Source of the DNA: Isoptericola cucumis
Lineage (GTDB): Bacteria; Actinomycetota; Actinomycetes; Actinomycetales; Cellulomonadaceae
Direction: 5' to 3'
Assembly (NCBI RefSeq): GCF_014635665.1
Contig: NZ_BMDG01000005.1
Location: 124,001 to 188,000, forward strand
Length of the DNA: 64,000 nucleotides
The position numbers were made by a program, and so were the translations under genes. Under the pieces are notes generated by a model. The model made no database searches. It worked only from the letters and a program-made list of their open reading frames with translations, and had not been told where the DNA came from. Positions 1-64,000 of this stretch are shown one piece after another. How positions within the stretch are numbered: position 1 is the first letter of the stretch; the number at the start of each line of letters is the position of its first letter.

Positions 1-2621
<2,621 letters not shown>

Positions 2622-2630
2622 CCCCCCTTC

Positions 2631-2684
2631 GAGAACGTCCTCGTGGACGAAACTTGCCCGAGTTTCGTCCACGAGGACGTTCTC
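2631..2684. repeat. Long palindrome, copy 1 (24-bp perfect arms)
   Basis: Arms 2631-2654 and 2661-2684 are perfect reverse complements around a 6-nt loop (TGCCCG). The hairpin starts 10 nt after the DUF4233 stop. Apart from the loop its core is identical to the palindrome at 3801-3868, and together they bracket the DUF559-type nuclease gene. It has no T-run, so it is not a textbook intrinsic terminator, although it could act as a 3' stem-loop. A REP-like or mobile-module boundary is the alternative. Confidence 0.9.
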
Positions 2685-2801
2685 GTACATCCGGAGCCTG
2701 CGTCGAGGCGACGTCGTCCCCAGGTCGTCCGCGGCCGGACGTGTCCACAGACCAGGGCTACGGGCAACACCGCGGGGGCGCGGGCTGCTGGACTGCGCGG
2801 C

Positions 2802-3782
2802 GTGCGACCGCTGAAGAAGATCCCCGAGGAGGTCCTCGGGCTCGCGCGCCGGCAGGAGGACCTGGTGTCCGCCGCGCAGGCCGACGCGTGCGGCGTCGAC
2901 CCGCGGTGGCAGGCGCGCATGGTCGGTCAGGGCCGGTGGGTGCGGGTGACGACCGGCGTCTACGACACGGACCCCGTCCCCGCGGCGGACCGTCCGAAGC
3001 CTGACGCACTCGACCACCGTCGTCGGCGGGCGGCATGGATCGGCCTGCTCGCGCACGGGCCGACGGCGGTCGCCGTGGGGCAGGCCGCCCTGGCGCTCCA
3101 CGGCGTGCAGGGCCTGCCGCTCGTCGTCCGGCCCGAGGTCATGGTGGCCGGGGGCCACCATCGGCGCGCTCGCGACGGGATCGTCGTCCGGCAGCTCGAC
3201 CCGGCAGTCGGGGTCGTCGAGGCGTCCGGCGGTCGCGTGGCGGCCGTGGTGCACGCACTCGGACAGGCCGTGCCGACCCTCGACCGTCGGCACGCGGTCG
3301 CGGTGCTCGACAACGCCGTCCACCAGGACCTGATCGCCCGTGCCGAGGTCGAGGCGGCGCACGACCTCGCGCGGGGTCGGCGGGGCGTCGAACGGACGCA
3401 CGGCTGGTGGCGGCTGACGGACGGGCGCGCGGAGTCGCCGCTCGAGACGTTCGCCAGGCTGGACTGCCTGGACGCCGGTGTACCCCCTGACGACCTGCAG
3501 CACGTCGTCGAGGACCCGGACGGCCGATTCCTCGGGCGGAGCGACCTGGCGTGGTCGCTGCCCGACGGGCGGTGGGTGCTGCTCGAGGTCGACGGCGTCG
3601 GCGTGCACTCCGCCCCGGAGGCGCTCCTGGAGGACCGCAGGCGCCAGAACCGCCTGGTGGCGGAGGGCGGCGTGCTGATCCAGCGGGCCACCTGGGCAGA
3701 GCTCCGGGTGCCCGGGAGGGTCGGCGACCGGATGGCGGATCTTCTCGTCCGCCTCGGGTGGCGGCAACGGGACGTCGCCTGA
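2802..3782 (+). CDS. AbiEi-like N-terminal domain plus DUF559 (Vsr-like PD-(D/E)XK) nuclease domain protein
   Basis: The 326-residue protein starts at GTG 2802; upstream in-frame codons translate only the palindrome. Residues about 10-50 resemble the winged-helix AbiEi_4 antitoxin-type domain found at the front of many actinobacterial proteins ([11 protein letters not shown], then [16 protein letters not shown]). Residues about 211-300 look like a DUF559/Vsr-type nuclease core: [25 protein letters not shown] with the E-x-D pair, then EDRRRQNRL. Such proteins are usually orphan genes of unknown role, and no partner toxin gene is adjacent. It lies between DUF4233 and ndk, commonly neighbours in relatives, and is flanked by two copies of a long palindrome, which suggests insertion as a module. 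Confidence 0.7.
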
Positions 3783-3800
3783 TCGTGTCTGCCCGCCGTC

Positions 3801-3868
3801 CTCCTTCCAGAACGTCCTCGTGGACGAAACTCGGCCGAGTTTCGTCCACGAGGACGTTCTCGAAGGAG
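3801..3868. repeat. Long palindrome, copy 2 (26-bp perfect arms plus 7 more pairs)
   Basis: Bases 3809-3834 pair perfectly with 3835-3860. After one C/C mismatch, 3801-3807 pair with 3862-3868, giving 33 of 34 positions paired and a palindromic centre (CGGCCG). The core matches copy 1 at 2631-2684. It begins 19 nt after the nuclease stop and ends 26 nt before the ndk -10 element, so it also separates two transcription units. Confidence 0.9.
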
Positions 3869-3893
3869 GGCCGGGGCAGCGGCTCGGCGCCGA

Positions 3894-3899
3894 TAGGCT
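3894..3899 (+). promoter_or_regulatory. Predicted -10 element for ndk (leaderless)
   Basis: TAGGCT lies 7 bases before ATG 3907. Transcription would then begin at or next to the start codon, and no ribosome-binding site is visible. The same hexamer and spacing recur at smc, rseP and proS in this window. Confidence 0.7.
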
Positions 3900-3906
3900 T
3901 CGGGGC

Positions 3907-4374
3907 ATGACCGACGCAGCACAGACCGCCATGCCCGCCGCGCCCGACCAGCACGACGTCGAGCGCACCCTCGTGCTCGTGAAGCCCGACGGCGTCCGCC
4001 GCGGCCTGTCCGGCGAGGTGCTGCGGCGCATCGAGGCCAAGGGCTACACGCTCGCCGCCGTGGAGCTGAAGCAGGCCACCACCGAGCTGCTCGCGGCGCA
4101 CTACGCCGAGCACGAGGGCAAGCCGTTCTACGCCCCCCTCGTGGAGTTCATGCTGTCCGGCCCGACGCTCGCGGTCGTGGCCGAGGGCCAGGGCGTGATC
4201 CCCGGGTTCCGCTCGCTCGCCGGGGCGACCAACCCCACCGAGGCGGCGCCGGGCACGATCCGCGGCGACCTGGGTCGTGACTGGGGCCTGAAGGTCCAGC
4301 AGAACCTCGTGCACGGGTCGGACTCTCCCGAGTCCGCCGCCCGCGAGATCGGGCTCTGGTTCCCCGGCCTCTGA
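3907..4374 (+). CDS. ndk: Nucleoside diphosphate kinase
   Basis: The 155-residue cytosolic enzyme transfers the gamma phosphate between nucleoside tri- and diphosphates through a phosphohistidine. The N-terminus carries about 18 extra residues before the conserved [12 protein letters not shown] (residues 19-30). [15 protein letters not shown] (106-120) is the nucleotide-binding segment, and NLVHGSDS (133-140) holds the catalytic His136. ATG 3907 is chosen because it lies 7 nt after a TAGGCT -10 element. A GC-rich stem-loop follows the stop. It is a single-gene unit before smc. Confidence 0.97.
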
Positions 4375-4408
4375 GGCGGCCCGGCACCGCACCGGCGCCC
4401 CGACGACA

Positions 4409-4435
4409 GGCGGCACCCTCCCCGGGGGTGCCGCC
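4409..4435 (+). terminator. Stem-loop after ndk
   Basis: GGCGGCACCC (4409-4418) pairs with GGGTGCCGCC (4426-4435) 34 nt after the ndk stop, followed by only TTCGT. This is a probable GC-rich actinobacterial terminator without a long T-run. Confidence 0.6.
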
Positions 4436-4481
4436 TTCGTGCGCTCCGGCCCAGGTCCGCGGAATCCGGGCGTCCGGCGGT

Positions 4482-4487
4482 TAGGCT
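4482..4487 (+). promoter_or_regulatory. Predicted -10 element for smc (leaderless)
   Basis: TAGGCT is followed by six bases and then GTG 4494, with no Shine-Dalgarno sequence between, predicting a leaderless mRNA. Confidence 0.7.
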
Positions 4488-4493
4488 CGCCGC

Positions 4494-7400
4494 GTGCACC
4501 TCAAGACGCTCACGCTCCGGGGCTTCAAGTCGTTCGCCTCGGCGACGACGCTGAGCCTCGAGCCGGGCATCACGTGCGTCGTGGGTCCCAACGGCTCCGG
4601 CAAGTCGAACGTCGTCGACGCCCTGTCGTGGGTGATGGGGGAGCAGGGCGCGAAGTCGCTGCGCGGCGGCAAGATGGAGGACGTCATCTTCGCGGGCACG
4701 TCGGGGCGGCCGCCGCTCGGCCGGGCCGAGGTCTCCCTGACGATCGACAACACCGACGGCGCCCTCCCGATCGACTACACCGAGGTCACGATCACCCGCA
4801 CGCTGTTCCGCAGCGGTGGGTCCGAGTACGCGATCAACGGCAGCTCGTGCCGGCTCCTCGACATCCAGGAGCTGCTCAGCGACTCCGGCATCGGGCGCGA
4901 GATGCACGTCGTCGTGGGCCAGGGCCAATTGGACCAGGTGCTGCGCGCGACGCCGGAGGACCGGCGCGGCTTCATCGAGGAGGCCGCGGGAGTCCTCAAG
5001 CATCGCAAGCGCAAGGAGAAGGCGCTGCGCAAGCTCGACGCGATGGCGGGCAACCTCGCACGCCTCACCGACCTCACGGCCGAGCTGCGGCGCCAGCTCG
5101 GCCCGCTGGGCCGCCAGGCGGCGGCGGCACGCAAGGCGCGCACCGTCCAGGTCGAGCTGCGCGACGCGAGGTCGCGCCTCCTGGCCGACGACCTCGCCCA
5201 GCTCACCGCCCAGCTCGCGCAGGAGAAGGCTGACGAGGCCGCGCTGCGCGAGCGGCAGCAGGAGACCGAGCGGGAGCTGGGGCTGGCGCGCGAGCAGCTG
5301 GCGCGGCTCGAGGTCGCCGCGGCGGAGGCCACGGCGACGTCCGGTCGCGCCGGGGACGCGTTCCACGCGCTCGGCGCGGTGCGCGAGCGGCTGCAGGGGC
5401 TCGCCCGCCTGGCCGACGAGCGGGTGCGCCTGCTGGGGACCGCGGAGCCGGAGCAGCGCGGCCAGGACCCGGCGGAGCTGGAGGCGCAGGCGGAGCGGGC
5501 CCGGGCGTCCGAGGCGGAGCTGACCCGTGAGGTCGAGCGGGCGCGCGCGGCGCTGGCCGACGCGACCGCGGCGCGCAGCGCGGCCGAGGAGGCCGCGGAC
5601 GGGGCCGAGCGCGAGCTCGCCACCCTCCACCGGGGAGCCGCCGACCGTCGCGAGGGGCTCGCGCGGCTGTCCGGGCAGGTCGGCGCGCGACGCAGCCGCG
5701 TGGAGGCCGCCGACGCCGAGCTCGAGCGCCTCCGCGCGGTCCTCGACGAGGCCGAGCGGCGCGCCGCGGAGGCGTCGCGCGAGTTCAGCGCGCTCGAGGT
5801 GCAGGTCGTCGGTGCGGAGGAGGGCGAGGAGGACCTCGACGCCCGGCACGAGGCGGCGTCGGCGGAGCTCGCGGACGCGCAGGCCGCGGTGGAGCGGCTG
5901 ACGGAGGACTCCGCGGCGGCGGACGGCGACCGCGCCACCTGGAGCGCGCGCGTCGAGGCGCTCGAGCTGAGCCTCGACCGCAAGGACGGCGCGGGGGCGC
6001 TCCTCGCCGGCGAGCAGCACGGCGTGCTCGGCTCGGTGGCCGCCCTGCTCGGGGTGGAGGCGGGGTACGAGGACGCGGTGGCCGCGGCCCTCGGGCCGGT
6101 GGCGGACGCGGTCGCGGTGGCCGACGTCGACGCGGCGGTCGACGCGCTGCGGCGCCTGCGCGACGACGACGCCGGACGGGCGGGGCTCGTCGTGGGCGGG
6201 TCGCCGGAGGCCTCCGAGCCGGGCGCGACCGCCGCAGGGCTCCCCGACGGCGCCCGTCGCGCGACGGACGTCGTGACGGTCGCGGGCCCGGCGGCGGCGC
6301 CCCTGCGCACGCTGCTGCGGGACGTCGTCGTGGTCGACGACCTGGCGCAGGCGCGCGCGCTGGTGCACGACGCCCCGGGCGTGGTCGCGGTGACCAGGGC
6401 GGGGGACCTGCTGGGAGCCGGGCGGGCATGGGGCGGTTCCGCGGCGGCCCCGAGCGTGCTGCACCTCACCTCGGCCCTCGAGGAGGCGCGCGCTGGGCTG
6501 GAGGACGCGACGGCCCGCGGCGAGCGCTCCCGGTTCGAGCTGGTCGGTGCGCGCGAGCGGCTCACCGCGGCGCAGGCGTCGCACGACGGCGCCCTGGCCC
6601 GGCTGCACGAGTCGGACGCGGCGCTCGCCGCGGTCGCCGAGCAGCTCGGCACGCTGGGGGCCGCGCACCGGGCGGCGACGGCCGAGGCCGAGCGCCACCG
6701 CGCCGCCCTGGCGCAGGCGGCCGAACGGCGCGAGACCGACGAGGCGGAGCTGGCGGCGCTGACCCGTCGGCTCGAGGTGGCCGAGACCGAGCCCGCCCAG
6801 TCCGAGGAGCAGCTGGCGGCCGCCCAGACCGAGCGGGACGCCGCGCAGGCCGCGGCGTCCGAGGCCCGGTCGCGGGAGACGGAGGCGCGGCTGGAGCTGC
6901 GCACCTGCGAGGAGCGGGCACGTGCCGTCTCGGGGCGGGCCCAGGGGCTGGCCCGGGCGGCGGAGCAGGAGCGCGCGGCCCGGGAGAAGGCGGAGCGGCG
7001 GGCGCGGCACCGTGCCGCCGAGGCCCGGGTGGCGGCGTCGGTGCGCGACGACGCCGGCGCGGCGCTCGAGGTGCTCGCGCGCTCGGTCGAGCGTGCACGG
7101 ACGGAACGGGCCGCCGCGGAGGCCGACCGCACCGCCCGGCAGGCGGAGGTCGACGAGGTCCGGGCCGGGGCGGAGCGACTGACGGGCGAGCTGCGCGACC
7201 TCACCGACGTCGCGCACCGTGACGAGGTGGCGCGCGCGCAGCAGGAGGCGCGCCTGGAGCAGCTGCGCACCCGTGCGGTCGACGAGCTCGGCACCGACCC
7301 CGAGGCGCTGGTGGAGGAGTTCGGGCCGCACCGCGAGGTGCCGGTGCCGCGGCCGGAGGACGCCGCCGACGACGACCCGGACCCCGACCCGGTGCCGTAC

Positions 7401-8066
7401 GTGCGCGAGGAGCAGGCCAGGCGGCTCCAGACCGCGGAGCGGGCCCTCGCCCGCATCGGCACCGTCAACCCGCTGGCGCTGGAGGAGTTCGCCGCCCTGG
7501 AGGAGCGTCATCAGTTCCTCACGGAGCAGCTGGCCGACCTCAAGAAGTCCCGGGAGGACCTGCTGCAGATCGTGGCGGAGATCGACGAGCGGGTGCAGCA
7601 GGTCTTCGCGGAGGCGTACCGCGACACGGCGGAGCAGTTCGAGCGGGTGTTCGGCCGGTTGTTCCCGGGCGGCGAGGGGCGGCTCGTGCTCACCGACCCC
7701 GCCGACCTGCTCGCCACCGGCATCGAGGTCGAGGCCCGGCCCGCCGGAAAGAAGGTCAAGCGGCTGTCGCTGCTGTCGGGCGGCGAGCGCTCCCTGACGG
7801 CGGTCGCCTTCCTCGTGTCGATCTTCAAGGCGCGCCCGAGCCCGTTCTACGTGATGGACGAGGTCGAGGCCGCGCTCGACGACGTGAACCTCGGCCGGCT
7901 GCTCGAGATCTTCCGCGAGCTGCAGGAGGACTCCCAGCTCATCGTCATCACGCACCAGAAGCGCACCATGGAGGTCGCCGACGCGCTGTACGGCGTGACG
8001 ATGCGCGGCGACGGTGTGACGACCGTCATCTCCCAACGAATGCGCGAGAGCGCCGAAGTCTTGTGA
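4494..8066 (+). CDS. smc: Chromosome segregation protein SMC
   Basis: The 1190-residue ATPase has the condensin SMC layout. The Walker A motif is GPNGSGKS (31-38). A long Ala/Glu/Arg-rich coiled coil follows, with a hinge around residues 500-640 (GVLGSVAALLGVEAGYEDA). A second coiled coil leads to a C-terminal ATPase half with LSGGERSLTA (about 1093) and Walker B YVMDEVEAALDD (about 1118). With ScpA and ScpB it organises and resolves newly replicated origins. GTG 4494 is supported by the N-terminal MHLKTLTLRGFKSF family start and by the TAGGCT -10 six bases upstream. ftsY follows after one small gene, a common actinobacterial order. Confidence 0.97.
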   Translation: MHLKTLTLRGFKSFASATTLSLEPGITCVVGPNGSGKSNVVDALSWVMGEQGAKSLRGGKMEDVIFAGTSGRPPLGRAEVSLTIDNTDGALPIDYTEVTITRTLFRSGGSEYAINGSSCRLLDIQELLSDSGIGREMHVVVGQGQLDQVLRATPEDRRGFIEEAAGVLKHRKRKEKALRKLDAMAGNLARLTDLTAELRRQLGPLGRQAAAARKARTVQVELRDARSRLLADDLAQLTAQLAQEKADEAALRERQQETERELGLAREQLARLEVAAAEATATSGRAGDAFHALGAVRERLQGLARLADERVRLLGTAEPEQRGQDPAELEAQAERARASEAELTREVERARAALADATAARSAAEEAADGAERELATLHRGAADRREGLARLSGQVGARRSRVEAADAELERLRAVLDEAERRAAEASREFSALEVQVVGAEEGEEDLDARHEAASAELADAQAAVERLTEDSAAADGDRATWSARVEALELSLDRKDGAGALLAGEQHGVLGSVAALLGVEAGYEDAVAAALGPVADAVAVADVDAAVDALRRLRDDDAGRAGLVVGGSPEASEPGATAAGLPDGARRATDVVTVAGPAAAPLRTLLRDVVVVDDLAQARALVHDAPGVVAVTRAGDLLGAGRAWGGSAAAPSVLHLTSALEEARAGLEDATARGERSRFELVGARERLTAAQASHDGALARLHESDAALAAVAEQLGTLGAAHRAATAEAERHRAALAQAAERRETDEAELAALTRRLEVAETEPAQSEEQLAAAQTERDAAQAAASEARSRETEARLELRTCEERARAVSGRAQGLARAAEQERAAREKAERRARHRAAEARVAASVRDDAGAALEVLARSVERARTERAAAEADRTARQAEVDEVRAGAERLTGELRDLTDVAHRDEVARAQQEARLEQLRTRAVDELGTDPEALVEEFGPHREVPVPRPEDAADDDPDPDPVPYVREEQARRLQTAERALARIGTVNPLALEEFAALEERHQFLTEQLADLKKSREDLLQIVAEIDERVQQVFAEAYRDTAEQFERVFGRLFPGGEGRLVLTDPADLLATGIEVEARPAGKKVKRLSLLSGGERSLTAVAFLVSIFKARPSPFYVMDEVEAALDDVNLGRLLEIFRELQEDSQLIVITHQKRTMEVADALYGVTMRGDGVTTVISQRMRESAEVL

Positions 8067-8070
8067 GAAT
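8065..8070 (+). promoter_or_regulatory. Possible -10 element for the small membrane gene at 8077
   Basis: GAGAAT overlaps the smc stop region and lies six bases before ATG 8077, the same spacing as the other predicted leaderless starts. The match to TANNNT is weaker. Confidence 0.4.
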
Positions 8071-8076
8071 AGCGAC

Positions 8077-8409
8077 ATGATCACGTTCGTCGTCTGGGTC
8101 CTCGGATCCCTCGTCCTCGCGGGCGCAGTCTTCCTGGTGGCCAACGTGATGGAGCGTCGTGATCCCAGCACCGACGAGCCCCCCGGCCTGCGCCGGTTCG
8201 TCCGTGACTTCACCTCCGGGCTGCGCCGCCGGGACCGGCGCGCCGAGCCCGGCGACCCGGTGGACACGGACATGGACGACTTCTTCGCCGCCACGATCGA
8301 GTCCGCGCCCGGGTACGTCGACGCCGAGGAGCTCTCGGACGTGCTGCACCGCGCGCGGCAGCAGGCGCGCACCACGCTGCACGTGGGGACGGTGCACAAG
8401 CCCGAGTGA
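8077..8409 (+). CDS. Hypothetical protein with one N-terminal membrane helix
   Basis: The 110-residue protein begins with a hydrophobic segment (FVVWVLGSLVLAGAVFLVA, residues 4-22) and continues as an Arg/Asp-rich soluble tail (RRFVRDF, RRRDRRAEPGD, DTDMDDFFAA). I do not recognise a named family. It starts 10 nt after smc and ends 63 nt before ftsY, and codon use is like its neighbours. A membrane-anchored accessory role is possible, but nothing in the sequence shows what it does. Confidence 0.7.
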   Translation: MITFVVWVLGSLVLAGAVFLVANVMERRDPSTDEPPGLRRFVRDFTSGLRRRDRRAEPGDPVDTDMDDFFAATIESAPGYVDAEELSDVLHRARQQARTTLHVGTVHKPE

Positions 8410-8460
8410 CGGCCGCGCCGACGGCTCCGTCGTCGGGGCGGGCGCGCCCACGGTCTCTGG

Positions 8461-8466
8461 AAGACT
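8461..8466 (+). promoter_or_regulatory. Predicted -10 element for ftsY
   Basis: AAGACT lies six bases before GTG 8473. The identical hexamer and spacing precede xerC at 24865-24870. It supports GTG 8473 over the in-frame GTG at 8467. Confidence 0.5.
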
Positions 8467-8472
8467 GTGCGC

Positions 8473-9630
8473 GTGACTGATCTGCTCTGGCTCTGGATCC
8501 TGCTCGGCGTCCTCGTCGTCGTGGGCGGCGGCGCCGCCCTGCTCGTCCCGCGCTCCCGCCGGCGCGGCGGCGCGGCACCCCAGGCGCCCGCTCCCGCCGT
8601 CGAGGAGCCCCCTGCCGAGGCGCCGCCCGTCGCCGTACCTGCCGACGACGCGACCGTCGCCGCGCCGCCCGCACCGGTCGTCGAGACCCCGGCCCCCGCC
8701 GCGGGCCGCCTGGTGCGGCTGCGCGACCGGCTCGCGCGCTCCGGCTCCCCGCTCGGCGCCCGCCTGCTGAGCGTGCTCTCCCGGGACCACCTCACCGAGG
8801 ACGACTGGGACGAGCTCGAGGAGACCCTGCTGCTGGCCGACATCGGGGCCGGCCCCGCGGGCGAGCTGATGGAGTCGCTGCGCACCCGGGTGCGCGTGCT
8901 GGGCGTGCGCGACGCGGACTCCGTGCGTCAGCTGCTGCGCGAGGAGCTGCTGAAGATCGTCGACCCGACCCTCGACCGCGAGGTCGCCACGCACGGGCCG
9001 CTCGCCGACGACGGCACCCGCCTGCCCGCGGTCGTGCTCGTCGTGGGCGTGAACGGCACCGGCAAGACGACGACCGTCGGCAAGCTCGCGCGGGTGCTGG
9101 TCGCCGAGGACCGGTCGGTGGTGCTCGGCGCCGCGGACACCTTCCGCGCGGCGGCCGCCGACCAGCTGCAGACCTGGGGCGCGCGCGTGGGCGTCGAGAC
9201 GGTCCGCTCGGACCGCGACGGCGCCGACCCCGCGTCGGTCGCCTTCGACGCCGTGAAGAAGGGGCGCGTGGACGGCACGGACGTCGTGCTCGTCGACACG
9301 GCCGGCCGGCTGCAGAACAAGGCCGGGCTCATGGACGAGCTGGGCAAGATCACCCGAGTCGTGACGCGCGAGGCGCCGCTGTCCGAGGTGCTCCTCGTCC
9401 TCGACGCCACGACCGGGCAGAACGGGCTCAACCAGGCGCGCGTGTTCGGCGAGGTCGCGGGCGTCACCGGCATCGTGCTCACCAAGCTCGACGGCACCGC
9501 CAAGGGCGGGATCGTCGTGGCGGTGCAGCGCGAGCTCGGCGTGCCGGTCAAGCTCGTCGGCCTGGGTGAGGGCCCCGACGACCTGGCGCCGTTCGACGCG
9601 GAGCAGTTCGTGGACGGGCTCCTCGGCTGA
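8473..9630 (+). CDS. ftsY: Signal recognition particle receptor FtsY
   Basis: The 385-residue SRP receptor GTPase docks ribosome-SRP complexes at the Sec translocon. It has an N-terminal membrane helix (LLWLWILLGVLVVVGGGAAL), an Ala/Pro/Glu-rich linker to about residue 75, then the NG domain. The P-loop is GVNGTGKTTTVGKLA (about 192-206), followed by DTFRAAAADQL, DTAGRLQNK (about 275) and TKLDGTAKGG. A true transmembrane anchor rather than an amphipathic helix is common in actinobacterial FtsY. GTG 8467 is an alternative start. The last codons and stop (CTCGGCTGA) form the first bases of a dispersed repeat. Confidence 0.96.
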   Translation: MTDLLWLWILLGVLVVVGGGAALLVPRSRRRGGAAPQAPAPAVEEPPAEAPPVAVPADDATVAAPPAPVVETPAPAAGRLVRLRDRLARSGSPLGARLLSVLSRDHLTEDDWDELEETLLLADIGAGPAGELMESLRTRVRVLGVRDADSVRQLLREELLKIVDPTLDREVATHGPLADDGTRLPAVVLVVGVNGTGKTTTVGKLARVLVAEDRSVVLGAADTFRAAAADQLQTWGARVGVETVRSDRDGADPASVAFDAVKKGRVDGTDVVLVDTAGRLQNKAGLMDELGKITRVVTREAPLSEVLLVLDATTGQNGLNQARVFGEVAGVTGIVLTKLDGTAKGGIVVAVQRELGVPVKLVGLGEGPDDLAPFDAEQFVDGLLG

Positions 9631-9682
9631 GCCGGAGCGGAGCCGCAGGCTCGGCCGACAGAGAGCTCGGCTGAGCCGGAGG
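9622..9682 (+). repeat. Dispersed 3'-end repeat, short copy (R1)
   Basis: The copy starts with CTCGGCTGAGCCGGAG at 9622-9637, which encodes the end of ftsY, and ends with a second copy of the same 16-mer at 9665-9680. The middle keeps only the right-hand part (CCGCAGGCTCGGCCGACAGA) of the longer copies at 16191, 39761 and 46052. It therefore looks like an internal deletion derivative. Confidence 0.8.
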
Positions 9683-9691
9683 TGAGCCCGC

Positions 9692-9760
9692 GAAACCTGA
9701 TGTTTACGCCCGCGCGGCTCTTGTCACACGGGCGTCACAGGAGTCGCGTCCAGGGGAAAC
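9692..9760 (+). promoter_or_regulatory. Candidate GlnR operator region upstream of amtB
   Basis: Half-sites spaced by six bases, as in actinobacterial GlnR boxes (GNNAC-n6-GNNAC), are visible: GAAAC-n6-TTTAC at 9692-9707 and GTCAC-n6-GTCAC at 9723-9738, with a further GAAAC at 9756-9760. They lie 60-130 bp before amtB, a known GlnR target in Streptomyces and Mycobacterium. Binding here is inferred. Confidence 0.45.
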
Positions 9761-9818
9761 CCCGCTCGCCGACGGTTGTCCCGACCCGGCCGCCCGGCCG
9801 GCGAGGGAGGGACAACTC

Positions 9819-11428
<1,610 letters not shown>

Positions 11429-11429
11429 G

Positions 11430-13289
11430 TTGCCGCAGCACCCGCCGGTCCCTCCGCCGGCGTCGTCGTCGGCGTCTCCGTCGGCACCGACCGGGCCCCG
11501 CACCCCGCACGGGGCGCGGGGCCCGGTCGGCGACCTGCGCTCCGACCTGCTCGATGCCGCCGCCGCACTGACGGGCCCGGGACGCTCGGGGGTCGCACGC
11601 CGCGCTGCGCTCCAGCAGATCGTCACCGACCGGCTCGCCGCCCTGTACGCGGCGGCGACCGCCGACGTCGACCCGGCGGGGATGGCGCTCGCGGCGGTGG
11701 GGAGCCTGGGGCGCGCCGAGCTCGGCCCGGCGTCGGACCTCGACCTGGTGCTGGTGCACGACGGGCGCACCCACCGGCCCGCAGAGGTCGCCCGGGTCGC
11801 GGAGCGGCTCTGGTACCCGCTCTGGGACTCGGGTGTCCACCTCGACCACGCCGTACGGACCCTGGGTCAGACGCGGCAGCTGGCGTCGAGGGACCTGCCC
11901 GCCGCGGTGGGCTGGCTGGACGTGCGTCCCGTCGCCGGGGACGCGGTCGTCGTGCACCGCGCGGCGTCCGCCATCCTCACCGACTGGCGCTCCGCGTCGC
12001 GCCGCCGGCTGCCCGAGCTGCTGGCGAGCGCGCGACAGCGCGCCGAGCGGGCGGGCGAGCTGGCCTACCTGATCGAGCCCGACCTCAAGGAGGCCCGCGG
12101 CGGGGTCCGCGACGCGGTGCTGCTCACCGCGCTCGCGGCGACCTGGCTCACCGACCGCCCGCACGGGGGTGTCGACCAGGCGTCCGCGCACCTGCTCGAC
12201 GTGCGCGACACGCTCCAGGTCGTGACGCGGCGGCGCACGACGCGACTGCTGCTGGCCGACCTGGACGAGGTCGCGGCCCGGTGCGGCCACGACGACCCGG
12301 ACGAGCTGCTGGCCGGGCTCGCGGCCGCGGGGCGGGAGATCTCCTACGCGCTGGACGCGACGGCACGCCGGGCGCTGCGGACCCTGCAGCGCCCGCCGGC
12401 GCGCGGTCCCGTCCTCGTGCGTGGCAGGCGTGCGGCACCGCGGCTGCGATCGGTGGGCGAGGGGCTCGTGGAGCACGACGGCGAGCTGGTGCTGGCCGTG
12501 GGCGTCGAGCCGGCCACCGACCCGCTGCTGGCCCTGCGGGCGGCGTCCACCGCGGCGCGCACCGGGCTGGCGCTCTCCCCGGTGACGGTGCGCTCCCTCG
12601 CGCAGTGCCCGCCGCCGCCCGAGCCGTGGCCGGCGGCAGCCCGTGCGGCGCTGCTCGCGCTGCTCGGCGCCGGGCCCGCGCAGGTCCCGGTCTGGGAGGC
12701 GCTGGACCTGGCCGGCGTCGTGACCACGTGGATCCCGGCGTGGGCGGCGGTGCGGAACAAGCCCCAGCGGGCGGCCATCCACCGGCACACGGTCGACCGG
12801 CACCTCGTGGAGACGGCGGCGCGCGCGGCGGGCGTGCGCCGGCGGGTGGCCGCGACGCCCGGGGCGACGGCGGCGCCGTCCGTGCCGGTGCTGCTGGGTG
12901 CGCTGCTGCACGACGTCGGCAAGCGCCGCGGGGCGCTCGAGGCCGACCACAGCACGGAGGGCGCCCGGGTGGCGCCGCAGGTCGTGGGGCGGCTCGGCTT
13001 CGACGCGGGCGTCGCGGCGGACGTCGGCCTGCTCGTGCGTCATCACCTGACCCTGGCGCGGCTCGCGACCACGGCGGACCCCGCGGCCCCGGAGACGCTC
13101 GGCGAGCTGCTCGACGCCGTCGGGCGCCGGGCCGACCTGCTCGAGGCGCTGCGGGTGATCACCGAGGCGGACGCGTCGTCCCTCGGGCCGAGCGGGTGGA
13201 CGGCGTGGCGGGCCGGCCTGGTCGACGACCTCACCGCCCGGGGCCGCGCGGCGCTGGCCGCGGAGGGGGCCACGCCCGCCGGCCGGTAG
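11430..13289 (+). CDS. glnD: PII-modifying nucleotidyltransferase GlnD, lacking C-terminal ACT domains
   Basis: The 619-residue enzyme would add and remove a nucleotide on Tyr51 of the PII protein encoded next to it. The nucleotidyltransferase motif [15 protein letters not shown] lies near residues 90-105. The HD domain is intact ([32 protein letters not shown]). Full-length GlnD proteins of about 800-890 residues carry two ACT domains after the HD domain. Here the protein stops shortly after it, and the next bases are the ffh promoter, so the glutamine-sensing part is absent. TTG 11430, one base after the glnK stop, is the only start codon ahead of the catalytic domain. The stop TAG overlaps the ffh -10 element. 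Confidence 0.88.
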
Positions 13290-13292
13290 GCT
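13287..13292 (+). promoter_or_regulatory. Predicted -10 element for ffh
   Basis: TAGGCT overlaps the TAG stop codon of glnD. Transcription would start near 13299, leaving a leader of about 70 nt before GTG 13368, which has its own AAGGA ribosome site. Confidence 0.6.
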
Positions 13293-13367
13293 GGGTGACC
13301 GCAACACGTCTCGCGGCACCTCGACGCGGGCATCACTGTGCGGACATCGACCTGAAGGACCTGCCTG

Positions 13368-15008
13368 GTGTTCAACTCCCTGTCGGACCGGCTCACCTCG
13401 ACGTTCAAGAACCTGCGCGGCAGGGGACGGCTCTCCGAGGCGGACATCGACGCGACCGTGCGGGAGATCCGCCGCGCCCTCCTGGACGCCGACGTCGCCG
13501 TGCCCGTGGTGCGCGAGTTCACCGCCTCGGTGCGCGAGCGCGCGCTCTCGGCCGAGGTGTCGGGCGCGCTGAACCCGGCGCAGCAGGTCGTGAAGATCGT
13601 CAACGACGAGCTCGTGGGGATCCTCGGCGGCGAGACGCGCGCGCTGCAGCTCGCCAAGACGCCGCCGACGGTCATCATGCTCGCGGGTCTGCAGGGTGCC
13701 GGCAAGACGACCCTCGCCGGCAAGCTGGCGCTCGCGCTCAAGGAGCAGGGGCACACCCCGCTGCTCGTCGCTGCCGACCTGCAGCGCCCCAACGCCGTCA
13801 CCCAGCTGTCCGTCGTGGCCGAGCGCGCGGGCGTGCCGGTCTTCGCGCCGCACCCGGGGAACACCAGCGGGTCCGACGCCGAGACGGACACGCTCATCGG
13901 CGACCCGGTGGGCGTGGCGCGCGACGGCGTCGCCGAGGCGCGTGCCAAGCAGCACGACGTCGTCATCGTCGACACCGCGGGCCGCCTCGGCGTGGACCAG
14001 GTGCTCATGCAGCAGGCCGCGGACATCCGCGACGCCGTGACGCCCGACGAGGTCCTGTTCGTCATCGACGCGATGATCGGCCAGGACGCCGTCGCCACGG
14101 CCCAGGCGTTCCTCGACGGCGTCGACTTCACCGGCGTCGTGCTCTCGAAGCTCGACGGCGACGCGCGCGGCGGTGCCGCGCTGTCGGTGGCCCGGGTCAC
14201 CGGGCGGCCGATCATGTTCGCCTCCACGGGCGAGAAGCTCACCGACTTCGAGGTCTTCCACCCCGACCGGATGGCGTCGCGCATCCTCGACATGGGTGAC
14301 GTGCTCACCCTCATCGAGCAGGCCGAGCGGGCCTTCGACGCCGAAGAGGCCGAGAAGATGGCGGCCAAGGTCAGCGCGGGCGAGGACTTCACGCTGTCCG
14401 ACTTCCTGGTGCAGATGCAGCAGATGAAGAAGCTCGGCTCGATGAAGAAGATGCTCGGCATGCTGCCGGGCATGGCGCAGATGCGCGACCAGCTCGAGAA
14501 CTTCGACGAGCGCGAGGTCGACCGCGTCCAGGCGATCATCCAGTCGATGACGCCGGCGGAGCGCGAGAACCCGAAGATCATCAACGGCTCGCGCCGGGCG
14601 CGTATCGCGCGCGGTTCGGGCCAGACGACCACCGCCGTCAACGGCCTGCTCGACCGGTTCACCCAGGCGCAGAAGATGATGCGCCAGATGAGCAAGGGCG
14701 GCGGCGCGCCCGGGATGCCCGGCATGCCCGGCGGGATGCCCGGCATGCCGGGGATGCCGGGTGGCGGCAAGAAGGCGCGCGGCAAGCAGCCGCCTGCCAA
14801 GAAGAAGAAGGGCAAGTCGGGCAACCCCGCGAAGCGCGCCCAGCAGGAGCGCGAGGCGATGCAGCGCGCGCTCGGCGGCGGGGGGAGCAAGGCCCCCGCG
14901 GGGTCGGCCTTCGGCGTCGGGGGCGCGGACCAGGAGCAGCCGTCCGAGGAGGACCTGGCGAACCTGCAGCTGCCCGCCGGCTTCGACAAGCTGCTCGGCG
15001 GCCGCTGA
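13368..15008 (+). CDS. ffh: Signal recognition particle protein Ffh
   Basis: The 546-residue SRP54 GTPase binds signal sequences and 4.5S RNA and delivers ribosomes to FtsY. The NG domain has GLQGAGKTT (about 106-114), DLQRPNAV, DTAGRLGVD and SKLDGDARGG. The methionine-rich M domain follows from about residue 300 (LVQMQQMKKLGSMKKMLGML). After it comes a low-complexity GMPGMPGGMPGMPG repeat, then a Lys-rich stretch and a tail. The start GTG 13368 gives the family N-terminus (FNSLSDRLTSTFKNLRG). FtsY is encoded about 4 kb upstream, so both protein parts of the SRP pathway are in this window. Confidence 0.97.
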   Translation: MFNSLSDRLTSTFKNLRGRGRLSEADIDATVREIRRALLDADVAVPVVREFTASVRERALSAEVSGALNPAQQVVKIVNDELVGILGGETRALQLAKTPPTVIMLAGLQGAGKTTLAGKLALALKEQGHTPLLVAADLQRPNAVTQLSVVAERAGVPVFAPHPGNTSGSDAETDTLIGDPVGVARDGVAEARAKQHDVVIVDTAGRLGVDQVLMQQAADIRDAVTPDEVLFVIDAMIGQDAVATAQAFLDGVDFTGVVLSKLDGDARGGAALSVARVTGRPIMFASTGEKLTDFEVFHPDRMASRILDMGDVLTLIEQAERAFDAEEAEKMAAKVSAGEDFTLSDFLVQMQQMKKLGSMKKMLGMLPGMAQMRDQLENFDEREVDRVQAIIQSMTPAERENPKIINGSRRARIARGSGQTTTAVNGLLDRFTQAQKMMRQMSKGGGAPGMPGMPGGMPGMPGMPGGGKKARGKQPPAKKKKGKSGNPAKRAQQEREAMQRALGGGGSKAPAGSAFGVGGADQEQPSEEDLANLQLPAGFDKLLGGR

Positions 15009-15082
15009 CCCCTCGCCCGCCCGGGCGAGAGGGCTGAGGAGAGCCGCCCGGACGGCCGACGGGCCGCCGGGTCCGCCGACGG

Positions 15083-15088
15083 TACTCT
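15083..15088 (+). promoter_or_regulatory. Predicted -10 element for the amidohydrolase gene (leaderless)
   Basis: TACTCT lies seven bases before ATG 15096, with no ribosome site between. Confidence 0.6.
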
Positions 15089-15095
15089 CGGTCCC

Positions 15096-16199
15096 ATGTC
15101 AGTCCCGCACGTCCCGCTGCACGTGAGCGGCCACGTCCTCCTCGGCGACGAGCGCGAGGTGGGCGAGCTCTGGGTGCGCGAGGGCCGGGTCAGCCTCACC
15201 CGCGGCGCCCCCCAGGGCAGCGCCACCCGAGAGCTCTCCGGCTGGGTGCTGCCCGGCCTGGTCGACGTGCACTGCCACGTCGGGCTCGACGCCGGGGGAG
15301 CGGTCGACCAGGAGACCGCGGTCGCGCAGGCTCTCACCGACCGCGACGCGGGCGTCCTCCTCGTGCGCGACGCCGGCTCGCCGCTCGACACCCGCTGGGT
15401 GCACGACCGGGCCGACCTGCCCCGGCTGGTCCGCGCGGGCCGGCACCTGGCCCGCTCCCGGCGGTACCTGCGCCACTTCGGCCTCGAGCTGGACGACGTC
15501 GCCGACCTGCCGGGCGCCGCGCGCACGCAGGCGCGCGACTCGGACGGCTGGGTCAAGCTCGTGGGCGACTGGATCGACCGCGAGGCGGGGGACCTGGGGC
15601 CGCTGTGGCCGCGCGACGTGTTGGCCGACGCCGTCGCCGCCGCGCACGCGGAGGCGGCGCGGGTCACGGTGCACGCCTTCTCCGAGGAGGTCGTGGGGGA
15701 CCTGCTCGCCGCCGGGGTGGACGGCATCGAGCACGGCACGGGTATCCCGGCCGAGCTCATGGACGAGGTCGCCGCCCGGGGGATCCCGGTCACGCCCACG
15801 CTGCTGCAGGTGGCGCGGTTCGAGGAGATCGCCGGGCAGGCGGACGGCCGGTACCCCCGCTACGCCGAGCGGATGCGGCGCATGCACGCCCGTCGCCACG
15901 AACAGGTCCGGGCCCTGTACGACGCCGGCGTCCCGCTGCTGGTCGGCACCGACGCGGGCGGGACGCTCGGTCACGGGCGGGTGGCCGACGAGTGCGCCGA
16001 GCTGGTCGCCGCCGGGATCCCGGCGCCCGACGTCGTCGCGATGGCGAGCTGGCGGGCCCGGGAGTTCCTCGGTTTCGGCGACGTCGTCGACGGCTCCAGC
16101 GCGGACCTCGTCGTGTACCCCGCCGACCCGCGCGAGGACATCGAGGTGCTCCGGCACCCGACCGCGGTCGTGCTGCGCGGCCAGGTGGTCCTCGGCTGA
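15096..16199 (+). CDS. Amidohydrolase family protein (imidazolonepropionase-like)
   Basis: The 367-residue metal-dependent hydrolase of the amidohydrolase superfamily shows the TIM-barrel metal ligands in order. These are the HxH motif in DVHCHVG (about 57-63), a lysine in WVKLVGDWID, His in TVHAFSE, His in GIEHGTG, and the catalytic Asp in VGTDAGG. A small beta-sandwich region brackets the barrel. The substrate cannot be read from the sequence; relatives act on cyclic amides, peptides or prolidase-type substrates. It lies between ffh and rpsP, a position seen in other actinobacteria. The final LG-stop codons form the left end of dispersed repeat R2. Confidence 0.85.
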   Translation: MSVPHVPLHVSGHVLLGDEREVGELWVREGRVSLTRGAPQGSATRELSGWVLPGLVDVHCHVGLDAGGAVDQETAVAQALTDRDAGVLLVRDAGSPLDTRWVHDRADLPRLVRAGRHLARSRRYLRHFGLELDDVADLPGAARTQARDSDGWVKLVGDWIDREAGDLGPLWPRDVLADAVAAAHAEAARVTVHAFSEEVVGDLLAAGVDGIEHGTGIPAELMDEVAARGIPVTPTLLQVARFEEIAGQADGRYPRYAERMRRMHARRHEQVRALYDAGVPLLVGTDAGGTLGHGRVADECAELVAAGIPAPDVVAMASWRAREFLGFGDVVDGSSADLVVYPADPREDIEVLRHPTAVVLRGQVVLG

Positions 16200-16299
16200 G
16201 CCGGAGGCCGCAGCGCAGGGTGGGGGCCGAGGAACGAGGCACGCGCCCGCTGCGGAACCGCACGCCCGGCCGACGGTGAGCTCGGCTGAGCCGGAGGTG
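16191..16299 (+). repeat. Dispersed 3'-end repeat, full copy (R2)
   Basis: Both ends carry CTCGGCTGAGCCGGAGG (16191-16207 and 16281-16297). The left one contains the last codons and stop of the amidohydrolase gene. The middle (CAGCGCAGGGTG, GGCCGAGGAACGAGGCAC, GCGGAACCGCA) matches the copies at 39761 and 46052 with a few substitutions. Confidence 0.9.
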
Positions 16300-16331
16300 G
16301 GTCCGGGTTGGGGGTCGGGGTCCGCGTCTGG

Positions 16332-16337
16332 CACAAT
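16332..16337 (+). promoter_or_regulatory. Predicted -10 element for the rpsP operon
   Basis: CACAAT lies just after repeat R2, giving a leader of about 120 nt before rpsP. A second possible -10 (TACTCG) lies at 16345. Confidence 0.45.
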
Positions 16338-16461
16338 GTCCGGGTACTCGGCGTGTCCAGGCCCCTCTCACCTGCACAGGCCGCGTCCTGACCACCCGGC
16401 CGCCAGGACCCCACCCGGCGGCGCGTTCGGTCATCCCACCAGAACCAGGAGACACCACTAA

Positions 16462-16881
16462 GTGGCCGTCAAGATTCGTCTGAAGCGTCTCGGCAAGATC
16501 CGGGCCCCGTACTACCGTGTCGTCGTGGCCGACTCGCGCGCCAAGCGCGATGGTCGGGTCATCGAGGAGATCGGGAAGTACCACCCGACCGAGGAGCCGT
16601 CGTTCATCGAGATCAAGTCCGAGCGTGCGCAGTACTGGCTCGGCGTCGGCGCGCAGCCGACCGAGCAGGTTGCCGCGCTCCTGAAGATCACCGGTGACTG
16701 GCAGAAGTTCAAGGGTCTCCCGGGCGCCGAGGGCACCCTGAGGACCAAGACCGTCAAGGCGGACAACGCCGCCGCGGTCGAGGCTGTCGCCGCCGAGGCC
16801 GAGAAGGTCAAGGCCAAGGCCGCCGAGAAGAAGACCGAGAAGCCGGCCGCCGAGGCCGACGAGGCCGAGGCCGGGGCCTGA
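16462..16881 (+). CDS. rpsP: 30S ribosomal protein S16
   Basis: The 139-residue protein starts [20 protein letters not shown] with the classic S16 core over the first 80 residues. It is required for 30S assembly. An Ala/Glu/Lys-rich acidic tail of about 50 residues follows, longer than in E. coli but common in actinobacteria. GTG 16462 has AGGAGA upstream. Its stop overlaps the KH-protein start by one base (TGATG), so translation is coupled in the rpsP-khpA-rimM-trmD-rplS cluster. Confidence 0.97.
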
Positions 16882-17120
16882 TGCTCGCCGAGGCCCTCGA
16901 GCACCTGGTGCGCGGCATCGTGGACAACCCGGACGACGTCCGGGTGAACGCACGGACGCAGCGCCGGGGCGACCTGCTCGAGGTGCGGGTGCACCCTGAC
17001 GACCTCGGCCGTGTGATCGGCCGCGGTGGTCGGACGGCAAAGGCGCTGCGCACCGTCGTCGGTGCGCTCGCCACCGACGGCCCGGTGCGGGTCGACGTCG
17101 TGGACGTCGACCGGCGCTGA
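16881..17120 (+). CDS. khpA: KH-domain RNA-binding protein (KhpA/YlqC family)
   Basis: This 79-residue protein is a single KH domain. The RNA-binding GXXG loop is visible in RVIGRGGRTAKALRTVV (about residues 44-60). In Gram-positive bacteria KhpA pairs with a second KH protein (KhpB/Jag) and affects cell elongation and many RNAs. It always sits between rpsP and rimM, as here, which points to a ribosome-linked role. A perfect 18-bp stem-loop follows the gene. Confidence 0.93.
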   Translation: MLAEALEHLVRGIVDNPDDVRVNARTQRRGDLLEVRVHPDDLGRVIGRGGRTAKALRTVVGALATDGPVRVDVVDVDRR

Positions 17121-17150
17121 CGGCCGTCGGGCACCCCGTCACAAGGCCTA

Positions 17151-17203
17151 CGACGAGGCCCGGTCCCCACCGGTCACCACGACCGGGGGACCGGGCCTCG
17201 TCG
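17151..17203 (+). terminator. 18-bp perfect stem-loop between khpA and rimM
   Basis: Bases 17151-17168 pair perfectly with 17186-17203 around a 17-nt loop that can itself pair weakly. No T-run follows. It lies inside the rpsP-trmD gene cluster, so it may act as an attenuator or processing site rather than a full terminator. Confidence 0.6.
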
Positions 17204-17304
17204 CGTCCGGAGGGTTCCGGGCGGGCATGCTGGGACCGGCAGCGGGAGAGGTCGACCGAACCCACGAGGTGGTCCTGCCCGAGGCGGGACGAGAAGGAGA
17301 CGAC

Positions 17305-17886
17305 ATGCAGCTGGTGGTGGCCCGCATCGGGCGTGCGCACGGGCTCCGCGGCGAGGTCGCGCTCGACCTGCGCACAGACACGCCTGAGGAGCGGCTCGCG
17401 ACGGGGACCGTCCTGCAGACCGACCCGCCGGCGACGGGCCCCCTGACGGTCACGGGGTCGCGCGTCCACCAGGATCGATGGCTGGTGACGTTCGCCGAGG
17501 CGTCGGACAGGACGGCTGCGGAGCCGCTGCGGGGCGTCGAGCTCGTCGTCGAGGCGGACGACTCGGCCGAGGACGACGCCTGGTACCCGCACGAGCTGCA
17601 GGGCCTGCGGGTCGAGCTGGAGGACGGCACCGTCGTCGGCGAGGTCGTCACCCTGGAGCACCTGCCGGCGCACGACGCGCTCGTGGTCGCCGAGCCGCTG
17701 CCCACGGGGGAGGTGCGGACGCTGGTGCCGTTCGTGCACGCGATCGTCCCGGTCGTGGACGTCCCGGCGGGTCGCGTGGTGCTGACGCCCCCGGGCGGCC
17801 TGCTGGCGCGCGACGCCGACGCCGTCGTCGTCGACCGGCCTGACGACGCGGGCAGGGCGGACGCCGACGCTCCGGGCGAGGAGTGA
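17305..17886 (+). CDS. rimM: Ribosome maturation factor RimM
   Basis: This 193-residue 16S rRNA processing factor binds S19 and helps mature the 30S head. The N-terminal domain starts [18 protein letters not shown], with the signature GRAHGLRGE. The PRC-barrel part carries [13 protein letters not shown] and [17 protein letters not shown] 17305 has AAGGAGA in place and begins exactly at the family start; the long upstream extension in this frame only translates the hairpin region. It ends one base before the trmD start. Confidence 0.95.
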
Positions 17887-17887
17887 C

Positions 17888-18712
17888 GTGCGCGTCGACG
17901 TCGTGACGATCTTCCCGGACTACCTCGCCGCGCTGGACCTGTCCCTCGTGGGCAAGGCGCGGCGCTCCGGGCTGCTCGACCTGCGCGTGCACGACCTGCG
18001 CGACTGGACCACCGACCGGCACCGCACCGTCGACGACACCCCCTTCGGCGGCGGAGCCGGGATGGTCATGCGCCCGGACGTGTGGGGCCGGGCGCTCGAC
18101 GACCTCCTGCCGGCGGCTCCGGACGGCGGGCACGCGGATCGCGAGCCGGCGCACGTCGAGCCTGCGCACCTCGTGGTGCCGACGCCGTCGGGCGAGGTCT
18201 TCACGCAGCGGCACGCCGAGGCGCTCGCCACGGAGTCGCACGTCGTCGTGGCGTGCGGCCGCTACGAGGGCATCGACGCGCGGGTCGCCGAGCACGCCCG
18301 CGCGGCCGGGCACCGGGTGAGCGAGCTGTCGATCGGCGACTACGTGCTCAACGGCGGCGAGGTGGCCGCCCTCGTGATGATCGAGGCGTTCGGGCGGCTG
18401 CTGCCGGGCGTGGTCGGCAACCCGCACTCGCTGGTGGAGGAGTCGCACGGGTCCGCCGGCCTGCTGGAGTACCCCGTGTACACCAAGCCGCCCCTGTGGG
18501 AGGGGCACGAGGTGCCCGAGGTGCTCCTGTCGGGGCACCACGCGAGGATCGAGCGGTGGCGCCGCGACCAGGCCCTCGCGCGCACCGCCGCGCGGCGTCC
18601 CGACATGGTCGCGGAGCTCGACGTCGACGGGCTCGACAAGGCCGACCTGGCCGTGCTCGCCGAGCTCGGCTGGCGCGTGGACGACGGCCGGCTGCGGCCT
18701 GTGGCAGAATAG
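17888..18712 (+). CDS. trmD: tRNA (guanine-N1)-methyltransferase TrmD
   Basis: The 274-residue SPOUT enzyme makes m1G37 in tRNAs and prevents +1 frameshifting. It begins [28 protein letters not shown] lies near residue 50. The SAM-binding trefoil knot shows [13 protein letters not shown] and [12 protein letters not shown] (about 147-158), and [11 protein letters not shown] supplies catalytic-loop residues. GTG 17888 lies one base after the rimM stop. The stop TAG lies in the predicted -10 of the rplS promoter (CAGAATAG). Confidence 0.97.
18705..18710 (+). promoter_or_regulatory. Predicted -10 element for rplS
   Basis: CAGAAT overlaps the end of trmD. A start site near 18717 would give a leader of about 170 nt before rplS, which contains the long-range stem described separately. 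Confidence 0.5.
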
Positions 18713-18753
18713 TCCCTCGGTGTGTCGCCGGTCGGGCGCCATCCGCGGGATCT

Positions 18754-18871
18754 CTGCCACAGGGGACGTCACCGCGACCAGCCCGGCCGAAGCACCGGCA
18801 CACCGTCTCGACCGAATGTGAACCGGACCCGCGCCTGCGCGGGCCACGAGCTTGCTCCTGACCTGTGGCAG
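18754..18871 (+). promoter_or_regulatory. Structured rplS leader (candidate L19 autoregulatory element)
   Basis: CTGCCACAGG (18754-18763) is perfectly complementary to CCTGTGGCAG (18862-18871), closing a domain of about 118 nt. A CCCGCG/CGCGGG hairpin (18828-18843, loop CCTG) lies inside. The closing stem ends 3 nt before the ribosome site GGGGAG and 16 nt before the rplS ATG. L19 leaders are known in other phyla; this one is inferred from pairing alone. Confidence 0.5.
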
Positions 18872-18886
18872 GGCGGGGAGAAGACC

Positions 18887-19246
18887 ATGCACACGCTCGA
18901 CTCCGTCGACGCAGCATCGCTGCGCTCCGACATCCCGGACTTCCGCGCCGGTGACACCGTCAAGGTCAACGTGAAGGTCGTCGAGGGCAACCGCTCGCGC
19001 GTCCAGGCGTTCCAGGGTGTCGTCATCGCGCGTCAGGGCGGCGGCGTCCGCGAGACGTTCACCGTCCGCAAGATCAGCTTCGGCGTCGGCGTGGAGCGCA
19101 CGTTCCCCCTGCACGCCCCGACGCTCGAGTCCATCGAGCTGGTCTCGCGCGGCGTCGTGCGCCGCGCGAAGCTGTACTACCTGCGCAACCTGCGCGGCAA
19201 GAAGGCGAAGATCCGCGAGAAGCGGGAGACGCCGACGGCCAAGTGA
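18887..19246 (+). CDS. rplS: 50S ribosomal protein L19
   Basis: The 119-residue protein lies at the 30S-50S interface. Conserved L19 segments include [52 protein letters not shown] and [23 protein letters not shown] 18887 has GGGGAGAAG upstream and gives the standard length; the longer in-frame GTG start at 18722 would translate the leader. A strong stem-loop follows the stop, ending the rpsP-rplS block. Confidence 0.97.
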
Positions 19247-19296
19247 CGTCGCGCCGGAGCCCGGCACGGCCGGGCCCCGGCACCTCGCTCCGCACC

Positions 19297-19335
19297 ACGA
19301 CGGGCGGTCCCTGCACGGCAGGGGCCGCCCGTCGT
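19297..19335 (+). terminator. Stem-loop after rplS
   Basis: ACGACGGGCGG (19297-19307) pairs with CCGCCCGTCGT (19325-19335). The inner CCCTGC/GCAGGG pairs, with one T/G position between, around a 3-nt loop. Seventeen pairs lie in a 39-nt hairpin 50 nt after the stop. The T-run is lacking. Confidence 0.7.
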
Positions 19336-19412
19336 CGTCCTCGGGGTCGTGGCGTCGAGGCCGCTGCGTCGGGGTCGTCGCGGCGGGTTTCGCGGTGGAC
19401 ACGCGCGGGTGA

Positions 19413-19418
19413 CAGAGT
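19413..19418 (+). promoter_or_regulatory. Possible -10 element for lepB (leaderless)
   Basis: CAGAGT lies six bases before GTG 19425, the spacing seen at other predicted leaderless genes here. Confidence 0.45.
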
Positions 19419-19424
19419 GGGCAC

Positions 19425-20225
19425 GTGGCAGACTCCGACCCCGTGACCGATCGACCCAGCGCGCACGAGCCCCGTCCGTCGCAGCACGAGGCTCCCGCGT
19501 TCGCGGGCGTACCGGACGTCGCCGCCAGCACCGCCTCGGAGCCGTCGCCGGGCCGGCGCGGGCTCGGCCTGCTCCGCGAGACGGCGATCATCGTCGTGAG
19601 CGCCCTCGTCCTGTCCTGGCTCATCAAGACCCTGCTCGTGCAGGCGTTCTTCATCCCCAGCGGCTCCATGGAGGACACGCTGGAGATCGGCGACCGTGTG
19701 ATGGTCTCCCGCCTGGTCCCCGACGTGCTCGACGTCAACCGCGGCGACATCGTGGTGTTCAAGGACCCGGGCGGCTGGCTGCCCCCGTACGAGCCCCCGG
19801 AGCGCACGCCGGCCGGCCAGGCCGTGGCGAACGTGCTCACGTTCGTGGGGCTGATGCCCGCCGAGACGGGCGACCACCTCATCAAGCGGGTCATCGGCAC
19901 GCCGGGCGACCACGTCACGTGCTGCGACGACGAGGGCCGGGTCGCGGTCAACGGTGAGCCGATCGACGAGGAGCCGTACATCCGGCCCGGTTCCGTCCCG
20001 AGCCAGGACCCGTTCGACGTGGTGGTGCCGGAGGGCATGCTGTTCGTCATGGGCGACAACCGGCAGAACTCGAAGGACTCGCGGTACAACACCGGCAACC
20101 CGGGGGGCGGCTTCGTGCCGATCGACAACGTCGTCGGCTCGACGTTCGCCGTCGTGTGGCCGCTGTCCGACATGACCCTGCTGCGCAACCCCGGAGACGT
20201 CTTCGCGGAGGTTCCCGAGCCGTGA
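19425..20225 (+). CDS. lepB: Signal peptidase I
   Basis: The 266-residue membrane serine protease (S26A) cleaves signal peptides of exported proteins. A cytosolic, Pro/Ser/Glu-rich N-terminus of about 50 residues precedes one membrane helix ([20 protein letters not shown]). [12 protein letters not shown] follows with the nucleophile Ser81, then [12 protein letters not shown] with the general base Lys154, and the C-terminal box [14 protein letters not shown]. No second transmembrane helix is seen, as in Gram-positive enzymes. GTG 19443 is an alternative start. It overlaps rnhB by 4 bp. Confidence 0.95.
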
Positions 20226-21118
20226 CCTCGTTGCCCCAGACCGTGCGTCGCCCGACGCCGCCGCGGCGCCGGGCAGGTGCCGTCGGCGGCACCGCGTCGA
20301 ACGGCGCCGCCGCACGGGGAACCGGCAAGGCCCGTCGCAGCCCCACCCTGCGCCAGGAGCGTTCCCTGCTGACCGGCGGCGCGCGCCTCGTGGCCGGTAT
20401 GGACGAGGTCGGTCGCGGCTCGCTCGCGGGCCCGGTGAGCGTGGGCGTGGTGGTCGTCGACGCGGCGACGCGGACCGCGCCGCAGGGGCTCACGGACTCC
20501 AAGCTGCTCACGCCGTCGGCCCGGACGGCTCTGGTGCCGCAGGTCCAGCGGTGGTCCGTCGCCTGGGCGGTCGGCCACGCCGGCCCGGCGGAGATCGACG
20601 CGCACGGCATCGTCGCGGCGCTGCGGCTGGCCGGCCGGCGCGCCCTCGCGCAGGTCCGGCGCAGCTGCGGGGACGTCGACGTGGTGCTGCTGGACGGGTC
20701 GCACGACTGGTTGAGCCGGGGTGACGTCGACCTGTTCGAGGCGACGGCGTCCGACCCGGCGCTCGGCCCGGACGTGCCGGACCCGGCCGTCCGGACGATG
20801 GTCAAGGCCGACCTGCAGTGCTCGTCGGTGGCGGCCGCCAGCGTGCTGGCCAAGGTCGAGCGGGACGGCCTGCTGGTCCGGCTCGCCCGGCAGTACCCGA
20901 TGTACGCCTGGGACCAGAACAAGGGCTACTCGGCGCCGGCGCACCTCGACGCGCTGCGGCGTCACGGCGCGTCGCCACAGCACCGGCGCTCCTGGAACCT
21001 GCGCGTCCTGGCGGAGGACCCGCAGGCGGCCGCGACCGCCGAGGAGGCGCAGGAGACGACCGAGGCCTCGGAGGCGTCCGCCCCGACGCTCGCGCTCGAT
21101 GGGATGATGACCGGGTGA
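20222..21118 (+). CDS. rnhB: Ribonuclease HII
   Basis: The 298-residue enzyme cuts RNA in RNA-DNA hybrids and removes misincorporated ribonucleotides. The DEDD active site begins with [15 protein letters not shown] (Asp61, Glu62), LTDSK binds substrate, and VVLLDGS holds Asp158. The N-terminal 45 residues (Arg/Ala/Gly-rich) and the C-terminal 35 (Glu/Ala/Thr-rich) are disordered-looking extensions beyond the roughly 200-residue core. GTG 20222 overlaps the lepB stop (GTGA), and the gene in turn overlaps DUF2469 by 4 bp, so the three are probably translated in sequence. Confidence 0.95.
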
Positions 21119-21414
21119 GCGCTGAAGACCTCGAGAACTACGAGACCGAGATGGAGCTCGCGCTCTACCGCGAGTACCGGGACGTGGTGGGTCTCTTCTC
21201 CTACGTGGTGGAGACCGAGCGCCGGTTCTATCTCGCCAACCAGGTCGACCTGCAGGTCCGGTCCGCCGCCGGTGAGGTGTACTTCGAGCTGCGCCTCGCC
21301 GACGCGTGGGTGTGGGACGTCTACCGCTCCGCCCGCTTCGTGAAGTCGGTGCGCGTGGTGACGTTCAAGGACGTCAACGTCGAGGAGCTGGCCAAGGCCG
21401 AGCTCGCGCTCTGA
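21115..21414 (+). CDS. DUF2469 family protein
   Basis: This 99-residue acidic protein is strongly conserved in actinobacteria and nearly always follows rnhB, as here. Visible segments are [35 protein letters not shown] and [20 protein letters not shown]. The start GTG 21115 overlaps the rnhB stop. Its function is unknown; the fixed position between rnhB and yraN suggests a nucleic-acid-related role, but this is inference. About 145 nt without recognisable features separate it from yraN. Confidence 0.9.
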
Positions 21415-21558
21415 CGCCGGCCCTGGACTCCGCCGGACGGTGACCGCGGGCCCCGAGCCCGTCCCCAGCCCACCGGCCTCGCGCGCCGTCCACAGCAGGT
21501 CCTCGCCGCCGCCGGCGACGGCCCGCGCCGCGGCAGGCTCGCTCGCGGAGGTGGTTCG

Positions 21559-21930
21559 GTGCGAGCGAAGGACGCCGTCGGACGGTACGGGGAACGGGTG
21601 GCCGCGCGCCATCTCGAGCAGCAGGGGCTCCAGGTGCTGGACCGCAACTGGCGCGGCAGCGGCGGGGAGCTCGACCTGCTCGCGCGGGACGGCGACGTGC
21701 TCGTCGCGGTGGAGGTGAAGACCAGGCGCGGCACCGCCTTCGGGCACCCGGCCGAGGCGGTCACCGCCGCCAAGCTCGGGCGGATCCGGCGGCTGACGGG
21801 CGAGTGGCTCGCGGTGCACGGCGCCCGGCCGGGCGGTCCGCGGTTCGCCGAGGTGCGCGTGGACGTCGTCGCGGTGGTGCTCCCGCGCGCCGGGGCCGCC
21901 CAGGTCGAGCACCTGGTCGGGGTGCTCTGA
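21559..21930 (+). CDS. yraN: UPF0102 (YraN) family nuclease-fold protein
   Basis: The 123-residue protein has the PD-(D/E)XK fold of the YraN family. GRYGERVAARHLEQQG is the N-terminal helix, and GGELDLLARDGDVLVAVEVK carries the conserved Glu/Asp and EVK catalytic-type residues. It is similar to Holliday junction resolvase folds, and its biological role is unsettled. GTG 21559 gives the family start. It ends on the ATG of comM (TGATG), forming a yraN-comM-dprA chain that is widespread in bacteria. Confidence 0.92.
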   Translation: MRAKDAVGRYGERVAARHLEQQGLQVLDRNWRGSGGELDLLARDGDVLVAVEVKTRRGTAFGHPAEAVTAAKLGRIRRLTGEWLAVHGARPGGPRFAEVRVDVVAVVLPRAGAAQVEHLVGVL

Positions 21931-23468
21931 TGGGGCTCGGCACGACGGCGGCGGTCGCCCTGGCCGGCCTGGCCGGGCACGTCGTCGAGGTGCAGGCCCA
22001 GCTGGCCGCCTCGGTGCCGGGGTTCACGCTCGTGGGCCTGCCGGACACGGCGCTGCACGAGTCGCGCGAGCGCGTGCGCGCCGCCGTGCTGTCCACCGGG
22101 ATCCCGTGGCCGAACCGCAAGATCACGGTCAACCTCTCGCCGGCGTCGCTGCGCAAGGCGGGGTCGTCGTTCGACCTCGCCGTGGCCGTCGCCGTGCTCG
22201 CGGGGAGCCGCGTGGTGCCCGCTGCCGGGCTGGAACGGGTCGTCCACCTGGGCGAGCTCGGTCTGGACGGGCGGCTGCAGCCCGTGCGGGGAGTGCTTCC
22301 CGCCGTCGCGGCGGCGGTCGCTGCCGGGTATCGCGACGTCGTGGTGCCCGCCGGGGACGCCGCGGAGGCGCGCCTCGTCCCGGGCGTGCGGGTGCAGGGC
22401 GCGGCGAGCCTCGCGGAGGTCGTGCTGCTGCACGGTGGCGAGCTGGAGCACGTGCCGGACGTCGAGGCGGTCCGCCCGGTGCGCCAGCCCGTGGCGCGAC
22501 GTGTCGCGGGTGATCTCGCCGACGTCGTGGGGCAGGCGCAGGCCCGGATGGCGCTGGAGGTCGCCGCCGCCGGCGGGCACCACCTGCTGCTCGTCGGGCC
22601 GCCCGGCGCCGGCAAGACCATGCTCGCCGCCCGGCTGCCGGGGATCCTGCCGGACCTCACGGCGGCCGAGGCGGTGGAGGTCACGTCCGTGCACTCGGTG
22701 GCCGGGACCTTCGACCCGGGCGACGGGCTGGTCACCCGGCCGCCGTTCGAGGACCCGCACCACACGGCGACGCCGGCGGCGATCGTGGGCGGCGGCAGCC
22801 AGGTCGCCCGCCCCGGGGCCGTGTCCCGCGCCCATCGGGGCGTCCTGATGCTGGACGAGGCGCCGGAGTTCCCGTCGCGTGTCCTGGAGACGCTGCGGCA
22901 GCCGCTGGAGGCGGGCGAGCTGGTGCTGCACCGCTCGGGCGGCGCGGCCCGGTACCCGGCCCGCTTCCAGCTCGTGCTGACCGCCAACCCGTGTCCGTGC
23001 GGGATGGCGTCCCTGAACAAGGGTTTCGACTGCTCGTGCACCCCGACGGCGAAGCGGCGCTACTTCGGGCGCCTGTCGGGGCCGCTGCTGGACCGGGTGG
23101 ACCTGCAGGTCGAGGTGGCGCCCGTGACGCGCGCGGACCGGCTGTCGGGGACGTCCGGGGAGGGTTCGGCCCGCGTCGCCGCCCGGGTGGCGGCCGCCCG
23201 CGGCGCCGCCCGCGAACGCCTGTCGGGGACGGGCTGGACGACCAACGCGGAGGTGCCGGGCAGCTGGTTGCGTGAGCGCCTCGGGCCGGAGAGACGGGTG
23301 CTGGGCCAGGTCGAGCAGATGATCGACCGCGGCACCCTGACGCTCCGTGGCGCCGACCGGGTGCTCCGCGTGGCCTGGACGTTGGCGGACCTCGGCGGGC
23401 GCACCGTGCCCGACTCCACCGACGTTGCCGCGGCCGTCGCCCTGCGCACGCGGGGGAACCATGGCTGA
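21930..23468 (+). CDS. comM: ComM/YifB family Mg-chelatase-like AAA+ ATPase
   Basis: The 512-residue protein is a ring helicase that in competent bacteria extends branch migration during natural transformation. The N-terminal ChlI-like domain (residues 1-170) has VEVQAQLAASVPGFTLVGLP and KITVNLSPASLRKAGSSFDL. The AAA+ core has Walker A GPPGAGKT (223-230), Walker B VLMLDEAPEF, and the Cys-rich insert NPCPCGM...CSCTP. A C-terminal Mg-chelatase domain follows. ATG 21930 overlaps the yraN stop by one base, and the end overlaps dprA by 8 bp. With dprA and xerC next to it, this is a DNA uptake and recombination group. Confidence 0.95.
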   Translation: MGLGTTAAVALAGLAGHVVEVQAQLAASVPGFTLVGLPDTALHESRERVRAAVLSTGIPWPNRKITVNLSPASLRKAGSSFDLAVAVAVLAGSRVVPAAGLERVVHLGELGLDGRLQPVRGVLPAVAAAVAAGYRDVVVPAGDAAEARLVPGVRVQGAASLAEVVLLHGGELEHVPDVEAVRPVRQPVARRVAGDLADVVGQAQARMALEVAAAGGHHLLLVGPPGAGKTMLAARLPGILPDLTAAEAVEVTSVHSVAGTFDPGDGLVTRPPFEDPHHTATPAAIVGGGSQVARPGAVSRAHRGVLMLDEAPEFPSRVLETLRQPLEAGELVLHRSGGAARYPARFQLVLTANPCPCGMASLNKGFDCSCTPTAKRRYFGRLSGPLLDRVDLQVEVAPVTRADRLSGTSGEGSARVAARVAAARGAARERLSGTGWTTNAEVPGSWLRERLGPERRVLGQVEQMIDRGTLTLRGADRVLRVAWTLADLGGRTVPDSTDVAAAVALRTRGNHG

Positions 23469-24747
23469 GCCGCTCTTCGACCTGCCGGCCGCGGGCACAC
23501 GGGTCGACCTGCCGTTCGACGTCGCCGACCCGCGGCTGGCGGCCGCCGCGTGGAGCCGTCTCGCCGAGCCCGGCGACCTGGTCGCGGGCGCGCTGGTCGC
23601 GCAGCTGGGCGCCCCCGGCGCGCTCGCCTGGGTGCTCGACGCGGTCCGCGACCCGGCCCGCGGGCTGTGCGGCGGCGCGCTCGCCGACCTCGGCACGTCC
23701 GTCGCGACCACGAGGCTCCTCGACGCGGTCGCCCGGTGGGCGCCGCGCCTCGAACGGCTCGACCCGCGCCGCGAGCTGCGCGTCCTCGAACGCCTCGGCG
23801 GCACGCTGGTCCTCCCCGAGGACGACGGGTGGCCGGCGGGGCTCGCCGACCTCGACACCGCAGCGCCGTTCGCGCTGTGGGTGCGGGGGAGCGGAGACCT
23901 CGCGGACCTGACGGCGGGGTCGGTGGCCGTGGTGGGCGCGCGGGCGTCGACCGGGTACGGCGAGCACGTCGCGGCGGACGTGTCGGCGGGGCTCGTCGAC
24001 CGTGGGGCCGGCGTCGTGTCCGGGGGTGCCTACGGCATCGACGCCGCGGCCCACCGGGGCGCCGTCGCCGCGGGAGGGCCGACGGTCGCGGTGCTCGCCG
24101 GGGGCGTCGACCGGCTGTACCCGCCCGGCAACCAGGACCTGCTGCGCCGGATCGCCGACGACGGAGGCGCCCTCGTGAGCGAGGTGCCGCCCGGGTCGGC
24201 TCCGTACAAGCAGCGGTTCCTCGCGCGCAACCGCATCATCGCCGCGGTCTCGCGCGCCACGGTGGTGGTCGAGGCGGCGTGGCGGTCCGGTGCCCTGTCC
24301 ACCGCGCGGCACGCCACCGACCTGTTCCGCCCCCTCGGGGCGGTGCCCGGCCCGGTGACCTCGGCGACGTCGACCGGCTGCCACATGCTGCTTCGCGACG
24401 GTCGCGCGGTGTGCGTGACGGACGCGGACGAGGTGCTCGAGCTCGCCTCGGCGATCGGCGTCCGACCGGACGGCGCGGAGTCTGACGGCCCCGGCCCTCG
24501 CGATCCGGGCCTCGGACCCGTGGCTGCCGCGCGGCGCGCGACGGCGGACCGTGCCGCGGCCCTCGGTGACCCCGCGCGGCTCGTGTGGGACGCCCTGCCC
24601 GTCCGGGCCTCGGCGGCGCTGGAGTCGGTGAGCCGCGCCGCCGGGCTGTCGGTGCGCGAGACGCTCGCGGGCCTCGGGGTCCTCGAGCAGCACGGGCTCG
24701 CGGAGCGGGAGGGGGCGTCGTGGCGTCGCCCGCCCGCCCGTCGCTGA
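23461..24747 (+). CDS. dprA: DNA processing protein DprA
   Basis: The 428-residue protein loads RecA on incoming single-stranded DNA. A weakly conserved N-terminal region precedes the Rossmann-fold core, with VGARASTGYGEHVA (about 158 on), VSGGAYGIDAAAH, VLAGGVDRLYPPGN, FLARNRIIAAVS and GALSTARHA. A C-terminal winged-helix (DML1-like) domain covers about residues 370-425 (VWDALPVRASAALESVSRAA). ATG 23461 lies inside the last codons of comM. Whether this organism is naturally transformable cannot be told, because dprA is also kept by non-competent bacteria. Confidence 0.95.
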   Translation: MAEPLFDLPAAGTRVDLPFDVADPRLAAAAWSRLAEPGDLVAGALVAQLGAPGALAWVLDAVRDPARGLCGGALADLGTSVATTRLLDAVARWAPRLERLDPRRELRVLERLGGTLVLPEDDGWPAGLADLDTAAPFALWVRGSGDLADLTAGSVAVVGARASTGYGEHVAADVSAGLVDRGAGVVSGGAYGIDAAAHRGAVAAGGPTVAVLAGGVDRLYPPGNQDLLRRIADDGGALVSEVPPGSAPYKQRFLARNRIIAAVSRATVVVEAAWRSGALSTARHATDLFRPLGAVPGPVTSATSTGCHMLLRDGRAVCVTDADEVLELASAIGVRPDGAESDGPGPRDPGLGPVAAARRATADRAAALGDPARLVWDALPVRASAALESVSRAAGLSVRETLAGLGVLEQHGLAEREGASWRRPPARR

Positions 24748-24864
24748 GGCGGTGACCTGGGGCGAAGGCTGTCAGGGCGCACCGCGGAAGCCCGGCGGGC
24801 GCCGGACGTCGCGCGGACTCGCACCACGCCGACGTGCCTCGGCCCGTGGCGCGGCGCACGGGGC

Positions 24865-24870
24865 AAGACT
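24865..24870 (+). promoter_or_regulatory. Predicted -10 element for xerC (leaderless)
   Basis: AAGACT is followed by six bases and ATG 24877, identical in hexamer and spacing to the ftsY promoter. No ribosome site is present. Confidence 0.6.
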
Positions 24871-24876
24871 GCCGAC

Positions 24877-25818
24877 ATGGACCTCGATCTCCCGCCGTTG
24901 CCCACGGAGCTCGCCACCGCCGTGGAGAGGTTCGCCGAGCACCTGGACGTCCAGCGCGGGAACTCGGCGCACACGCGCCGGGCCTACCGTGCAGACGTGA
25001 CGTCGCTGCTGCGCTACGCGGTGCGGCACGGGGCCACCACCCTCGCGGCGATCGACGTCAGCACGCTCCGCGGCTGGCTCGCGGCGCAGAGCGAGCGCGG
25101 CCTGGCTCGTTCGACCGTGGCGCGCCGCGGTGCGTCGGCGCGGGCGTTCCTGCGCTGGGCGCACCGTGCCGGGCTCGTGCCGACGGACCCGTCGGGGCGG
25201 CTCGCGAGCCCGAAGCTCTCGCGCACGCTCCCGGTGGTGCTGAGCCCCGACGCGGCGGCGACGATGCTGGACGCGGCACGGGACGACGCCGGGGCCGCGG
25301 ACCCCGCGGCCCGCCCCGCCGCGCTGCGCTCCTGGGCGGCGGCCGAGCTCCTGTACGGCACCGGGATCCGCGTGGGCGAGCTGGCCCAGGTGGACGTGGG
25401 CGACGTCGACCTGGCGGAGCGGCTGGTCCGGGTGCTCGGCAAGGGGGGCAAGGAGCGGGTGGTGCCCTTCGGGGTACCGGCGTCCCGGGCGGTCGAGTCG
25501 TGGCTCGCCGGCGGACGCCCCGCGCTGGTCCGGCCGGCCAGCGGGGCGGCCCTGTTCCTCGGCGACCGCGGTGGCCGCTGGGGGCAACGGCAGGTGCGCG
25601 AGGCGGTGCACGTGCTGGCCGCGCGTGCCGGCGTCGACGACGTGGCGCCGCACGCGCTGCGGCACTCCGCCGCCACCCACCTGCTGCAGGGCGGCTCCGA
25701 CCTGCGCTCGGTGCAGGAGGTGCTGGGGCACTCCGACCTCGGCACCACCCAGCGGTACACGCACGTGGACGGCGAGCGTCTGCGCAAGGTCTTCGTGCAG
25801 GCGTTCCCGCGCGCCTGA
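24877..25818 (+). CDS. xerC: Tyrosine recombinase XerC
   Basis: The 313-residue tyrosine recombinase acts with XerD at dif to resolve chromosome dimers. The N-terminal SAM-like domain (residues 10-100) includes NSAHTRRAYRADV. The catalytic residues are all present: Arg165 in GTGIRVGEL, the Lys motif GKGGKER (188-194), His259 and Arg262 in HALRHSAATH, His285 in LGHSDL, and Tyr294 in QRYTHVD. The location after dprA matches xerC in relatives and argues against a phage integrase. It converges on the M23-like gene with a shared stem-loop between them. Confidence 0.94.
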   Translation: MDLDLPPLPTELATAVERFAEHLDVQRGNSAHTRRAYRADVTSLLRYAVRHGATTLAAIDVSTLRGWLAAQSERGLARSTVARRGASARAFLRWAHRAGLVPTDPSGRLASPKLSRTLPVVLSPDAAATMLDAARDDAGAADPAARPAALRSWAAAELLYGTGIRVGELAQVDVGDVDLAERLVRVLGKGGKERVVPFGVPASRAVESWLAGGRPALVRPASGAALFLGDRGGRWGQRQVREAVHVLAARAGVDDVAPHALRHSAATHLLQGGSDLRSVQEVLGHSDLGTTQRYTHVDGERLRKVFVQAFPRA

Positions 25819-25846
25819 CCCCGCAGGCCTCCCGGTACGACCGGCG

Positions 25847-25892
25847 CCCGCAGGCTGCCGTCCGGAGGCCCTGCCGGACGTCAGCCTGCGGG
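25847..25892. terminator. Bidirectional stem-loop between xerC and the M23-like gene
   Basis: CCCGCAGGCTG (25847-25857) pairs with CAGCCTGCGGG (25882-25892), with inner complementarity between GTCCGG and CCGGAC. The right arm covers the stop codon of the minus-strand gene, so it could end transcription from both sides. Confidence 0.6.
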
Positions 25893-26483
25893 CAGCAGGA
25901 CGATGGGCACGTCCTCGCCGAGCAGGAGCAGCGGGTCGAGGTAGGTCTCGCCCCGCAGCACGCCCCAGTGCAGGCAGCCGGCCGCCGCGCAGTGCTCGCC
26001 CGATCCGGGCCGGCCGCCCGTGGGCGCCACCCGCGCGACCACGTCGCCCGTCGCCACGGCGGAGCCGCGGGGCACCGCGGCGACCGCGGGCTCGAAGGTC
26101 GATCGCAGGCCGTCGTCGTGCGCGACGACGACGACCGGCTTGCCGGCCACCGCTCCGGCGAACGCCACGGAGCCGCGGGCCGGTGCGCGGACGGCGGCGC
26201 CCGTGGTGGCCGCGAGGTCGACGCCGCGGTGGCCGGCCGCCCACTCCTCGGCAGGCGGGTCGAAGGGGCGGACCACGGCACCGGCGACGGGACGCACCCA
26301 TCCGGCGGACGGCCCGGCCCCCGGCGGGGCGCCGTCGCCGCGGTCGGCGACGGCGTTCCCGGCACCGAGCAGCGCGACGATCGAGAGGGCGACCGTGACG
26401 GCGCGTCGGCCGGTTCGGCCCGGTCTGCCCGGCCGGCCGGGCAGACCGGGGGATGCTGCTCGGGGACGTGCTCCGGTCCTCAT
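25881..26483 (-). CDS. Secreted M23 (LytM)-like peptidase-fold protein
   Basis: The 200-residue protein has an Arg-rich start and an export helix (VTVALSIVALLGAGNAVA), then the M23 metallopeptidase fold that binds or cuts peptidoglycan. The first zinc motif, GHRGVDL, is intact. The usual HxH motif reads GCLHWGV, so its first His is Cys; the same CLHWG form recurs in actinobacterial relatives, from memory. Activity is therefore uncertain. ATG 26483 is chosen for the signal sequence and for a GACGCT -10-like element six bases upstream; longer starts run into the rpsB promoter. It is divergent from rpsB and convergent with xerC. Confidence 0.8.
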   Translation of the reverse strand: MRTGARPRAASPGLPGRPGRPGRTGRRAVTVALSIVALLGAGNAVADRGDGAPPGAGPSAGWVRPVAGAVVRPFDPPAEEWAAGHRGVDLAATTGAAVRAPARGSVAFAGAVAGKPVVVVAHDDGLRSTFEPAVAAVPRGSAVATGDVVARVAPTGGRPGSGEHCAAAGCLHWGVLRGETYLDPLLLLGEDVPIVLLPAG

Positions 26484-26489
26484 GGCAGG

Positions 26490-26495
26490 AGCGTC
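26490..26495 (-). promoter_or_regulatory. Possible -10 element for the M23-like gene (leaderless)
   Basis: On the minus strand GACGCT lies six bases before ATG 26483, matching the spacing of other predicted leaderless genes here. Confidence 0.4.
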
Positions 26496-26639
26496 GCACC
26501 GGCCGGGCGGGGCCGTGCGGCCGGGCCGGCGGGCTGTGGACCGGACGGTCCGGGGCCGGGCGGGGGACAGGTTCGGGGCGGTGGGGCGGGACGTGGCCGA
26601 CGGCACGTCCCGGCGCCGCGGTGCGCGGCAGGCGTCGGG

Positions 26640-26645
26640 TAGACT
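26640..26645 (+). promoter_or_regulatory. Predicted -10 element for the rpsB operon
   Basis: TAGACT lies about 310 bp before rpsB and implies a start near 26652. Confidence 0.6.
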
Positions 26646-26953
26646 GGGCGCTGCGATCGGCTCGTGCCGCCTTCCGGGCGGCGTCGCCGGTCGACATCGC
26701 GCGTCACGAACGCGCCTGTTACCCCGCGATCCTCGCGATCCCGTGGTGCAGGTGCGGCCGCGTCGGCAGCGGTCCGTCCCGGTGGCCAGCAAGGTGGCCA
26801 GGACGGTGCCGACCCGGCGTGACGCCAGGGGTGCCGGGTCAGATGCCCGCCACCGACAACCGAGTACCGCGACCGGACCACGCAGCAGCGAGGCCGGTCG
26901 CCTGACGCGCGTGCAGGCGGGTGGATCCCGGGCACGCGGCGAAAGGACGTCAC
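26646..26953 (+). promoter_or_regulatory. Long 5' leader of rpsB (candidate S2 leader)
   Basis: This gene-free stretch of about 300 nt lies between the predicted rpsB promoter and its ATG; the 26484-26640 part upstream holds only the divergent promoters. It contains small pairings, for example ACCCGGC (26812-26818) with GCCGGGT (26833-26839), and a repeated GGTGGCCAG (26781-26789, 26793-26801 approximately). The length suggests autoregulation by S2, but no known RNA family was recognised. Confidence 0.4.
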
Positions 26954-27925
26954 ATGGCCGTCGTGACCATGCGCCAGCTCCTCGAGAGCGGTGTCCACTT
27001 CGGGCACCAGACCCGTCGTTGGAACCCGAAGATGAAGCGTTTCATCTTCACGGAGCGCAACGGCATCTACATCGTCGACCTCCAGCAGTCGCTGTCGTAC
27101 ATCGACCGTGCCTACGAGTTCGTCAGCCAGACCGTCGCCCACGGCGGCAGCATCCTGTTCGTCGGCACGAAGAAGCAGGCGCAGGAGCCGGTCGCCGAGC
27201 AGGCCGCCCGTGTCGGCATGCCGTACGTCAACCACCGCTGGCTCGGTGGCATGCTCACCAACTTCACCACGGTGCACAAGCGTCTCCAGCGCCTCAAGGA
27301 GCTCGAGGAGATCGACTTCGACGACGTCGCCGGCTCCAACCTGACGAAGAAGGAGCTGCTCGTCCTGCGCCGCGAGAAGGACAAGCTCTCGCGCACGCTC
27401 GGCGGCATCCGCGACATGGCCAAGACGCCGTCCGCGGTCTGGATCGTCGACACCAACAAGGAGCACCTCGCCGTCGACGAGGCCCGCAAGCTGGGCATCC
27501 CGGTCGTCGCGATCCTCGACACCAACTGCGACCCCGACCAGGTCGATTACGCCATCCCGGGCAACGACGACGCGATCCGCTCCGTCACGCTGCTCACCCG
27601 CGTGATCGCCGACGCCGCGGCGGACGGCCTCATGCAGCGCCACTCCGGCAAGAAGGGCGAGGCCGAGCAGGCCGAGGCCGAGCCGCTGGCCGAGTGGGAG
27701 CGCGAGCTCCTCGCGGGCGCCGAGGGCGAGGCCGCTGCGGCGGCTCCGGCCGAGGCCGCCGTGGAGACGCCCGCCGAGGCGGCTGCGGAGGCGCCCGCCA
27801 AGGGCAACGCCGCGCCGACCGAGGGTGCCTCGGGCGCCGAGGGCGCCGAGGGTGCCGTCGCGCCGGGTGCGGACGCCGCCCCCGCCGTCGACGCGGCCGC
27901 CGAGGCCGAGCCGAAGTCCGAGTGA
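26954..27925 (+). CDS. rpsB: 30S ribosomal protein S2
   Basis: The 323-residue protein starts [20 protein letters not shown] with the conserved [15 protein letters not shown] motif. It continues with the coiled-coil insertion and the typical [20 protein letters not shown] segment. A C-terminal extension of about 80 Ala/Glu/Gly/Pro-rich residues, common in actinobacterial S2, ends in EPKSE. ATG 26954 has GAAAGGACG upstream. It is followed by a strong stem-loop and then tsf, the near-universal rpsB-tsf pair. Confidence 0.97.
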
Positions 27926-27931
27926 GGTGAC

Positions 27932-27961
27932 GCGGGCCGGGGTCGACCGACCCCGGCCCGC
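27932..27961 (+). terminator. rpsB-tsf intergenic attenuator-like hairpin
   Basis: Bases 27932-27944 pair with 27949-27961 (13 bp, 4-nt loop) seven bases after the rpsB stop. A partial terminator between rpsB and tsf is known in E. coli and would set the S2:EF-Ts ratio. There is no T-run here. Confidence 0.65.
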
Positions 27962-28031
27962 CGCCCCGCCCGCACCTTTCCCGGCGCCCCAGGGCGCCGC
28001 GGATCCGACCACCACGGAGGACACCCCCACC

Positions 28032-28871
28032 ATGGCGAACTACACCGCCGCCGACATCAAGGCGCTGCGCGAGCGCACCGGTGCCGGCATGCTCGACGTC
28101 AAGAAGGCGCTCGACGAGGCCGACGGCAACGCCGACCAGGCCATCGAGATCATCCGCAAGAAGGGCCTCGCCCGTGCGGCCAAGCGCGAGGGCAACGCGA
28201 CCTCCGAGGGCCTCGTCGCCGTCAAGGTGACCGACGCCGCGGCCGGCCAGGTCGCGACCATGGTCGAGCTGAACGCCGAGACCGACTTCGTCGTCAAGAA
28301 CGAGAACTTCATCGCTCTGGCGAACACCGTGCTGGAGGCCGTCGCGGCCGCCGGCGCCGGCGACCTGGACTCCGCGCTGGCCGCTCCGGCCGGCGAGGGC
28401 ACCGTGGCCGACCTGATCGCGGCGCAGGGCGCGACCATGGGCGAGAAGATCGTGCTGCGCCGCGTGGCGCGCGTCGAGGGCCCGAAGGTCACGTCGTACC
28501 TGCACAAGACGGCCAAGGACCTGCCCCCGTCGATCGGTGTGCTCGTCGCCACCGACGAGGCCGGCGAGGCAGCGGCCAAGGACGTCGCGCAGCACATCGC
28601 CGCGCTCGCGCCGAAGTACCTCACGCGTGAGGACGTCCCGGCCGAGACGGTCGCCAAGGAGCGCGAGATCGCCCGCGAGGTGTCGATCGCCGAGGGCAAG
28701 CCCGAGGCCGCGCTGCCGAAGATCGTCGAGGGTCGCCTGAACGGCTTCTTCAAGGAGGCCGTCCTGGTGGACCAGCCGCTGGCGAAGGACACCAAGACGA
28801 CGGTCGGCAAGCACGTCGCCGCGACCGGTGGCGCCCTGCAGGGCTTCGTCCGGTTCCGCGTCGGCAGCTGA
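28032..28871 (+). CDS. tsf: Elongation factor Ts
   Basis: This 279-residue guanine nucleotide exchange factor for EF-Tu has the N-terminal UBA-like domain ([20 protein letters not shown] through [15 protein letters not shown]). The core signature [15 protein letters not shown] follows near residue 78, and the C-terminal module includes [17 protein letters not shown] 28032 matches the family start exactly. An 18-bp stem-loop follows the stop, separating it from pyrH. Confidence 0.97.
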
Positions 28872-28880
28872 CAGTCCTCG

Positions 28881-28922
28881 TTCAGGCCCGGCCGCACCCT
28901 GCGCGGTGCGGCCGGGCCTGAA
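28881..28922 (+). terminator. 18-bp stem-loop after tsf
   Basis: Bases 28881-28898 pair perfectly with 28905-28922 around a 6-nt loop, 9 nt after the stop. It is a likely end of the rpsB-tsf transcript, although no T-run follows. Confidence 0.75.
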
Positions 28923-28993
28923 GCGTATCCGCGGCGGGCGCGCACCCGCCGCCGCTCCGCCCCGCTGCCGCAGCGGGAACCGCCGTCCGGTGC

Positions 28994-28999
28994 CAGGAT
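28994..28999 (+). promoter_or_regulatory. Possible -10 element for pyrH-frr
   Basis: CAGGAT preceded by TGC (extended -10-like) lies about 70 bp before the pyrH start. It is weaker than the other promoters listed. Confidence 0.3.
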
Positions 29000-29070
29000 G
29001 CGCGGGGAGCACTTCGACGACCGACCCGGGCGACGGCACGACCCGGCACACGAGACGGACGGTGGCGCAC

Positions 29071-29841
29071 GTGACCGACACGAACCTGACCCAGACTGCC
29101 GACACGGCCGACGCCGCAGGTGTCCCGGCCGCCGGGACGCGGCGCGTCCTGCTCAAGCTCTCCGGGGAGACGTTCGGCGGAGGCAGCGTCGGTCTCGCGA
29201 CGGACGTCGTGCGCCGGATCGCCCAGGAGATCGGCGACGCCGTGCGCCAGGGCGTGCAGGTCGCGATCGTCTCGGGGGGCGGCAACTTCTTCCGCGGCGC
29301 CGAGCTGTCTCGCGCCGGGCTGGACCGGGCGCGCGCCGACTACATGGGCATGCTCGGCACGGTGATGAACTGCCTCGCGCTGCAGGACTTCCTCGAGCAG
29401 GACGGCGTGAAGACGCGCGTGCAGACCGCCATCACGATGGGCCAGGTCGCCGAGCCGTACATCCCGCTGCGGGCCATCCGCCACCTGGAGAAGGGCCGCG
29501 TCGTGATCTTCGGCGCCGGCGCCGGGATGCCGTACTTCTCCACCGACACCGTCTCGGTCCAGCGCGCGCTGGAGACCCACTGCGACGAGGTGCTCATGGG
29601 CAAGAACGGCGTGGACGCGGTCTACACCGCGGACCCGCGCACCGACCCCGACGCGGAGCGTCTCGAGCACCTCACGTACACGGACGCGCTGGTGCGCGGG
29701 CTGAACGTCATGGACGCGACCGCCCTGTCCCTGTGCCGTGACAACGACGTGCGGATGCGCGTCTTCGGCCTGGAGGAGGAGGGTAACGTGACCCGCGCCC
29801 TGCTGGGCGAGAAGATTGGCACACTGGTCACGACCCGCTGA
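29071..29841 (+). CDS. pyrH: UMP kinase
   Basis: The 256-residue hexameric kinase makes UDP from UMP in pyrimidine synthesis. The N-terminus is extended by about 22 residues before the core [25 protein letters not shown] and [17 protein letters not shown] form the UMP site. The C-terminal half carries [14 protein letters not shown] and [15 protein letters not shown] 29071 is preferred for ribosome-site spacing (GGACGG); GTG 29062 in the same frame is possible. It is followed by frr, as usual. Confidence 0.95.
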
Positions 29842-29843
29842 CC

Positions 29844-29860
29844 GCGGGGTGCTGCCCCGC
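29844..29860 (+). terminator. Small hairpin between pyrH and frr
   Basis: GCGGGG (29844-29849) pairs with CCCCGC (29855-29860). Six strong pairs lie directly after the pyrH stop. It is probably a processing or attenuation structure rather than a full terminator. Confidence 0.35.
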
Positions 29861-29952
29861 AGCACGCCGCACCACCTGGCCGGCACCGCCAGCACCTCCA
29901 CCGCACGCCACCACCGACGCCAGACGACGTCAGACCAGACAAGGAGCACCGG

Positions 29953-30510
29953 GTGATCGACGAGACCCTCCTCGAGGCCGAGGAGAAGATGGACAGGGCG
30001 ATCGAGGTCGCCAAGGAAGAGTTCGCGGGCATCCGCACGGGCCGGGCGAACTCGGGGATGTTCTCGAAGATCACCGTGGACTACTACGGGGCCCCGACGC
30101 CGCTGCAGCAGCTCGCGTCGTTCAACATCCCCGACGCCCGCACGGTGCTCATCTCCCCGTTCGACAAGAGCTCGATGACGACGATCGAGAAGGCGCTCCG
30201 CGAGTCGGACCTCGGGGTGAACCCGTCGAACGACGGCAACGCGATCCGCATCATCATGCCGGCGCTGACCGAGGAGCGCCGCCGCGACTACGTGAAGATG
30301 GCCAAGACCAAGGCGGAGGACGCGCGCATCTCCGTGCGCAACGTGCGCCGCAAGGCCAAGGAAGAGCTCGACCGCATCGTCAAGGACGGGGAGGCCGGGG
30401 AGGACGAGGTCACCCGGGCCGAGAAGGAGCTCGAGGCGCTGACGAAGAAGCAGGTCGACGCCATCGACCAGCTCCTCGCCAGCAAGGAGAGCGAGCTGCT
30501 CGAGGTCTGA
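29953..30510 (+). CDS. frr: Ribosome recycling factor
   Basis: The 185-residue protein mimics tRNA and, with EF-G, splits post-termination ribosomes. It has the expected three-helix bundle ([54 protein letters not shown]) and the hinge segment with [16 protein letters not shown] 29953 has AAGGAGCACC upstream. The stop overlaps the cdsA start (TGATG). Confidence 0.97.
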
Positions 30511-31400
30511 TGACGGACCAATCGTTCGACCCGGCGGGGGGGCCGGGTCCGCTGGACCCGGAACCTGGCGGGTCGGCCGGCTCGCCGTCGCGGGCGGGTC
30601 GTAACCTTCCCGCCGCGATCGCCGTGGGCGTGCTCCTGCTCGGCGCGGTCGCGGCGTCCCTGTGGTTCCGGCCCGAGCCGTTCCTGGCCCTGGCCGTCGT
30701 CGCCGTCGGGGCTGCGCTCTGGGAGCTGCGCCAGGCGTTCGCCCGCCGGGACATCCGGATCCCGCTGCTGCCCCTGCTGGTGGGCGGCGCGGGGATGCTG
30801 GTCTCGGCGTACGCGGCCGGGCCGGAGGCGCTGCTCGTCGCGTTCGTGCTCACGGTGGGCGCCGTCGTGGTGTGGCGGGTGCTGGACGGCACGGGCCCGC
30901 AGGCGCTGCGGGACGCGGCCGCCGGGGTCTTCGCGGCGACGTACCTGCCGTTCCTCGCGGGCTTCGTGATCCTGCTGCTGGCGGGCCCGCAGGGCGAGCT
31001 GCGCGTGGCGTTGTTCATCCTGCTCGCCGTCGCGAACGACACGGGCGGCTACATCGCGGGGGTGACGTTCGGCCGCCATCCCCTGGCGCCGACGGTGAGC
31101 CCCAAGAAGACCTGGGAGGGCCTCGCCGGGTCGCTGGCGCTCACCACCGCGGTGGGTGTGGCCGGTGCCGTGCTGGTGCTCGACGAGAGCCCGCTGCTCG
31201 GTGTCGTGCTGGGGCTGCTCACGGCCGTGACGGCCACCGTGGGTGACCTCGCCGAGTCGCTCATCAAGCGCGACCTAGAATTGAAGGACATGGGTTCGCT
31301 GCTCCCGGGCCACGGGGGCGTGCTGGACCGTCTCGACTCGCTGGTGGTCACGGCGCCGTTCGTGTACCTCGTGCTCACGATGGCGACGTCGAGCGCCTGA
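30510..31400 (+). CDS. cdsA: Phosphatidate cytidylyltransferase (CDP-diacylglycerol synthase)
   Basis: The 296-residue membrane enzyme makes CDP-diacylglycerol, the precursor of all phospholipids here. After a 30-residue Pro/Gly-rich cytosolic start come about eight hydrophobic segments. The CDS signature runs from [20 protein letters not shown] to GVLDRLDS near residues 250-280, and [13 protein letters not shown] precedes it. ATG 30510 overlaps the frr stop. The order pyrH-frr-cdsA-rlmN is conserved in actinobacteria. Confidence 0.96.
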
Positions 31401-31422
31401 CCCACCACCTGAAGGAACTCCC

Positions 31423-32622
31423 ATGACCGCACGCCCCGCCTCCACGGCCCCGCCGGCGCCCGGCGCGACGGACCTCGGCGTCCCCGCCGTACGCCCGTCC
31501 GACCAGACCGCGCCGATGCCGCTGCAGATGGCGCCCAAGCGCCGCGGCAAGCCGCCGAAGCACTTCGCCGACCTCACGTCCGCCGAGCGCGTGGCGTCGG
31601 TGGAGGCGATGGGGGAGAAGCCGTTCCGGGCCAAGCAGCTCGCGACGCACTACTTCCAGCACTACACGTCCGACCCCGAGCAGATGACGGACCTGCCGAA
31701 GGCGACGCGCGAGGCCCTGGCCACGACGATGTTCCCGCCCCTGATCCGGCCCACGCGGCGGCTCGAGGCCGACGGCGGCACGACGGTCAAGACGCTGTGG
31801 CACCTCTTCGACGACGCCAAGGTCGAGTCGGTGCTCATGCGCTACCCGAACCGCACCACGCTGTGCGTGTCGTCGCAGGCCGGGTGCGGCATGGCCTGCC
31901 CGTTCTGCGCCACCGGTCAGCTCGGCCTGACGCGCAACCTCACGACGGCGGAGATCCTCGAGCAGGTGCGGGCGGCGTTCCGCTCGCTCGCCTCGGGGGA
32001 GATCCCCGGCGGCCCTGCGCGGCTGAACAACCTGGTGTTCATGGGCATGGGCGAGCCGCTGGCCAACCCGCGCGCCGTGATCGAGACGGTCAAGACGCTG
32101 GTGGCGCCCGAGCCCGAGGGCTTCGGGATGTCGGCGCGCAACATCACGGTGTCCACGGTGGGCCTGGTGCCGGCGATGCTCAAGCTCGCCGACCTGGGCA
32201 TCCCGGTGACCCTGGCCCTGAGCCTGCACGCGCCGGACGACGACCTGCGCAGCGAGCTGGTGCCGATCAACACCCGGTGGAGCGTCGACGAGGCGCTCGA
32301 CGCCGCGCGGCACTACTTCGAGGTGACGGGCCGCCGCGTCTCGATCGAGTACGCGCTCATCAAGGACATGAACGACCACGGCTGGCGGGCCGACCTGCTC
32401 GGCGAGAAGCTCAACGCCCGCGGCCGGGGCTGGGTGCACGTCAACCCGATCCCCCTGAACCCCACGCCGGGCTCCATCTGGACCGCGAGCGACCGTGCGG
32501 TCGAGGACGAGTTTGTGGCACGCTTGCGCGGGCACGGTATCCCCACCACGATCCGTGACACCCGCGGGAGCGACATCGACGGCGCCTGCGGGCAGCTGGC
32601 CGCCGAGGAGGACGACGAGTGA
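31423..32622 (+). CDS. rlmN: 23S rRNA (adenine2503-C2)/tRNA (adenine37-C2) methyltransferase RlmN
   Basis: This 399-residue radical SAM enzyme methylates A2503 in 23S rRNA and A37 in tRNAs. The CxxxCxxC cluster motif is CGMACPFC, with Cys155, Cys159 and Cys162. [15 protein letters not shown] is the SAM-binding GEP region, SLHAPDD follows, and a conserved C-terminal Cys appears in GACGQL. ATG 31423 has GAAGGAAC upstream. It overlaps the DivIVA-like gene by 4 bp (GTGA). Confidence 0.96.
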
Positions 32623-33170
32623 GCTCCCTGTTCAGCACGGTCTCCGCGCTGCGAAACGGGTACGAGAAGGACGAGGTCGACGAGTTCTTCGACCATGCCC
32701 GCCAGGCCTACGAGGGCCGGACCCCGGAGCCGCTGACGCACGCGGACATCCAGTCCGCGACCTTCGAGCTGGTGCGCCGCGGGTACGACACCCACGAGGT
32801 CGACCAGGCCCTGGACCGGCTCGAGTCGGCGTTCATCGCGCGCCAGCGCGCGGAGTACGTGGCGGCGCACGGCCAGGACGCGTGGATGGCGGCGCTGGCC
32901 GACCGGGCGCGCACCCTCTACGGGCGCCTCGGCCGGCCGGACGGGGAGAAGTTCGCCCCCGCCGAGCGTGGCAAGCAGGGGTACGACGTCGACGACGTCG
33001 ACGCGCTGTGCGACCGGCTCGTGGCCTACTTCGACCGGCAGGAGCCCCTCACCGCCGCGGAGGTCCGCTCGGCGACGTTCGGCCGCGCGAAGGGCGCCGA
33101 CGCCTACGCCGAGGCGTCCGTCGACCGGTTCCTCGCCCGGGCGACCGAGGTGCTGCTCGGCGTCGAGTGA
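32619..33170 (+). CDS. DivIVA-domain protein with repeated GY-x-x-x-x-VD motifs
   Basis: The 183-residue protein starts with a DivIVA-like membrane-targeting motif ([20 protein letters not shown]) and repeats the pattern as [17 protein letters not shown] and [17 protein letters not shown] fourth, degenerate copy ([14 protein letters not shown]) ends it. Segments [11 protein letters not shown] and [12 protein letters not shown] are also duplicated, so the protein looks like two tandem roughly 90-residue units. DivIVA/Wag31 organise polar growth; this short form lacks the long coiled coil, so a different role is likely. GTG 32619 overlaps the rlmN stop, suggesting coupled translation. Confidence 0.75.
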
Positions 33171-33186
33171 GACGCTGCGGCGCCGG

Positions 33187-33579
33187 TCAGCCCGTCGCCG
33201 TGGCGGCACGCTCGGAGATCAGGGCGGCGTGCTCCGTGCGCTCCAGGAACTCCCGGATGGTGTCGCGGCTGCGCGTGAGGCACGCGATGCGGTCCTCGAT
33301 GCCGCCCAGCTCGGACGCGAGGAGCTCGGCGACGGTCCGCGGGCACGTGGGGTGGTCCTCGGCCGCCGCCTGCTCCATGTCGAGGAGCACCTTGATGAGC
33401 CGGGTCGGCATGCCCGCCCGGACCATGCCCGCGACGCGGTCCACGCGCACGACGTCCGCCTCGGAGTACGTGCGGTAGCCGTTGGCGGCCCGCTCGGCGA
33501 CCAGCAGGCCCTGCTGCTCGTAGTACCGCACCAGCCTCGGCGCCACGCCCGTGCGCCGCGCGACCTCGCCGATCTTCAT
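33187..33579 (-). CDS. MerR-family transcriptional regulator
   Basis: The 130-residue regulator has the MerR winged helix at the start (MKIGEVARRTGVAPRLVRYY, then ERAANGYRTYSEADVVRV) and a C-terminal dimerisation helix (ELGGIEDRIACLTRSRDTIR). The Cys residues do not form a clear metal site, so the inducer may be organic. ATG 33579 has a GGGAGG ribosome site. It is divergent from an MFS pump, whose promoter has the 20-bp spacer and spacer dyad typical of MerR-controlled promoters, so the regulator is expected to activate that pump. Confidence 0.9.
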   Translation of the reverse strand: MKIGEVARRTGVAPRLVRYYEQQGLLVAERAANGYRTYSEADVVRVDRVAGMVRAGMPTRLIKVLLDMEQAAAEDHPTCPRTVAELLASELGGIEDRIACLTRSRDTIREFLERTEHAALISERAATATG

Positions 33580-33647
33580 CCCGTGCCTCCCGCCGTTGCG
33601 TGACCTGCCGTCCGTGCCCCTGCCGTCCATGGCCGTGCTGTGGACAA

Positions 33648-33663
33648 CGTGACGTGGGTCACG
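33648..33663. promoter_or_regulatory. Second dyad next to the MerR-type promoter
   Basis: CGTGAC (33648-33653) and GTCACG (33658-33663) form a 6-bp dyad with a 4-nt centre directly upstream of the -35 of the pump promoter. It could be an extra operator for the divergent MerR gene. Confidence 0.35.
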
Positions 33664-33664
33664 C

Positions 33665-33696
33665 TTGACATTGACATCAATGTCAAACTCTAGCGT
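33665..33696 (+). promoter_or_regulatory. MerR-type promoter with spacer dyad for the MFS pump
   Basis: The -35 TTGACA (33665-33670) and -10 TAGCGT (33691-33696) are 20 bp apart, too far for ordinary sigma-70 promoters and typical of MerR targets. The dyad TTGACAT-CA-ATGTCAA (33671-33686) fills the spacer. The -10 is seven bases before ATG 33704, predicting a leaderless transcript. Confidence 0.7.
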
Positions 33697-33703
33697 CGTC
33701 GGC

Positions 33704-34966
33704 ATGACGACAGAAACCTCGACGGGCTCGCTCCCGTGGCCGTCCTTGCTGGTGCTCGGCACCGCCACGTTCACCATGGTCACGGCGGAGATGCTCCCCA
33801 CGGCCGTCCTGCCGCAGATGAGCGCCGGTCTCGGTGTCGCCGAGTCGCGCACCGGGCTGCTCGTCTCCGTGTGGGCCGCGGTGGTGGTGGTCGCGAGCTT
33901 CCCCCTGGTGCGCCTCGTGTCCGGGCGGGACCGGCGGTCGGTGATCGCCGCGGCGCTCGTCGTCCTGGCCGCGTCGTCCCTGGCGACGTCGCTGGCGCCG
34001 TCGTACGGGGTCACGGTCGGCGCGAGGCTCCTCGGCGCCGCGGCCGTCGGCTTGCTGTGGGCCAGCGCCAACGCGCACGTGGCCGACCTCGTGCCGGACC
34101 GCCTCCTGGCCCGTTCCGTCGCGGTCGTGCTCGGCGGGGCCACGCTCGGGATGGTGCTCGGCACGCCGCTCGCGAGCCTGGTCACGGATGCCGTGGGCTG
34201 GCGTGCGGCGTTCGCGGGCCTCGGCGTCCTGACGCTCGTGGTCGCCGTCCTGGTGCGGTCCGTCGTCGCGCGCCGGCCGGAGCTCGCGCCGGGGTCCGGC
34301 GGCGACGGGGCCGCGGACGTTCGCGCGGGCAGCGGGCCGGCCGCGGGGCCTGCCGGACCGGGCCCGATGATCACGGTGACGGTGCTCGTCGGCGTGCTGC
34401 TCGTGGGCCACTACGGCGCATACACCTACGTCACGCGGATCGTGGAGGCGCCGGCGGCCGCCCTGCCCGGGGGCATGAGCGCTCTTCTCCTGGTGTTCGG
34501 GCTCGCGTCGGCGCTCGGCGTGGTGCTCGCCGGCCAGTTCGGGGCCCGCACCGCGCCGGCGCTGGCCCTCAGCGCGGCAGGCACCGCGCTGGCCCTGCTC
34601 GGCCTCGTGGCGGTCGACGTGCACCCGGCGCTCGGCGCGGCGGTGGTGGTGGCCTGGGGCGTGGCCTCGGGCGCGCTGCCGCCGCTGGCGCAGACCCTGA
34701 TCCTGCGGCTGGGCGGACCGTCGCGGCGGGAGACGGCGGGCGCGCTCATCCCGGTGGTGTTCAACGGTGGGATCGCCGTCGGGGCCGCGGCCGCGTCCCT
34801 CGTGGTGGCGGACGCCGGCGCCGGCGCGCTCCCCGTGCCGGCCGCCGTGCTGGTCGGGGCGACGGCGGTCGCGCTGTGGGTGGGTGCGCGCCCGTGGTCG
34901 AGGCCGGGCACCGCGGGCCACGCCGGCGACGGCGTGGCGGCCCAGCCGTCGTCCGCCGAGGTCTGA
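33704..34966 (+). CDS. MFS efflux transporter, DHA1 (AraJ/Cmx-like)
   Basis: This 420-residue 12-helix exporter starts SLPWPSLLVLGTATFTMVTA, with the DHA1-type segment TAEMLPTAVLPQMSAGLGV. A motif-A-like loop (LVSGRDRRSV) follows, and a polar central loop lies near residue 205. ATG 33704 is used because the MerR-type promoter places its transcript start there; the in-frame ATG at 33665 lies within the -35. Substrates may include amphenicol-like or other drugs, but this is only family inference. It converges on the SH3 gene with 13 bp between stops. Confidence 0.88.
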   Translation: MTTETSTGSLPWPSLLVLGTATFTMVTAEMLPTAVLPQMSAGLGVAESRTGLLVSVWAAVVVVASFPLVRLVSGRDRRSVIAAALVVLAASSLATSLAPSYGVTVGARLLGAAAVGLLWASANAHVADLVPDRLLARSVAVVLGGATLGMVLGTPLASLVTDAVGWRAAFAGLGVLTLVVAVLVRSVVARRPELAPGSGGDGAADVRAGSGPAAGPAGPGPMITVTVLVGVLLVGHYGAYTYVTRIVEAPAAALPGGMSALLLVFGLASALGVVLAGQFGARTAPALALSAAGTALALLGLVAVDVHPALGAAVVVAWGVASGALPPLAQTLILRLGGPSRRETAGALIPVVFNGGIAVGAAAASLVVADAGAGALPVPAAVLVGATAVALWVGARPWSRPGTAGHAGDGVAAQPSSAEV

Positions 34967-34979
34967 GCGTCCCCGGAGG

Positions 34980-35786
34980 TCAGCAGGCGGGCGCGACCGC
35001 GGCGCCGGTCCCCGTGTTGAGGTAGGCGTCCGACACCCAGTTGCCGGCGCCGATCTTGTACCAGAGGTTCGTCGTGCCGCGGCTGCCGGTGATCATCTGG
35101 CCGCGGTCGTGGCACAGCAGCGGGACCCGGGCGGTGTTGGCCGCGAGGCCGGCCCGCGCGTGCGACGCGCTGGGCCCGGTGCGCACGTTGAGGGTACGGC
35201 CGTCGGTCACGACGATCCCGGTGCGGGCGGACCCCTGCCACAGGTACGTCACGTCGATCCACGCGTTGTGCCGCAGCCCGAGACCCTGCCGGAAGGTGCC
35301 GTCCGCGAGGTCGATCCCGGCGGGGTTCGTGACCTTCCGGTCGAAGAGGTCCCGCCCGCCGTTGTGGCCGAGCCGGTAGGCGGCCGAGGCCTGCGGCGTG
35401 CCCTTCGGCAGGTCCCGTGCGGCGTGCCGCGTGGCGCTCCAGTAGTCGTCGGTCGTGTTCCACGGGCCGACGTCCCACACCGGTGCGTACTCGCAGCGGG
35501 TGGAGTCGGCCCGGCACACCCGGACGCTGAAGGCGCCCGATCCCTCGGCGGAGAGGGCGCGCCGGGAGGGGAGCGCCACGAAGTGGTCCCGCTTGGTGAT
35601 CTTGTGGCCGTTGGCCGTGTGCTTGCCCACCAGGCCCTCGCGGGTCGCGAAGATCCGGTGGGTCTCGCCGTCGTCGTCCGCGACGGCCGGTGCGGCCAGG
35701 CCGACGACCGCTCCCGTCACGAGTGCGACGATCCCGGCGAGAGCGGCCACGGGACGCTTGCCGACTATCACGCGATAAGTACGCAT
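34980..35786 (-). CDS. Secreted protein with C-terminal bacterial SH3 domain
   Basis: The 268-residue protein has a signal peptide (KRPVAALAGIVALVTGAVVG, cleavage likely after PAVA near residue 36). A central region carries two Cys and the motif YAPVWDVGPWNTTDDYW, reminiscent of RlpA-like double-psi barrels. The C-terminal SH3b-like domain (about 195-265) has GRTLNVRTGPSASHARAG and NLWYKIGAGNWVSDAYL. Such modules bind cell-wall peptides. A role in peptidoglycan binding or remodelling is inferred, and no catalytic residues were identified. ATG 35786 is seven bases after a TACGTT -10-like element; ATG 35807 is an alternative. Confidence 0.8.
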   Translation of the reverse strand: MRTYRVIVGKRPVAALAGIVALVTGAVVGLAAPAVADDDGETHRIFATREGLVGKHTANGHKITKRDHFVALPSRRALSAEGSGAFSVRVCRADSTRCEYAPVWDVGPWNTTDDYWSATRHAARDLPKGTPQASAAYRLGHNGGRDLFDRKVTNPAGIDLADGTFRQGLGLRHNAWIDVTYLWQGSARTGIVVTDGRTLNVRTGPSASHARAGLAANTARVPLLCHDRGQMITGSRGTTNLWYKIGAGNWVSDAYLNTGTGAAVAPAC

Positions 35787-35793
35787 GTTTGCG

Positions 35794-35799
35794 AACGTA
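35794..35799 (-). promoter_or_regulatory. Predicted -10 element for the SH3 protein gene (leaderless)
   Basis: On the minus strand TACGTT is followed by seven bases and ATG 35786. It supports this start over the one at 35807. Confidence 0.5.
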
Positions 35800-35926
35800 A
35801 CCGGCATCACACGTCGGCGCGACCGGGCGATCAGGCCCGCCGTTCGGAAGTCAAGCACCAGAGCGGGTGAAATCCCGGCAATGTCGCGGCGTGTCGCGGA
35901 GCGGCCGGCCAGCTGCGCGCACCTGG

Positions 35927-35932
35927 GAGGAT
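35927..35932 (+). promoter_or_regulatory. Possible -10 element for dxr
   Basis: GAGGAT lies seven bases before ATG 35940. The overlapping GGGAGG could instead be a ribosome site for the same ATG; either reading favours 35940 over ATG 35931. Confidence 0.35.
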
Positions 35933-35939
35933 GGGCGCC

Positions 35940-37130
35940 ATGTCTGCCGCCACGACGCCCCGCACGGTCACCCTCCTCGGCTCCACCGGTTCGATCGGTA
36001 CTCAGGCGATCGACGTCGTGGAGGCCCATCCGGGCCGGTTCCGGGTCACGGCGATCAGCGCCGGCGGGGGAGACGTCACGCTGCTGGCCGAGCAGGCCGC
36101 GCGCCTCGGGGTGGGTGCGGTCGGCGTGGCGGACGAGAGCAGGGTCGAGGCCCTGCGCGACGCGCTCGTCGCCCGGCTCGGCCCCGACGCCGCGACGGTC
36201 GAGGTCGTCGCCGGCCCGGGCGCGGCGACCGAGCTCGCCGGCCGCGGGGACGACGTCGTGCTCAACGGCATCACCGGCTCCGTGGGGCTGCGCCCGACGC
36301 TCGCCGCGCTGGCTGCCGGCTCGAGCCTGGCGCTCGCGAACAAGGAGTCGCTCGTCGTCGGCGGCGCGCTGGTGAAGGCGACGGCCGCGCCCGGCCAGAT
36401 CGTGCCCGTGGACTCGGAGCACTCGGCGATCGCGCAGGCGCTGCGCGGCGGGGCGCGCGACGAGGTCCGCCGCATCGTGCTCACGGCGTCCGGCGGGCCG
36501 TTCCGCGGCCGCAGCCGCGACGAGATCAAGACCGTCACCGCCGACCAGGCCCTGGCCCACCCGACCTGGTCCATGGGGCCGGTGGTCACCGTGAACTCGG
36601 CCTCGCTGATGAACAAGGGCCTCGAGCTGATCGAGGCGCACCTGCTGTTCGACGTGCCGGTGGACGACATCACCGTCGTCGTGCACCCGCAGTCCGTGGT
36701 CCACTCGATGGTCGAGTTCCGCGACGGCTCGACCATCGCGCAGGCGTCCCCGCCCGACATGCGCCTCCCCATCGCGCTGGGGCTGTCGTGGCCCGAGCGG
36801 CTCGACGTCGTCACGCCGCCGTGCGACTGGACGCAGGCGGCGTCGTGGACCTTCGAGCCCCTCGACGAGGCCACGTTCCCCGCCGTCGGCCTGGCCCGCG
36901 CCGCAGCGGCGGCGTCGGCGACGCACCCCGCGGTGTACAACGCGGCGAACGAGCAGGGCGTCGCGGCGTTCCTGGCCGGGCGGATCGGCTTCCTCGACAT
37001 CGTCGAGACCGTCGAGCGGGTGCTGGGCGAGCACGAGGGCGTCGCCTCCGGCGACGTGACGCTCGAGGCCGTCGAGGGCGCCGAGGAGTGGGCCCGGGCC
37101 CGCGCCGACGAGATCCTCGCGCGCTCCTGA
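35940..37130 (+). CDS. dxr: 1-deoxy-D-xylulose 5-phosphate reductoisomerase
   Basis: The 396-residue NADPH-dependent enzyme makes 2-C-methyl-D-erythritol 4-phosphate, the committed step of the MEP isoprenoid pathway. TVTLLGSTGSIGTQAIDVV is the NADPH-binding start. LANKESLVVGG, VPVDSEHSAIAQAL (metal and substrate loop), TASGGPFRG, HPTWSMG and NSASLMNKGLELIEA line the active site in order. Another MEP-pathway gene, ispG, is two genes downstream, with a site-2 protease between, the usual actinobacterial arrangement. ATG 35931 is an in-frame alternative. Confidence 0.97.
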   Translation: MSAATTPRTVTLLGSTGSIGTQAIDVVEAHPGRFRVTAISAGGGDVTLLAEQAARLGVGAVGVADESRVEALRDALVARLGPDAATVEVVAGPGAATELAGRGDDVVLNGITGSVGLRPTLAALAAGSSLALANKESLVVGGALVKATAAPGQIVPVDSEHSAIAQALRGGARDEVRRIVLTASGGPFRGRSRDEIKTVTADQALAHPTWSMGPVVTVNSASLMNKGLELIEAHLLFDVPVDDITVVVHPQSVVHSMVEFRDGSTIAQASPPDMRLPIALGLSWPERLDVVTPPCDWTQAASWTFEPLDEATFPAVGLARAAAAASATHPAVYNAANEQGVAAFLAGRIGFLDIVETVERVLGEHEGVASGDVTLEAVEGAEEWARARADEILARS

Positions 37131-37184
37131 CGATCCCTGCACACGGGCGCCCCGGCGCGGGTACGGACGGTGGTGCCGGTGACC

Positions 37185-37190
37185 TAGGCT
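37185..37190 (+). promoter_or_regulatory. Predicted -10 element for the site-2 protease gene (leaderless)
   Basis: TAGGCT is followed by seven bases and GTG 37198. It argues for that start rather than the in-frame GTG at 37192. Confidence 0.65.
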
Positions 37191-37197
37191 CGTGGCC

Positions 37198-38517
37198 GTG
37201 GACGTTCTCTCCGTCGTCGTCGGCATCGCCGTGGTCCTGCTCGGGATCGTGGTCTCGATCGCGCTGCACGAGGTCGGGCACATGGTGCCCGCCAAGAAGT
37301 TCGGCGTGCGCGTGAGCGAGTACATGGTCGGTTTCGGGCCGACGCTGTGGTCGCGCAAGAAGGGCGAGACGGAGTACGGCGTCAAGGCGATCCCGCTCGG
37401 CGGCTACGTGCGGATGGTCGGCATGATGCCGCCCGCGCCGGCCGGTGCACGTCCCGCGCGCGGCTTCTTCGGCCAGGTGGTCGCCGACGCGCGGGAGGCG
37501 TCGGTGAGCGAGATCCGCCCGGGCGAGGAGGGGCGGGCCTTCTATCACCTGTCCACGCCGAAGAAGCTCGTGGTGATGCTCGGCGGCCCGGTGATGAACC
37601 TGGTCATCGCCGTCGTGCTGACGTTCGTGGTGCTCGTCGGGATCGGGATGCCGGCCGTCACGACGACGGTCGGCGCGGTGAGCGAGTGCACCCCGACGTC
37701 CACGACGGCCGAGGGCGAGCCGGTCTGCGGGGCGGACGCCGCGCCGTCGCCGGCCGAGGTCGCCGGCCTGCAGGCGGGCGACGAGATCGTCGAGTGGGAC
37801 GGCACCGCCGTCACGTCGTGGGACCAGCTGTCGGGGCTGATCGCCGCCGCGCCGGACACCGAGGTGCCGGTCGTCGTCGAGCGCGACGGCGAGCAGGTCC
37901 CGCTGACCGTGACGACCGCGGAGCGTCAGGTGCCGGTCCTCGACGCCGAGGGCGTCCCCGAGACCGACGCCGCCGGCGAACCGGTGACGGAGACCGCCGG
38001 CTTCCTCGGCATGACGCCCACCCAGGAGCACGAGCCCCTGCCGCTGTCCAGCGTCCCGTCGGAGACCTGGCGGATGGTGTCGGGGACGGCGGCGATCATC
38101 GTCACCCTGCCGGTGCAGGTCGCGCAGACGGCCGTCCAGGCCTTCACCGACGAGGAGCGGTCCGCCGACGGCGTCGTGAGCATCGTCGGGGTGGGGCGGC
38201 TCGCGGTGGACGTCGTCGCGGCGGACGCGCCCGTCGTCGCCACGCTGCAGGTGCTGCTCAGCCTGCTCGCCTCGCTGAACGTGGCGCTCTTCGTGTTCAA
38301 CCTCATCCCGTTGCTGCCGCTGGACGGCGGGCACGTGCTCAACGCCCTCTACGAGGGGCTGAAGCGCACGCTCGCGCGCCTGCGCGGCCTGCCCCGGCCC
38401 GCGCCCGCCGACGTCGCGCGGATGATGCCGGTGGCGTACGTGATGTTCGTCGTGCTCATCGGGACCGGTGCGCTGCTGATGATCGCGGACGTCGTCGATC
38501 CTGTGCAGCTGATGTGA
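37198..38517 (+). CDS. rseP: RseP/Rip1-like site-2 intramembrane metalloprotease (M50)
   Basis: The 439-residue membrane zinc protease cuts transmembrane substrates such as anti-sigma factors. The first helix holds HEVGH (His24, Glu25, His28), and the third zinc ligand is in NLIPLLPLDGGH (Asp376). A PDZ domain lies between, at about residues 175-245 (AEVAGLQAGDEIVEWDGTAV). In mycobacteria the equivalent is Rip1, which sits at the same dxr-ispG locus. GTG 37198 is supported by the -10 seven bases upstream. About 85 bp separate it from ispG. Confidence 0.93.
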   Translation: MDVLSVVVGIAVVLLGIVVSIALHEVGHMVPAKKFGVRVSEYMVGFGPTLWSRKKGETEYGVKAIPLGGYVRMVGMMPPAPAGARPARGFFGQVVADAREASVSEIRPGEEGRAFYHLSTPKKLVVMLGGPVMNLVIAVVLTFVVLVGIGMPAVTTTVGAVSECTPTSTTAEGEPVCGADAAPSPAEVAGLQAGDEIVEWDGTAVTSWDQLSGLIAAAPDTEVPVVVERDGEQVPLTVTTAERQVPVLDAEGVPETDAAGEPVTETAGFLGMTPTQEHEPLPLSSVPSETWRMVSGTAAIIVTLPVQVAQTAVQAFTDEERSADGVVSIVGVGRLAVDVVAADAPVVATLQVLLSLLASLNVALFVFNLIPLLPLDGGHVLNALYEGLKRTLARLRGLPRPAPADVARMMPVAYVMFVVLIGTGALLMIADVVDPVQLM

Positions 38518-38589
38518 CGGTCCCGCGCTGAACGACCTGCCCGGGGGCTCTCGCACGCGCCCGGGTGCGTACCACCCCGCCGGACGCGC

Positions 38590-38595
38590 GATACT
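38590..38595 (+). promoter_or_regulatory. Predicted -10 element for ispG (leaderless)
   Basis: GATACT is followed by six bases and GTG 38602. Confidence 0.55.
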
Positions 38596-38601
38596 GGCAC
38601 C

Positions 38602-39760
<1,159 letters not shown>

Positions 39761-39765
<5 letters not shown>

Positions 39766-39858
39766 GACGGAGGTGCAGCGCAGGGTGGGGGTCGAGGGAC
39801 GAGGCACCCGCCCGCAGCGGAACCGCAGGCTCGGCCGATAGACGGTCCGGCTGAGACG
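39761..39858 (+). repeat. Dispersed 3'-end repeat, full copy (R3)
   Basis: It starts at the ispG stop (GCTGAGACGGAGGTG) and ends with CCGGCTGAGACG at 39847-39858. The middle matches R2 and R4 (CAGCGCAGGGTG, CGAGGCACCCGCCCGCAG, CGGAACCGCAGGCTCGGCC). Both ends of this copy read GAGACG where the other copies read GAGCCG. Confidence 0.9.
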
Positions 39859-39908
39859 CACGACACCGCCCGGGCACGGGGGCGGCGCACGACGGCGAAG
39901 GGGACGTG

Positions 39909-40862
39909 ATGAGCGGCTGGCGGGCGGCGGTGCGGGCGCGTGGGCGCCCGGACCTGCCGCGCCGTGACGGCCCCCGCGCCCGGGTGCTCACCGAGGAGGA
40001 CGTCGCCGAGGCCCTGCGGGTGTGTGCCCTGGACCCGGTGACGGCGGTGCTGGCCGCGTCACGGCTGGAGCTCGCCGCACGGGCGGGCCTCGCCGCCGCC
40101 GGGGGGCAGGCGTGGGGCTTCCCCGCGCAGGGGCCGCTGCAGGCGGTCTGCTGGTCGGGGGCCAACCTGGTGCCGGTGGTCCCCGGGACGGTGGCGGGCA
40201 GCGACGCCGAGGATGCGATCGAGGCGTTCGCGGGGCTGGCGCGGGTGCAGGGCCGCCGCTCGTCGTCGATCGTGGGGGAGCGCACCGCGGCGCTCGCGCT
40301 GTGGAAGCACCTGTCGTCGGTGTGGCCGGCCGCCCGGGAGGTGCGCGACGACCAGCCGTCGCTGGCCATCGACCGTGATCCCGACGTGGCGCCCGACCCG
40401 CAGGTGCGGCGAGCCGCCCTGGACGACCTGGACGTCGTGCTGCCCGCCTGCGTGCGCATGTTCGCGGAGGAGGTCGGCTACGCGCCGGTGGCGACCCCGG
40501 GCAGTGCGTACGCGCTGCGGGTGCGGTCGCTGGTGGCCGAGGGGCGCGCGTTCGTGCACCTGGAGCCGCGGGGCCGCGCGGTCCCCGCGCCGGTGGTGTC
40601 GCGCGGCCCGCTGGTGGCGTTCAAGGCCGAGCTCGGCGCGGTGGCCGGCGGTGTCGCCCAGGTCCAGGGGGTGTGGGTCGCTCCTGCGCTGCGCGGCCGC
40701 GGCCTGGCCGCGCCGGGGATGGCCGCCGTGGTGACGGCGGCGCGTCGTGACGTCGCCCCGGTGGTCTCGCTGTACGTCAACGCCTACAACGCCCCGGCGC
40801 TGGCGACGTACCGACGGGTGGGCTTCGAGCAGGTCGGGACGTTCGCGACCGTCCTGTTCTGA
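39909..40862 (+). CDS. GNAT-family N-acetyltransferase with DUF4081-like N-terminal domain
   Basis: The 317-residue protein has an N-terminal domain (about 30-165) like DUF4081 of actinobacterial acetyltransferases. A C-terminal GNAT fold follows, with the acetyl-CoA-binding VWVAPALRGRGLAAPGMAAV and the final NAYNAPALATYRRVGF motif. It follows ispG, as in many actinobacteria, although its substrate is unknown. ATG 39909 is preferred over the overlapping GTG 39906 because of the GAAGGGGAC ribosome site. Confidence 0.85.
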   Translation: MSGWRAAVRARGRPDLPRRDGPRARVLTEEDVAEALRVCALDPVTAVLAASRLELAARAGLAAAGGQAWGFPAQGPLQAVCWSGANLVPVVPGTVAGSDAEDAIEAFAGLARVQGRRSSSIVGERTAALALWKHLSSVWPAAREVRDDQPSLAIDRDPDVAPDPQVRRAALDDLDVVLPACVRMFAEEVGYAPVATPGSAYALRVRSLVAEGRAFVHLEPRGRAVPAPVVSRGPLVAFKAELGAVAGGVAQVQGVWVAPALRGRGLAAPGMAAVVTAARRDVAPVVSLYVNAYNAPALATYRRVGFEQVGTFATVLF

Positions 40863-40953
40863 GCAGGCCGGCGAGGCGCGCGCCGGTTCGTCGGTCCCGT
40901 CCGGATCATGAGATGGTACGGCGCGTGAGGACGCACCCGACGAAGGACGCACA

Positions 40954-42050
40954 GTGAAGGCGCTGTTCAAGCCCGGCCCCGGGCCCGGGCTGGAGCTCGT
41001 GGACCGGCCCGAGCCTGTCGCGGGCATCGGCGAGGTGAAGATCCGGGTGCTGCGCACCGGCATCTGCGGCACGGACCTGCACATCGAGCGCTGGGACGAC
41101 TGGGCCGCCCAGACGATCACGACGCCGCTGGTGCCGGGCCACGAGTTCGTCGGGGAGGTCGTGGAGGTCGGGCCCATGGTCCAGGACGTCGCCGTGGGCG
41201 ACGTCGTCTCCGGCGAGGGGCACATCGTCTGCGGCACCTGCCGCAACTGCCGGGCGGGGCGCCGCCAGATGTGCATCCGCACGCAGGGCGTGGGCCTGCA
41301 CCGGGACGGGGCGTTCGCGGAGTTCATCGTGCTCCCCGCCACCAACGTCTGGGTGCACCACTCGGACGTGGACCTGGACGTCGCGGCGATCTTCGACCCG
41401 CTGGGCAACGCGGTGCACACGGCGCTGGCGTTCCCCGTGATCGGCGAGGACGTGCTGGTCTCGGGGTGCGGGCCGATCGGCCTGATGGCGATCGCGGTCG
41501 CCCGGCACGCCGGCGCCCACCTGGTCGTCGGGACGGACGTCAGCCCCGACCGGCTCGAGATGGCGCGGGCGATGGGTGCGGACGCGGCGGTCGACGTGCG
41601 CACGGGCCGCGTCGCGCAGTCGCAGCGCGACCTGGGGCTGCGCGAGGGCTTCGACGTGGGCTTCGAGATGAGCGGCGCCCCGGGCGCGCTGCCCGAGATG
41701 ATCGCGAACATGAACCACGGCGGACGCATCGCGATGCTGGGTCTGCCGTCGGAGCCGGTCGCGGTCGACTGGGGCACGGTCGTGACGCACATGCTCACCC
41801 TCAAGGGGATCTACGGCCGCGAGATGTTCGAGACGTGGCAGGCGATGGACGCGATGCTCCGCACGAGCGAGACCCTGCGCTCCGCCATCGCGTCCGTGGT
41901 CACCGACCGCCTGCCGGCGAGCCGGTGGGCGGACGGGTTCGCCGCGGCGGCCTCCGCCCACGGCGGCAAGGTCGTGCTCGACTGGACGGACTGGACGGAC
42001 GGGCCGGCCGCAACGGACGCCGGGACGGGCGAGGGAGAGAAGGCGCACTG

Positions 42051-42051
<1 letters not shown>
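40954..42051 (+). CDS. tdh: L-threonine 3-dehydrogenase
   Basis: The 365-residue zinc medium-chain dehydrogenase oxidises threonine to 2-amino-3-ketobutyrate with [19 protein letters not shown] and [11 protein letters not shown] hold the catalytic zinc ligands. The four structural-zinc Cys lie in [15 protein letters not shown]. The Rossmann segment [15 protein letters not shown] follows, then [16 protein letters not shown] 40954 has GAAGGACG upstream. The product feeds the next gene, kbl, which starts on its stop codon (TGATG). A C-terminal tail of about 20 residues (Thr/Gly/Glu-rich) exceeds the usual length. Confidence 0.95.
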
Positions 42052-43241
<1,190 letters not shown>

Positions 43242-43247
43242 CGGGCG

Positions 43248-44150
43248 TTACTTGAGCAGCTTCGACATCCTCCGGTCGGCGAGCACCTGCCCGCCCGTCT
43301 GGCACGTGGCGCAGTACTGCAGGGAGCGGTCGGCGAAGCTCACCTCGCGCACGACGTCGCCGCACACCGGGCAGGTCTCGCCGGTGCGGCCGTGCACGCG
43401 CATGCCGCGCCGCTTCGCGTCCTTGAGCTCGGCGGCGGGCTTGCCGGCGGCCGCCGCGACGGCGTCGCGCAGCGTGGCCACGGTGGCGTCGTGCAGCGCG
43501 GCGACCTCGGCGTCGGTGAACGACCGCGTGAGCTTGAACGGGGAGAACCGTGCGACGTGCAGGATCTCGTCGGAGTAGGCGTTGCCGATCCCCGCGATCG
43601 CGTGCTGGTCGCGCAGCAGGCCCTTGACCTGCTGGTTCTTCGCCGCGAGGAGGCCGGCGAGCGCCGGGACGTCGAAGCCGTCCGCGAGGGGGTCGACGCC
43701 GAGGGTGCGGACCTGCTCGATCTCCTCGGGGTCGCGCACCACGTGCACGGCCAGCCGCTTGCGGGTGCCCGCCTCCGTGAGGTCGAAGCCCGCCCCGTCG
43801 TCGAGCCGCACGCGCAGCGCGAGCGCTGGGCCCTTCGTCCCGCCGCCCATCCGCGGCCGCACGGGCGTGGTCGGCGCCTGCTCCTTCCACCGCACCCAGC
43901 CGCCGCGGGACAGGTGGAACACCAGGTGGAGGTCGTCGCCCGGGGCGCCGCCCGCCGGCGAGGCACGCATGTCCAGCCACTTGCCGTGGCGCGTCCAGCC
44001 GGCGATCGTGCACCCGACGAGGGCGGTGACGGGCGGGTCGAACGTCTTCAGGGCGGCGATCGCGGCGACGTCGGCGGCGACGACGGCGCGCCCCGCCGTC
44101 CGCTCGGCGAGGAAGCCGGCGAGCGCCTCGACCTCGGGAAGCTCGGGCAT
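43248..44150 (-). CDS. Fpg/Nei-family DNA glycosylase/AP lyase
   Basis: The 300-residue base excision repair enzyme begins [10 protein letters not shown], whose Pro2 and Glu3 are the catalytic pair. The helix-two-turn-helix has [29 protein letters not shown]-terminal zinc finger uses CPVC and CATC, ending in [17 protein letters not shown]. Whether it prefers oxidised purines or pyrimidines cannot be decided; actinobacteria carry several paralogues. ATG 44150 is fixed by the catalytic N-terminus and by a CACGAT -10-like element six bases upstream. It is divergent from proS. Confidence 0.92.
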
Positions 44151-44156
44151 GTCGTC

Positions 44157-44162
44157 ATCGTG
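44157..44162 (-). promoter_or_regulatory. Possible -10 element for the Fpg/Nei gene (leaderless)
   Basis: On the minus strand CACGAT is followed by six bases and ATG 44150. It is part of the 107-bp divergent region shared with proS. Confidence 0.45.
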
Positions 44163-44244
44163 CCAGCAGGCCGCCGTCGCGGCCATCGTGGCCGGGGTCG
44201 CGCGCGGTGCGGACACGGCGGGCGGAGGGGTGGCGCGCCGCCGC

Positions 44245-44250
44245 TAGGCT
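44245..44250 (+). promoter_or_regulatory. Predicted -10 element for proS (leaderless)
   Basis: TAGGCT is followed by seven bases and ATG 44258, with no ribosome site and no room for a T-box leader. Confidence 0.7.
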
Positions 44251-44257
44251 GGCCCCC

Positions 44258-46060
44258 ATGTCGATCGCGTCCGCCCGTCAGCCCAAGGGCGACCTGCTCC
44301 GCCTGTCCCACCTCTTCGTGCGCACGCTGCGCGAGGACCCGGCCGACGCCGAGGTCGCCAGCCACCGGCTGCTCGTGCGCGCGGGCTACATCCGGCGGGC
44401 CGCGCCGGGGATCTACACCTGGTTGCCGCTGGGGCTGCGGGTGCTGGCGAAGGTCGAGCGGATCGTCCGCGAGGAGATGGACGCGATCGGCGCGCAGGAG
44501 GTGCACTTCCCGGCGCTGCTGCCGCGCGAGCCGTACGAGCAGTCCGGCCGGTGGACCGAGTACGGGCCGAACCTCTTCCGCCTGCAGGACCGCAAGGAGG
44601 CCGACTACCTCCTCGCGCCCACGCACGAGGAGATGTTCACCCTCCTGGTGAAGGACCTGTACTCGTCGTACAAGGACCTGCCGCTGTCGCTGTACCAGAT
44701 CCAGACCAAGTACCGCGACGAGGCGCGGCCGCGCGCCGGCCTGATCCGCGGGCGCGAGTTCATCATGAAGGACTCGTACTCCTTCGACGTCGACGACGCC
44801 GGCCTGGACGCCAGCTACGCGAAGCACCGCGCCGCCTACCAGCGCATCTTCGACCGCATGGGCTTCGAGTACGTCATCGTCTCGGCGCACGCGGGCGCCA
44901 TGGGCGGGTCGCGCTCGGAGGAGTTCCTCGCGAAGTCCGCCATCGGCGAGGACACCTACGTCGAGTGCCGCGAGTGCGGCTACGCGGCCAACGTCGAGGC
45001 GGCCCGCACGCCCGTCCCCGCGGCGGTGCCCTTCGACGACGCCCCGGCGGCGCACGTCGAGGAGACGCCGGGCACGCCCACCATCGACACCCTGGTCGAC
45101 CACCTCAACGAGCGCTTCGGCCGCGACGACCGCCCGTGGACCGCCGCCGACACCCTGAAGAACGTGCTGTTCCGCCTCACCTTCCCGGACGGGACCACCG
45201 AGGCGATCGCCATCGGCGTCCCCGGCGACCGCGAGGTCGACGTCAAGCGCATGGAGGCGGCGTTCTACCCGGCCGAGTTCGCCCCGTTCGGCGACGAGGA
45301 CTTCGCGGCCCGCCCGGCGCTGGCCAAGGGGTACATCGGCCCGGGCGCGCTCGGCGAGGAGAACGAGTCGAAGATCCGCTACCTCGTCGACCCGCGCGTC
45401 GTGGACGGCACCCGCTGGGTCACGGGCGCCGACCGGCCCGGCCGGCACGTCGTCGACCTCGTCGCCGGCCGTGACTTCACCGCCGACGGGACGATCGAGG
45501 TGGCCGAGGTGCGCCCCGGCGACCCCTGCCCGAACGGGGACGGGGTGCTCACCACCGCGCGCGGCATCGAGATGGGCCACGTCTTCCAGCTCGGCCGCAA
45601 GTTCGCCGACGCCCTGGACCTCAAGGTGCTCGACGTCAACGGCAAGGCCGTGACGGTGACGATGGGCTCCTACGGCATCGGCGTGACGCGCGCCGTCGCC
45701 GCGATCGCCGAGGACAACCACGACGAGAAGGGCCTCGCGTGGCCGGCGCACGTGGCGCCCGCCCACGTGCACGTCGTCGCGACCGGGAAGGGCTCGGAGG
45801 TCTTCGAGGCCGCCGAGCGGATCGCGGCCGGGCTGGTCGACGCGGGCGTCGAGGTGATCTACGACGACCGGCCCAAGGTCTCGCCCGGCGTGAAGTTCGC
45901 CGACGCCGAGCTGCTCGGCGTCCCGCTGCTCGTGGTCGTGGGGCGGGGCCTCGCGGACGGCGTGGTGGAGGTCCGTCCCCGCGCGGGGCAGGCGGAGCAG
46001 GTGCCCGTGGCCGACGCCGTGGACGTCGCGGTCGCGCGGGTCGACGAGCTCCTCGGCTGA
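44258..46060 (+). CDS. proS: Prolyl-tRNA synthetase (bacterial type)
   Basis: The 600-residue class II synthetase charges tRNA-Pro. Motif 1 region [20 protein letters not shown] lies near residue 45. Motif 2 is in [20 protein letters not shown], and motif 3 is seen as [18 protein letters not shown] near residue 470. The insertion editing domain (about 230-400) removes mischarged alanine. The C-terminal anticodon domain follows. ATG 44258 is seven bases after TAGGCT. The last codons and stop (CTCGGCTGA) form the left end of repeat R4. Confidence 0.97.
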
Positions 46061-46158
46061 GCCGGAGGTGCAGCGCAGGGTGAGGGCCGAGGAACGAGGC
46101 ACTCGCCCGTAGCGGAACCGCAGGCTCGGCCGACAGAAGACTCGGCTGAGCCGGGGCC
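46052..46158 (+). repeat. Dispersed 3'-end repeat, full copy (R4)
   Basis: The left end CTCGGCTGAGCCGGAGGTG (46052-46070) contains the proS stop. The right end CTCGGCTGAGCCGGGG lies at 46141-46156. The roughly 70-nt middle is nearly the same as in R2 and R3. The copy ends 4 nt before the stop of the convergent lipoprotein gene. Confidence 0.9.
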
Positions 46159-46162
46159 GGCC

Positions 46163-47329
46163 TCAGCCCGCGTCGTCCCCGGCCTGCTCCGGCAGGCCGG
46201 GGAAGGGCGCGGGCTCGGCGCCCCAGTCGTCGAGCGCGACGGCGGAGTCCACGAGCAGGTCGACGAGCACCATCCGTGTCCCGGGGGCGGTGCGGGCGAC
46301 GAGAGTCGCGTAGTCCGTCGCGAGCCCGTCCTCGAGCGTGCGCACCAGCGCCTTGTCGTTCTCCTCGGCGACCCGCGGGACGGCGTACGCCGCCCGGCGC
46401 GGGTCCTGCGCCGTGTCCTGGGTGCCGGCCACCTCGGCCCAGCCACGGGCCCGGTCGCCGTGGGCGCGGGTGCGGGCGAGCAGGCGGTCGCGGAGCGAGC
46501 CGTCGGCGATCGCGGCGCGCAGCCGCATGGCGTAGCCGGCGGAGTCCTCCGTGACCACCAGCGAGCTCAGCTCCTTCGCGGTGAGGCCTTCGGGGACGAC
46601 GCCGTCCTCCTGCCCGTCCGGGTCGGGGCTCTCGCCGTCGGCGCCCTCGGACGGGGCGTCCTGCGTGGGGGCGTCCTCCGACTGCTCCGGGGTGGGGGTG
46701 CCGCTGCCGGAGGGGGAGCCCGGCTCGGCGGCCCGGCCCTCGCCGGTCGGCTCCGGCACCTGCGCGTCCACCGGCTCCGGCCCGGCGACGTCGGCCAGGT
46801 CCGCGAGGCGCCCGGCCGACACCGTCTGGGCGGCGCCGACCGACGCGAGCAGTCGCGCCATCGGCCCGTCCGTGGTCGACCCCGCCGCGGTCCGGCTCCG
46901 GGCGGCGGCGTCGACCAGCGCCTGCACGACGTCGGGCACCTCCGCGATCTCCTGGGAGGGAGAACCGGCCGGGCTGACCGACGGGTCGTCGACGGCGAGG
47001 CCGGAGTCGTACACGCCGCCCAGCTCGGTCGCCTGCGTGCGCGAGTCGGCAGCGACGCGGCTGAGCTCGGTGATCATCCGCTCCTGGGCGACCGGGACCG
47101 ACTCGAGCGCCAGCTCGGCGCGGTCGGCGACCAGCAGGGCGTCGGACACGGCGGTGCGGCGCACGACCTCGAGGGCGTCGGGCACGGGCTCGGCCGGGGG
47201 CGGGGCCTCGAGCCGCACCCCGCACCCCGCGGTGAGCCCGGCGGCCAGGAGCAGGGCGACGGAGCCCGCTGCGCGCCGCCGGCGCTCGGCGCGGCGGGCA
47301 GAGGGTGCGGTGCAGGGGCAGGAGTCCAT
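46163..47329 (-). CDS. Lipoprotein with C-terminal DUF4439 (ferritin-like) domain
   Basis: The 388-residue predicted lipoprotein has an Arg-rich N-terminus, a hydrophobic segment and the lipobox LTAGC (GSVALLLAAGLTAGCGV), so it would be anchored outside the membrane. A helical region (about 50-165) is followed by a disordered Pro/Glu/Ser/Asp-rich stretch (about 175-235). A C-terminal four-helix domain resembling DUF4439 ends in a Trp-x-x-x-Pro-x-Pro-FPG pattern (DDWGAEPAPFPG). No clear di-iron ligand set was found. DUF4439 genes lie near rimP-nusA in other actinobacteria. ATG 47329 is chosen over GTG 47347. Confidence 0.75.
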   Translation of the reverse strand: MDSCPCTAPSARRAERRRRAAGSVALLLAAGLTAGCGVRLEAPPPAEPVPDALEVVRRTAVSDALLVADRAELALESVPVAQERMITELSRVAADSRTQATELGGVYDSGLAVDDPSVSPAGSPSQEIAEVPDVVQALVDAAARSRTAAGSTTDGPMARLLASVGAAQTVSAGRLADLADVAGPEPVDAQVPEPTGEGRAAEPGSPSGSGTPTPEQSEDAPTQDAPSEGADGESPDPDGQEDGVVPEGLTAKELSSLVVTEDSAGYAMRLRAAIADGSLRDRLLARTRAHGDRARGWAEVAGTQDTAQDPRRAAYAVPRVAEENDKALVRTLEDGLATDYATLVARTAPGTRMVLVDLLVDSAVALDDWGAEPAPFPGLPEQAGDDAG

Positions 47330-47337
47330 CGAGGCTG

Positions 47338-47343
47338 ATGATG
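47338..47343 (-). promoter_or_regulatory. Possible -10 element for the DUF4439 lipoprotein gene
   Basis: On the minus strand CATCAT lies eight bases before ATG 47329, slightly further than at other predicted leaderless genes. Confidence 0.3.
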
Positions 47344-47459
47344 CCACGCCCGCGCGAGGAGGCGGACGCGCGTCGCCGCACCGGTGTGACGTTCGCCCTC
47401 CGAGCCGGTCGGCGGGGGTGTTCGGGCTGCTTGCGGTTCGTGCCGTCCGCCTGGTTCGT

Positions 47460-47465
47460 TACGCT
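47460..47465 (+). promoter_or_regulatory. Predicted -10 element for the rimP-nusA-infB operon
   Basis: TACGCT with a weak -35 (TTCGTG, 47437-47442) 17 bp upstream gives a leader of about 85 nt before rimP. This operon is often autoregulated through NusA, but no specific site was identified. Confidence 0.5.
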
Positions 47466-47560
47466 GGTCGCTGCACGACGACAACGACACACCGGCCGCG
47501 GGACGTCCCGGCGCGGGGGAGCACACGGCAGTTCAACCACGTGACCCACGGGAGGCAGCG

Positions 47561-48163
47561 ATGGCAGCGCAGCACGGCCGCACGACGACGGACTCGGTGG
47601 CCACGGCCGTCGCACCGGTGGTCGCCGGCGCGGGGCTCTTCCTCGAGGGGGTCGTGCTGACCCGCGCGGGGAGCAAGTCCGTCGTGCGTGTCACCGTCGA
47701 CCTTCCCGAGGACGCCGTCGGCAGCGTCGACTCCGACACCCTCGGCGACGTCTCGCGTGCCCTGTCCGCAGCCCTCGACGAGCAGGACGTCGTCGCCGGC
47801 GCCTACACGCTCGAGGTCTCGACGCCGGGGACCTCGCGGGCGCTCACCGAGCTGCGCCACTTCAAGCGCGCCCGCACCCGCCTGGTCACGCTCCGGCTGC
47901 ACGACGGCGGGACGGTCGAGGGCCGCCTCGTCGACGTCGTCGACGAGGCCCCCGGCCCGCAGCTGGTGCTCGAGGACGGCACGCGGGTCGCCGTCGACGA
48001 CGTGCGCAAGGGCAAGGTGGAGGTCGAGCTCAAGCGGCCCGACGCCGCCGACACGGACGACGCGTCCGACGGCCCGGCCGAGGACCACCCCGAGGACGGC
48101 GCGGGCGACGACCCGGCCGGTACCCACGACACCACGGGCTCCGCCCGTCACAAGGAGGCCTGA
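47561..48163 (+). CDS. rimP: Ribosome maturation factor RimP
   Basis: The 200-residue 30S assembly factor starts in the usual place before nusA. The N-terminal domain has [20 protein letters not shown] and [15 protein letters not shown]. The family signature [15 protein letters not shown] lies near residue 87, and the C-terminal SH3-like domain carries [14 protein letters not shown]. An acidic Asp/Gly/Ala tail of about 40 residues is an actinobacterial addition. ATG 47561 has GGGAGG upstream, and nusA follows after two bases. Confidence 0.95.
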
Positions 48164-48165
48164 CG

Positions 48166-49242
48166 ATGGACATCGACATGAGCGCGCTGCGGCTGCTGGA
48201 ACGGGAGCGGGACATCAGCCTCGACGTCCTGGTCGCCGCCATCGAGCAGGCGCTCCTCTCGGCGTACCACCGCACCCCGGACGCGTACCCCCACGCGCGC
48301 ATCGAGCTCGACCACAAGTCGGGCCACGTCACCGTGTGGGCGCGCGAGGAGATCCGCACCCCGGACCCCGAGGACCCGGAGGCCCGCCCGGCCGTGGAGC
48401 TCGGCCCCGAGTTCGACCACACCCCCGCCGACTTCGGGCGGATCGCCACGGCGACCGCCCGCCAGGTCATCGTCCAGCGGCTGCGCGACGCCGAGGACGA
48501 CCAGGTGCTGGGGATGTTCCGGGGCAAGGAGGGGGAGGTCCTCGCGGGCGTCATCCAGCAGGGCCGTGACCCGCGGGTCGTGCTCGTGGACGTCGGCGGC
48601 ACCGAGGCCGTCCTGCCGCCCCACGAGCAGGTGCCCACCGAGGAGTACACCCACGGCGAGCGCCTGCGCGCCTACGTGGTCGAGGTGTCCCGCGGGATGA
48701 AGGGCGCGCAGGTCACCCTGAGCCGTTCCCACCCGGGCCTGGTCCGCAAGCTCTTCGAGCTCGAGGTCCCCGAGATCGCGGACGGCTCGGTGGAGATCAC
48801 CGCGATCGCGCGGGAGGCGGGCCACCGTTCGAAGGTCGCCGTCCGCTCGAAGGTCGCGGGTCTCAACGCCAAGGGCGCCTGCATCGGCCCCATGGGCTCG
48901 CGGGTGCGCGCGGTCATGGCCGAGCTGCACGGCGAGAAGATCGACATCGTCGACCACAGCGACGAGGCGGCACGGTTCGTCGCGAACGCGCTGTCGCCCG
49001 CCCGTGTGAGCTCCGTCACCGTCGTCGACGCGGACGCGAAGGCCGCCCGAGCCGTCGTCCCCGACTACCAGCTCTCGCTCGCGATCGGCAAGGAAGGGCA
49101 GAACGCCCGACTTGCCGCAAAGCTCACCGGATGGCGTATCGACATCCGGTCGGACGAGGGCGGCTCGGCGGACGCCCCCGCGACGGGCGACGCCGCAGGT
49201 GACGACGCGGCGCCCGGCGGGGACGTCGACGGGGGCCGGTAA
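48166..49242 (+). CDS. nusA: Transcription termination/antitermination protein NusA
   Basis: The 358-residue RNA polymerase-binding factor modulates pausing, termination and rRNA antitermination. An N-terminal domain (1-125) is followed by S1 ([21 protein letters not shown] near 135) and two KH domains ([20 protein letters not shown] and [20 protein letters not shown]). The C-terminal acidic repeats of E. coli are absent, as in other Gram-positives. A 25-residue Asp/Gly/Ala tail ends it. AAGGAGG precedes ATG 48166, which lies two bases after the rimP stop. Confidence 0.97.
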
Positions 49243-49262
49243 CGGCACGTGGCCGGGAGCGC

Positions 49263-49268
49263 TAGACT
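49263..49268 (+). promoter_or_regulatory. Predicted internal -10 element before ylxR-infB
   Basis: TAGACT lies just after nusA, the same hexamer as at rpsB. It would give infB a promoter separate from rimP-nusA. Confidence 0.5.
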
Positions 49269-49335
49269 GTCCGGGACCGGGCCGCGCGCCCAGGATCCGA
49301 CATCCCCTCGTACCACCCCGGGAACGACCGGGCCG

Positions 49336-49605
49336 GTGCGTACGTGTGTCGGGTGCCGGGTGCGTGACCTGCGGTCCGCTCTCCTGCGGCTGGTGCTCGA
49401 GCCGTCGGACGGCGAAGCCGGGGCTGTGCCCCGGGTCGTCGCCGACGTGCGTGCGTGCCTGCCGGGGCGTGGCGCCTGGATCCATCCGACGCCCGCCTGC
49501 CTGGAGCTCGCCGAACGTCGGCGGGCCGTGCCGCGCGCCCTGCGCGTCGCCGGCCCTCTCGACCTGACGCGGGTCCGGGACCACCTGGAGCAGGCGGGCC
49601 GCTGA
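49336..49605 (+). CDS. ylxR: YlxR (RnpM-like) RNA-binding protein
   Basis: The 89-residue protein of the DUF448/YlxR family sits between nusA and infB, as usual. The conserved PVRTCVGCRVRDLRSALLRL (N-terminal) and PGRGAWIHPTPACLELA (middle) are seen. In B. subtilis the family member binds RNase P RNA and slows its activity. GTG 49336 is chosen because the TAGACT promoter at 49263 would lie inside a longer version. GTG 49249, seven bases after nusA, is the alternative and adds 29 low-complexity residues. Confidence 0.85.
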   Translation: MRTCVGCRVRDLRSALLRLVLEPSDGEAGAVPRVVADVRACLPGRGAWIHPTPACLELAERRRAVPRALRVAGPLDLTRVRDHLEQAGR

Positions 49606-49755
49606 AGACCCTCCGGTCGGCGCCGCACGGCGCCGGCCCTCGCGACCGAGCACGCTCGGCCGCACCCAGACGAAGTCGACAAGGAAGCGGGTCAGAAGCC
49701 GATGGGCACCCGATGAGTCCCGTGCGATGAGTACTCGATACGAATGACGGTCCTC

Positions 49756-49782
49756 CCTGTCTCGCAGGAGGGCCGAGACAGG
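49756..49782 (+). promoter_or_regulatory. Hairpin upstream of infB with a Shine-Dalgarno-like loop
   Basis: CCTGTCTCG (49756-49764) pairs with CGAGACAGG (49774-49782) around the loop CAGGAGGGC, which contains AGGAGG. The stem ends six bases before GTG 49789. The start-proximal ribosome site (AGGAG, 49780-49784) is partly in the stem, so folding could limit initiation. Confidence 0.45.
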
Positions 49783-49788
49783 AGAGAT

Positions 49789-52617
49789 GTGGCGAAGATC
49801 CGCGTTCACGAGCTGGCCAAGCAGCTCGGGGTGGAGAGCAAGACCCTGCTGGCGGAGCTGAAGTCGGCCGGGGAGTTCGTCCGGTCGGCGTCATCGACGC
49901 TCGAAGCACCGGTCGAGCGCATGATGCGCGACAAGCACAAGGACGCCGCGCCCGCGGCGAAGCCGGCGCAGCAGTCCGCGACGCCCGCGACCCCGGCGAA
50001 GGCGGCACCCAAGCCCGCGCCGAAGAAGGTCGCCGAGCAGCCTGCCGCCCCGGCTCCCGCGGCCGAGACGCCGTCGGCCACGCCGGCGGCGGAACAGGCC
50101 CCTGCCCCGAAGCCCGCCGCGGCCGCCAAGCCCGCGGCCGCGCCGAAGCCCGGCGCACCGACCCCCGGACCGCGCCCCGCGGCGCCGAAGCCCGGCGGGT
50201 CGTCGCGTGACGGCGGCCGTGACGGCAAGGGCCGTCAGGGCACCCCGCGTCCCGGCAACAACCCGTTCGCCTCCAGCCAGGGCATGCCCCGCGGCGGGCA
50301 GCGCGGCGGTGGTGGCGGCGGCGGCACCCCGCGTCCGGGCAACAACCCGTTCGCCTCCAGCCAGGGCATGCCCCGTCCGGGGCAGCGCCCCGACCGCGGC
50401 GGGGAGGCCACGCAGGAGCGTTCCGGCGGCCCGCGTCCGGGCGGCCCCCGTCCGGGCGGTCCCCGTCCGGCGGCGCCGCGTCCGGGTGGCCCCCGTCCCA
50501 ACCCGGGCATGATGCCCGGCAAGACCTCGATGCCGCGTCCGGGCGAGCGCCCGGCTCCCGGCGGCGGCGGTCGCGGCGGTGGCCGCGGTGGCGGCCCCGG
50601 CGGCGCGCCCGGTGGTGGCGGCGGCTTCCGTCCCGGTGGCGGCGGCGGCTTCCGCGGTCGCGGTGGCGCCGGTCGTGGCTCCACGCAGGGTGCGTTCGGC
50701 CGCGCAGGCGGCCGTCCGGTCCGCGGGCGGAAGTCGAAGCGGGCGAAGCGCCAGGAGTTCGAGCAGATGCAGGCGCCGTCGCTCGGCGGCGTGCAGGTCC
50801 CGCGCGGCAACGGCCAGACCGTCATCCGCCTGCGTCACGGCTCGTCGCTGAACGACTTCGCCGACAAGATCGACGCCAACCCGGCGTCGCTCGTCACGGT
50901 GCTGCTCCACCTCGGTGAGATGGCGACCGCGACGCAGTCGCTCGACGAGGACACCTTCGCGACCCTGGGCACCGAGCTCGGCTACCAGATCGAGATGGTC
51001 TCGGCCGAGGAGGAGGACCGGGAGCTGCTCGGTTCCTTCGCCATCGACCTGGCGGCCGAGGAGGCCGACGAGTCGGACGAGGACCTCATGGCCCGTCCGC
51101 CGGTCGTCACCGTCATGGGTCACGTCGACCACGGAAAGACCAAGCTCCTCGACGCCGTCCGCTCCACGGACGTCGTCGCCGGCGAGGCCGGCGGCATCAC
51201 CCAGCACATCGGTGCCTACCAGGTCCACGCCGAGCACGAGGGCGTCGACCGGGCGATCACCTTCATCGACACGCCGGGTCACGAGGCGTTCACCGCCATG
51301 CGTGCCCGTGGTGCCAAGGTGACCGACATCGCGATCCTCGTGGTCGCCGCGGACGACGGCGTGATGCCGCAGACGATCGAGGCGCTGAACCACGCCCAGG
51401 CGGCCGACGTGCCGATCGTGGTCGCGGTGAACAAGGTGGACAAGGAGGGGGCGAACCCCGACAAGATCCGCCAGCAGCTCACCGAGTACAACCTGGTGGC
51501 CGAGGAGTACGGCGGCGACACGATGTTCGTGGACGTCTCCGCGCTCCAGCGCAAGGGCATCGACGAGCTGCTCGAGGCCGTCCTGCTCACCGCGGACGCG
51601 GCGCTCGACCTGCGGGCGAACCCCGACAAGGACGCTCGCGGCGTGGCCATCGAGGCGAACCTCGACAAGGGCCGCGGCGCCGTGGCGACCGTGCTGGTCC
51701 AGTCGGGCACGCTGCGCGTGGGCGACGCGATCGTCGCGGGCACGGCCCACGGCCGCGTGCGCGCCATGTTCGACGAGCACGGCGAGTCCGTGAAGGAGGC
51801 GGGCCCCGCCCGTCCGGTGCTCGTGCTCGGTCTCGCGTCGGTGCCGAGCGCCGGCGACACCTTCCTGGTGGCGCCGGACGAGCGCACCGCCCGGCAGATC
51901 GCGGAGAAGCGCGAGGCCGCCGAGCGTGCCGCCCTCCTGGCCAAGCGCCGCAAGCGCATCAGCCTCGAGGACTTCACGAAGGCCGTCGAGCAGGGCAAGG
52001 TCGAGACCCTCAACCTGGTCCTCAAGGGCGACGTGTCGGGTGCCGTCGAGGCGCTCGAGGACGCGCTGCTCAAGATCGACGTGGGCGACGAGGTCGAGCT
52101 GCGCGTCATCCACCGCGGTGTGGGTGCCATCACGCAGAACGACGTCAACCTCGCCACGGTCGACAACGCCGTGATCATCGGCTTCAACGTCAAGTACGGC
52201 GAGCGGGTCGAGGAGCTGGCGGACCGCGAGGGCGTCGAGGTCAAGTTCTACTCGGTCATCTACCAGGCGATCGAGGACGTCGAGGCGGCCCTCAAGGGCA
52301 TGCTGAAGCCGGAGTACGAGGAGGCCCAGCTGGGCACCGCGGAGATCCGCCAGGTCTTCCGGTCCTCGAAGTTCGGCAACATCGCGGGCTCGATCGTGCG
52401 GTCCGGCACGATCCGCCGCAACACCAAGGCCCGCGTGCTGCGCGGTGGCAAGGTCATCGGGGACGACCTGACGATCGAGTCGCTGCGTCGCGAGAAGGAC
52501 GACGTCACCGAGGTCCGTGAGGGCTTCGAGTGCGGTATCGGCCTGGGGTCGTTCAACGACGTCACCGAGGGTGACATCATCGAGACCTTCGAGATGCGCG
52601 AGAAGCCGCGCTCCTGA
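49789..52617 (+). CDS. infB: Translation initiation factor IF-2
   Basis: The 942-residue GTPase brings fMet-tRNA to the 30S subunit. The IF2_N start is [21 protein letters not shown] very long Pro/Ala/Gly/Arg-rich disordered region follows (about 60-330) with duplicated [12 protein letters not shown] blocks and Gly-rich arrays. The G domain begins near residue 440 with GHVDHGKT (444-451), then DTPGHEAF and [12 protein letters not shown], followed by domains II-IV. GTG 49789 matches the family N-terminus; ATG 49744 is in frame but would translate the hairpin. rbfA, truB and ribF follow. Confidence 0.97.
50241..50375 (+). repeat. Two 51-bp direct repeats inside infB
   Basis: 50241-50291 and 50325-50375 differ at one base (period 84). 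They encode the duplicated [16 protein letters not shown] block in the disordered N-terminal part of IF-2. Such repeats can vary in number by slippage. Confidence 0.9.
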
Positions 52618-52630
52618 CGGTCACCGTGCG

Positions 52631-52673
52631 ACGGCGCCCCGCTGCCCGCCCCGAGCGGGCGGTGGGGCGCCGT
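52631..52673 (+). terminator. Compound stem-loop between infB and rbfA
   Basis: ACGGCGCCCC (52631-52640) pairs with GGGGCGCCGT (52664-52673). An inner GCCCGC/GCGGGC stem lies at 52644-52660. It starts 13 nt after infB and may attenuate transcription into rbfA-truB. Confidence 0.6.
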
Positions 52674-52696
52674 CGTCGTCGAGGAAGGAAGAGGAC

Positions 52697-53140
52697 ATGG
52701 CCGACCGGCCCGAGAACCCGCGCGCCCGCAAGCTGGCGGACCGCATCAAGGAGATCGTCGCGCAGATGCTCGACACCCGAATCAAGGACCCGCGCCTGGG
52801 CTTTGTCACGGTGACCGACGTGCGCGTGACGGGCGACCTGCAGAACGCGTCCGTGTTCTACACGGTGTACGGCAGCGACGAGGAGCGGGCGGGGACGGCG
52901 GCCGCGCTGGAGAGCGCCAAGGGCGTCATCCGCTCCGAGGTGGGCAAGCAGACCGGCGTGCGGCTCACGCCCGCGCTCGAGTTCCACCTGGACTCGATGC
53001 CCGAGTCGGCGGCTTCGCTCGACGCGGCCCTCGTCGAGGCCCGGCGCAAGGACGCGGAGCTGGCCGCGCTGCGCGAGGGCAAGTCGTTCGCGGGGGAGGC
53101 GGACCCGTACCGCAAGCCCGAGGACGAGACCGAGGGATGA
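52697..53140 (+). CDS. rbfA: Ribosome-binding factor A
   Basis: The 147-residue KH-like protein binds the 30S subunit during late 16S maturation. [17 protein letters not shown] and [20 protein letters not shown] are typical, and [15 protein letters not shown] marks the C-terminal strand. ATG 52697 has GAGGAAGGAAGAGG upstream. It overlaps truB by 4 bp (ATGA). Confidence 0.96.
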
Positions 53141-54099
53141 CGACCGCGGATCCCGGTCGGCCGCCGCGGCGCCCGACGGCACCCGACGGCCTGCTGGTGG
53201 TCGACAAGCCGGCCGGCTGGACGAGCCACGACGTCGTCGGTCGCTGCCGGCGCCTGGCCGGGACCCGCAAGGTCGGGCACGCGGGCACGCTGGACCCCAT
53301 GGCGACGGGCGTGCTCGTCGTCGGGGTCGGGCGGGCCACCAAGCTCTTGACCTACGTCGTCGGGGCCGACAAGGCCTACGACGCGACAGTCCGCCTCGGC
53401 GTCCGCACGACCACCGACGACGCCGAGGGCGAGGTGCTCGCGGCGGCCGGGGTCGGCGACGGGGTGGCCGGCGACGACCTGGCGCGCGAGGTCGCCGCGC
53501 TCACGGGCGACATCGCGCAGGTGCCCACGACGGTCAGCGCGATCAAGGTGGACGGGAAGCGGGCGTACGCGCGCGCCCGGGCCGGCGAGGACGTCCAGCT
53601 GGCGGCCCGGCCGGTGACGGTGAGCCGCTTCGACGTCCTGGGCTCGCGCGCCGCCGTCACGGACGCGGGCGTCGCCGTGCTGGACGTCGACGTCCACGTC
53701 GTGGTGTCGTCCGGCACCTACGTGCGGGCGCTCGCCCGCGACCTGGGCGCCGCGCTCGGCGTCGGCGGACACCTCACGGCGCTGCGCCGCACGCGGGTGG
53801 GGGGCTACGACCTCGCCCAGGCCCGCACGCTGACCGAGCTCGAGGCCCAGGCCGACGCCGACGGCGTGCTCGCCACGCTGCCGCTCGCCGACGCGGCGCG
53901 GGCGACGTTCCCCGTGCGCGACCTGACCGCGGACGAGGCCCGGGCGCTCGGCTTCGGCCAGTGGGTGCCCGCCAGCGGCGAGCGCGGCACCGTGGCCGCC
54001 ATCGGGCCGGACGGCGTGCTCGTCGCGCTGCTGGAGGACACCCGCCGCCGGGGCGAGGCGCTGGCGAAGCCGGTGCTCGTCCTGGCCCCCGCGGCCTGA
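53137..54099 (+). CDS. truB: tRNA pseudouridine(55) synthase TruB
   Basis: This 320-residue enzyme makes pseudouridine 55 in the T-loop of tRNAs. [20 protein letters not shown] leads into [16 protein letters not shown], with the catalytic Asp53. [10 protein letters not shown] and the [20 protein letters not shown] segment follow, and a C-terminal PUA-like domain ends it. The start overlaps the rbfA stop, so the two 30S/tRNA maturation genes are translationally coupled. Confidence 0.96.
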
Positions 54100-54123
54100 G
54101 GGAGGCGGACGGGCTCGCGGGAC

Positions 54124-54129
54124 TATCCT
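54124..54129 (+). promoter_or_regulatory. Predicted -10 element for ribF
   Basis: TATCCT lies 25 nt after the truB stop. A leader of roughly 60 nt remains, including a GGCGCC/GGCGCC pairing. It is too short and unlike the FMN riboswitch. Confidence 0.45.
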
Positions 54130-54193
54130 GGACCGTTGGCGCCTGCGACGGGCGCCGACCACGATCAGCCATCGACGAGACGGAGCGCGACGC

Positions 54194-55168
54194 GTGCTGG
54201 TGTTCACGGACCTGGAGCAGGTCCCGGGCGGCTTCGGACCGTCGGTCGTCACGATCGGCAACTTCGACGGGGTCCACCGCGGGCACCAGGCGGTGCTGGA
54301 ACGGCTCGTGCGGCTCGCGCGGGCGGACGGCCGGCAGGCCGTCGCGCTGACGTTCGACCCGCACCCCGCCGTGGTGCACCGCCCGGACTCCGCTCCCGAC
54401 CTGCTCACCGGCCTGACTGACCGCCTGGACCTGCTCGCGCGCACGGGCCTCGACGCGGTGCTCGTCGCGCCGTACACGCTCGAGCTGGCGGCGCAGACGC
54501 CGGAGGAGTTCGTGACCCGGTACCTCGTCGACGGGCTCGGCGCCCGGTCCGTCGTCGTCGGGCACGACGTGCGCTTCGGCAAGGGCAACGTCGGCACGCT
54601 CGCCACGATGGTCGAGCTGGGGCGCGAGCACGGGTTCGAGGTCGTGGCGATCGACGACGTGGGTGACTGCCTGCCCGCCGCCGACGGCGCCGGCCAGCGC
54701 TGGTCGTCGTCGGCCGCCCGCGCGCTGCTCGCCGAGGGCGACGTGGCGCAGGCGGCGGAGATCCTGGGCCGCCCGCACCGGGTGCGGGGCACGGTGGTGC
54801 ACGGCGACGCCCGCGGGCGCGAGCTCGGGTTCCCGACGGCCAACCTCGGCGGCATCGAGGGGATGGTCCCCGCGGACGGCGTGTACGCCGGTCGGCTCCT
54901 GCGGCCCGGCCTCGCCCAGGCCGAGCCCGGTCACCCGGACGCCGACCTCCCCGCGGCGATCTCCATCGGCACCAACCCGACCTTCGACGGCGTCGAGCGA
55001 CGCGTCGAGGCGTACGTCCTGGACCGCACCGACCTGGACCTCTACGGCGAGCCCGTGGTGCTCGAGCTGGTCGAGCGGCTGCGCCCGACCCTGCGGTTCG
55101 ACGGCATCGACCCGCTCGTCGCGCAGATGCGGACGGACGTCGACCGCGCCCGCGCCATCCTGGGCTGA
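54194..55168 (+). CDS. ribF: Bifunctional riboflavin kinase/FMN adenylyltransferase
   Basis: The 324-residue enzyme turns riboflavin into FMN and then FAD. The N-terminal nucleotidyltransferase part shows GNFDGVHRGHQAVLERL near residue 22 (HxGH-like) and ALTFDPHPAVVH. The C-terminal kinase part has GRELGFPTANLG near residue 212 and ISIGTNPTFDG. GTG 54194 is preferred; GTG 54200 is close by. It ends ILG-stop. The peroxidase gene follows about 280 bp later. Confidence 0.96.
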   Translation: MLVFTDLEQVPGGFGPSVVTIGNFDGVHRGHQAVLERLVRLARADGRQAVALTFDPHPAVVHRPDSAPDLLTGLTDRLDLLARTGLDAVLVAPYTLELAAQTPEEFVTRYLVDGLGARSVVVGHDVRFGKGNVGTLATMVELGREHGFEVVAIDDVGDCLPAADGAGQRWSSSAARALLAEGDVAQAAEILGRPHRVRGTVVHGDARGRELGFPTANLGGIEGMVPADGVYAGRLLRPGLAQAEPGHPDADLPAAISIGTNPTFDGVERRVEAYVLDRTDLDLYGEPVVLELVERLRPTLRFDGIDPLVAQMRTDVDRARAILG

Positions 55169-55258
55169 GCCGACCCGACCGCCGACCGCCGCGACCCGGC
55201 GGGTGAAGTCGGCTCGGGCGTGTCACGAACAGGCCCGGAGCGTCCTCCTTCGCGATGT

Positions 55259-55295
55259 GGGCCAGGTGAGGCCTGGCCCCGGGACCGCGGTCCCG
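55259..55295. promoter_or_regulatory. Adjacent hairpin and 16-bp palindrome between ribF and the peroxidase gene
   Basis: GGGCCAGG (55259-55266) pairs with CCTGGCCC (55272-55279). Directly after it lies the perfect palindrome CGGGACCGCGGTCCCG (55280-55295). The pair could end ribF transcription or be an operator for the peroxidase gene. The rest of 55169-55451 shows no gene. Confidence 0.5.
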
Positions 55296-55451
55296 GTCGC
55301 GACTCCGGTGCGTCGCACCCTGCCCCCCAGCAGCGGCGCCCCGGCCAGCCGCCCACCCGGTCCGGGCCGTCACGACGGCGGCCCGGACCCGGACGAGACG
55401 CGCCGGCTCCTCGCTCCGGTGCGTGGTGACCTCTCGACGGGAGGCAGGGCC

Positions 55452-57329
55452 ATGGCGGCTCAGCAGCAGAACCTCAGCAAGAGCTCGGCCGGACGCACGG
55501 TGCGCGGCGTCCGCCACGGCAGCGCCGTCGCGCCCGTCGCGGCGGCGGGAGCGGCGCTGGACCCCCGGACGTCGGCGGCCCCGCTGCTGCCGGACACCGC
55601 CAAGGCGGTCTACGACGACATCGCCGACGGCACCTTCGACGCGACCACCCCGTTCGCCTACCTCTTCGACGGGCTGCGTGACGACCCGACGGCACACCTC
55701 CCGTCCGGCGCCGACGACGTGCCCCGGGTCCTGGCTGCGCTGGCCGCGCTCGGCGACGCGATGGTGGAGCCCGCCGGGCCCGACCCGGCGCGCGACTCGG
55801 TGGTCCCCGCGGTCTACACCTACTGGGGCCAGTTCATCGACCACGACATCACCCTGAACACGGGCGGCCGCGACTCCACGGGTGACCCCGGCGACGGCGA
55901 CGTGATCCTGGGGGACATCGTCGACGAGCCCTTCCGCGTGGTGCCGCCCGACGTCGTCGTCAGGTCGCTGCACAACGGGCGGCACCCGGCGTTCGACCTC
56001 GACAGCCTCTACGGCAGCGGGCCGGTCCTGCCCGGCGAGCCGGGCCGGGGGAGCACCCGCAGCGAGGCGTCGTACGCCACCGCCGACCCGGTCAAGCTCG
56101 CGCTGGGCCGGGTGCCCACGGACCCGATCCCCGGTTTCGAGCTCGTCGAGCCCGGCGGCGACCCGCAGCGCGACCTGCCGCGGTTCTCCGCCGAGGAGGT
56201 CGCCGGCCTCGTGGGGGCGCCGGAGCTGTTGCCGAAGGCGGGCGACCCCAAGATCCCGGACGCGCGCAACGACGAGAACCTCGTCGTGGGGCAGTTCCAG
56301 GTGGGCATGATCCGCTTCCACAACGCGGTCGTGGACTGGGTCCGCGAGAACGAGCCGGCCCTGGCCGACGACCGCGCGGTCTTCGACCGGGCGCAGCAGC
56401 TGGTGCGCTTCCACTACCAGTGGCTGGTGCTCCACGACTACCTGCGCACGCTGACGACGCCGGGGGTCCTCGACCAGGTGCTGCTCTCCGAGTCGTCGCT
56501 GTTCGACCCGCCGCACCCGATCGCCATGCCGCTGGAGTTCGCGACCGCGGCCTACCGGTTCGGGCACTCGATGGTCCGCGGCGCGTACGACTTCAACGTC
56601 AACTTCACCAGGGGCGGCGCGGGCGGCGTCGCGACGCTCGCCCAGCTCTTCCAGTTCACGGGGTCCGGGGGCCTCGGGGCGCCGTCCGGGGCGCGGGGCG
56701 ACGTGCTGCCCTCGAACTGGCCGCTCGAGTGGGCGCGCTTCGTCCGCAAGGGCGACCCGGCGACGGCGCACGCGGCCCGCAAGATCGACCCCTTCCTGGC
56801 CGAGGGGCTGGCGGACCTGCGCAACGAGGGCAACGACCCCGCGCTGGCGGACGAGGTCGCGCGGATGCTCAAGCACCTCGCCCGCCGCAACCTCGTGCGC
56901 GGGTACTGGCTGTCCGTCCCCACGGGGGAGCGGGTGGCCCAGGAGCTGGGTGTCGCCCCGCTGACCCGCGCACAGCTCACGGCGGGCGCGGCCCCCGAGG
57001 TCGGGGCGGCGCTGGACGAGCTCGGCGGCACGCCGCTGTGGTACTACGTGCTCAAGGAGGCGGAGGTCGAGGGCAACGGCCACTTCCTCGGCGAGGTGGG
57101 CAGCCGGATCCTCGCGGAGACGTTCGTCTACCTCCTGCGCCAGGACGAGGGCTCGTTCCTGCGCGCGGTCCCGGAGGTCTGGACGCCGGCCGGCGGCGTG
57201 CGGTTCGCGGACGGGCGGATGATCACGACGCTGCCCGACCTGCAGCGGTTCGCGGGGACGCTCCCGCTGCCGGACGGGACGTTCCGCCAGGTCGACGGGC
57301 ACCCGGCGGGGCACGACGGCGACGCCTGA
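55452..57329 (+). CDS. Animal-type heme peroxidase (peroxidase-cyclooxygenase superfamily)
   Basis: The 625-residue protein belongs to the animal heme peroxidase family (An_peroxidase), including its bacterial members. The distal pair is in YWGQFIDHDITLN (Asp130, His131), the catalytic Arg is in DARNDENL (Arg272), and the proximal heme His is in YRFGHSMVR (His372). DLDSLYGSGP and the FQVGMIRFHNAVVDW helix are also typical. There is no signal peptide or membrane helix, so it is either cytosolic or exported by an unrecognised route. ATG 55452 has a GGGAGG ribosome site. It stands between core translation genes, unusual for this family. Confidence 0.88.
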   Translation: MAAQQQNLSKSSAGRTVRGVRHGSAVAPVAAAGAALDPRTSAAPLLPDTAKAVYDDIADGTFDATTPFAYLFDGLRDDPTAHLPSGADDVPRVLAALAALGDAMVEPAGPDPARDSVVPAVYTYWGQFIDHDITLNTGGRDSTGDPGDGDVILGDIVDEPFRVVPPDVVVRSLHNGRHPAFDLDSLYGSGPVLPGEPGRGSTRSEASYATADPVKLALGRVPTDPIPGFELVEPGGDPQRDLPRFSAEEVAGLVGAPELLPKAGDPKIPDARNDENLVVGQFQVGMIRFHNAVVDWVRENEPALADDRAVFDRAQQLVRFHYQWLVLHDYLRTLTTPGVLDQVLLSESSLFDPPHPIAMPLEFATAAYRFGHSMVRGAYDFNVNFTRGGAGGVATLAQLFQFTGSGGLGAPSGARGDVLPSNWPLEWARFVRKGDPATAHAARKIDPFLAEGLADLRNEGNDPALADEVARMLKHLARRNLVRGYWLSVPTGERVAQELGVAPLTRAQLTAGAAPEVGAALDELGGTPLWYYVLKEAEVEGNGHFLGEVGSRILAETFVYLLRQDEGSFLRAVPEVWTPAGGVRFADGRMITTLPDLQRFAGTLPLPDGTFRQVDGHPAGHDGDA

Positions 57330-57354
57330 GCCTCCGGGCCGCGGACCGCGGCGG

Positions 57355-57360
57355 TAGCCT
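57355..57360 (+). promoter_or_regulatory. Predicted -10 element for the AlkZ/YcaQ-like gene (leaderless)
   Basis: TAGCCT is followed by six bases and ATG 57367. Confidence 0.6.
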
Positions 57361-57366
57361 CGGCGG

Positions 57367-58575
57367 ATGGCCGCCGAGGTGTCGAGACGGGACGTCGTGG
57401 CGTTCCGCCTGGGTGCCCACCACCTCCTCGAGCGGGCGAGCGGCGACGAGCCGGGCTCCACGGGCCTGCTCGACACGGCCGGCCGGTGCGGCATCCAGGA
57501 CAGCCCGCCCGGCTCGGCCCTGCTCGCCCTGCACGCCAGGGTGGCGGGGGTGACGCGGGAGCGGGTGGACACGGCCGTGGCCGAGGACAAGGCGCTCCTG
57601 CGGACGTGGTCGCTGCGCGGCGCGCCGTACGTCGTCCCGACCCGGGACGCGCCGGTCTTCACCACGGGCGTGCTGCCGCCGACCGAGGAGGCGATGCGGC
57701 AGGTCGTGCTCGGTGCCGGCCCGTCGCTGGACAGGCTCGGGATGAGCCTGACCGAGACCGTCGGGCTGTGCCGCGCGGAGGTCGCCGACGTGCTCCACGG
57801 TCGCCGGCTCGACGTGGGCGAGCTGGGTGCCGGGCTCGCCGCTCGGGTCGCCGCACGGCTCCCGCCCGCCCGGCGTGCCGTCTGGGACGAGGAAGGCCCG
57901 TACGCCGCCGGCCAGCCGCTCGGCGAGGGTGTGGTCCACTTCTGCCTGCGCATCCTCGCGCTGCAGGGGGTGGTCTGCTTCGCACCGCGCTCCGGGAACA
58001 GGTCACCGTTCGTCCTGGTGTCCGAGTGGCTGGGGCGCGCCCTGCCGGGCGCCCGTCCCGAGGACGCGCGCGCCGAGCTGCTGCGCCGCTACCTGCGGTG
58101 CTACGGACCGTCGACGCGAGCCGACTTCGCCGCGTGGGTGGGCGTGCGCGCCGGCGACGTCGGCCCCTGGTGGGACCTGGTCGCCGACGAACTCGAACCC
58201 GTCGGCGTCGACGGCCGCGCGGCGTGGGCCCGGGCCGTCGACCTGGACGCGCTGCGGTCGGCGCCGATGCCGCGCGGGGTGCGCCTGCTCCCGCCGGGCG
58301 ACCCCTACACCCAGGCCCGCGACCGGGGGACGATCGTGGAGGCGAGCCGGCACCGGGACGTGTGGAGGACGGTGGGGTCGCCGGGCACGGTGCTCGTGGA
58401 CGGTGAGATCGCCGGGACGTGGCGCCCGCGCAAGAGCGGGCGGAGGCTGACCGTCTCCGTCGCCACGTTCGGCGGGCTGCGGGAGCGGGACGCGGCGGCG
58501 CTGCGGGCGGAGGCCGACCAGGTCGCGACGTTGCGGGGCGCGTCGTCGGCGGTCGTCGAGATCGACGACGCCTGA
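57367..58575 (+). CDS. Winged-helix DNA-binding protein of the AlkZ/YcaQ (HTH_42) type
   Basis: The 402-residue protein resembles the HTH_42 superfamily, which includes DNA glycosylases AlkZ and YcaQ that release alkylated or crosslinked bases. The N-terminal segment GIQDSPPGSALLALHAR occupies the place of the catalytic Q-x-Q or Q-x-D motif of those enzymes, but reads IQDS here. KALLRTWSLRGAPYVVP, LRRYLRCYGPSTRADFAAWVG and RLLPPGDPYTQARDR are typical later blocks. A DNA repair role is inferred and activity is not certain. The start is supported by TAGCCT six bases upstream. Confidence 0.75.
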   Translation: MAAEVSRRDVVAFRLGAHHLLERASGDEPGSTGLLDTAGRCGIQDSPPGSALLALHARVAGVTRERVDTAVAEDKALLRTWSLRGAPYVVPTRDAPVFTTGVLPPTEEAMRQVVLGAGPSLDRLGMSLTETVGLCRAEVADVLHGRRLDVGELGAGLAARVAARLPPARRAVWDEEGPYAAGQPLGEGVVHFCLRILALQGVVCFAPRSGNRSPFVLVSEWLGRALPGARPEDARAELLRRYLRCYGPSTRADFAAWVGVRAGDVGPWWDLVADELEPVGVDGRAAWARAVDLDALRSAPMPRGVRLLPPGDPYTQARDRGTIVEASRHRDVWRTVGSPGTVLVDGEIAGTWRPRKSGRRLTVSVATFGGLRERDAAALRAEADQVATLRGASSAVVEIDDA

Positions 58576-58651
58576 CGGGCGGGCCCGAGCGGCCCCGGTG
58601 AGCCCCGGTGAGCTCTGAGGGGCACCGGTCCGGCCGGCGGCGCCGCGCTGG

Positions 58652-58657
58652 TAAGAT
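58652..58657 (+). promoter_or_regulatory. Predicted -10 element for rpsO
   Basis: TAAGAT implies a start near 58664 and a leader of about 80 nt. S15 controls its own leader in several bacteria, but no pseudoknot was identified here. Confidence 0.55.
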
Positions 58658-58743
58658 AGCCGGGCCGTCTGATCGGCCGCGGATCCAGAGCGCCCGGTGA
58701 ACAAGTCCCGGAGCACCGCGCAACGACACACCGAAGGAGAGCC

Positions 58744-59013
58744 ATGCCGCTCGACGCTGCCACCAAGCAGTCCATCATCACCGAGTACGCGACTCACGAG
58801 GGCGACACCGGCTCGCCGGAGGTGCAGATCGCGCTGCTCACGCAGCGCATCAACGACCTCAACGAGCACCTCAAGGACCACAAGCACGACCACCACTCGC
58901 GTCGTGGCCTGCTGCTCCTCGTGGGCCAGCGCCGTCGCCTGCAGGCCTACCTGCAGAAGACCGACATCGAGCGCTACCGCGCGCTGATCCAGCGCCTCGG
59001 CCTGCGCCGCTGA
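58744..59013 (+). CDS. rpsO: 30S ribosomal protein S15
   Basis: The 89-residue protein binds the central 16S domain early in 30S assembly. Family blocks are [40 protein letters not shown], and the final [23 protein letters not shown] 58744 has GAAGGAGAGCC upstream. A 19-bp stem-loop follows, then pnp, the classic rpsO-pnp order. Confidence 0.97.
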
Positions 59014-59018
59014 CCTCA

Positions 59019-59058
59019 CAGACCAGCCCGGTCCCTGCGCAGGGACCGGGCTGGTCTG
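59019..59058 (+). terminator. 19-bp perfect stem-loop between rpsO and pnp
   Basis: Bases 59019-59037 pair with 59040-59058. It begins 5 nt after the rpsO stop. It may terminate rpsO or, like the E. coli rpsO-pnp intergenic region, act as an RNase III-type processing site controlling pnp. Confidence 0.75.
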
Positions 59059-59250
59059 GTGTAATGCCATTGTCCTGTGGCGGGTGACCGCCCGACCACA
59101 CCACCACCGCGCGGCCGGTATCTCGTCCGGTCCTCGGTAGTGGCCTCCCGAACCCGCCGCGAGCTCCCTTCGGAGCGCGGCGGGGATCCGTGGGCCTCGA
59201 TCGAAGACCGCCGAGCCGTGGCCGCGCCCTCGAGATCAAGGAGGGCACCC

Positions 59251-61494
59251 GTGGAGGGTCCCGAGATCCAGTTCGCCGAGGCCGTCATCGACAACGGCCG
59301 CTTCGGCACCCGCACCGTCCGCTTCGAGACGGGCCGCCTCGCCCGCCAGGCCGCCGGCTCCGTCGCCGCGTACCTGGACGGCGAGACGATGCTGCTGTCG
59401 GCCACGACGGCCGGCAAGCACCCCAAGGAGCAGTTCGACTTCTTCCCCCTCACGGTGGACGTCGAGGAGCGCATGTACGCCGCGGGCCGCATCCCCGGCT
59501 CGTTCTTCCGCCGCGAGGGCCGTCCCTCGACGGAGGCGATCCTCGCCTGCCGCCTCATCGACCGCCCGCTGCGCCCCCTGTTCGTCAAGGGCCTGCGCAA
59601 CGAGGTCCAGGTCGTCATCTCCGTGATGGCGATCCACCCGGACGACGCCTACGACGTGCTGGCGATCAACGCCGCGTCCGCGTCGACGCAGATCTCCGGC
59701 CTGCCGTTCTCCGGCCCGGTCGCCGGTGTGCGCATCGCCCTGATCGACGGCCAGTGGGTCGCGTTCCCGAAGCACTCCGACCTGGAGCGGGCCGTGTTCA
59801 ACATGGTCGTCGCGGGCCGGATCGTCGGTGACGACGTCGCGATCGCCATGATCGAGGCCGAGGCCACCGACGACGCGTGGAAGCTCATCAAGACCGAGGG
59901 CGTCTCCGCGCCGACCGAGGAGGTCGTCGCCGAGGGCATCGAGGCGTCGAAGCCCTTCCTCAAGGCGCTGTGCGAGGCGCAGGCCTCGCTCGCCGCGCAG
60001 GCCTCCAAGGAGGTGCGCGAGTTCCCGGTCTTCCCCGAGTACCAGGACGACGCGTACGCCGCCGTCGAGTCCGCCGTGGCCGCGCCGCTGCGCGACGCCC
60101 TGGCGATCGCCGACAAGCAGGACCGCGAGAACCGCCTCGACGAGCTCAAGGCCCAGATGCTGGGCGAGCTCCAGGACGGCTTCGACGGTCGCGAGAAGGA
60201 GCTTTCGGCCGCGTACCGCTCGCTGCAGAAGCAGCTCGTGCGCCAGCGCGTGCTCACCGAGGGCGTGCGCATCGACGGTCGTGGGCTCGCGGACATCCGC
60301 ACCCTGTCGGCCGAGGTCGAGGTCCTCCCGCGCGTGCACGGCTCCGCCCTGTTCGAGCGCGGCGAGACGCAGATCCTCGGCGTCACGACGCTGAACATGC
60401 TGCGCATGGAGCAGCAGATCGACTCGCTCGGGCCGGTCACGCGCAAGCGCTACATGCACAACTACAACTTCCCGCCGTTCTCCACCGGAGAGACGGGCCG
60501 CGTCGGCAGCCCGAAGCGCCGCGAGATCGGTCACGGCGCGCTGGCCGAGCGGGCGCTCGTGCCCGTGCTGCCCAGCCGCGAGGAGTTCCCCTACGCGATC
60601 CGCCAGGTGTCCGAGGCGCTCGGCTCCAACGGCTCGACGTCGATGGGCTCGGTCTGCGCCTCGACGCTGTCGCTGCTCAACGCCGGCGTGCCGCTGAAGG
60701 CCCCGGTCGCGGGCATCGCGATGGGCCTCGTCTCCGACACGGTCGACGGCGAGACCCGCTACGCCGCGATGACCGACATCCTGGGCGCCGAGGACGCGTT
60801 CGGCGACATGGACTTCAAGGTCGCCGGTACCCGCGAGTTCGTCACCGCCATCCAGCTCGACACCAAGCTGGACGGCATCCCGGCCTCCGTGCTCGCGGCC
60901 GCGCTGGGTCAGGCCCGCGACGCGCGCCTGACGATCCTGGACGTCATCGCCGAGGCGATCGACGTGCCGGACGAGATGTCCCCGAACGCCCCGCGCGTCA
61001 TCGCGGTGAAGGTGCCGGTCGACAAGATCGGCGAGGTCATCGGGCCCAAGGGCAAGATGATCAACCAGATCCAGGAGGAGACGGGCGCGGACATCTCCAT
61101 CGAGGACGACGGCACCGTCTACATCGGCGCCACCGACGGCCCGTCGGCCGAGGCCGCCCGCGCGGCGATCAACGCGATCGCCAACCCGCACGTCCCCGAG
61201 GTGGGCGAGCGGTTCGTCGGCACGGTCGTCAAGACGACGTCGTTCGGCGCGTTCATCTCGCTCTCCCCGGGCAAGGACGGTCTGCTGCACATCAGCCAGA
61301 TCCGCAAGCTCGTGGGCGGCAAGCGCGTCGAGAACGTCGACGACGTGCTGTCGATCGGCCAGAAGGTCCAGGTCGAGATCGGCGAGATCGACCCGCGCGG
61401 CAAGCTGTCGCTGGTCGCGGTCACCGAGGACGACGACAAGGCCGACGAGTCCGCGCCGGCCGAGGCCGCGGCGTCGGACCAGCCGGAGGCCTGA
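59251..61494 (+). CDS. pnp: Polyribonucleotide nucleotidyltransferase (PNPase)
   Basis: The 747-residue trimeric 3'-5' phosphorolytic exoribonuclease has the first RNase PH domain at about 10-150 ([20 protein letters not shown]). An all-helical linker leads to the second RNase PH domain ([20 protein letters not shown]). The KH domain has [14 protein letters not shown] (GPKG at 598-601), and the S1 domain is at about 650-725 ([19 protein letters not shown]). GTG 59251 has AAGGAGGG upstream; earlier in-frame starts would translate about 58 residues without homology. The peptidase gene follows after seven bases. Confidence 0.97.
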
Positions 61495-61501
61495 CGCTCC
61501 G

Positions 61502-62830
61502 ATGACCTGGCACCTTCCGCTCGTCCCCGCGGGCGAGCCCGGTGCCGACCTCACCGCCGGGCAGGACGGTGCGACGATCCGTCGCACCGTCCTGCCCGGC
61601 GGTGTCCGTGTGCTCACCGAGCAGATGCCGGGCCTGCGCTCGGCGACGGTGGGCGCATGGGTCGGGGTCGGTTCGCGGGACGAGTCCGACGGGCACTTCG
61701 GCTCCACGCACTTCCTCGAGCACCTGCTCTTCAAGGGCACCCGGCGGCGCTCCGCCCTGGACATCGCGGAGGCCTTCGACGCGGTGGGCGGCGACGCGAA
61801 CGCAGCCACGGGCAAGGAGCACACCTGCTACTACGCCCGGGTGCTCGACACCGACCTCCCGATGGCGGTCGACGTCATCGGCGACATGGTCACGTCCGCG
61901 CGCCTCGACGGCGACGAGCTCGAGACCGAGCGCGGCGTCATCCTCGAGGAGCTCGCGATGAGCGACGACGACCCGGGCGACGTCGTGCACGAGGAGTTCT
62001 CCGCGGCGGTGCTCGGCGCCCACCCGCTCGGCCGCCCGATCGGCGGCACCCCCGACACGATCCGTGCGGTCCCGCGGGACGCCGTGTGGGAGCACTACCG
62101 CTGGCACTACCGTCCGGAGACCCTCGTGGTCGCGGCCGCGGGCGGGGTCGACCACGACGCGCTGGTGGGGCAGGTGACGGACGCGCTCACGGGCGGCGGC
62201 TGGGACCTGGACGCCGGGGCGCTGCCGCGCGACCGTCGCTCCGACGCGCCGGAGTCGGCCGGGGTCCCGGCCGAGGGCGTCGCGCTGACGGTGCGCCGTC
62301 AGGTCGAGCAGGCCAACGTCATCGTCGGCTCCACGGGGCTGGCGGCCACCGACGACCGGCGGTTCGCGCTGTCGGTGCTCAACGCGGTGCTGGGCGGCGG
62401 GATGTCGTCGCGGCTGTTCCAGGAGATCCGGGAGCGGCGCGGCCTCGCCTACACCACGTACTCGTTCGCGTCCGGGCACGGCGGGCTCGGGACCTTCGGC
62501 CTGTACGCCGGCTGCTCGCCGGCGAAGGTCGACCAGGTGACGGACCTGCTGGTGGCTGAGCTGGAGCGCCTCGCGGCGGACGGCATCACCGACGCCGAGC
62601 TGGAGCGCAGCATCGGGCAGCTCTCGGGCGGCCTCGTGCTGGGCCTGGAGGACTCGGGGTCGCGGATGAGCCGGCTCGGCAAGGCCGAGCTCGTCTACGG
62701 TGAGCTGCTGAGCGTGGCCGAGTCGCTCGAACGCGTCCGCGCGGTGACCGCCGACGACGTGCGCGAGCTCGCGGTGGACCTGGCGTCGCGGCCGCGGTCC
62801 GTGGTCCGCGTGGGCCCGTTCGGCGACTGA
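61502..62830 (+). CDS. M16 family zinc peptidase (processing-peptidase-like)
   Basis: The 442-residue metallopeptidase carries the inverted zinc motif HFLEH (His70, Glu73, His74) and the downstream ligand Glu in ETERGVILEEL. The C-terminal M16 half with GGGMSSRLFQEIRERRGLAY is the conserved R/Y segment. It lies between pnp and dapB, a position kept in many actinobacteria, and is similar to B. subtilis YmxG/MlpA. Cytosolic location is inferred, as there is no signal peptide. The physiological substrate is unknown. Confidence 0.92.
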   Translation: MTWHLPLVPAGEPGADLTAGQDGATIRRTVLPGGVRVLTEQMPGLRSATVGAWVGVGSRDESDGHFGSTHFLEHLLFKGTRRRSALDIAEAFDAVGGDANAATGKEHTCYYARVLDTDLPMAVDVIGDMVTSARLDGDELETERGVILEELAMSDDDPGDVVHEEFSAAVLGAHPLGRPIGGTPDTIRAVPRDAVWEHYRWHYRPETLVVAAAGGVDHDALVGQVTDALTGGGWDLDAGALPRDRRSDAPESAGVPAEGVALTVRRQVEQANVIVGSTGLAATDDRRFALSVLNAVLGGGMSSRLFQEIRERRGLAYTTYSFASGHGGLGTFGLYAGCSPAKVDQVTDLLVAELERLAADGITDAELERSIGQLSGGLVLGLEDSGSRMSRLGKAELVYGELLSVAESLERVRAVTADDVRELAVDLASRPRSVVRVGPFGD

Positions 62831-62889
62831 CCGGCCCGGCCCTGCCCTCCAGCGGCCGGACCGCGTCCGAGACACACGACGGGAGAGAC

Positions 62890-63663
62890 ATGACTGACAC
62901 GATCCGGGTGGCCGTCCTCGGCGCAGCCGGGCGCATGGGCGCCCAGACCTGCGCGGCGGTCGAGGCGGCCGACGGGCTGGAGCTCGTCGCCCGCATCGAC
63001 GCGGGCGACACGGTCGACGCGTCCACGCTGGCCGGTGCCGACGTCGCCGTGGACTTCACCGTCCCAGCGGCGACCGAGGCCAACGTCCACGCGGCGCTCG
63101 ACGCCGGCGCGCACGTCGTCGTGGGCACGACAGGCTGGGACGACGCCTCCCGCGGGCGCGTGTCCGAGCACCTCGAGCGGGCGAACGACGGCCGGCCGGC
63201 CGGCGAGGGCCTCGGGGTGCTGATCGCCCCGAACTTCGGGCTGTCCGCCGTGCTCGCCATGACGTTCGCAGCGAAGGCCGCACGCTACTTCGAGTCGGCC
63301 GAGGTGGTGGAGCTGCACCACCCGGACAAGATCGACGCGCCCTCCGGCACGGCCCGGCACACGGCCGCGGCGATCGCCCGCGCACGGACGGAAGCCGGGC
63401 TGGGCGCGATGCCGGACGCCACCGAGACGGGCCACGAGGCTCGCGGGGCGGACGTCGACGGCGTGCGGGTGCACGCCGTGCGGCTGCGGGGCCTCGTCGC
63501 GCACGAGGAGATCCTCCTCGGCAACGCCGGCGAGCAGCTCGTCATCCGGCAGGACTCGTTCGACCGGGCGTCGTTCATGCCCGGGGTGCTGCTGGCGGTG
63601 CGCGAGGTCGGCTCCCGCCCCGGGCTGACCGTCGGCCTCGAGAACGTCCTGGACCTCGGGTGA
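62890..63663 (+). CDS. dapB: 4-hydroxy-tetrahydrodipicolinate reductase
   Basis: This 257-residue NAD(P)H enzyme of lysine and diaminopimelate synthesis has the nucleotide-binding start VAVLGAAGRMGAQTC and VVVGTTGWDD. IAPNFGLSAVLAM follows, and the substrate-binding VELHHPDKIDAPSGTA supplies the catalytic His/Lys. DAP is needed for both lysine and cell-wall crosslinks. ATG 62890 has GGGAGAGAC upstream. The next gene overlaps by 4 bp. Confidence 0.96.
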   Translation: MTDTIRVAVLGAAGRMGAQTCAAVEAADGLELVARIDAGDTVDASTLAGADVAVDFTVPAATEANVHAALDAGAHVVVGTTGWDDASRGRVSEHLERANDGRPAGEGLGVLIAPNFGLSAVLAMTFAAKAARYFESAEVVELHHPDKIDAPSGTARHTAAAIARARTEAGLGAMPDATETGHEARGADVDGVRVHAVRLRGLVAHEEILLGNAGEQLVIRQDSFDRASFMPGVLLAVREVGSRPGLTVGLENVLDLG

Positions 63664-64000
63664 GCGCAGACCGTCCGGGCGCGACGCCGGACCCGGGAGG
63701 CCGGGCACCCGCCCGCCGCCGGCTGCCGCGCGGGCTCGCCGGCGCGCTGGCGGTCACGGCGCTGCTCGCGCTGTACGTATGGCAGATCGCCGGTCGCGGC
63801 TGGTCGATGGTCGCTACCGGCGAACCGGTGCTGATCGGCATCGGTGTGGCCGTCCTGGTGATCCCGCTGCTGGTCATCGTGCTGATCGCGGTGGAGTACC
63901 GGCTCGCCACCCGCGTGCAACGCATGGCGGACGCCCTGGCCGCGGCGGGCGAGCTGCCCGTCGACGACCTGCCGCGCTCGCCGGGAGGGCGCATCGACCG
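63660..64000 (+). CDS. Membrane protein with two helices, 3' end outside window
   Basis: The frame starts at GTG 63660 in the dapB stop (GTGA) and is open to the end of the window, so the first 113 residues are seen. An Arg/Pro-rich cytosolic segment (1-28) is followed by two hydrophobic helices (AGALAVTALLALYVWQIAG and VLIGIGVAVLVIPLLVIVLI). A charged stretch then begins (EYRLATRVQRMADALAAAG). I do not recognise the family from this part. Coupling to dapB suggests co-expression only. Confidence 0.7.
   Translation, partial: MSADRPGATPDPGGRAPARRRLPRGLAGALAVTALLALYVWQIAGRGWSMVATGEPVLIGIGVAVLVIPLLVIVLIAVEYRLATRVQRMADALAAAGELPVDDLPRSPGGRID

What the first reader, a model, noticed from the sequence alone, without database searches (positions are those of the whole stretch)
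9622..46158. A roughly 100-bp dispersed repeat caps the 3' ends of four genes
Copies lie at 9622-9682 (short), 16191-16299, 39761-39858 and 46052-46158, always on the same strand as the gene they follow. They start at its last codons: CTCGGCTGA supplies Leu-Gly-stop for ftsY, the amidohydrolase and proS. Each copy is bounded by a short direct repeat (CGGCTGAG core). The gene ends may therefore be partly element-derived. It could be a miniature mobile element targeting stop-codon regions, or a conserved 3'-UTR/terminator module.
Basis: seen in the sequence. Interest (0 to 1): 0.75.

Follow-up and report, generated by a model that had tools for sequence, protein, structure and literature searches.

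The report
Stop-codon hairpin repeats tailored to genes
Short dispersed DNA repeats sit right behind the stop codons of many unrelated genes in these soil bacteria, and most copies carry a stretch complementary to the end of the particular gene they follow, so that the stop codon can be folded into a stem, which points to an unusual kind of small mobile RNA-like element.

Summary
The genome (Isoptericola-like, 4.46 Mb) has at least 33-36 BLAST matches; the repeat occurs in many Promicromonosporaceae-type genera and, sparsely, beyond. A unit (about 81 nt, repeated every 88-93 nt in arrays) follows a TGA stop codon on the gene's strand. It folds as an RNA-like hairpin whose core helix keeps a U.G pair. 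The outer 11-bp stem is made from the host gene's last 5 nt + TGA + 3 nt and a 3' arm inside the repeat that is the reverse complement of that particular gene end; this arm changes from site to site with the gene (0 of 500 shuffles reach it, no pairing filter). A second copy of the gene end usually follows. Orthologous sites in relatives are mostly empty with the same native gene end, so the idea that gene ends are element-derived is refuted. No U-tract terminator in the two copies scanned, no conserved frame, no Rfam family, no Y1/RAYT transposase in the genus. Best reading: a non-autonomous, MIRU-like repeat that inserts at CGNC-TGA stop codons and whose 3' arm is rewritten to match its site, probably by hairpin templating. 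Enzyme and function are unknown; mobility is inferred, not observed.

The parts
9623..9633 (+). ftsY copy: left arm T (last 5 nt of ftsY, TGA 9628-9630, 3 nt of repeat)
9634..9647 (+). ftsY copy: remnant of the repeat core (P2 hairpin deleted)
   Evidence: query 1-28 and 68-115 match separately; 19.8 bits only
9648..9658 (+). ftsY copy: 3' arm T' (GGCTCGGCCGA), complementary to 9623-9633
   Evidence: sequence
9667..9684 (+). ftsY copy: right-hand direct repeat of the gene end (TGA 9672-9674) plus start of a truncated further unit
16192..16202 (+). amidohydrolase copy: left arm T (TGA 16197-16199)
16218..16248 (+). amidohydrolase copy: conserved hairpin P2 with apical loop GAGGAACGA
16264..16273 (+). 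amidohydrolase copy: 3' arm T' (GCCCGGCCGA)
16282..16299 (+). amidohydrolase copy: right-hand direct repeat of the gene end plus truncated further unit
39758..39768 (+). ispG copy: left arm T (TGA 39763-39765)
39783..39813 (+). ispG copy: conserved hairpin P2
39828..39838 (+). ispG copy: 3' arm T'; one coding base of the gene end does not pair with it (Arg C-terminus here, Gly in G014)
39847..39857 (+). ispG copy: right-hand direct repeat of the gene end
46053..46063 (+). proS copy: left arm T (TCGGC-TGA-GCC; TGA 46058-46060)
46078..46108 (+). proS copy: conserved hairpin P2 (GGGUGAG-G-GCC-loop-GGC-A-CUCGCCC)
46123..46133 (+). proS copy: 3' arm T' (GGCTCGGCCGA), pairs 11 of 11 with 46053-46063 (one G.U)
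46134..46141 (+). proS copy: spacer CAGAAGAC
46142..46152 (+). proS copy: right-hand direct repeat of the gene end (TGA 46147-46149)

Best explanation
A non-autonomous, non-coding, dispersed repeat family that inserts behind (T)CGNC-TGA stop codons in the sense of the gene. A unit is [T][core hairpin][T'][A-rich spacer, about 8-12 nt], usually followed by a second copy of T. T is the host gene's native end: 5 nt + TGA + 3 nt. T' is the complement of T, so in the mRNA the stop codon lies inside an 11-bp stem (P1) that closes on a conserved hairpin (P3/P2). SHOWN by sequence comparison: the structure, the site-by-site matching of T' to T, sense orientation, TGA and CGNC preference, direct repeats, tandem units, empty orthologous sites with the same native gene end. 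INFERRED: (1) copies spread by insertion at stop codons; (2) T' is rewritten to match each new site by hairpin-templated copying (template switch, or snap-back synthesis at insertion), since loci with identical cores carry different, correctly matched T'; (3) the direct repeats allow tandem growth and precise loss; (4) a terminating ribosome must melt P1 and the hairpin re-forms behind it, so a gene end is a tolerated, perhaps mRNA-protecting, place for the element. The mobilising enzyme is not known.
For: T/T' pairing: helix score 23.4 against 17.5 (sd 0.24; 30 re-pairings) in 190 copies; in 155 distinct copies the helix spans -5 to +5 around TGA (a minority to +6) and ends sharply at -6. Without any pairing filter: 124 first units, P1 85.1% paired against 65.6 (sd 0.76), 220 double-changed cells against 64.7, 0 of 500 shuffles; P3 and P2 likewise 0 of 500. 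Own genome alone: 22 first units with 17 different 5-nt ends, 4.36 of 5 positions Watson-Crick against 3.13 (sd 0.14, largest of 2000 shuffles 3.64). U.G kept in P2 in 174 of 179 units. T' fits the left (gene) arm only at 106 differing positions, the right repeat only at 7, undecided 12. Between loci with identical cores 6 of 6 differing T positions are re-paired (4 pairs). 106 of 124 first units end an ORF of >=100 codons, all 106 TGA; background TGA 374 of 518; own genome 22 of 23. Empty sites: 66 of 68 non-own orthologues of the four window sites give no model match; 93 of 97 orthologous regions of 20 other own sites show no clear copy. 18 distant loci: helix score 22.6 against 15.2 (sd 0.9), 15 of 18 at stops.
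Against: No mobilising enzyme, autonomous partner or recent within-species insertion was found. Not every T' fits: all five coding positions are paired in 13 of 22 own and 59 of 102 other first units; L007 (ispG), L009, L010 and L014 carry mismatches. Within arrays later units mostly keep an unmatched arm: 1 of 8 differing T positions re-paired in 4 within-array pairs with identical cores. In close pairs of first units only 10 of 24 (own) and 36 of 62 (A. soli) differing T positions are re-paired in both copies. 28 of 155 copies have no right-hand TGA in the range tested. Some copies are shared between own and G009 and so are old; on the four-protein tree the nearly copy-free clade G003/G010/G011 is sister to the own genome, support 0.86, so precise losses or recurrent insertion must be invoked. 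The G.U/A.C test is mixed: 90 G.U against 39 A.C of 1975 P1 cells, but about half of the G.U lie in one column (44), and the other two TGA columns have 8 A.C at fixed-A/G units (1 and 7) against 1 G.U, besides 14 U.G from units out of register. Copies outside the own genome and genus were found by an exact core word, so core conservation is inflated. The distant loci were found by a model that rewards P1 pairing.
Confidence: 0.55

Rival explanations
1. A selected cis-acting 3'-end RNA module: the hairpin protects or insulates the mRNA, or couples termination to folding, and P1 is kept by compensatory selection; spread is incidental.
For: P1 stays paired while changing on both sides at the same gene in different genera (myo-inositol-phosphate-synthase-like gene: L021, L097, L132; the gene ending LQYVLRSLVA: L068, L081, L083, L131; by eye); sense-strand U.G pair in P2; mostly at stop codons; T' follows the gene arm.
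Against: Sporadic: no clear copy in 60 of 60 orthologous regions of G003, G010 and G011, and G003 and G010 give no match at all; genes are unrelated; loci with the same core carry different T'; no U-tract terminator in the two copies scanned.
Confidence: 0.25
2. RNA- or ssDNA-guided mobile element in which T' is a fixed guide that selects targets by pairing with T (as EBS/IBS pairing of group II introns or the guide of IS200/IS605; both recalled).
For: T lies immediately upstream of the insertion and T' inside the element; target consensus CGNC-TGA.
Against: 22 own first units have 17 different 5-nt ends, so the guide would have to change at nearly each insertion; no Y1 transposase match in 18 of 18 genomes; no group II intron among Rfam matches.
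Confidence: 0.1
3. A mycobacterial-MIRU-type element carrying a short ORF coupled to the neighbouring gene.
For: Same size class, tandem units, orientation, overlap with TGA; L108, L123 and L091 sit at stop/start overlaps and the right-hand repeat then carries an ATG that opens a frame of 210, 292 and 317 codons. A core GTG is present in 119 of 124 first units, and one frame has a start and stays open in 82 of 124.
Against: No fixed frame: the core GTG is in frame with the right TGA in 19 of 94, other frames 39 and 36; the GTG is part of the P2 stem and variation follows pairing.
Confidence: 0.07
4. Chance or assembly artefact.
For: None found.
Against: Same family in 16 of 18 congeneric and 69 of 150 family genomes.
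Confidence: 0.01

Closest known systems
Mycobacterial interspersed repetitive units (MIRU)
   Same: Short, interspersed, tandem-prone units placed at translation signals so that insertion does little harm; described as apparently mobile (passage of PMC12548453; 77-bp and 53-bp units between senX3 and regX3, passages of PMC4213456).
   Different: MIRU are said to insert at start codons with an internal ORF coupled to the gene. Here no fixed frame, insertion at stop codons, and a 3' arm complementary to the site. No MIRU sequence was compared here.
REP/BIME elements with RAYT (Y1) transposases (recalled)
   Same: Dispersed extragenic hairpins near gene 3' ends.
   Different: No Y1_Tnp match in 18 of 18 congeneric genomes; outer stem is host-specific.
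Enterobacterial RU-type small mobile sequences and bacterial MITEs (PMC2229807, PMC2759123: search listing only)
   Same: Non-autonomous short repeats.
   Different: They have constant terminal inverted repeats (recalled); here the inverted repeat is the host gene end and differs between sites.
Template-switch mutations that create or mend hairpins (PMC8794818: abstract and start of the introduction)
   Same: A mutation process that makes one arm the exact complement of the other in one event; proposed here for T'.
   Different: A mechanism, not an element; the part seen does not speak of insertions at stop codons.

Membership tests
MIRU | Short interspersed units, single or tandem | tested here: met
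MIRU | Insertion at start codons, with an internal ORF coupled to the gene at -4 nt (as told in PMC12548453) | tested here: not met
   Units follow TGA stop codons (106 of 124 first units at the stop of a long ORF); right TGA in frame with core GTG in 19 of 94. Three loci (L091, L108, L123) do lie at stop/start overlaps
MIRU | Sequence homology to mycobacterial MIRU | not tested
   No MIRU sequence was fetched; model R1 was searched only within the family and order
REP/RAYT or IS200/IS605 | Y1 (HUH) transposase in the genome | tested here: not met
   PF01797: 0 of 18 genomes at E<=0.001, found in 5 of 14 control genomes
Intrinsic terminator | GC-rich stem followed by a U-tract | tested here: not met
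   0 sites behind proS and ispG; the other two window copies were not scanned
Group II intron or other Rfam RNA | Match to a curated covariance model | tested here: not met
   Window at gathering threshold: only Actino-pnp, away from the repeats; four loci at E<=1: two matches far below their families' gathering scores
MITE | Constant terminal inverted repeats (recalled definition) | tested here: not met
   The inverted repeat varies with the site
MITE | Target-site duplication and empty sites | tested here: met
   Direct repeat of the gene end in most copies (right TGA in 127 of 155); empty orthologous sites. Whether the repeat is a true duplication or the start of a lost next unit is open
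Structured RNA element | Covariation beyond shuffles | tested here: met
   0 of 500 shuffles for each helix on 180 and on 124 units without pairing filter; five measures on 40 units preselected for P1 pairing
Integron attC site | R/L core boxes (recalled) and integron integrase | not tested
   Considered because of the 3'-end position; not searched

The most novel reading that the evidence does not exclude
A self-tailoring mobile element: on arriving at a stop codon it copies the complement of its new host gene's end into its own 3' arm in one templated step, so that each insertion carries a custom stem that locks the stop codon in the mRNA. That would be a new mode of element-host adaptation.
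Probability: 0.33. Interest if true: 0.9.

Novelty: new variant of a known kind. Interest (0 to 1): 0.74.

Why it matters
Small dispersed repeats in bacteria are known, but I know of none, and found none in the searches (open PMC papers, listings), whose arm is rewritten to the complement of its insertion site. If templated, it gives a natural, countable readout of hairpin template switching in wild genomes. If selected, it marks dozens of genes whose stop codon is held in an RNA stem, which makes effects of 3'-end structure on termination, recycling and mRNA decay directly testable. Arrays with different unit numbers may also serve as typing loci.

Tried and rejected
Rejected: gene ends derived from the element; U-tract terminator (two of four window copies scanned); known Rfam RNA; Y1/RAYT mobilisation; fixed small ORF; presence on plasmids, phages or viral contigs (no match at E<=0.001, no exact core word). 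RNAalifold on the 180-unit MAFFT alignment gave only a partial fold, so the structure was named by hand and counted. The 40 units of alignment A1 came from a script that kept only units with at least 7 of 10 P1 pairs (159 of 180 qualify), plus a few added by hand; P1 statistics are therefore favoured by that choice, and I repeated the count without the filter. Two A1 rows (L165, L150) look poorly aligned and were left in. Counting CGNCTGA sites by class with a greedy gene caller was unreliable (47 sites before an element fell inside shadow ORFs) and is not used. Weak hits L382 (20.4 bits) and L338 (17.8 bits) are not counted as copies; L396 (28.4 bits) counts as partial only. The tRNA-end hit L427 pairs poorly and is left as a curiosity. 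The literature searches gave no earlier description; most subscription papers are not in the library, and Supply et al. 1997 on MIRU was not seen (recalled).
Full report
WHAT IS THERE. The four copies are as stated. The fourth gene, at 38602-39765, is ispG-like (name recalled); a relative of its C-terminal part was found in 18 of 18 genomes of the genus. The repeat is not confined to the window: 36 BLAST matches at E<=0.01 in the own genome and 33 at E<=0.001 with a slightly shorter query; only 40 candidates were scored in each, so these are lower bounds, and some matches are pieces of one copy. In the genus 16 of 18 genomes have it, with 0 to 33 matches. A model built here (R1) finds it in 69 of 150 genomes of the family and 15 of 25 genera, and in 22 of 297 genomes drawn from the order, 8 of them outside the family (stricter filters, 15 candidates scored per genome). 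Contig lengths of G014 and G011 equal those of Isoptericola sp. BMS4 and 4D.3, so the genus is probably Isoptericola.

ANATOMY. Reading the own copies side by side shows that what precedes the core differs between sites, and that the same difference returns twice: as a reverse complement about 70 nt downstream (T') and, in most copies, as a direct repeat after a short A-rich spacer (about 7-16 nt by eye). Examples: L016 TCGGGTGAGTC / GACTCACCCGA; L022 CCCTGAGGC / GCCTCAGGG; L003 TCGTCTGAGGC / GCCTCAGACGA. For 190 copies the best helix between the arms scores 23.4, against 17.5 (sd 0.24, 30 re-pairings) when right arms are exchanged between copies. In 155 distinct copies each variable position from -5 to +5 around TGA is paired far above shuffles (z 7.4 to 11.9) and pairing stops at -6; at +6 a minority pairs (0.10 against 0.03, z 8.7), the units with a register shifted by one (the T' anchor there required TC[AG], which fixes the three TGA columns; 33 of 190 copies without a usable anchor and 2 duplicates were dropped). 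First units of the own genome alone: 22 units, 17 different 5-nt ends, 4.36 of 5 positions Watson-Crick against 3.13 (sd 0.14; largest of 2000 shuffles 3.64), all five paired in 13; other genomes, 102 units, 3.97 against 2.77, all five paired in 59. Counted on the 180-unit alignment without any pairing filter: P1 83.3% paired against 64.7 shuffled and 307 double-changed cells against 96.1; on the 124 first units 85.1% against 65.6 and 220 against 64.7; P3 and P2 also exceed all of 500 shuffles. Related sequences can exceed shuffles without structure, so the own-genome test and the sliding control matter: on 40 units (preselected for P1 pairing) sliding the partners by 1-3 columns drops pairing from 91.5% to 32-41%. 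The core helix carries a U.G pair in 37 of 40 and 174 of 179, which would be A.C on the other strand, so the sense strand is probably the one that folds.

WHERE IT SITS. Own genome: 22 of 23 first units scored have their TGA as the stop of an open frame of at least 100 codons on the same strand. All loci: 106 of 124 first units with enough upstream sequence; all 106 stops are TGA, against 374 of 518 genes by a rough caller in the named loci. Some of the 18 exceptions may still end a gene: L027 has its TGA slightly outside the tested columns, L105 has an 87-codon frame. The site also prefers C at -4 (0.90), G at -3 (0.97) and C at -1 (0.85) in 89 sites, against 0.43, 0.46 and 0.47 for 374 TGA genes. 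Three loci (L108, L123, L091) sit at stop/start overlaps; the right-hand copy then carries an ATG that opens a frame of 210, 292 or 317 codons.

EMPTY SITES. For ispG, proS, ftsY and the amidohydrolase I compared all 18 genomes. Among 68 non-own loci the model finds 2 copies at the same stop (ispG in G014, ftsY in G002); by eye a truncated copy lies behind ftsY in G014, and remnant-like sequence behind the G014 amidohydrolase and G008 ftsY. 16 of 18 FtsY fragments end in Leu-Gly, so this ending is native. In ftsY the sequence after the own right-hand repeat (GCGAAACCTGATGTTTACGCCCGCG) realigns with the empty G009 locus (GCGAAACGTGATGTTTACGCCCGCG) within 15 nt of its stop. For 21 further own sites I searched five congeners of my choice; regions were fetched for 20 of the sites (L005 gave only weak matches), 97 in all: clear copies in 3 of 17 (G009), 1 of 20 (G014) and 0 of 60 (G003, G010, G011), with one partial copy in G009. 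The printed alignment was cut, so sites L016 and L017 and part of L015 were not read by eye. G009 also shows two gene-end copies without a core at the L022 site (L399) and a core-deleted copy at the L021 site (L387), as expected of deletions. A four-protein tree puts the nearly copy-free G003/G010/G011 next to the own genome (support 0.86) with G009 and G014 outside, so some precise losses or repeated insertions are needed.

WHICH ARM LEADS. In 69 last units, where the left gene end and the right-hand repeat differ, T' is Watson-Crick to the left only at 106 positions, to the right only at 7, undecided at 12. The stem that is kept is therefore the one enclosing the core and using the gene's own bases. 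Among 8 same-organism pairs with identical 62-nt cores but different T, the 4 pairs between loci (Antribacter soli L069 against two units of L116; L093 against two units of L125) have 6 of 6 differing T positions re-paired, while the 4 pairs within one array have 1 of 8. In close pairs of first units T' differs 0.257 (own) and 0.215 (A. soli) per site against 0.038 and 0.037 for the core, yet only 10 of 24 and 36 of 62 differing T positions are re-paired in both copies (pairs are not independent, and the A. soli core is conserved in part by the search word). Own copies L007, L009, L010 and L014 carry mismatches. At one gene in different genera both arms have changed together (L021, L097, L132; L068, L081, L083, L131; by eye), so matching continues after insertion, or copies are replaced.

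MECHANISM. I favour insertion at the stop codon with a repeated gene end, followed by (or including) copying of T into T' through the hairpin. Template switching that mends hairpin arms in one event is described elsewhere (abstract of PMC8794818). Compensatory selection on an RNA stem is the main rival and may act as well. The geometry (P1 from -5 to +5 around TGA) means that a ribosome terminating there would cover P1 (inference from recalled footprints). No U-tract terminator in two copies scanned, no fixed frame, no Y1 transposase match in the genus, no Rfam match, no plasmid, phage or viral record.

DISTANT RELATIVES. Of 18 loci taken from the order search, 10 in other genera of the family and 8 outside it, 15 lie at stops of long frames (14 TGA, 1 TAG), and arms pair better than re-paired controls (22.6 against 15.2, sd 0.9), though the model used to find them rewards pairing and was built from units preselected for it. 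The apical loop changes in some genera while the site-matched stem stays.

KNOWN THINGS. MIRU is the closest: mobile-looking units at translation signals (passage of PMC12548453). It differs by start-codon insertion with a coupled ORF and, as far as I know, by lacking a site-matched arm; no MIRU sequence was compared. I file the finding as a new variant of small dispersed repeats, with a categorically new self-tailoring step as the open, bolder reading.

Noticed in passing
window 2617-2685 and 3793-3876: Two copies (94% alike over 63 nt) of another palindromic repeat (core AACGTCCTCGTGGACGAAACT), the second lying in a palindrome with two 42-nt arms, 90% complementary.
   Followed up: no
window 59126-59212: Actino-pnp cis-regulatory RNA (RF01688), 49.7 bits.
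   Followed up: no
window 50239-50406: 84-nt tandem duplication, 83% alike, probably in the variable N-terminal part of an infB-like gene (recalled, not checked).
   Followed up: no
L103 2431-2720 (Antribacter gilvus) and L149 3055: The repeat lies inside a coding frame: three 93-nt units in frame in L103 and one in L149, adding about 31 residues per unit to a maltokinase-like protein (name recalled); arms still pair (GGGGTACCGC / GCGGTGCCCC, by eye).
   Followed up: partly
L427 1428-1630 (G167): A core-like hairpin directly behind a tRNA-Ser gene, with the 15-nt tRNA end TCCCACGCCCTCCGC repeated about 100 nt downstream; arm pairing is poor.
   Followed up: partly
L021, L097, L129, L132, L420, L424, L426; L428, L429, L423: The same genes are hit in different genera: a myo-inositol-phosphate-synthase-like gene and a glutamine-synthetase-like gene (names recalled); old inheritance or recurrent insertion is open.
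   Followed up: partly
L070 and L418: Copies behind a ribosomal-protein-like gene ending ARSMGITVE (name recalled), apparently with a TAA (L070) and a TAG stop (L418), outside the core family.
   Followed up: no
own genome C11:32712/32804, C15:65175/65264, C2:271530/271619: Tandem arrays of two units, core words 92, 89 and 89 nt apart; candidate variable-number loci.
   Followed up: no
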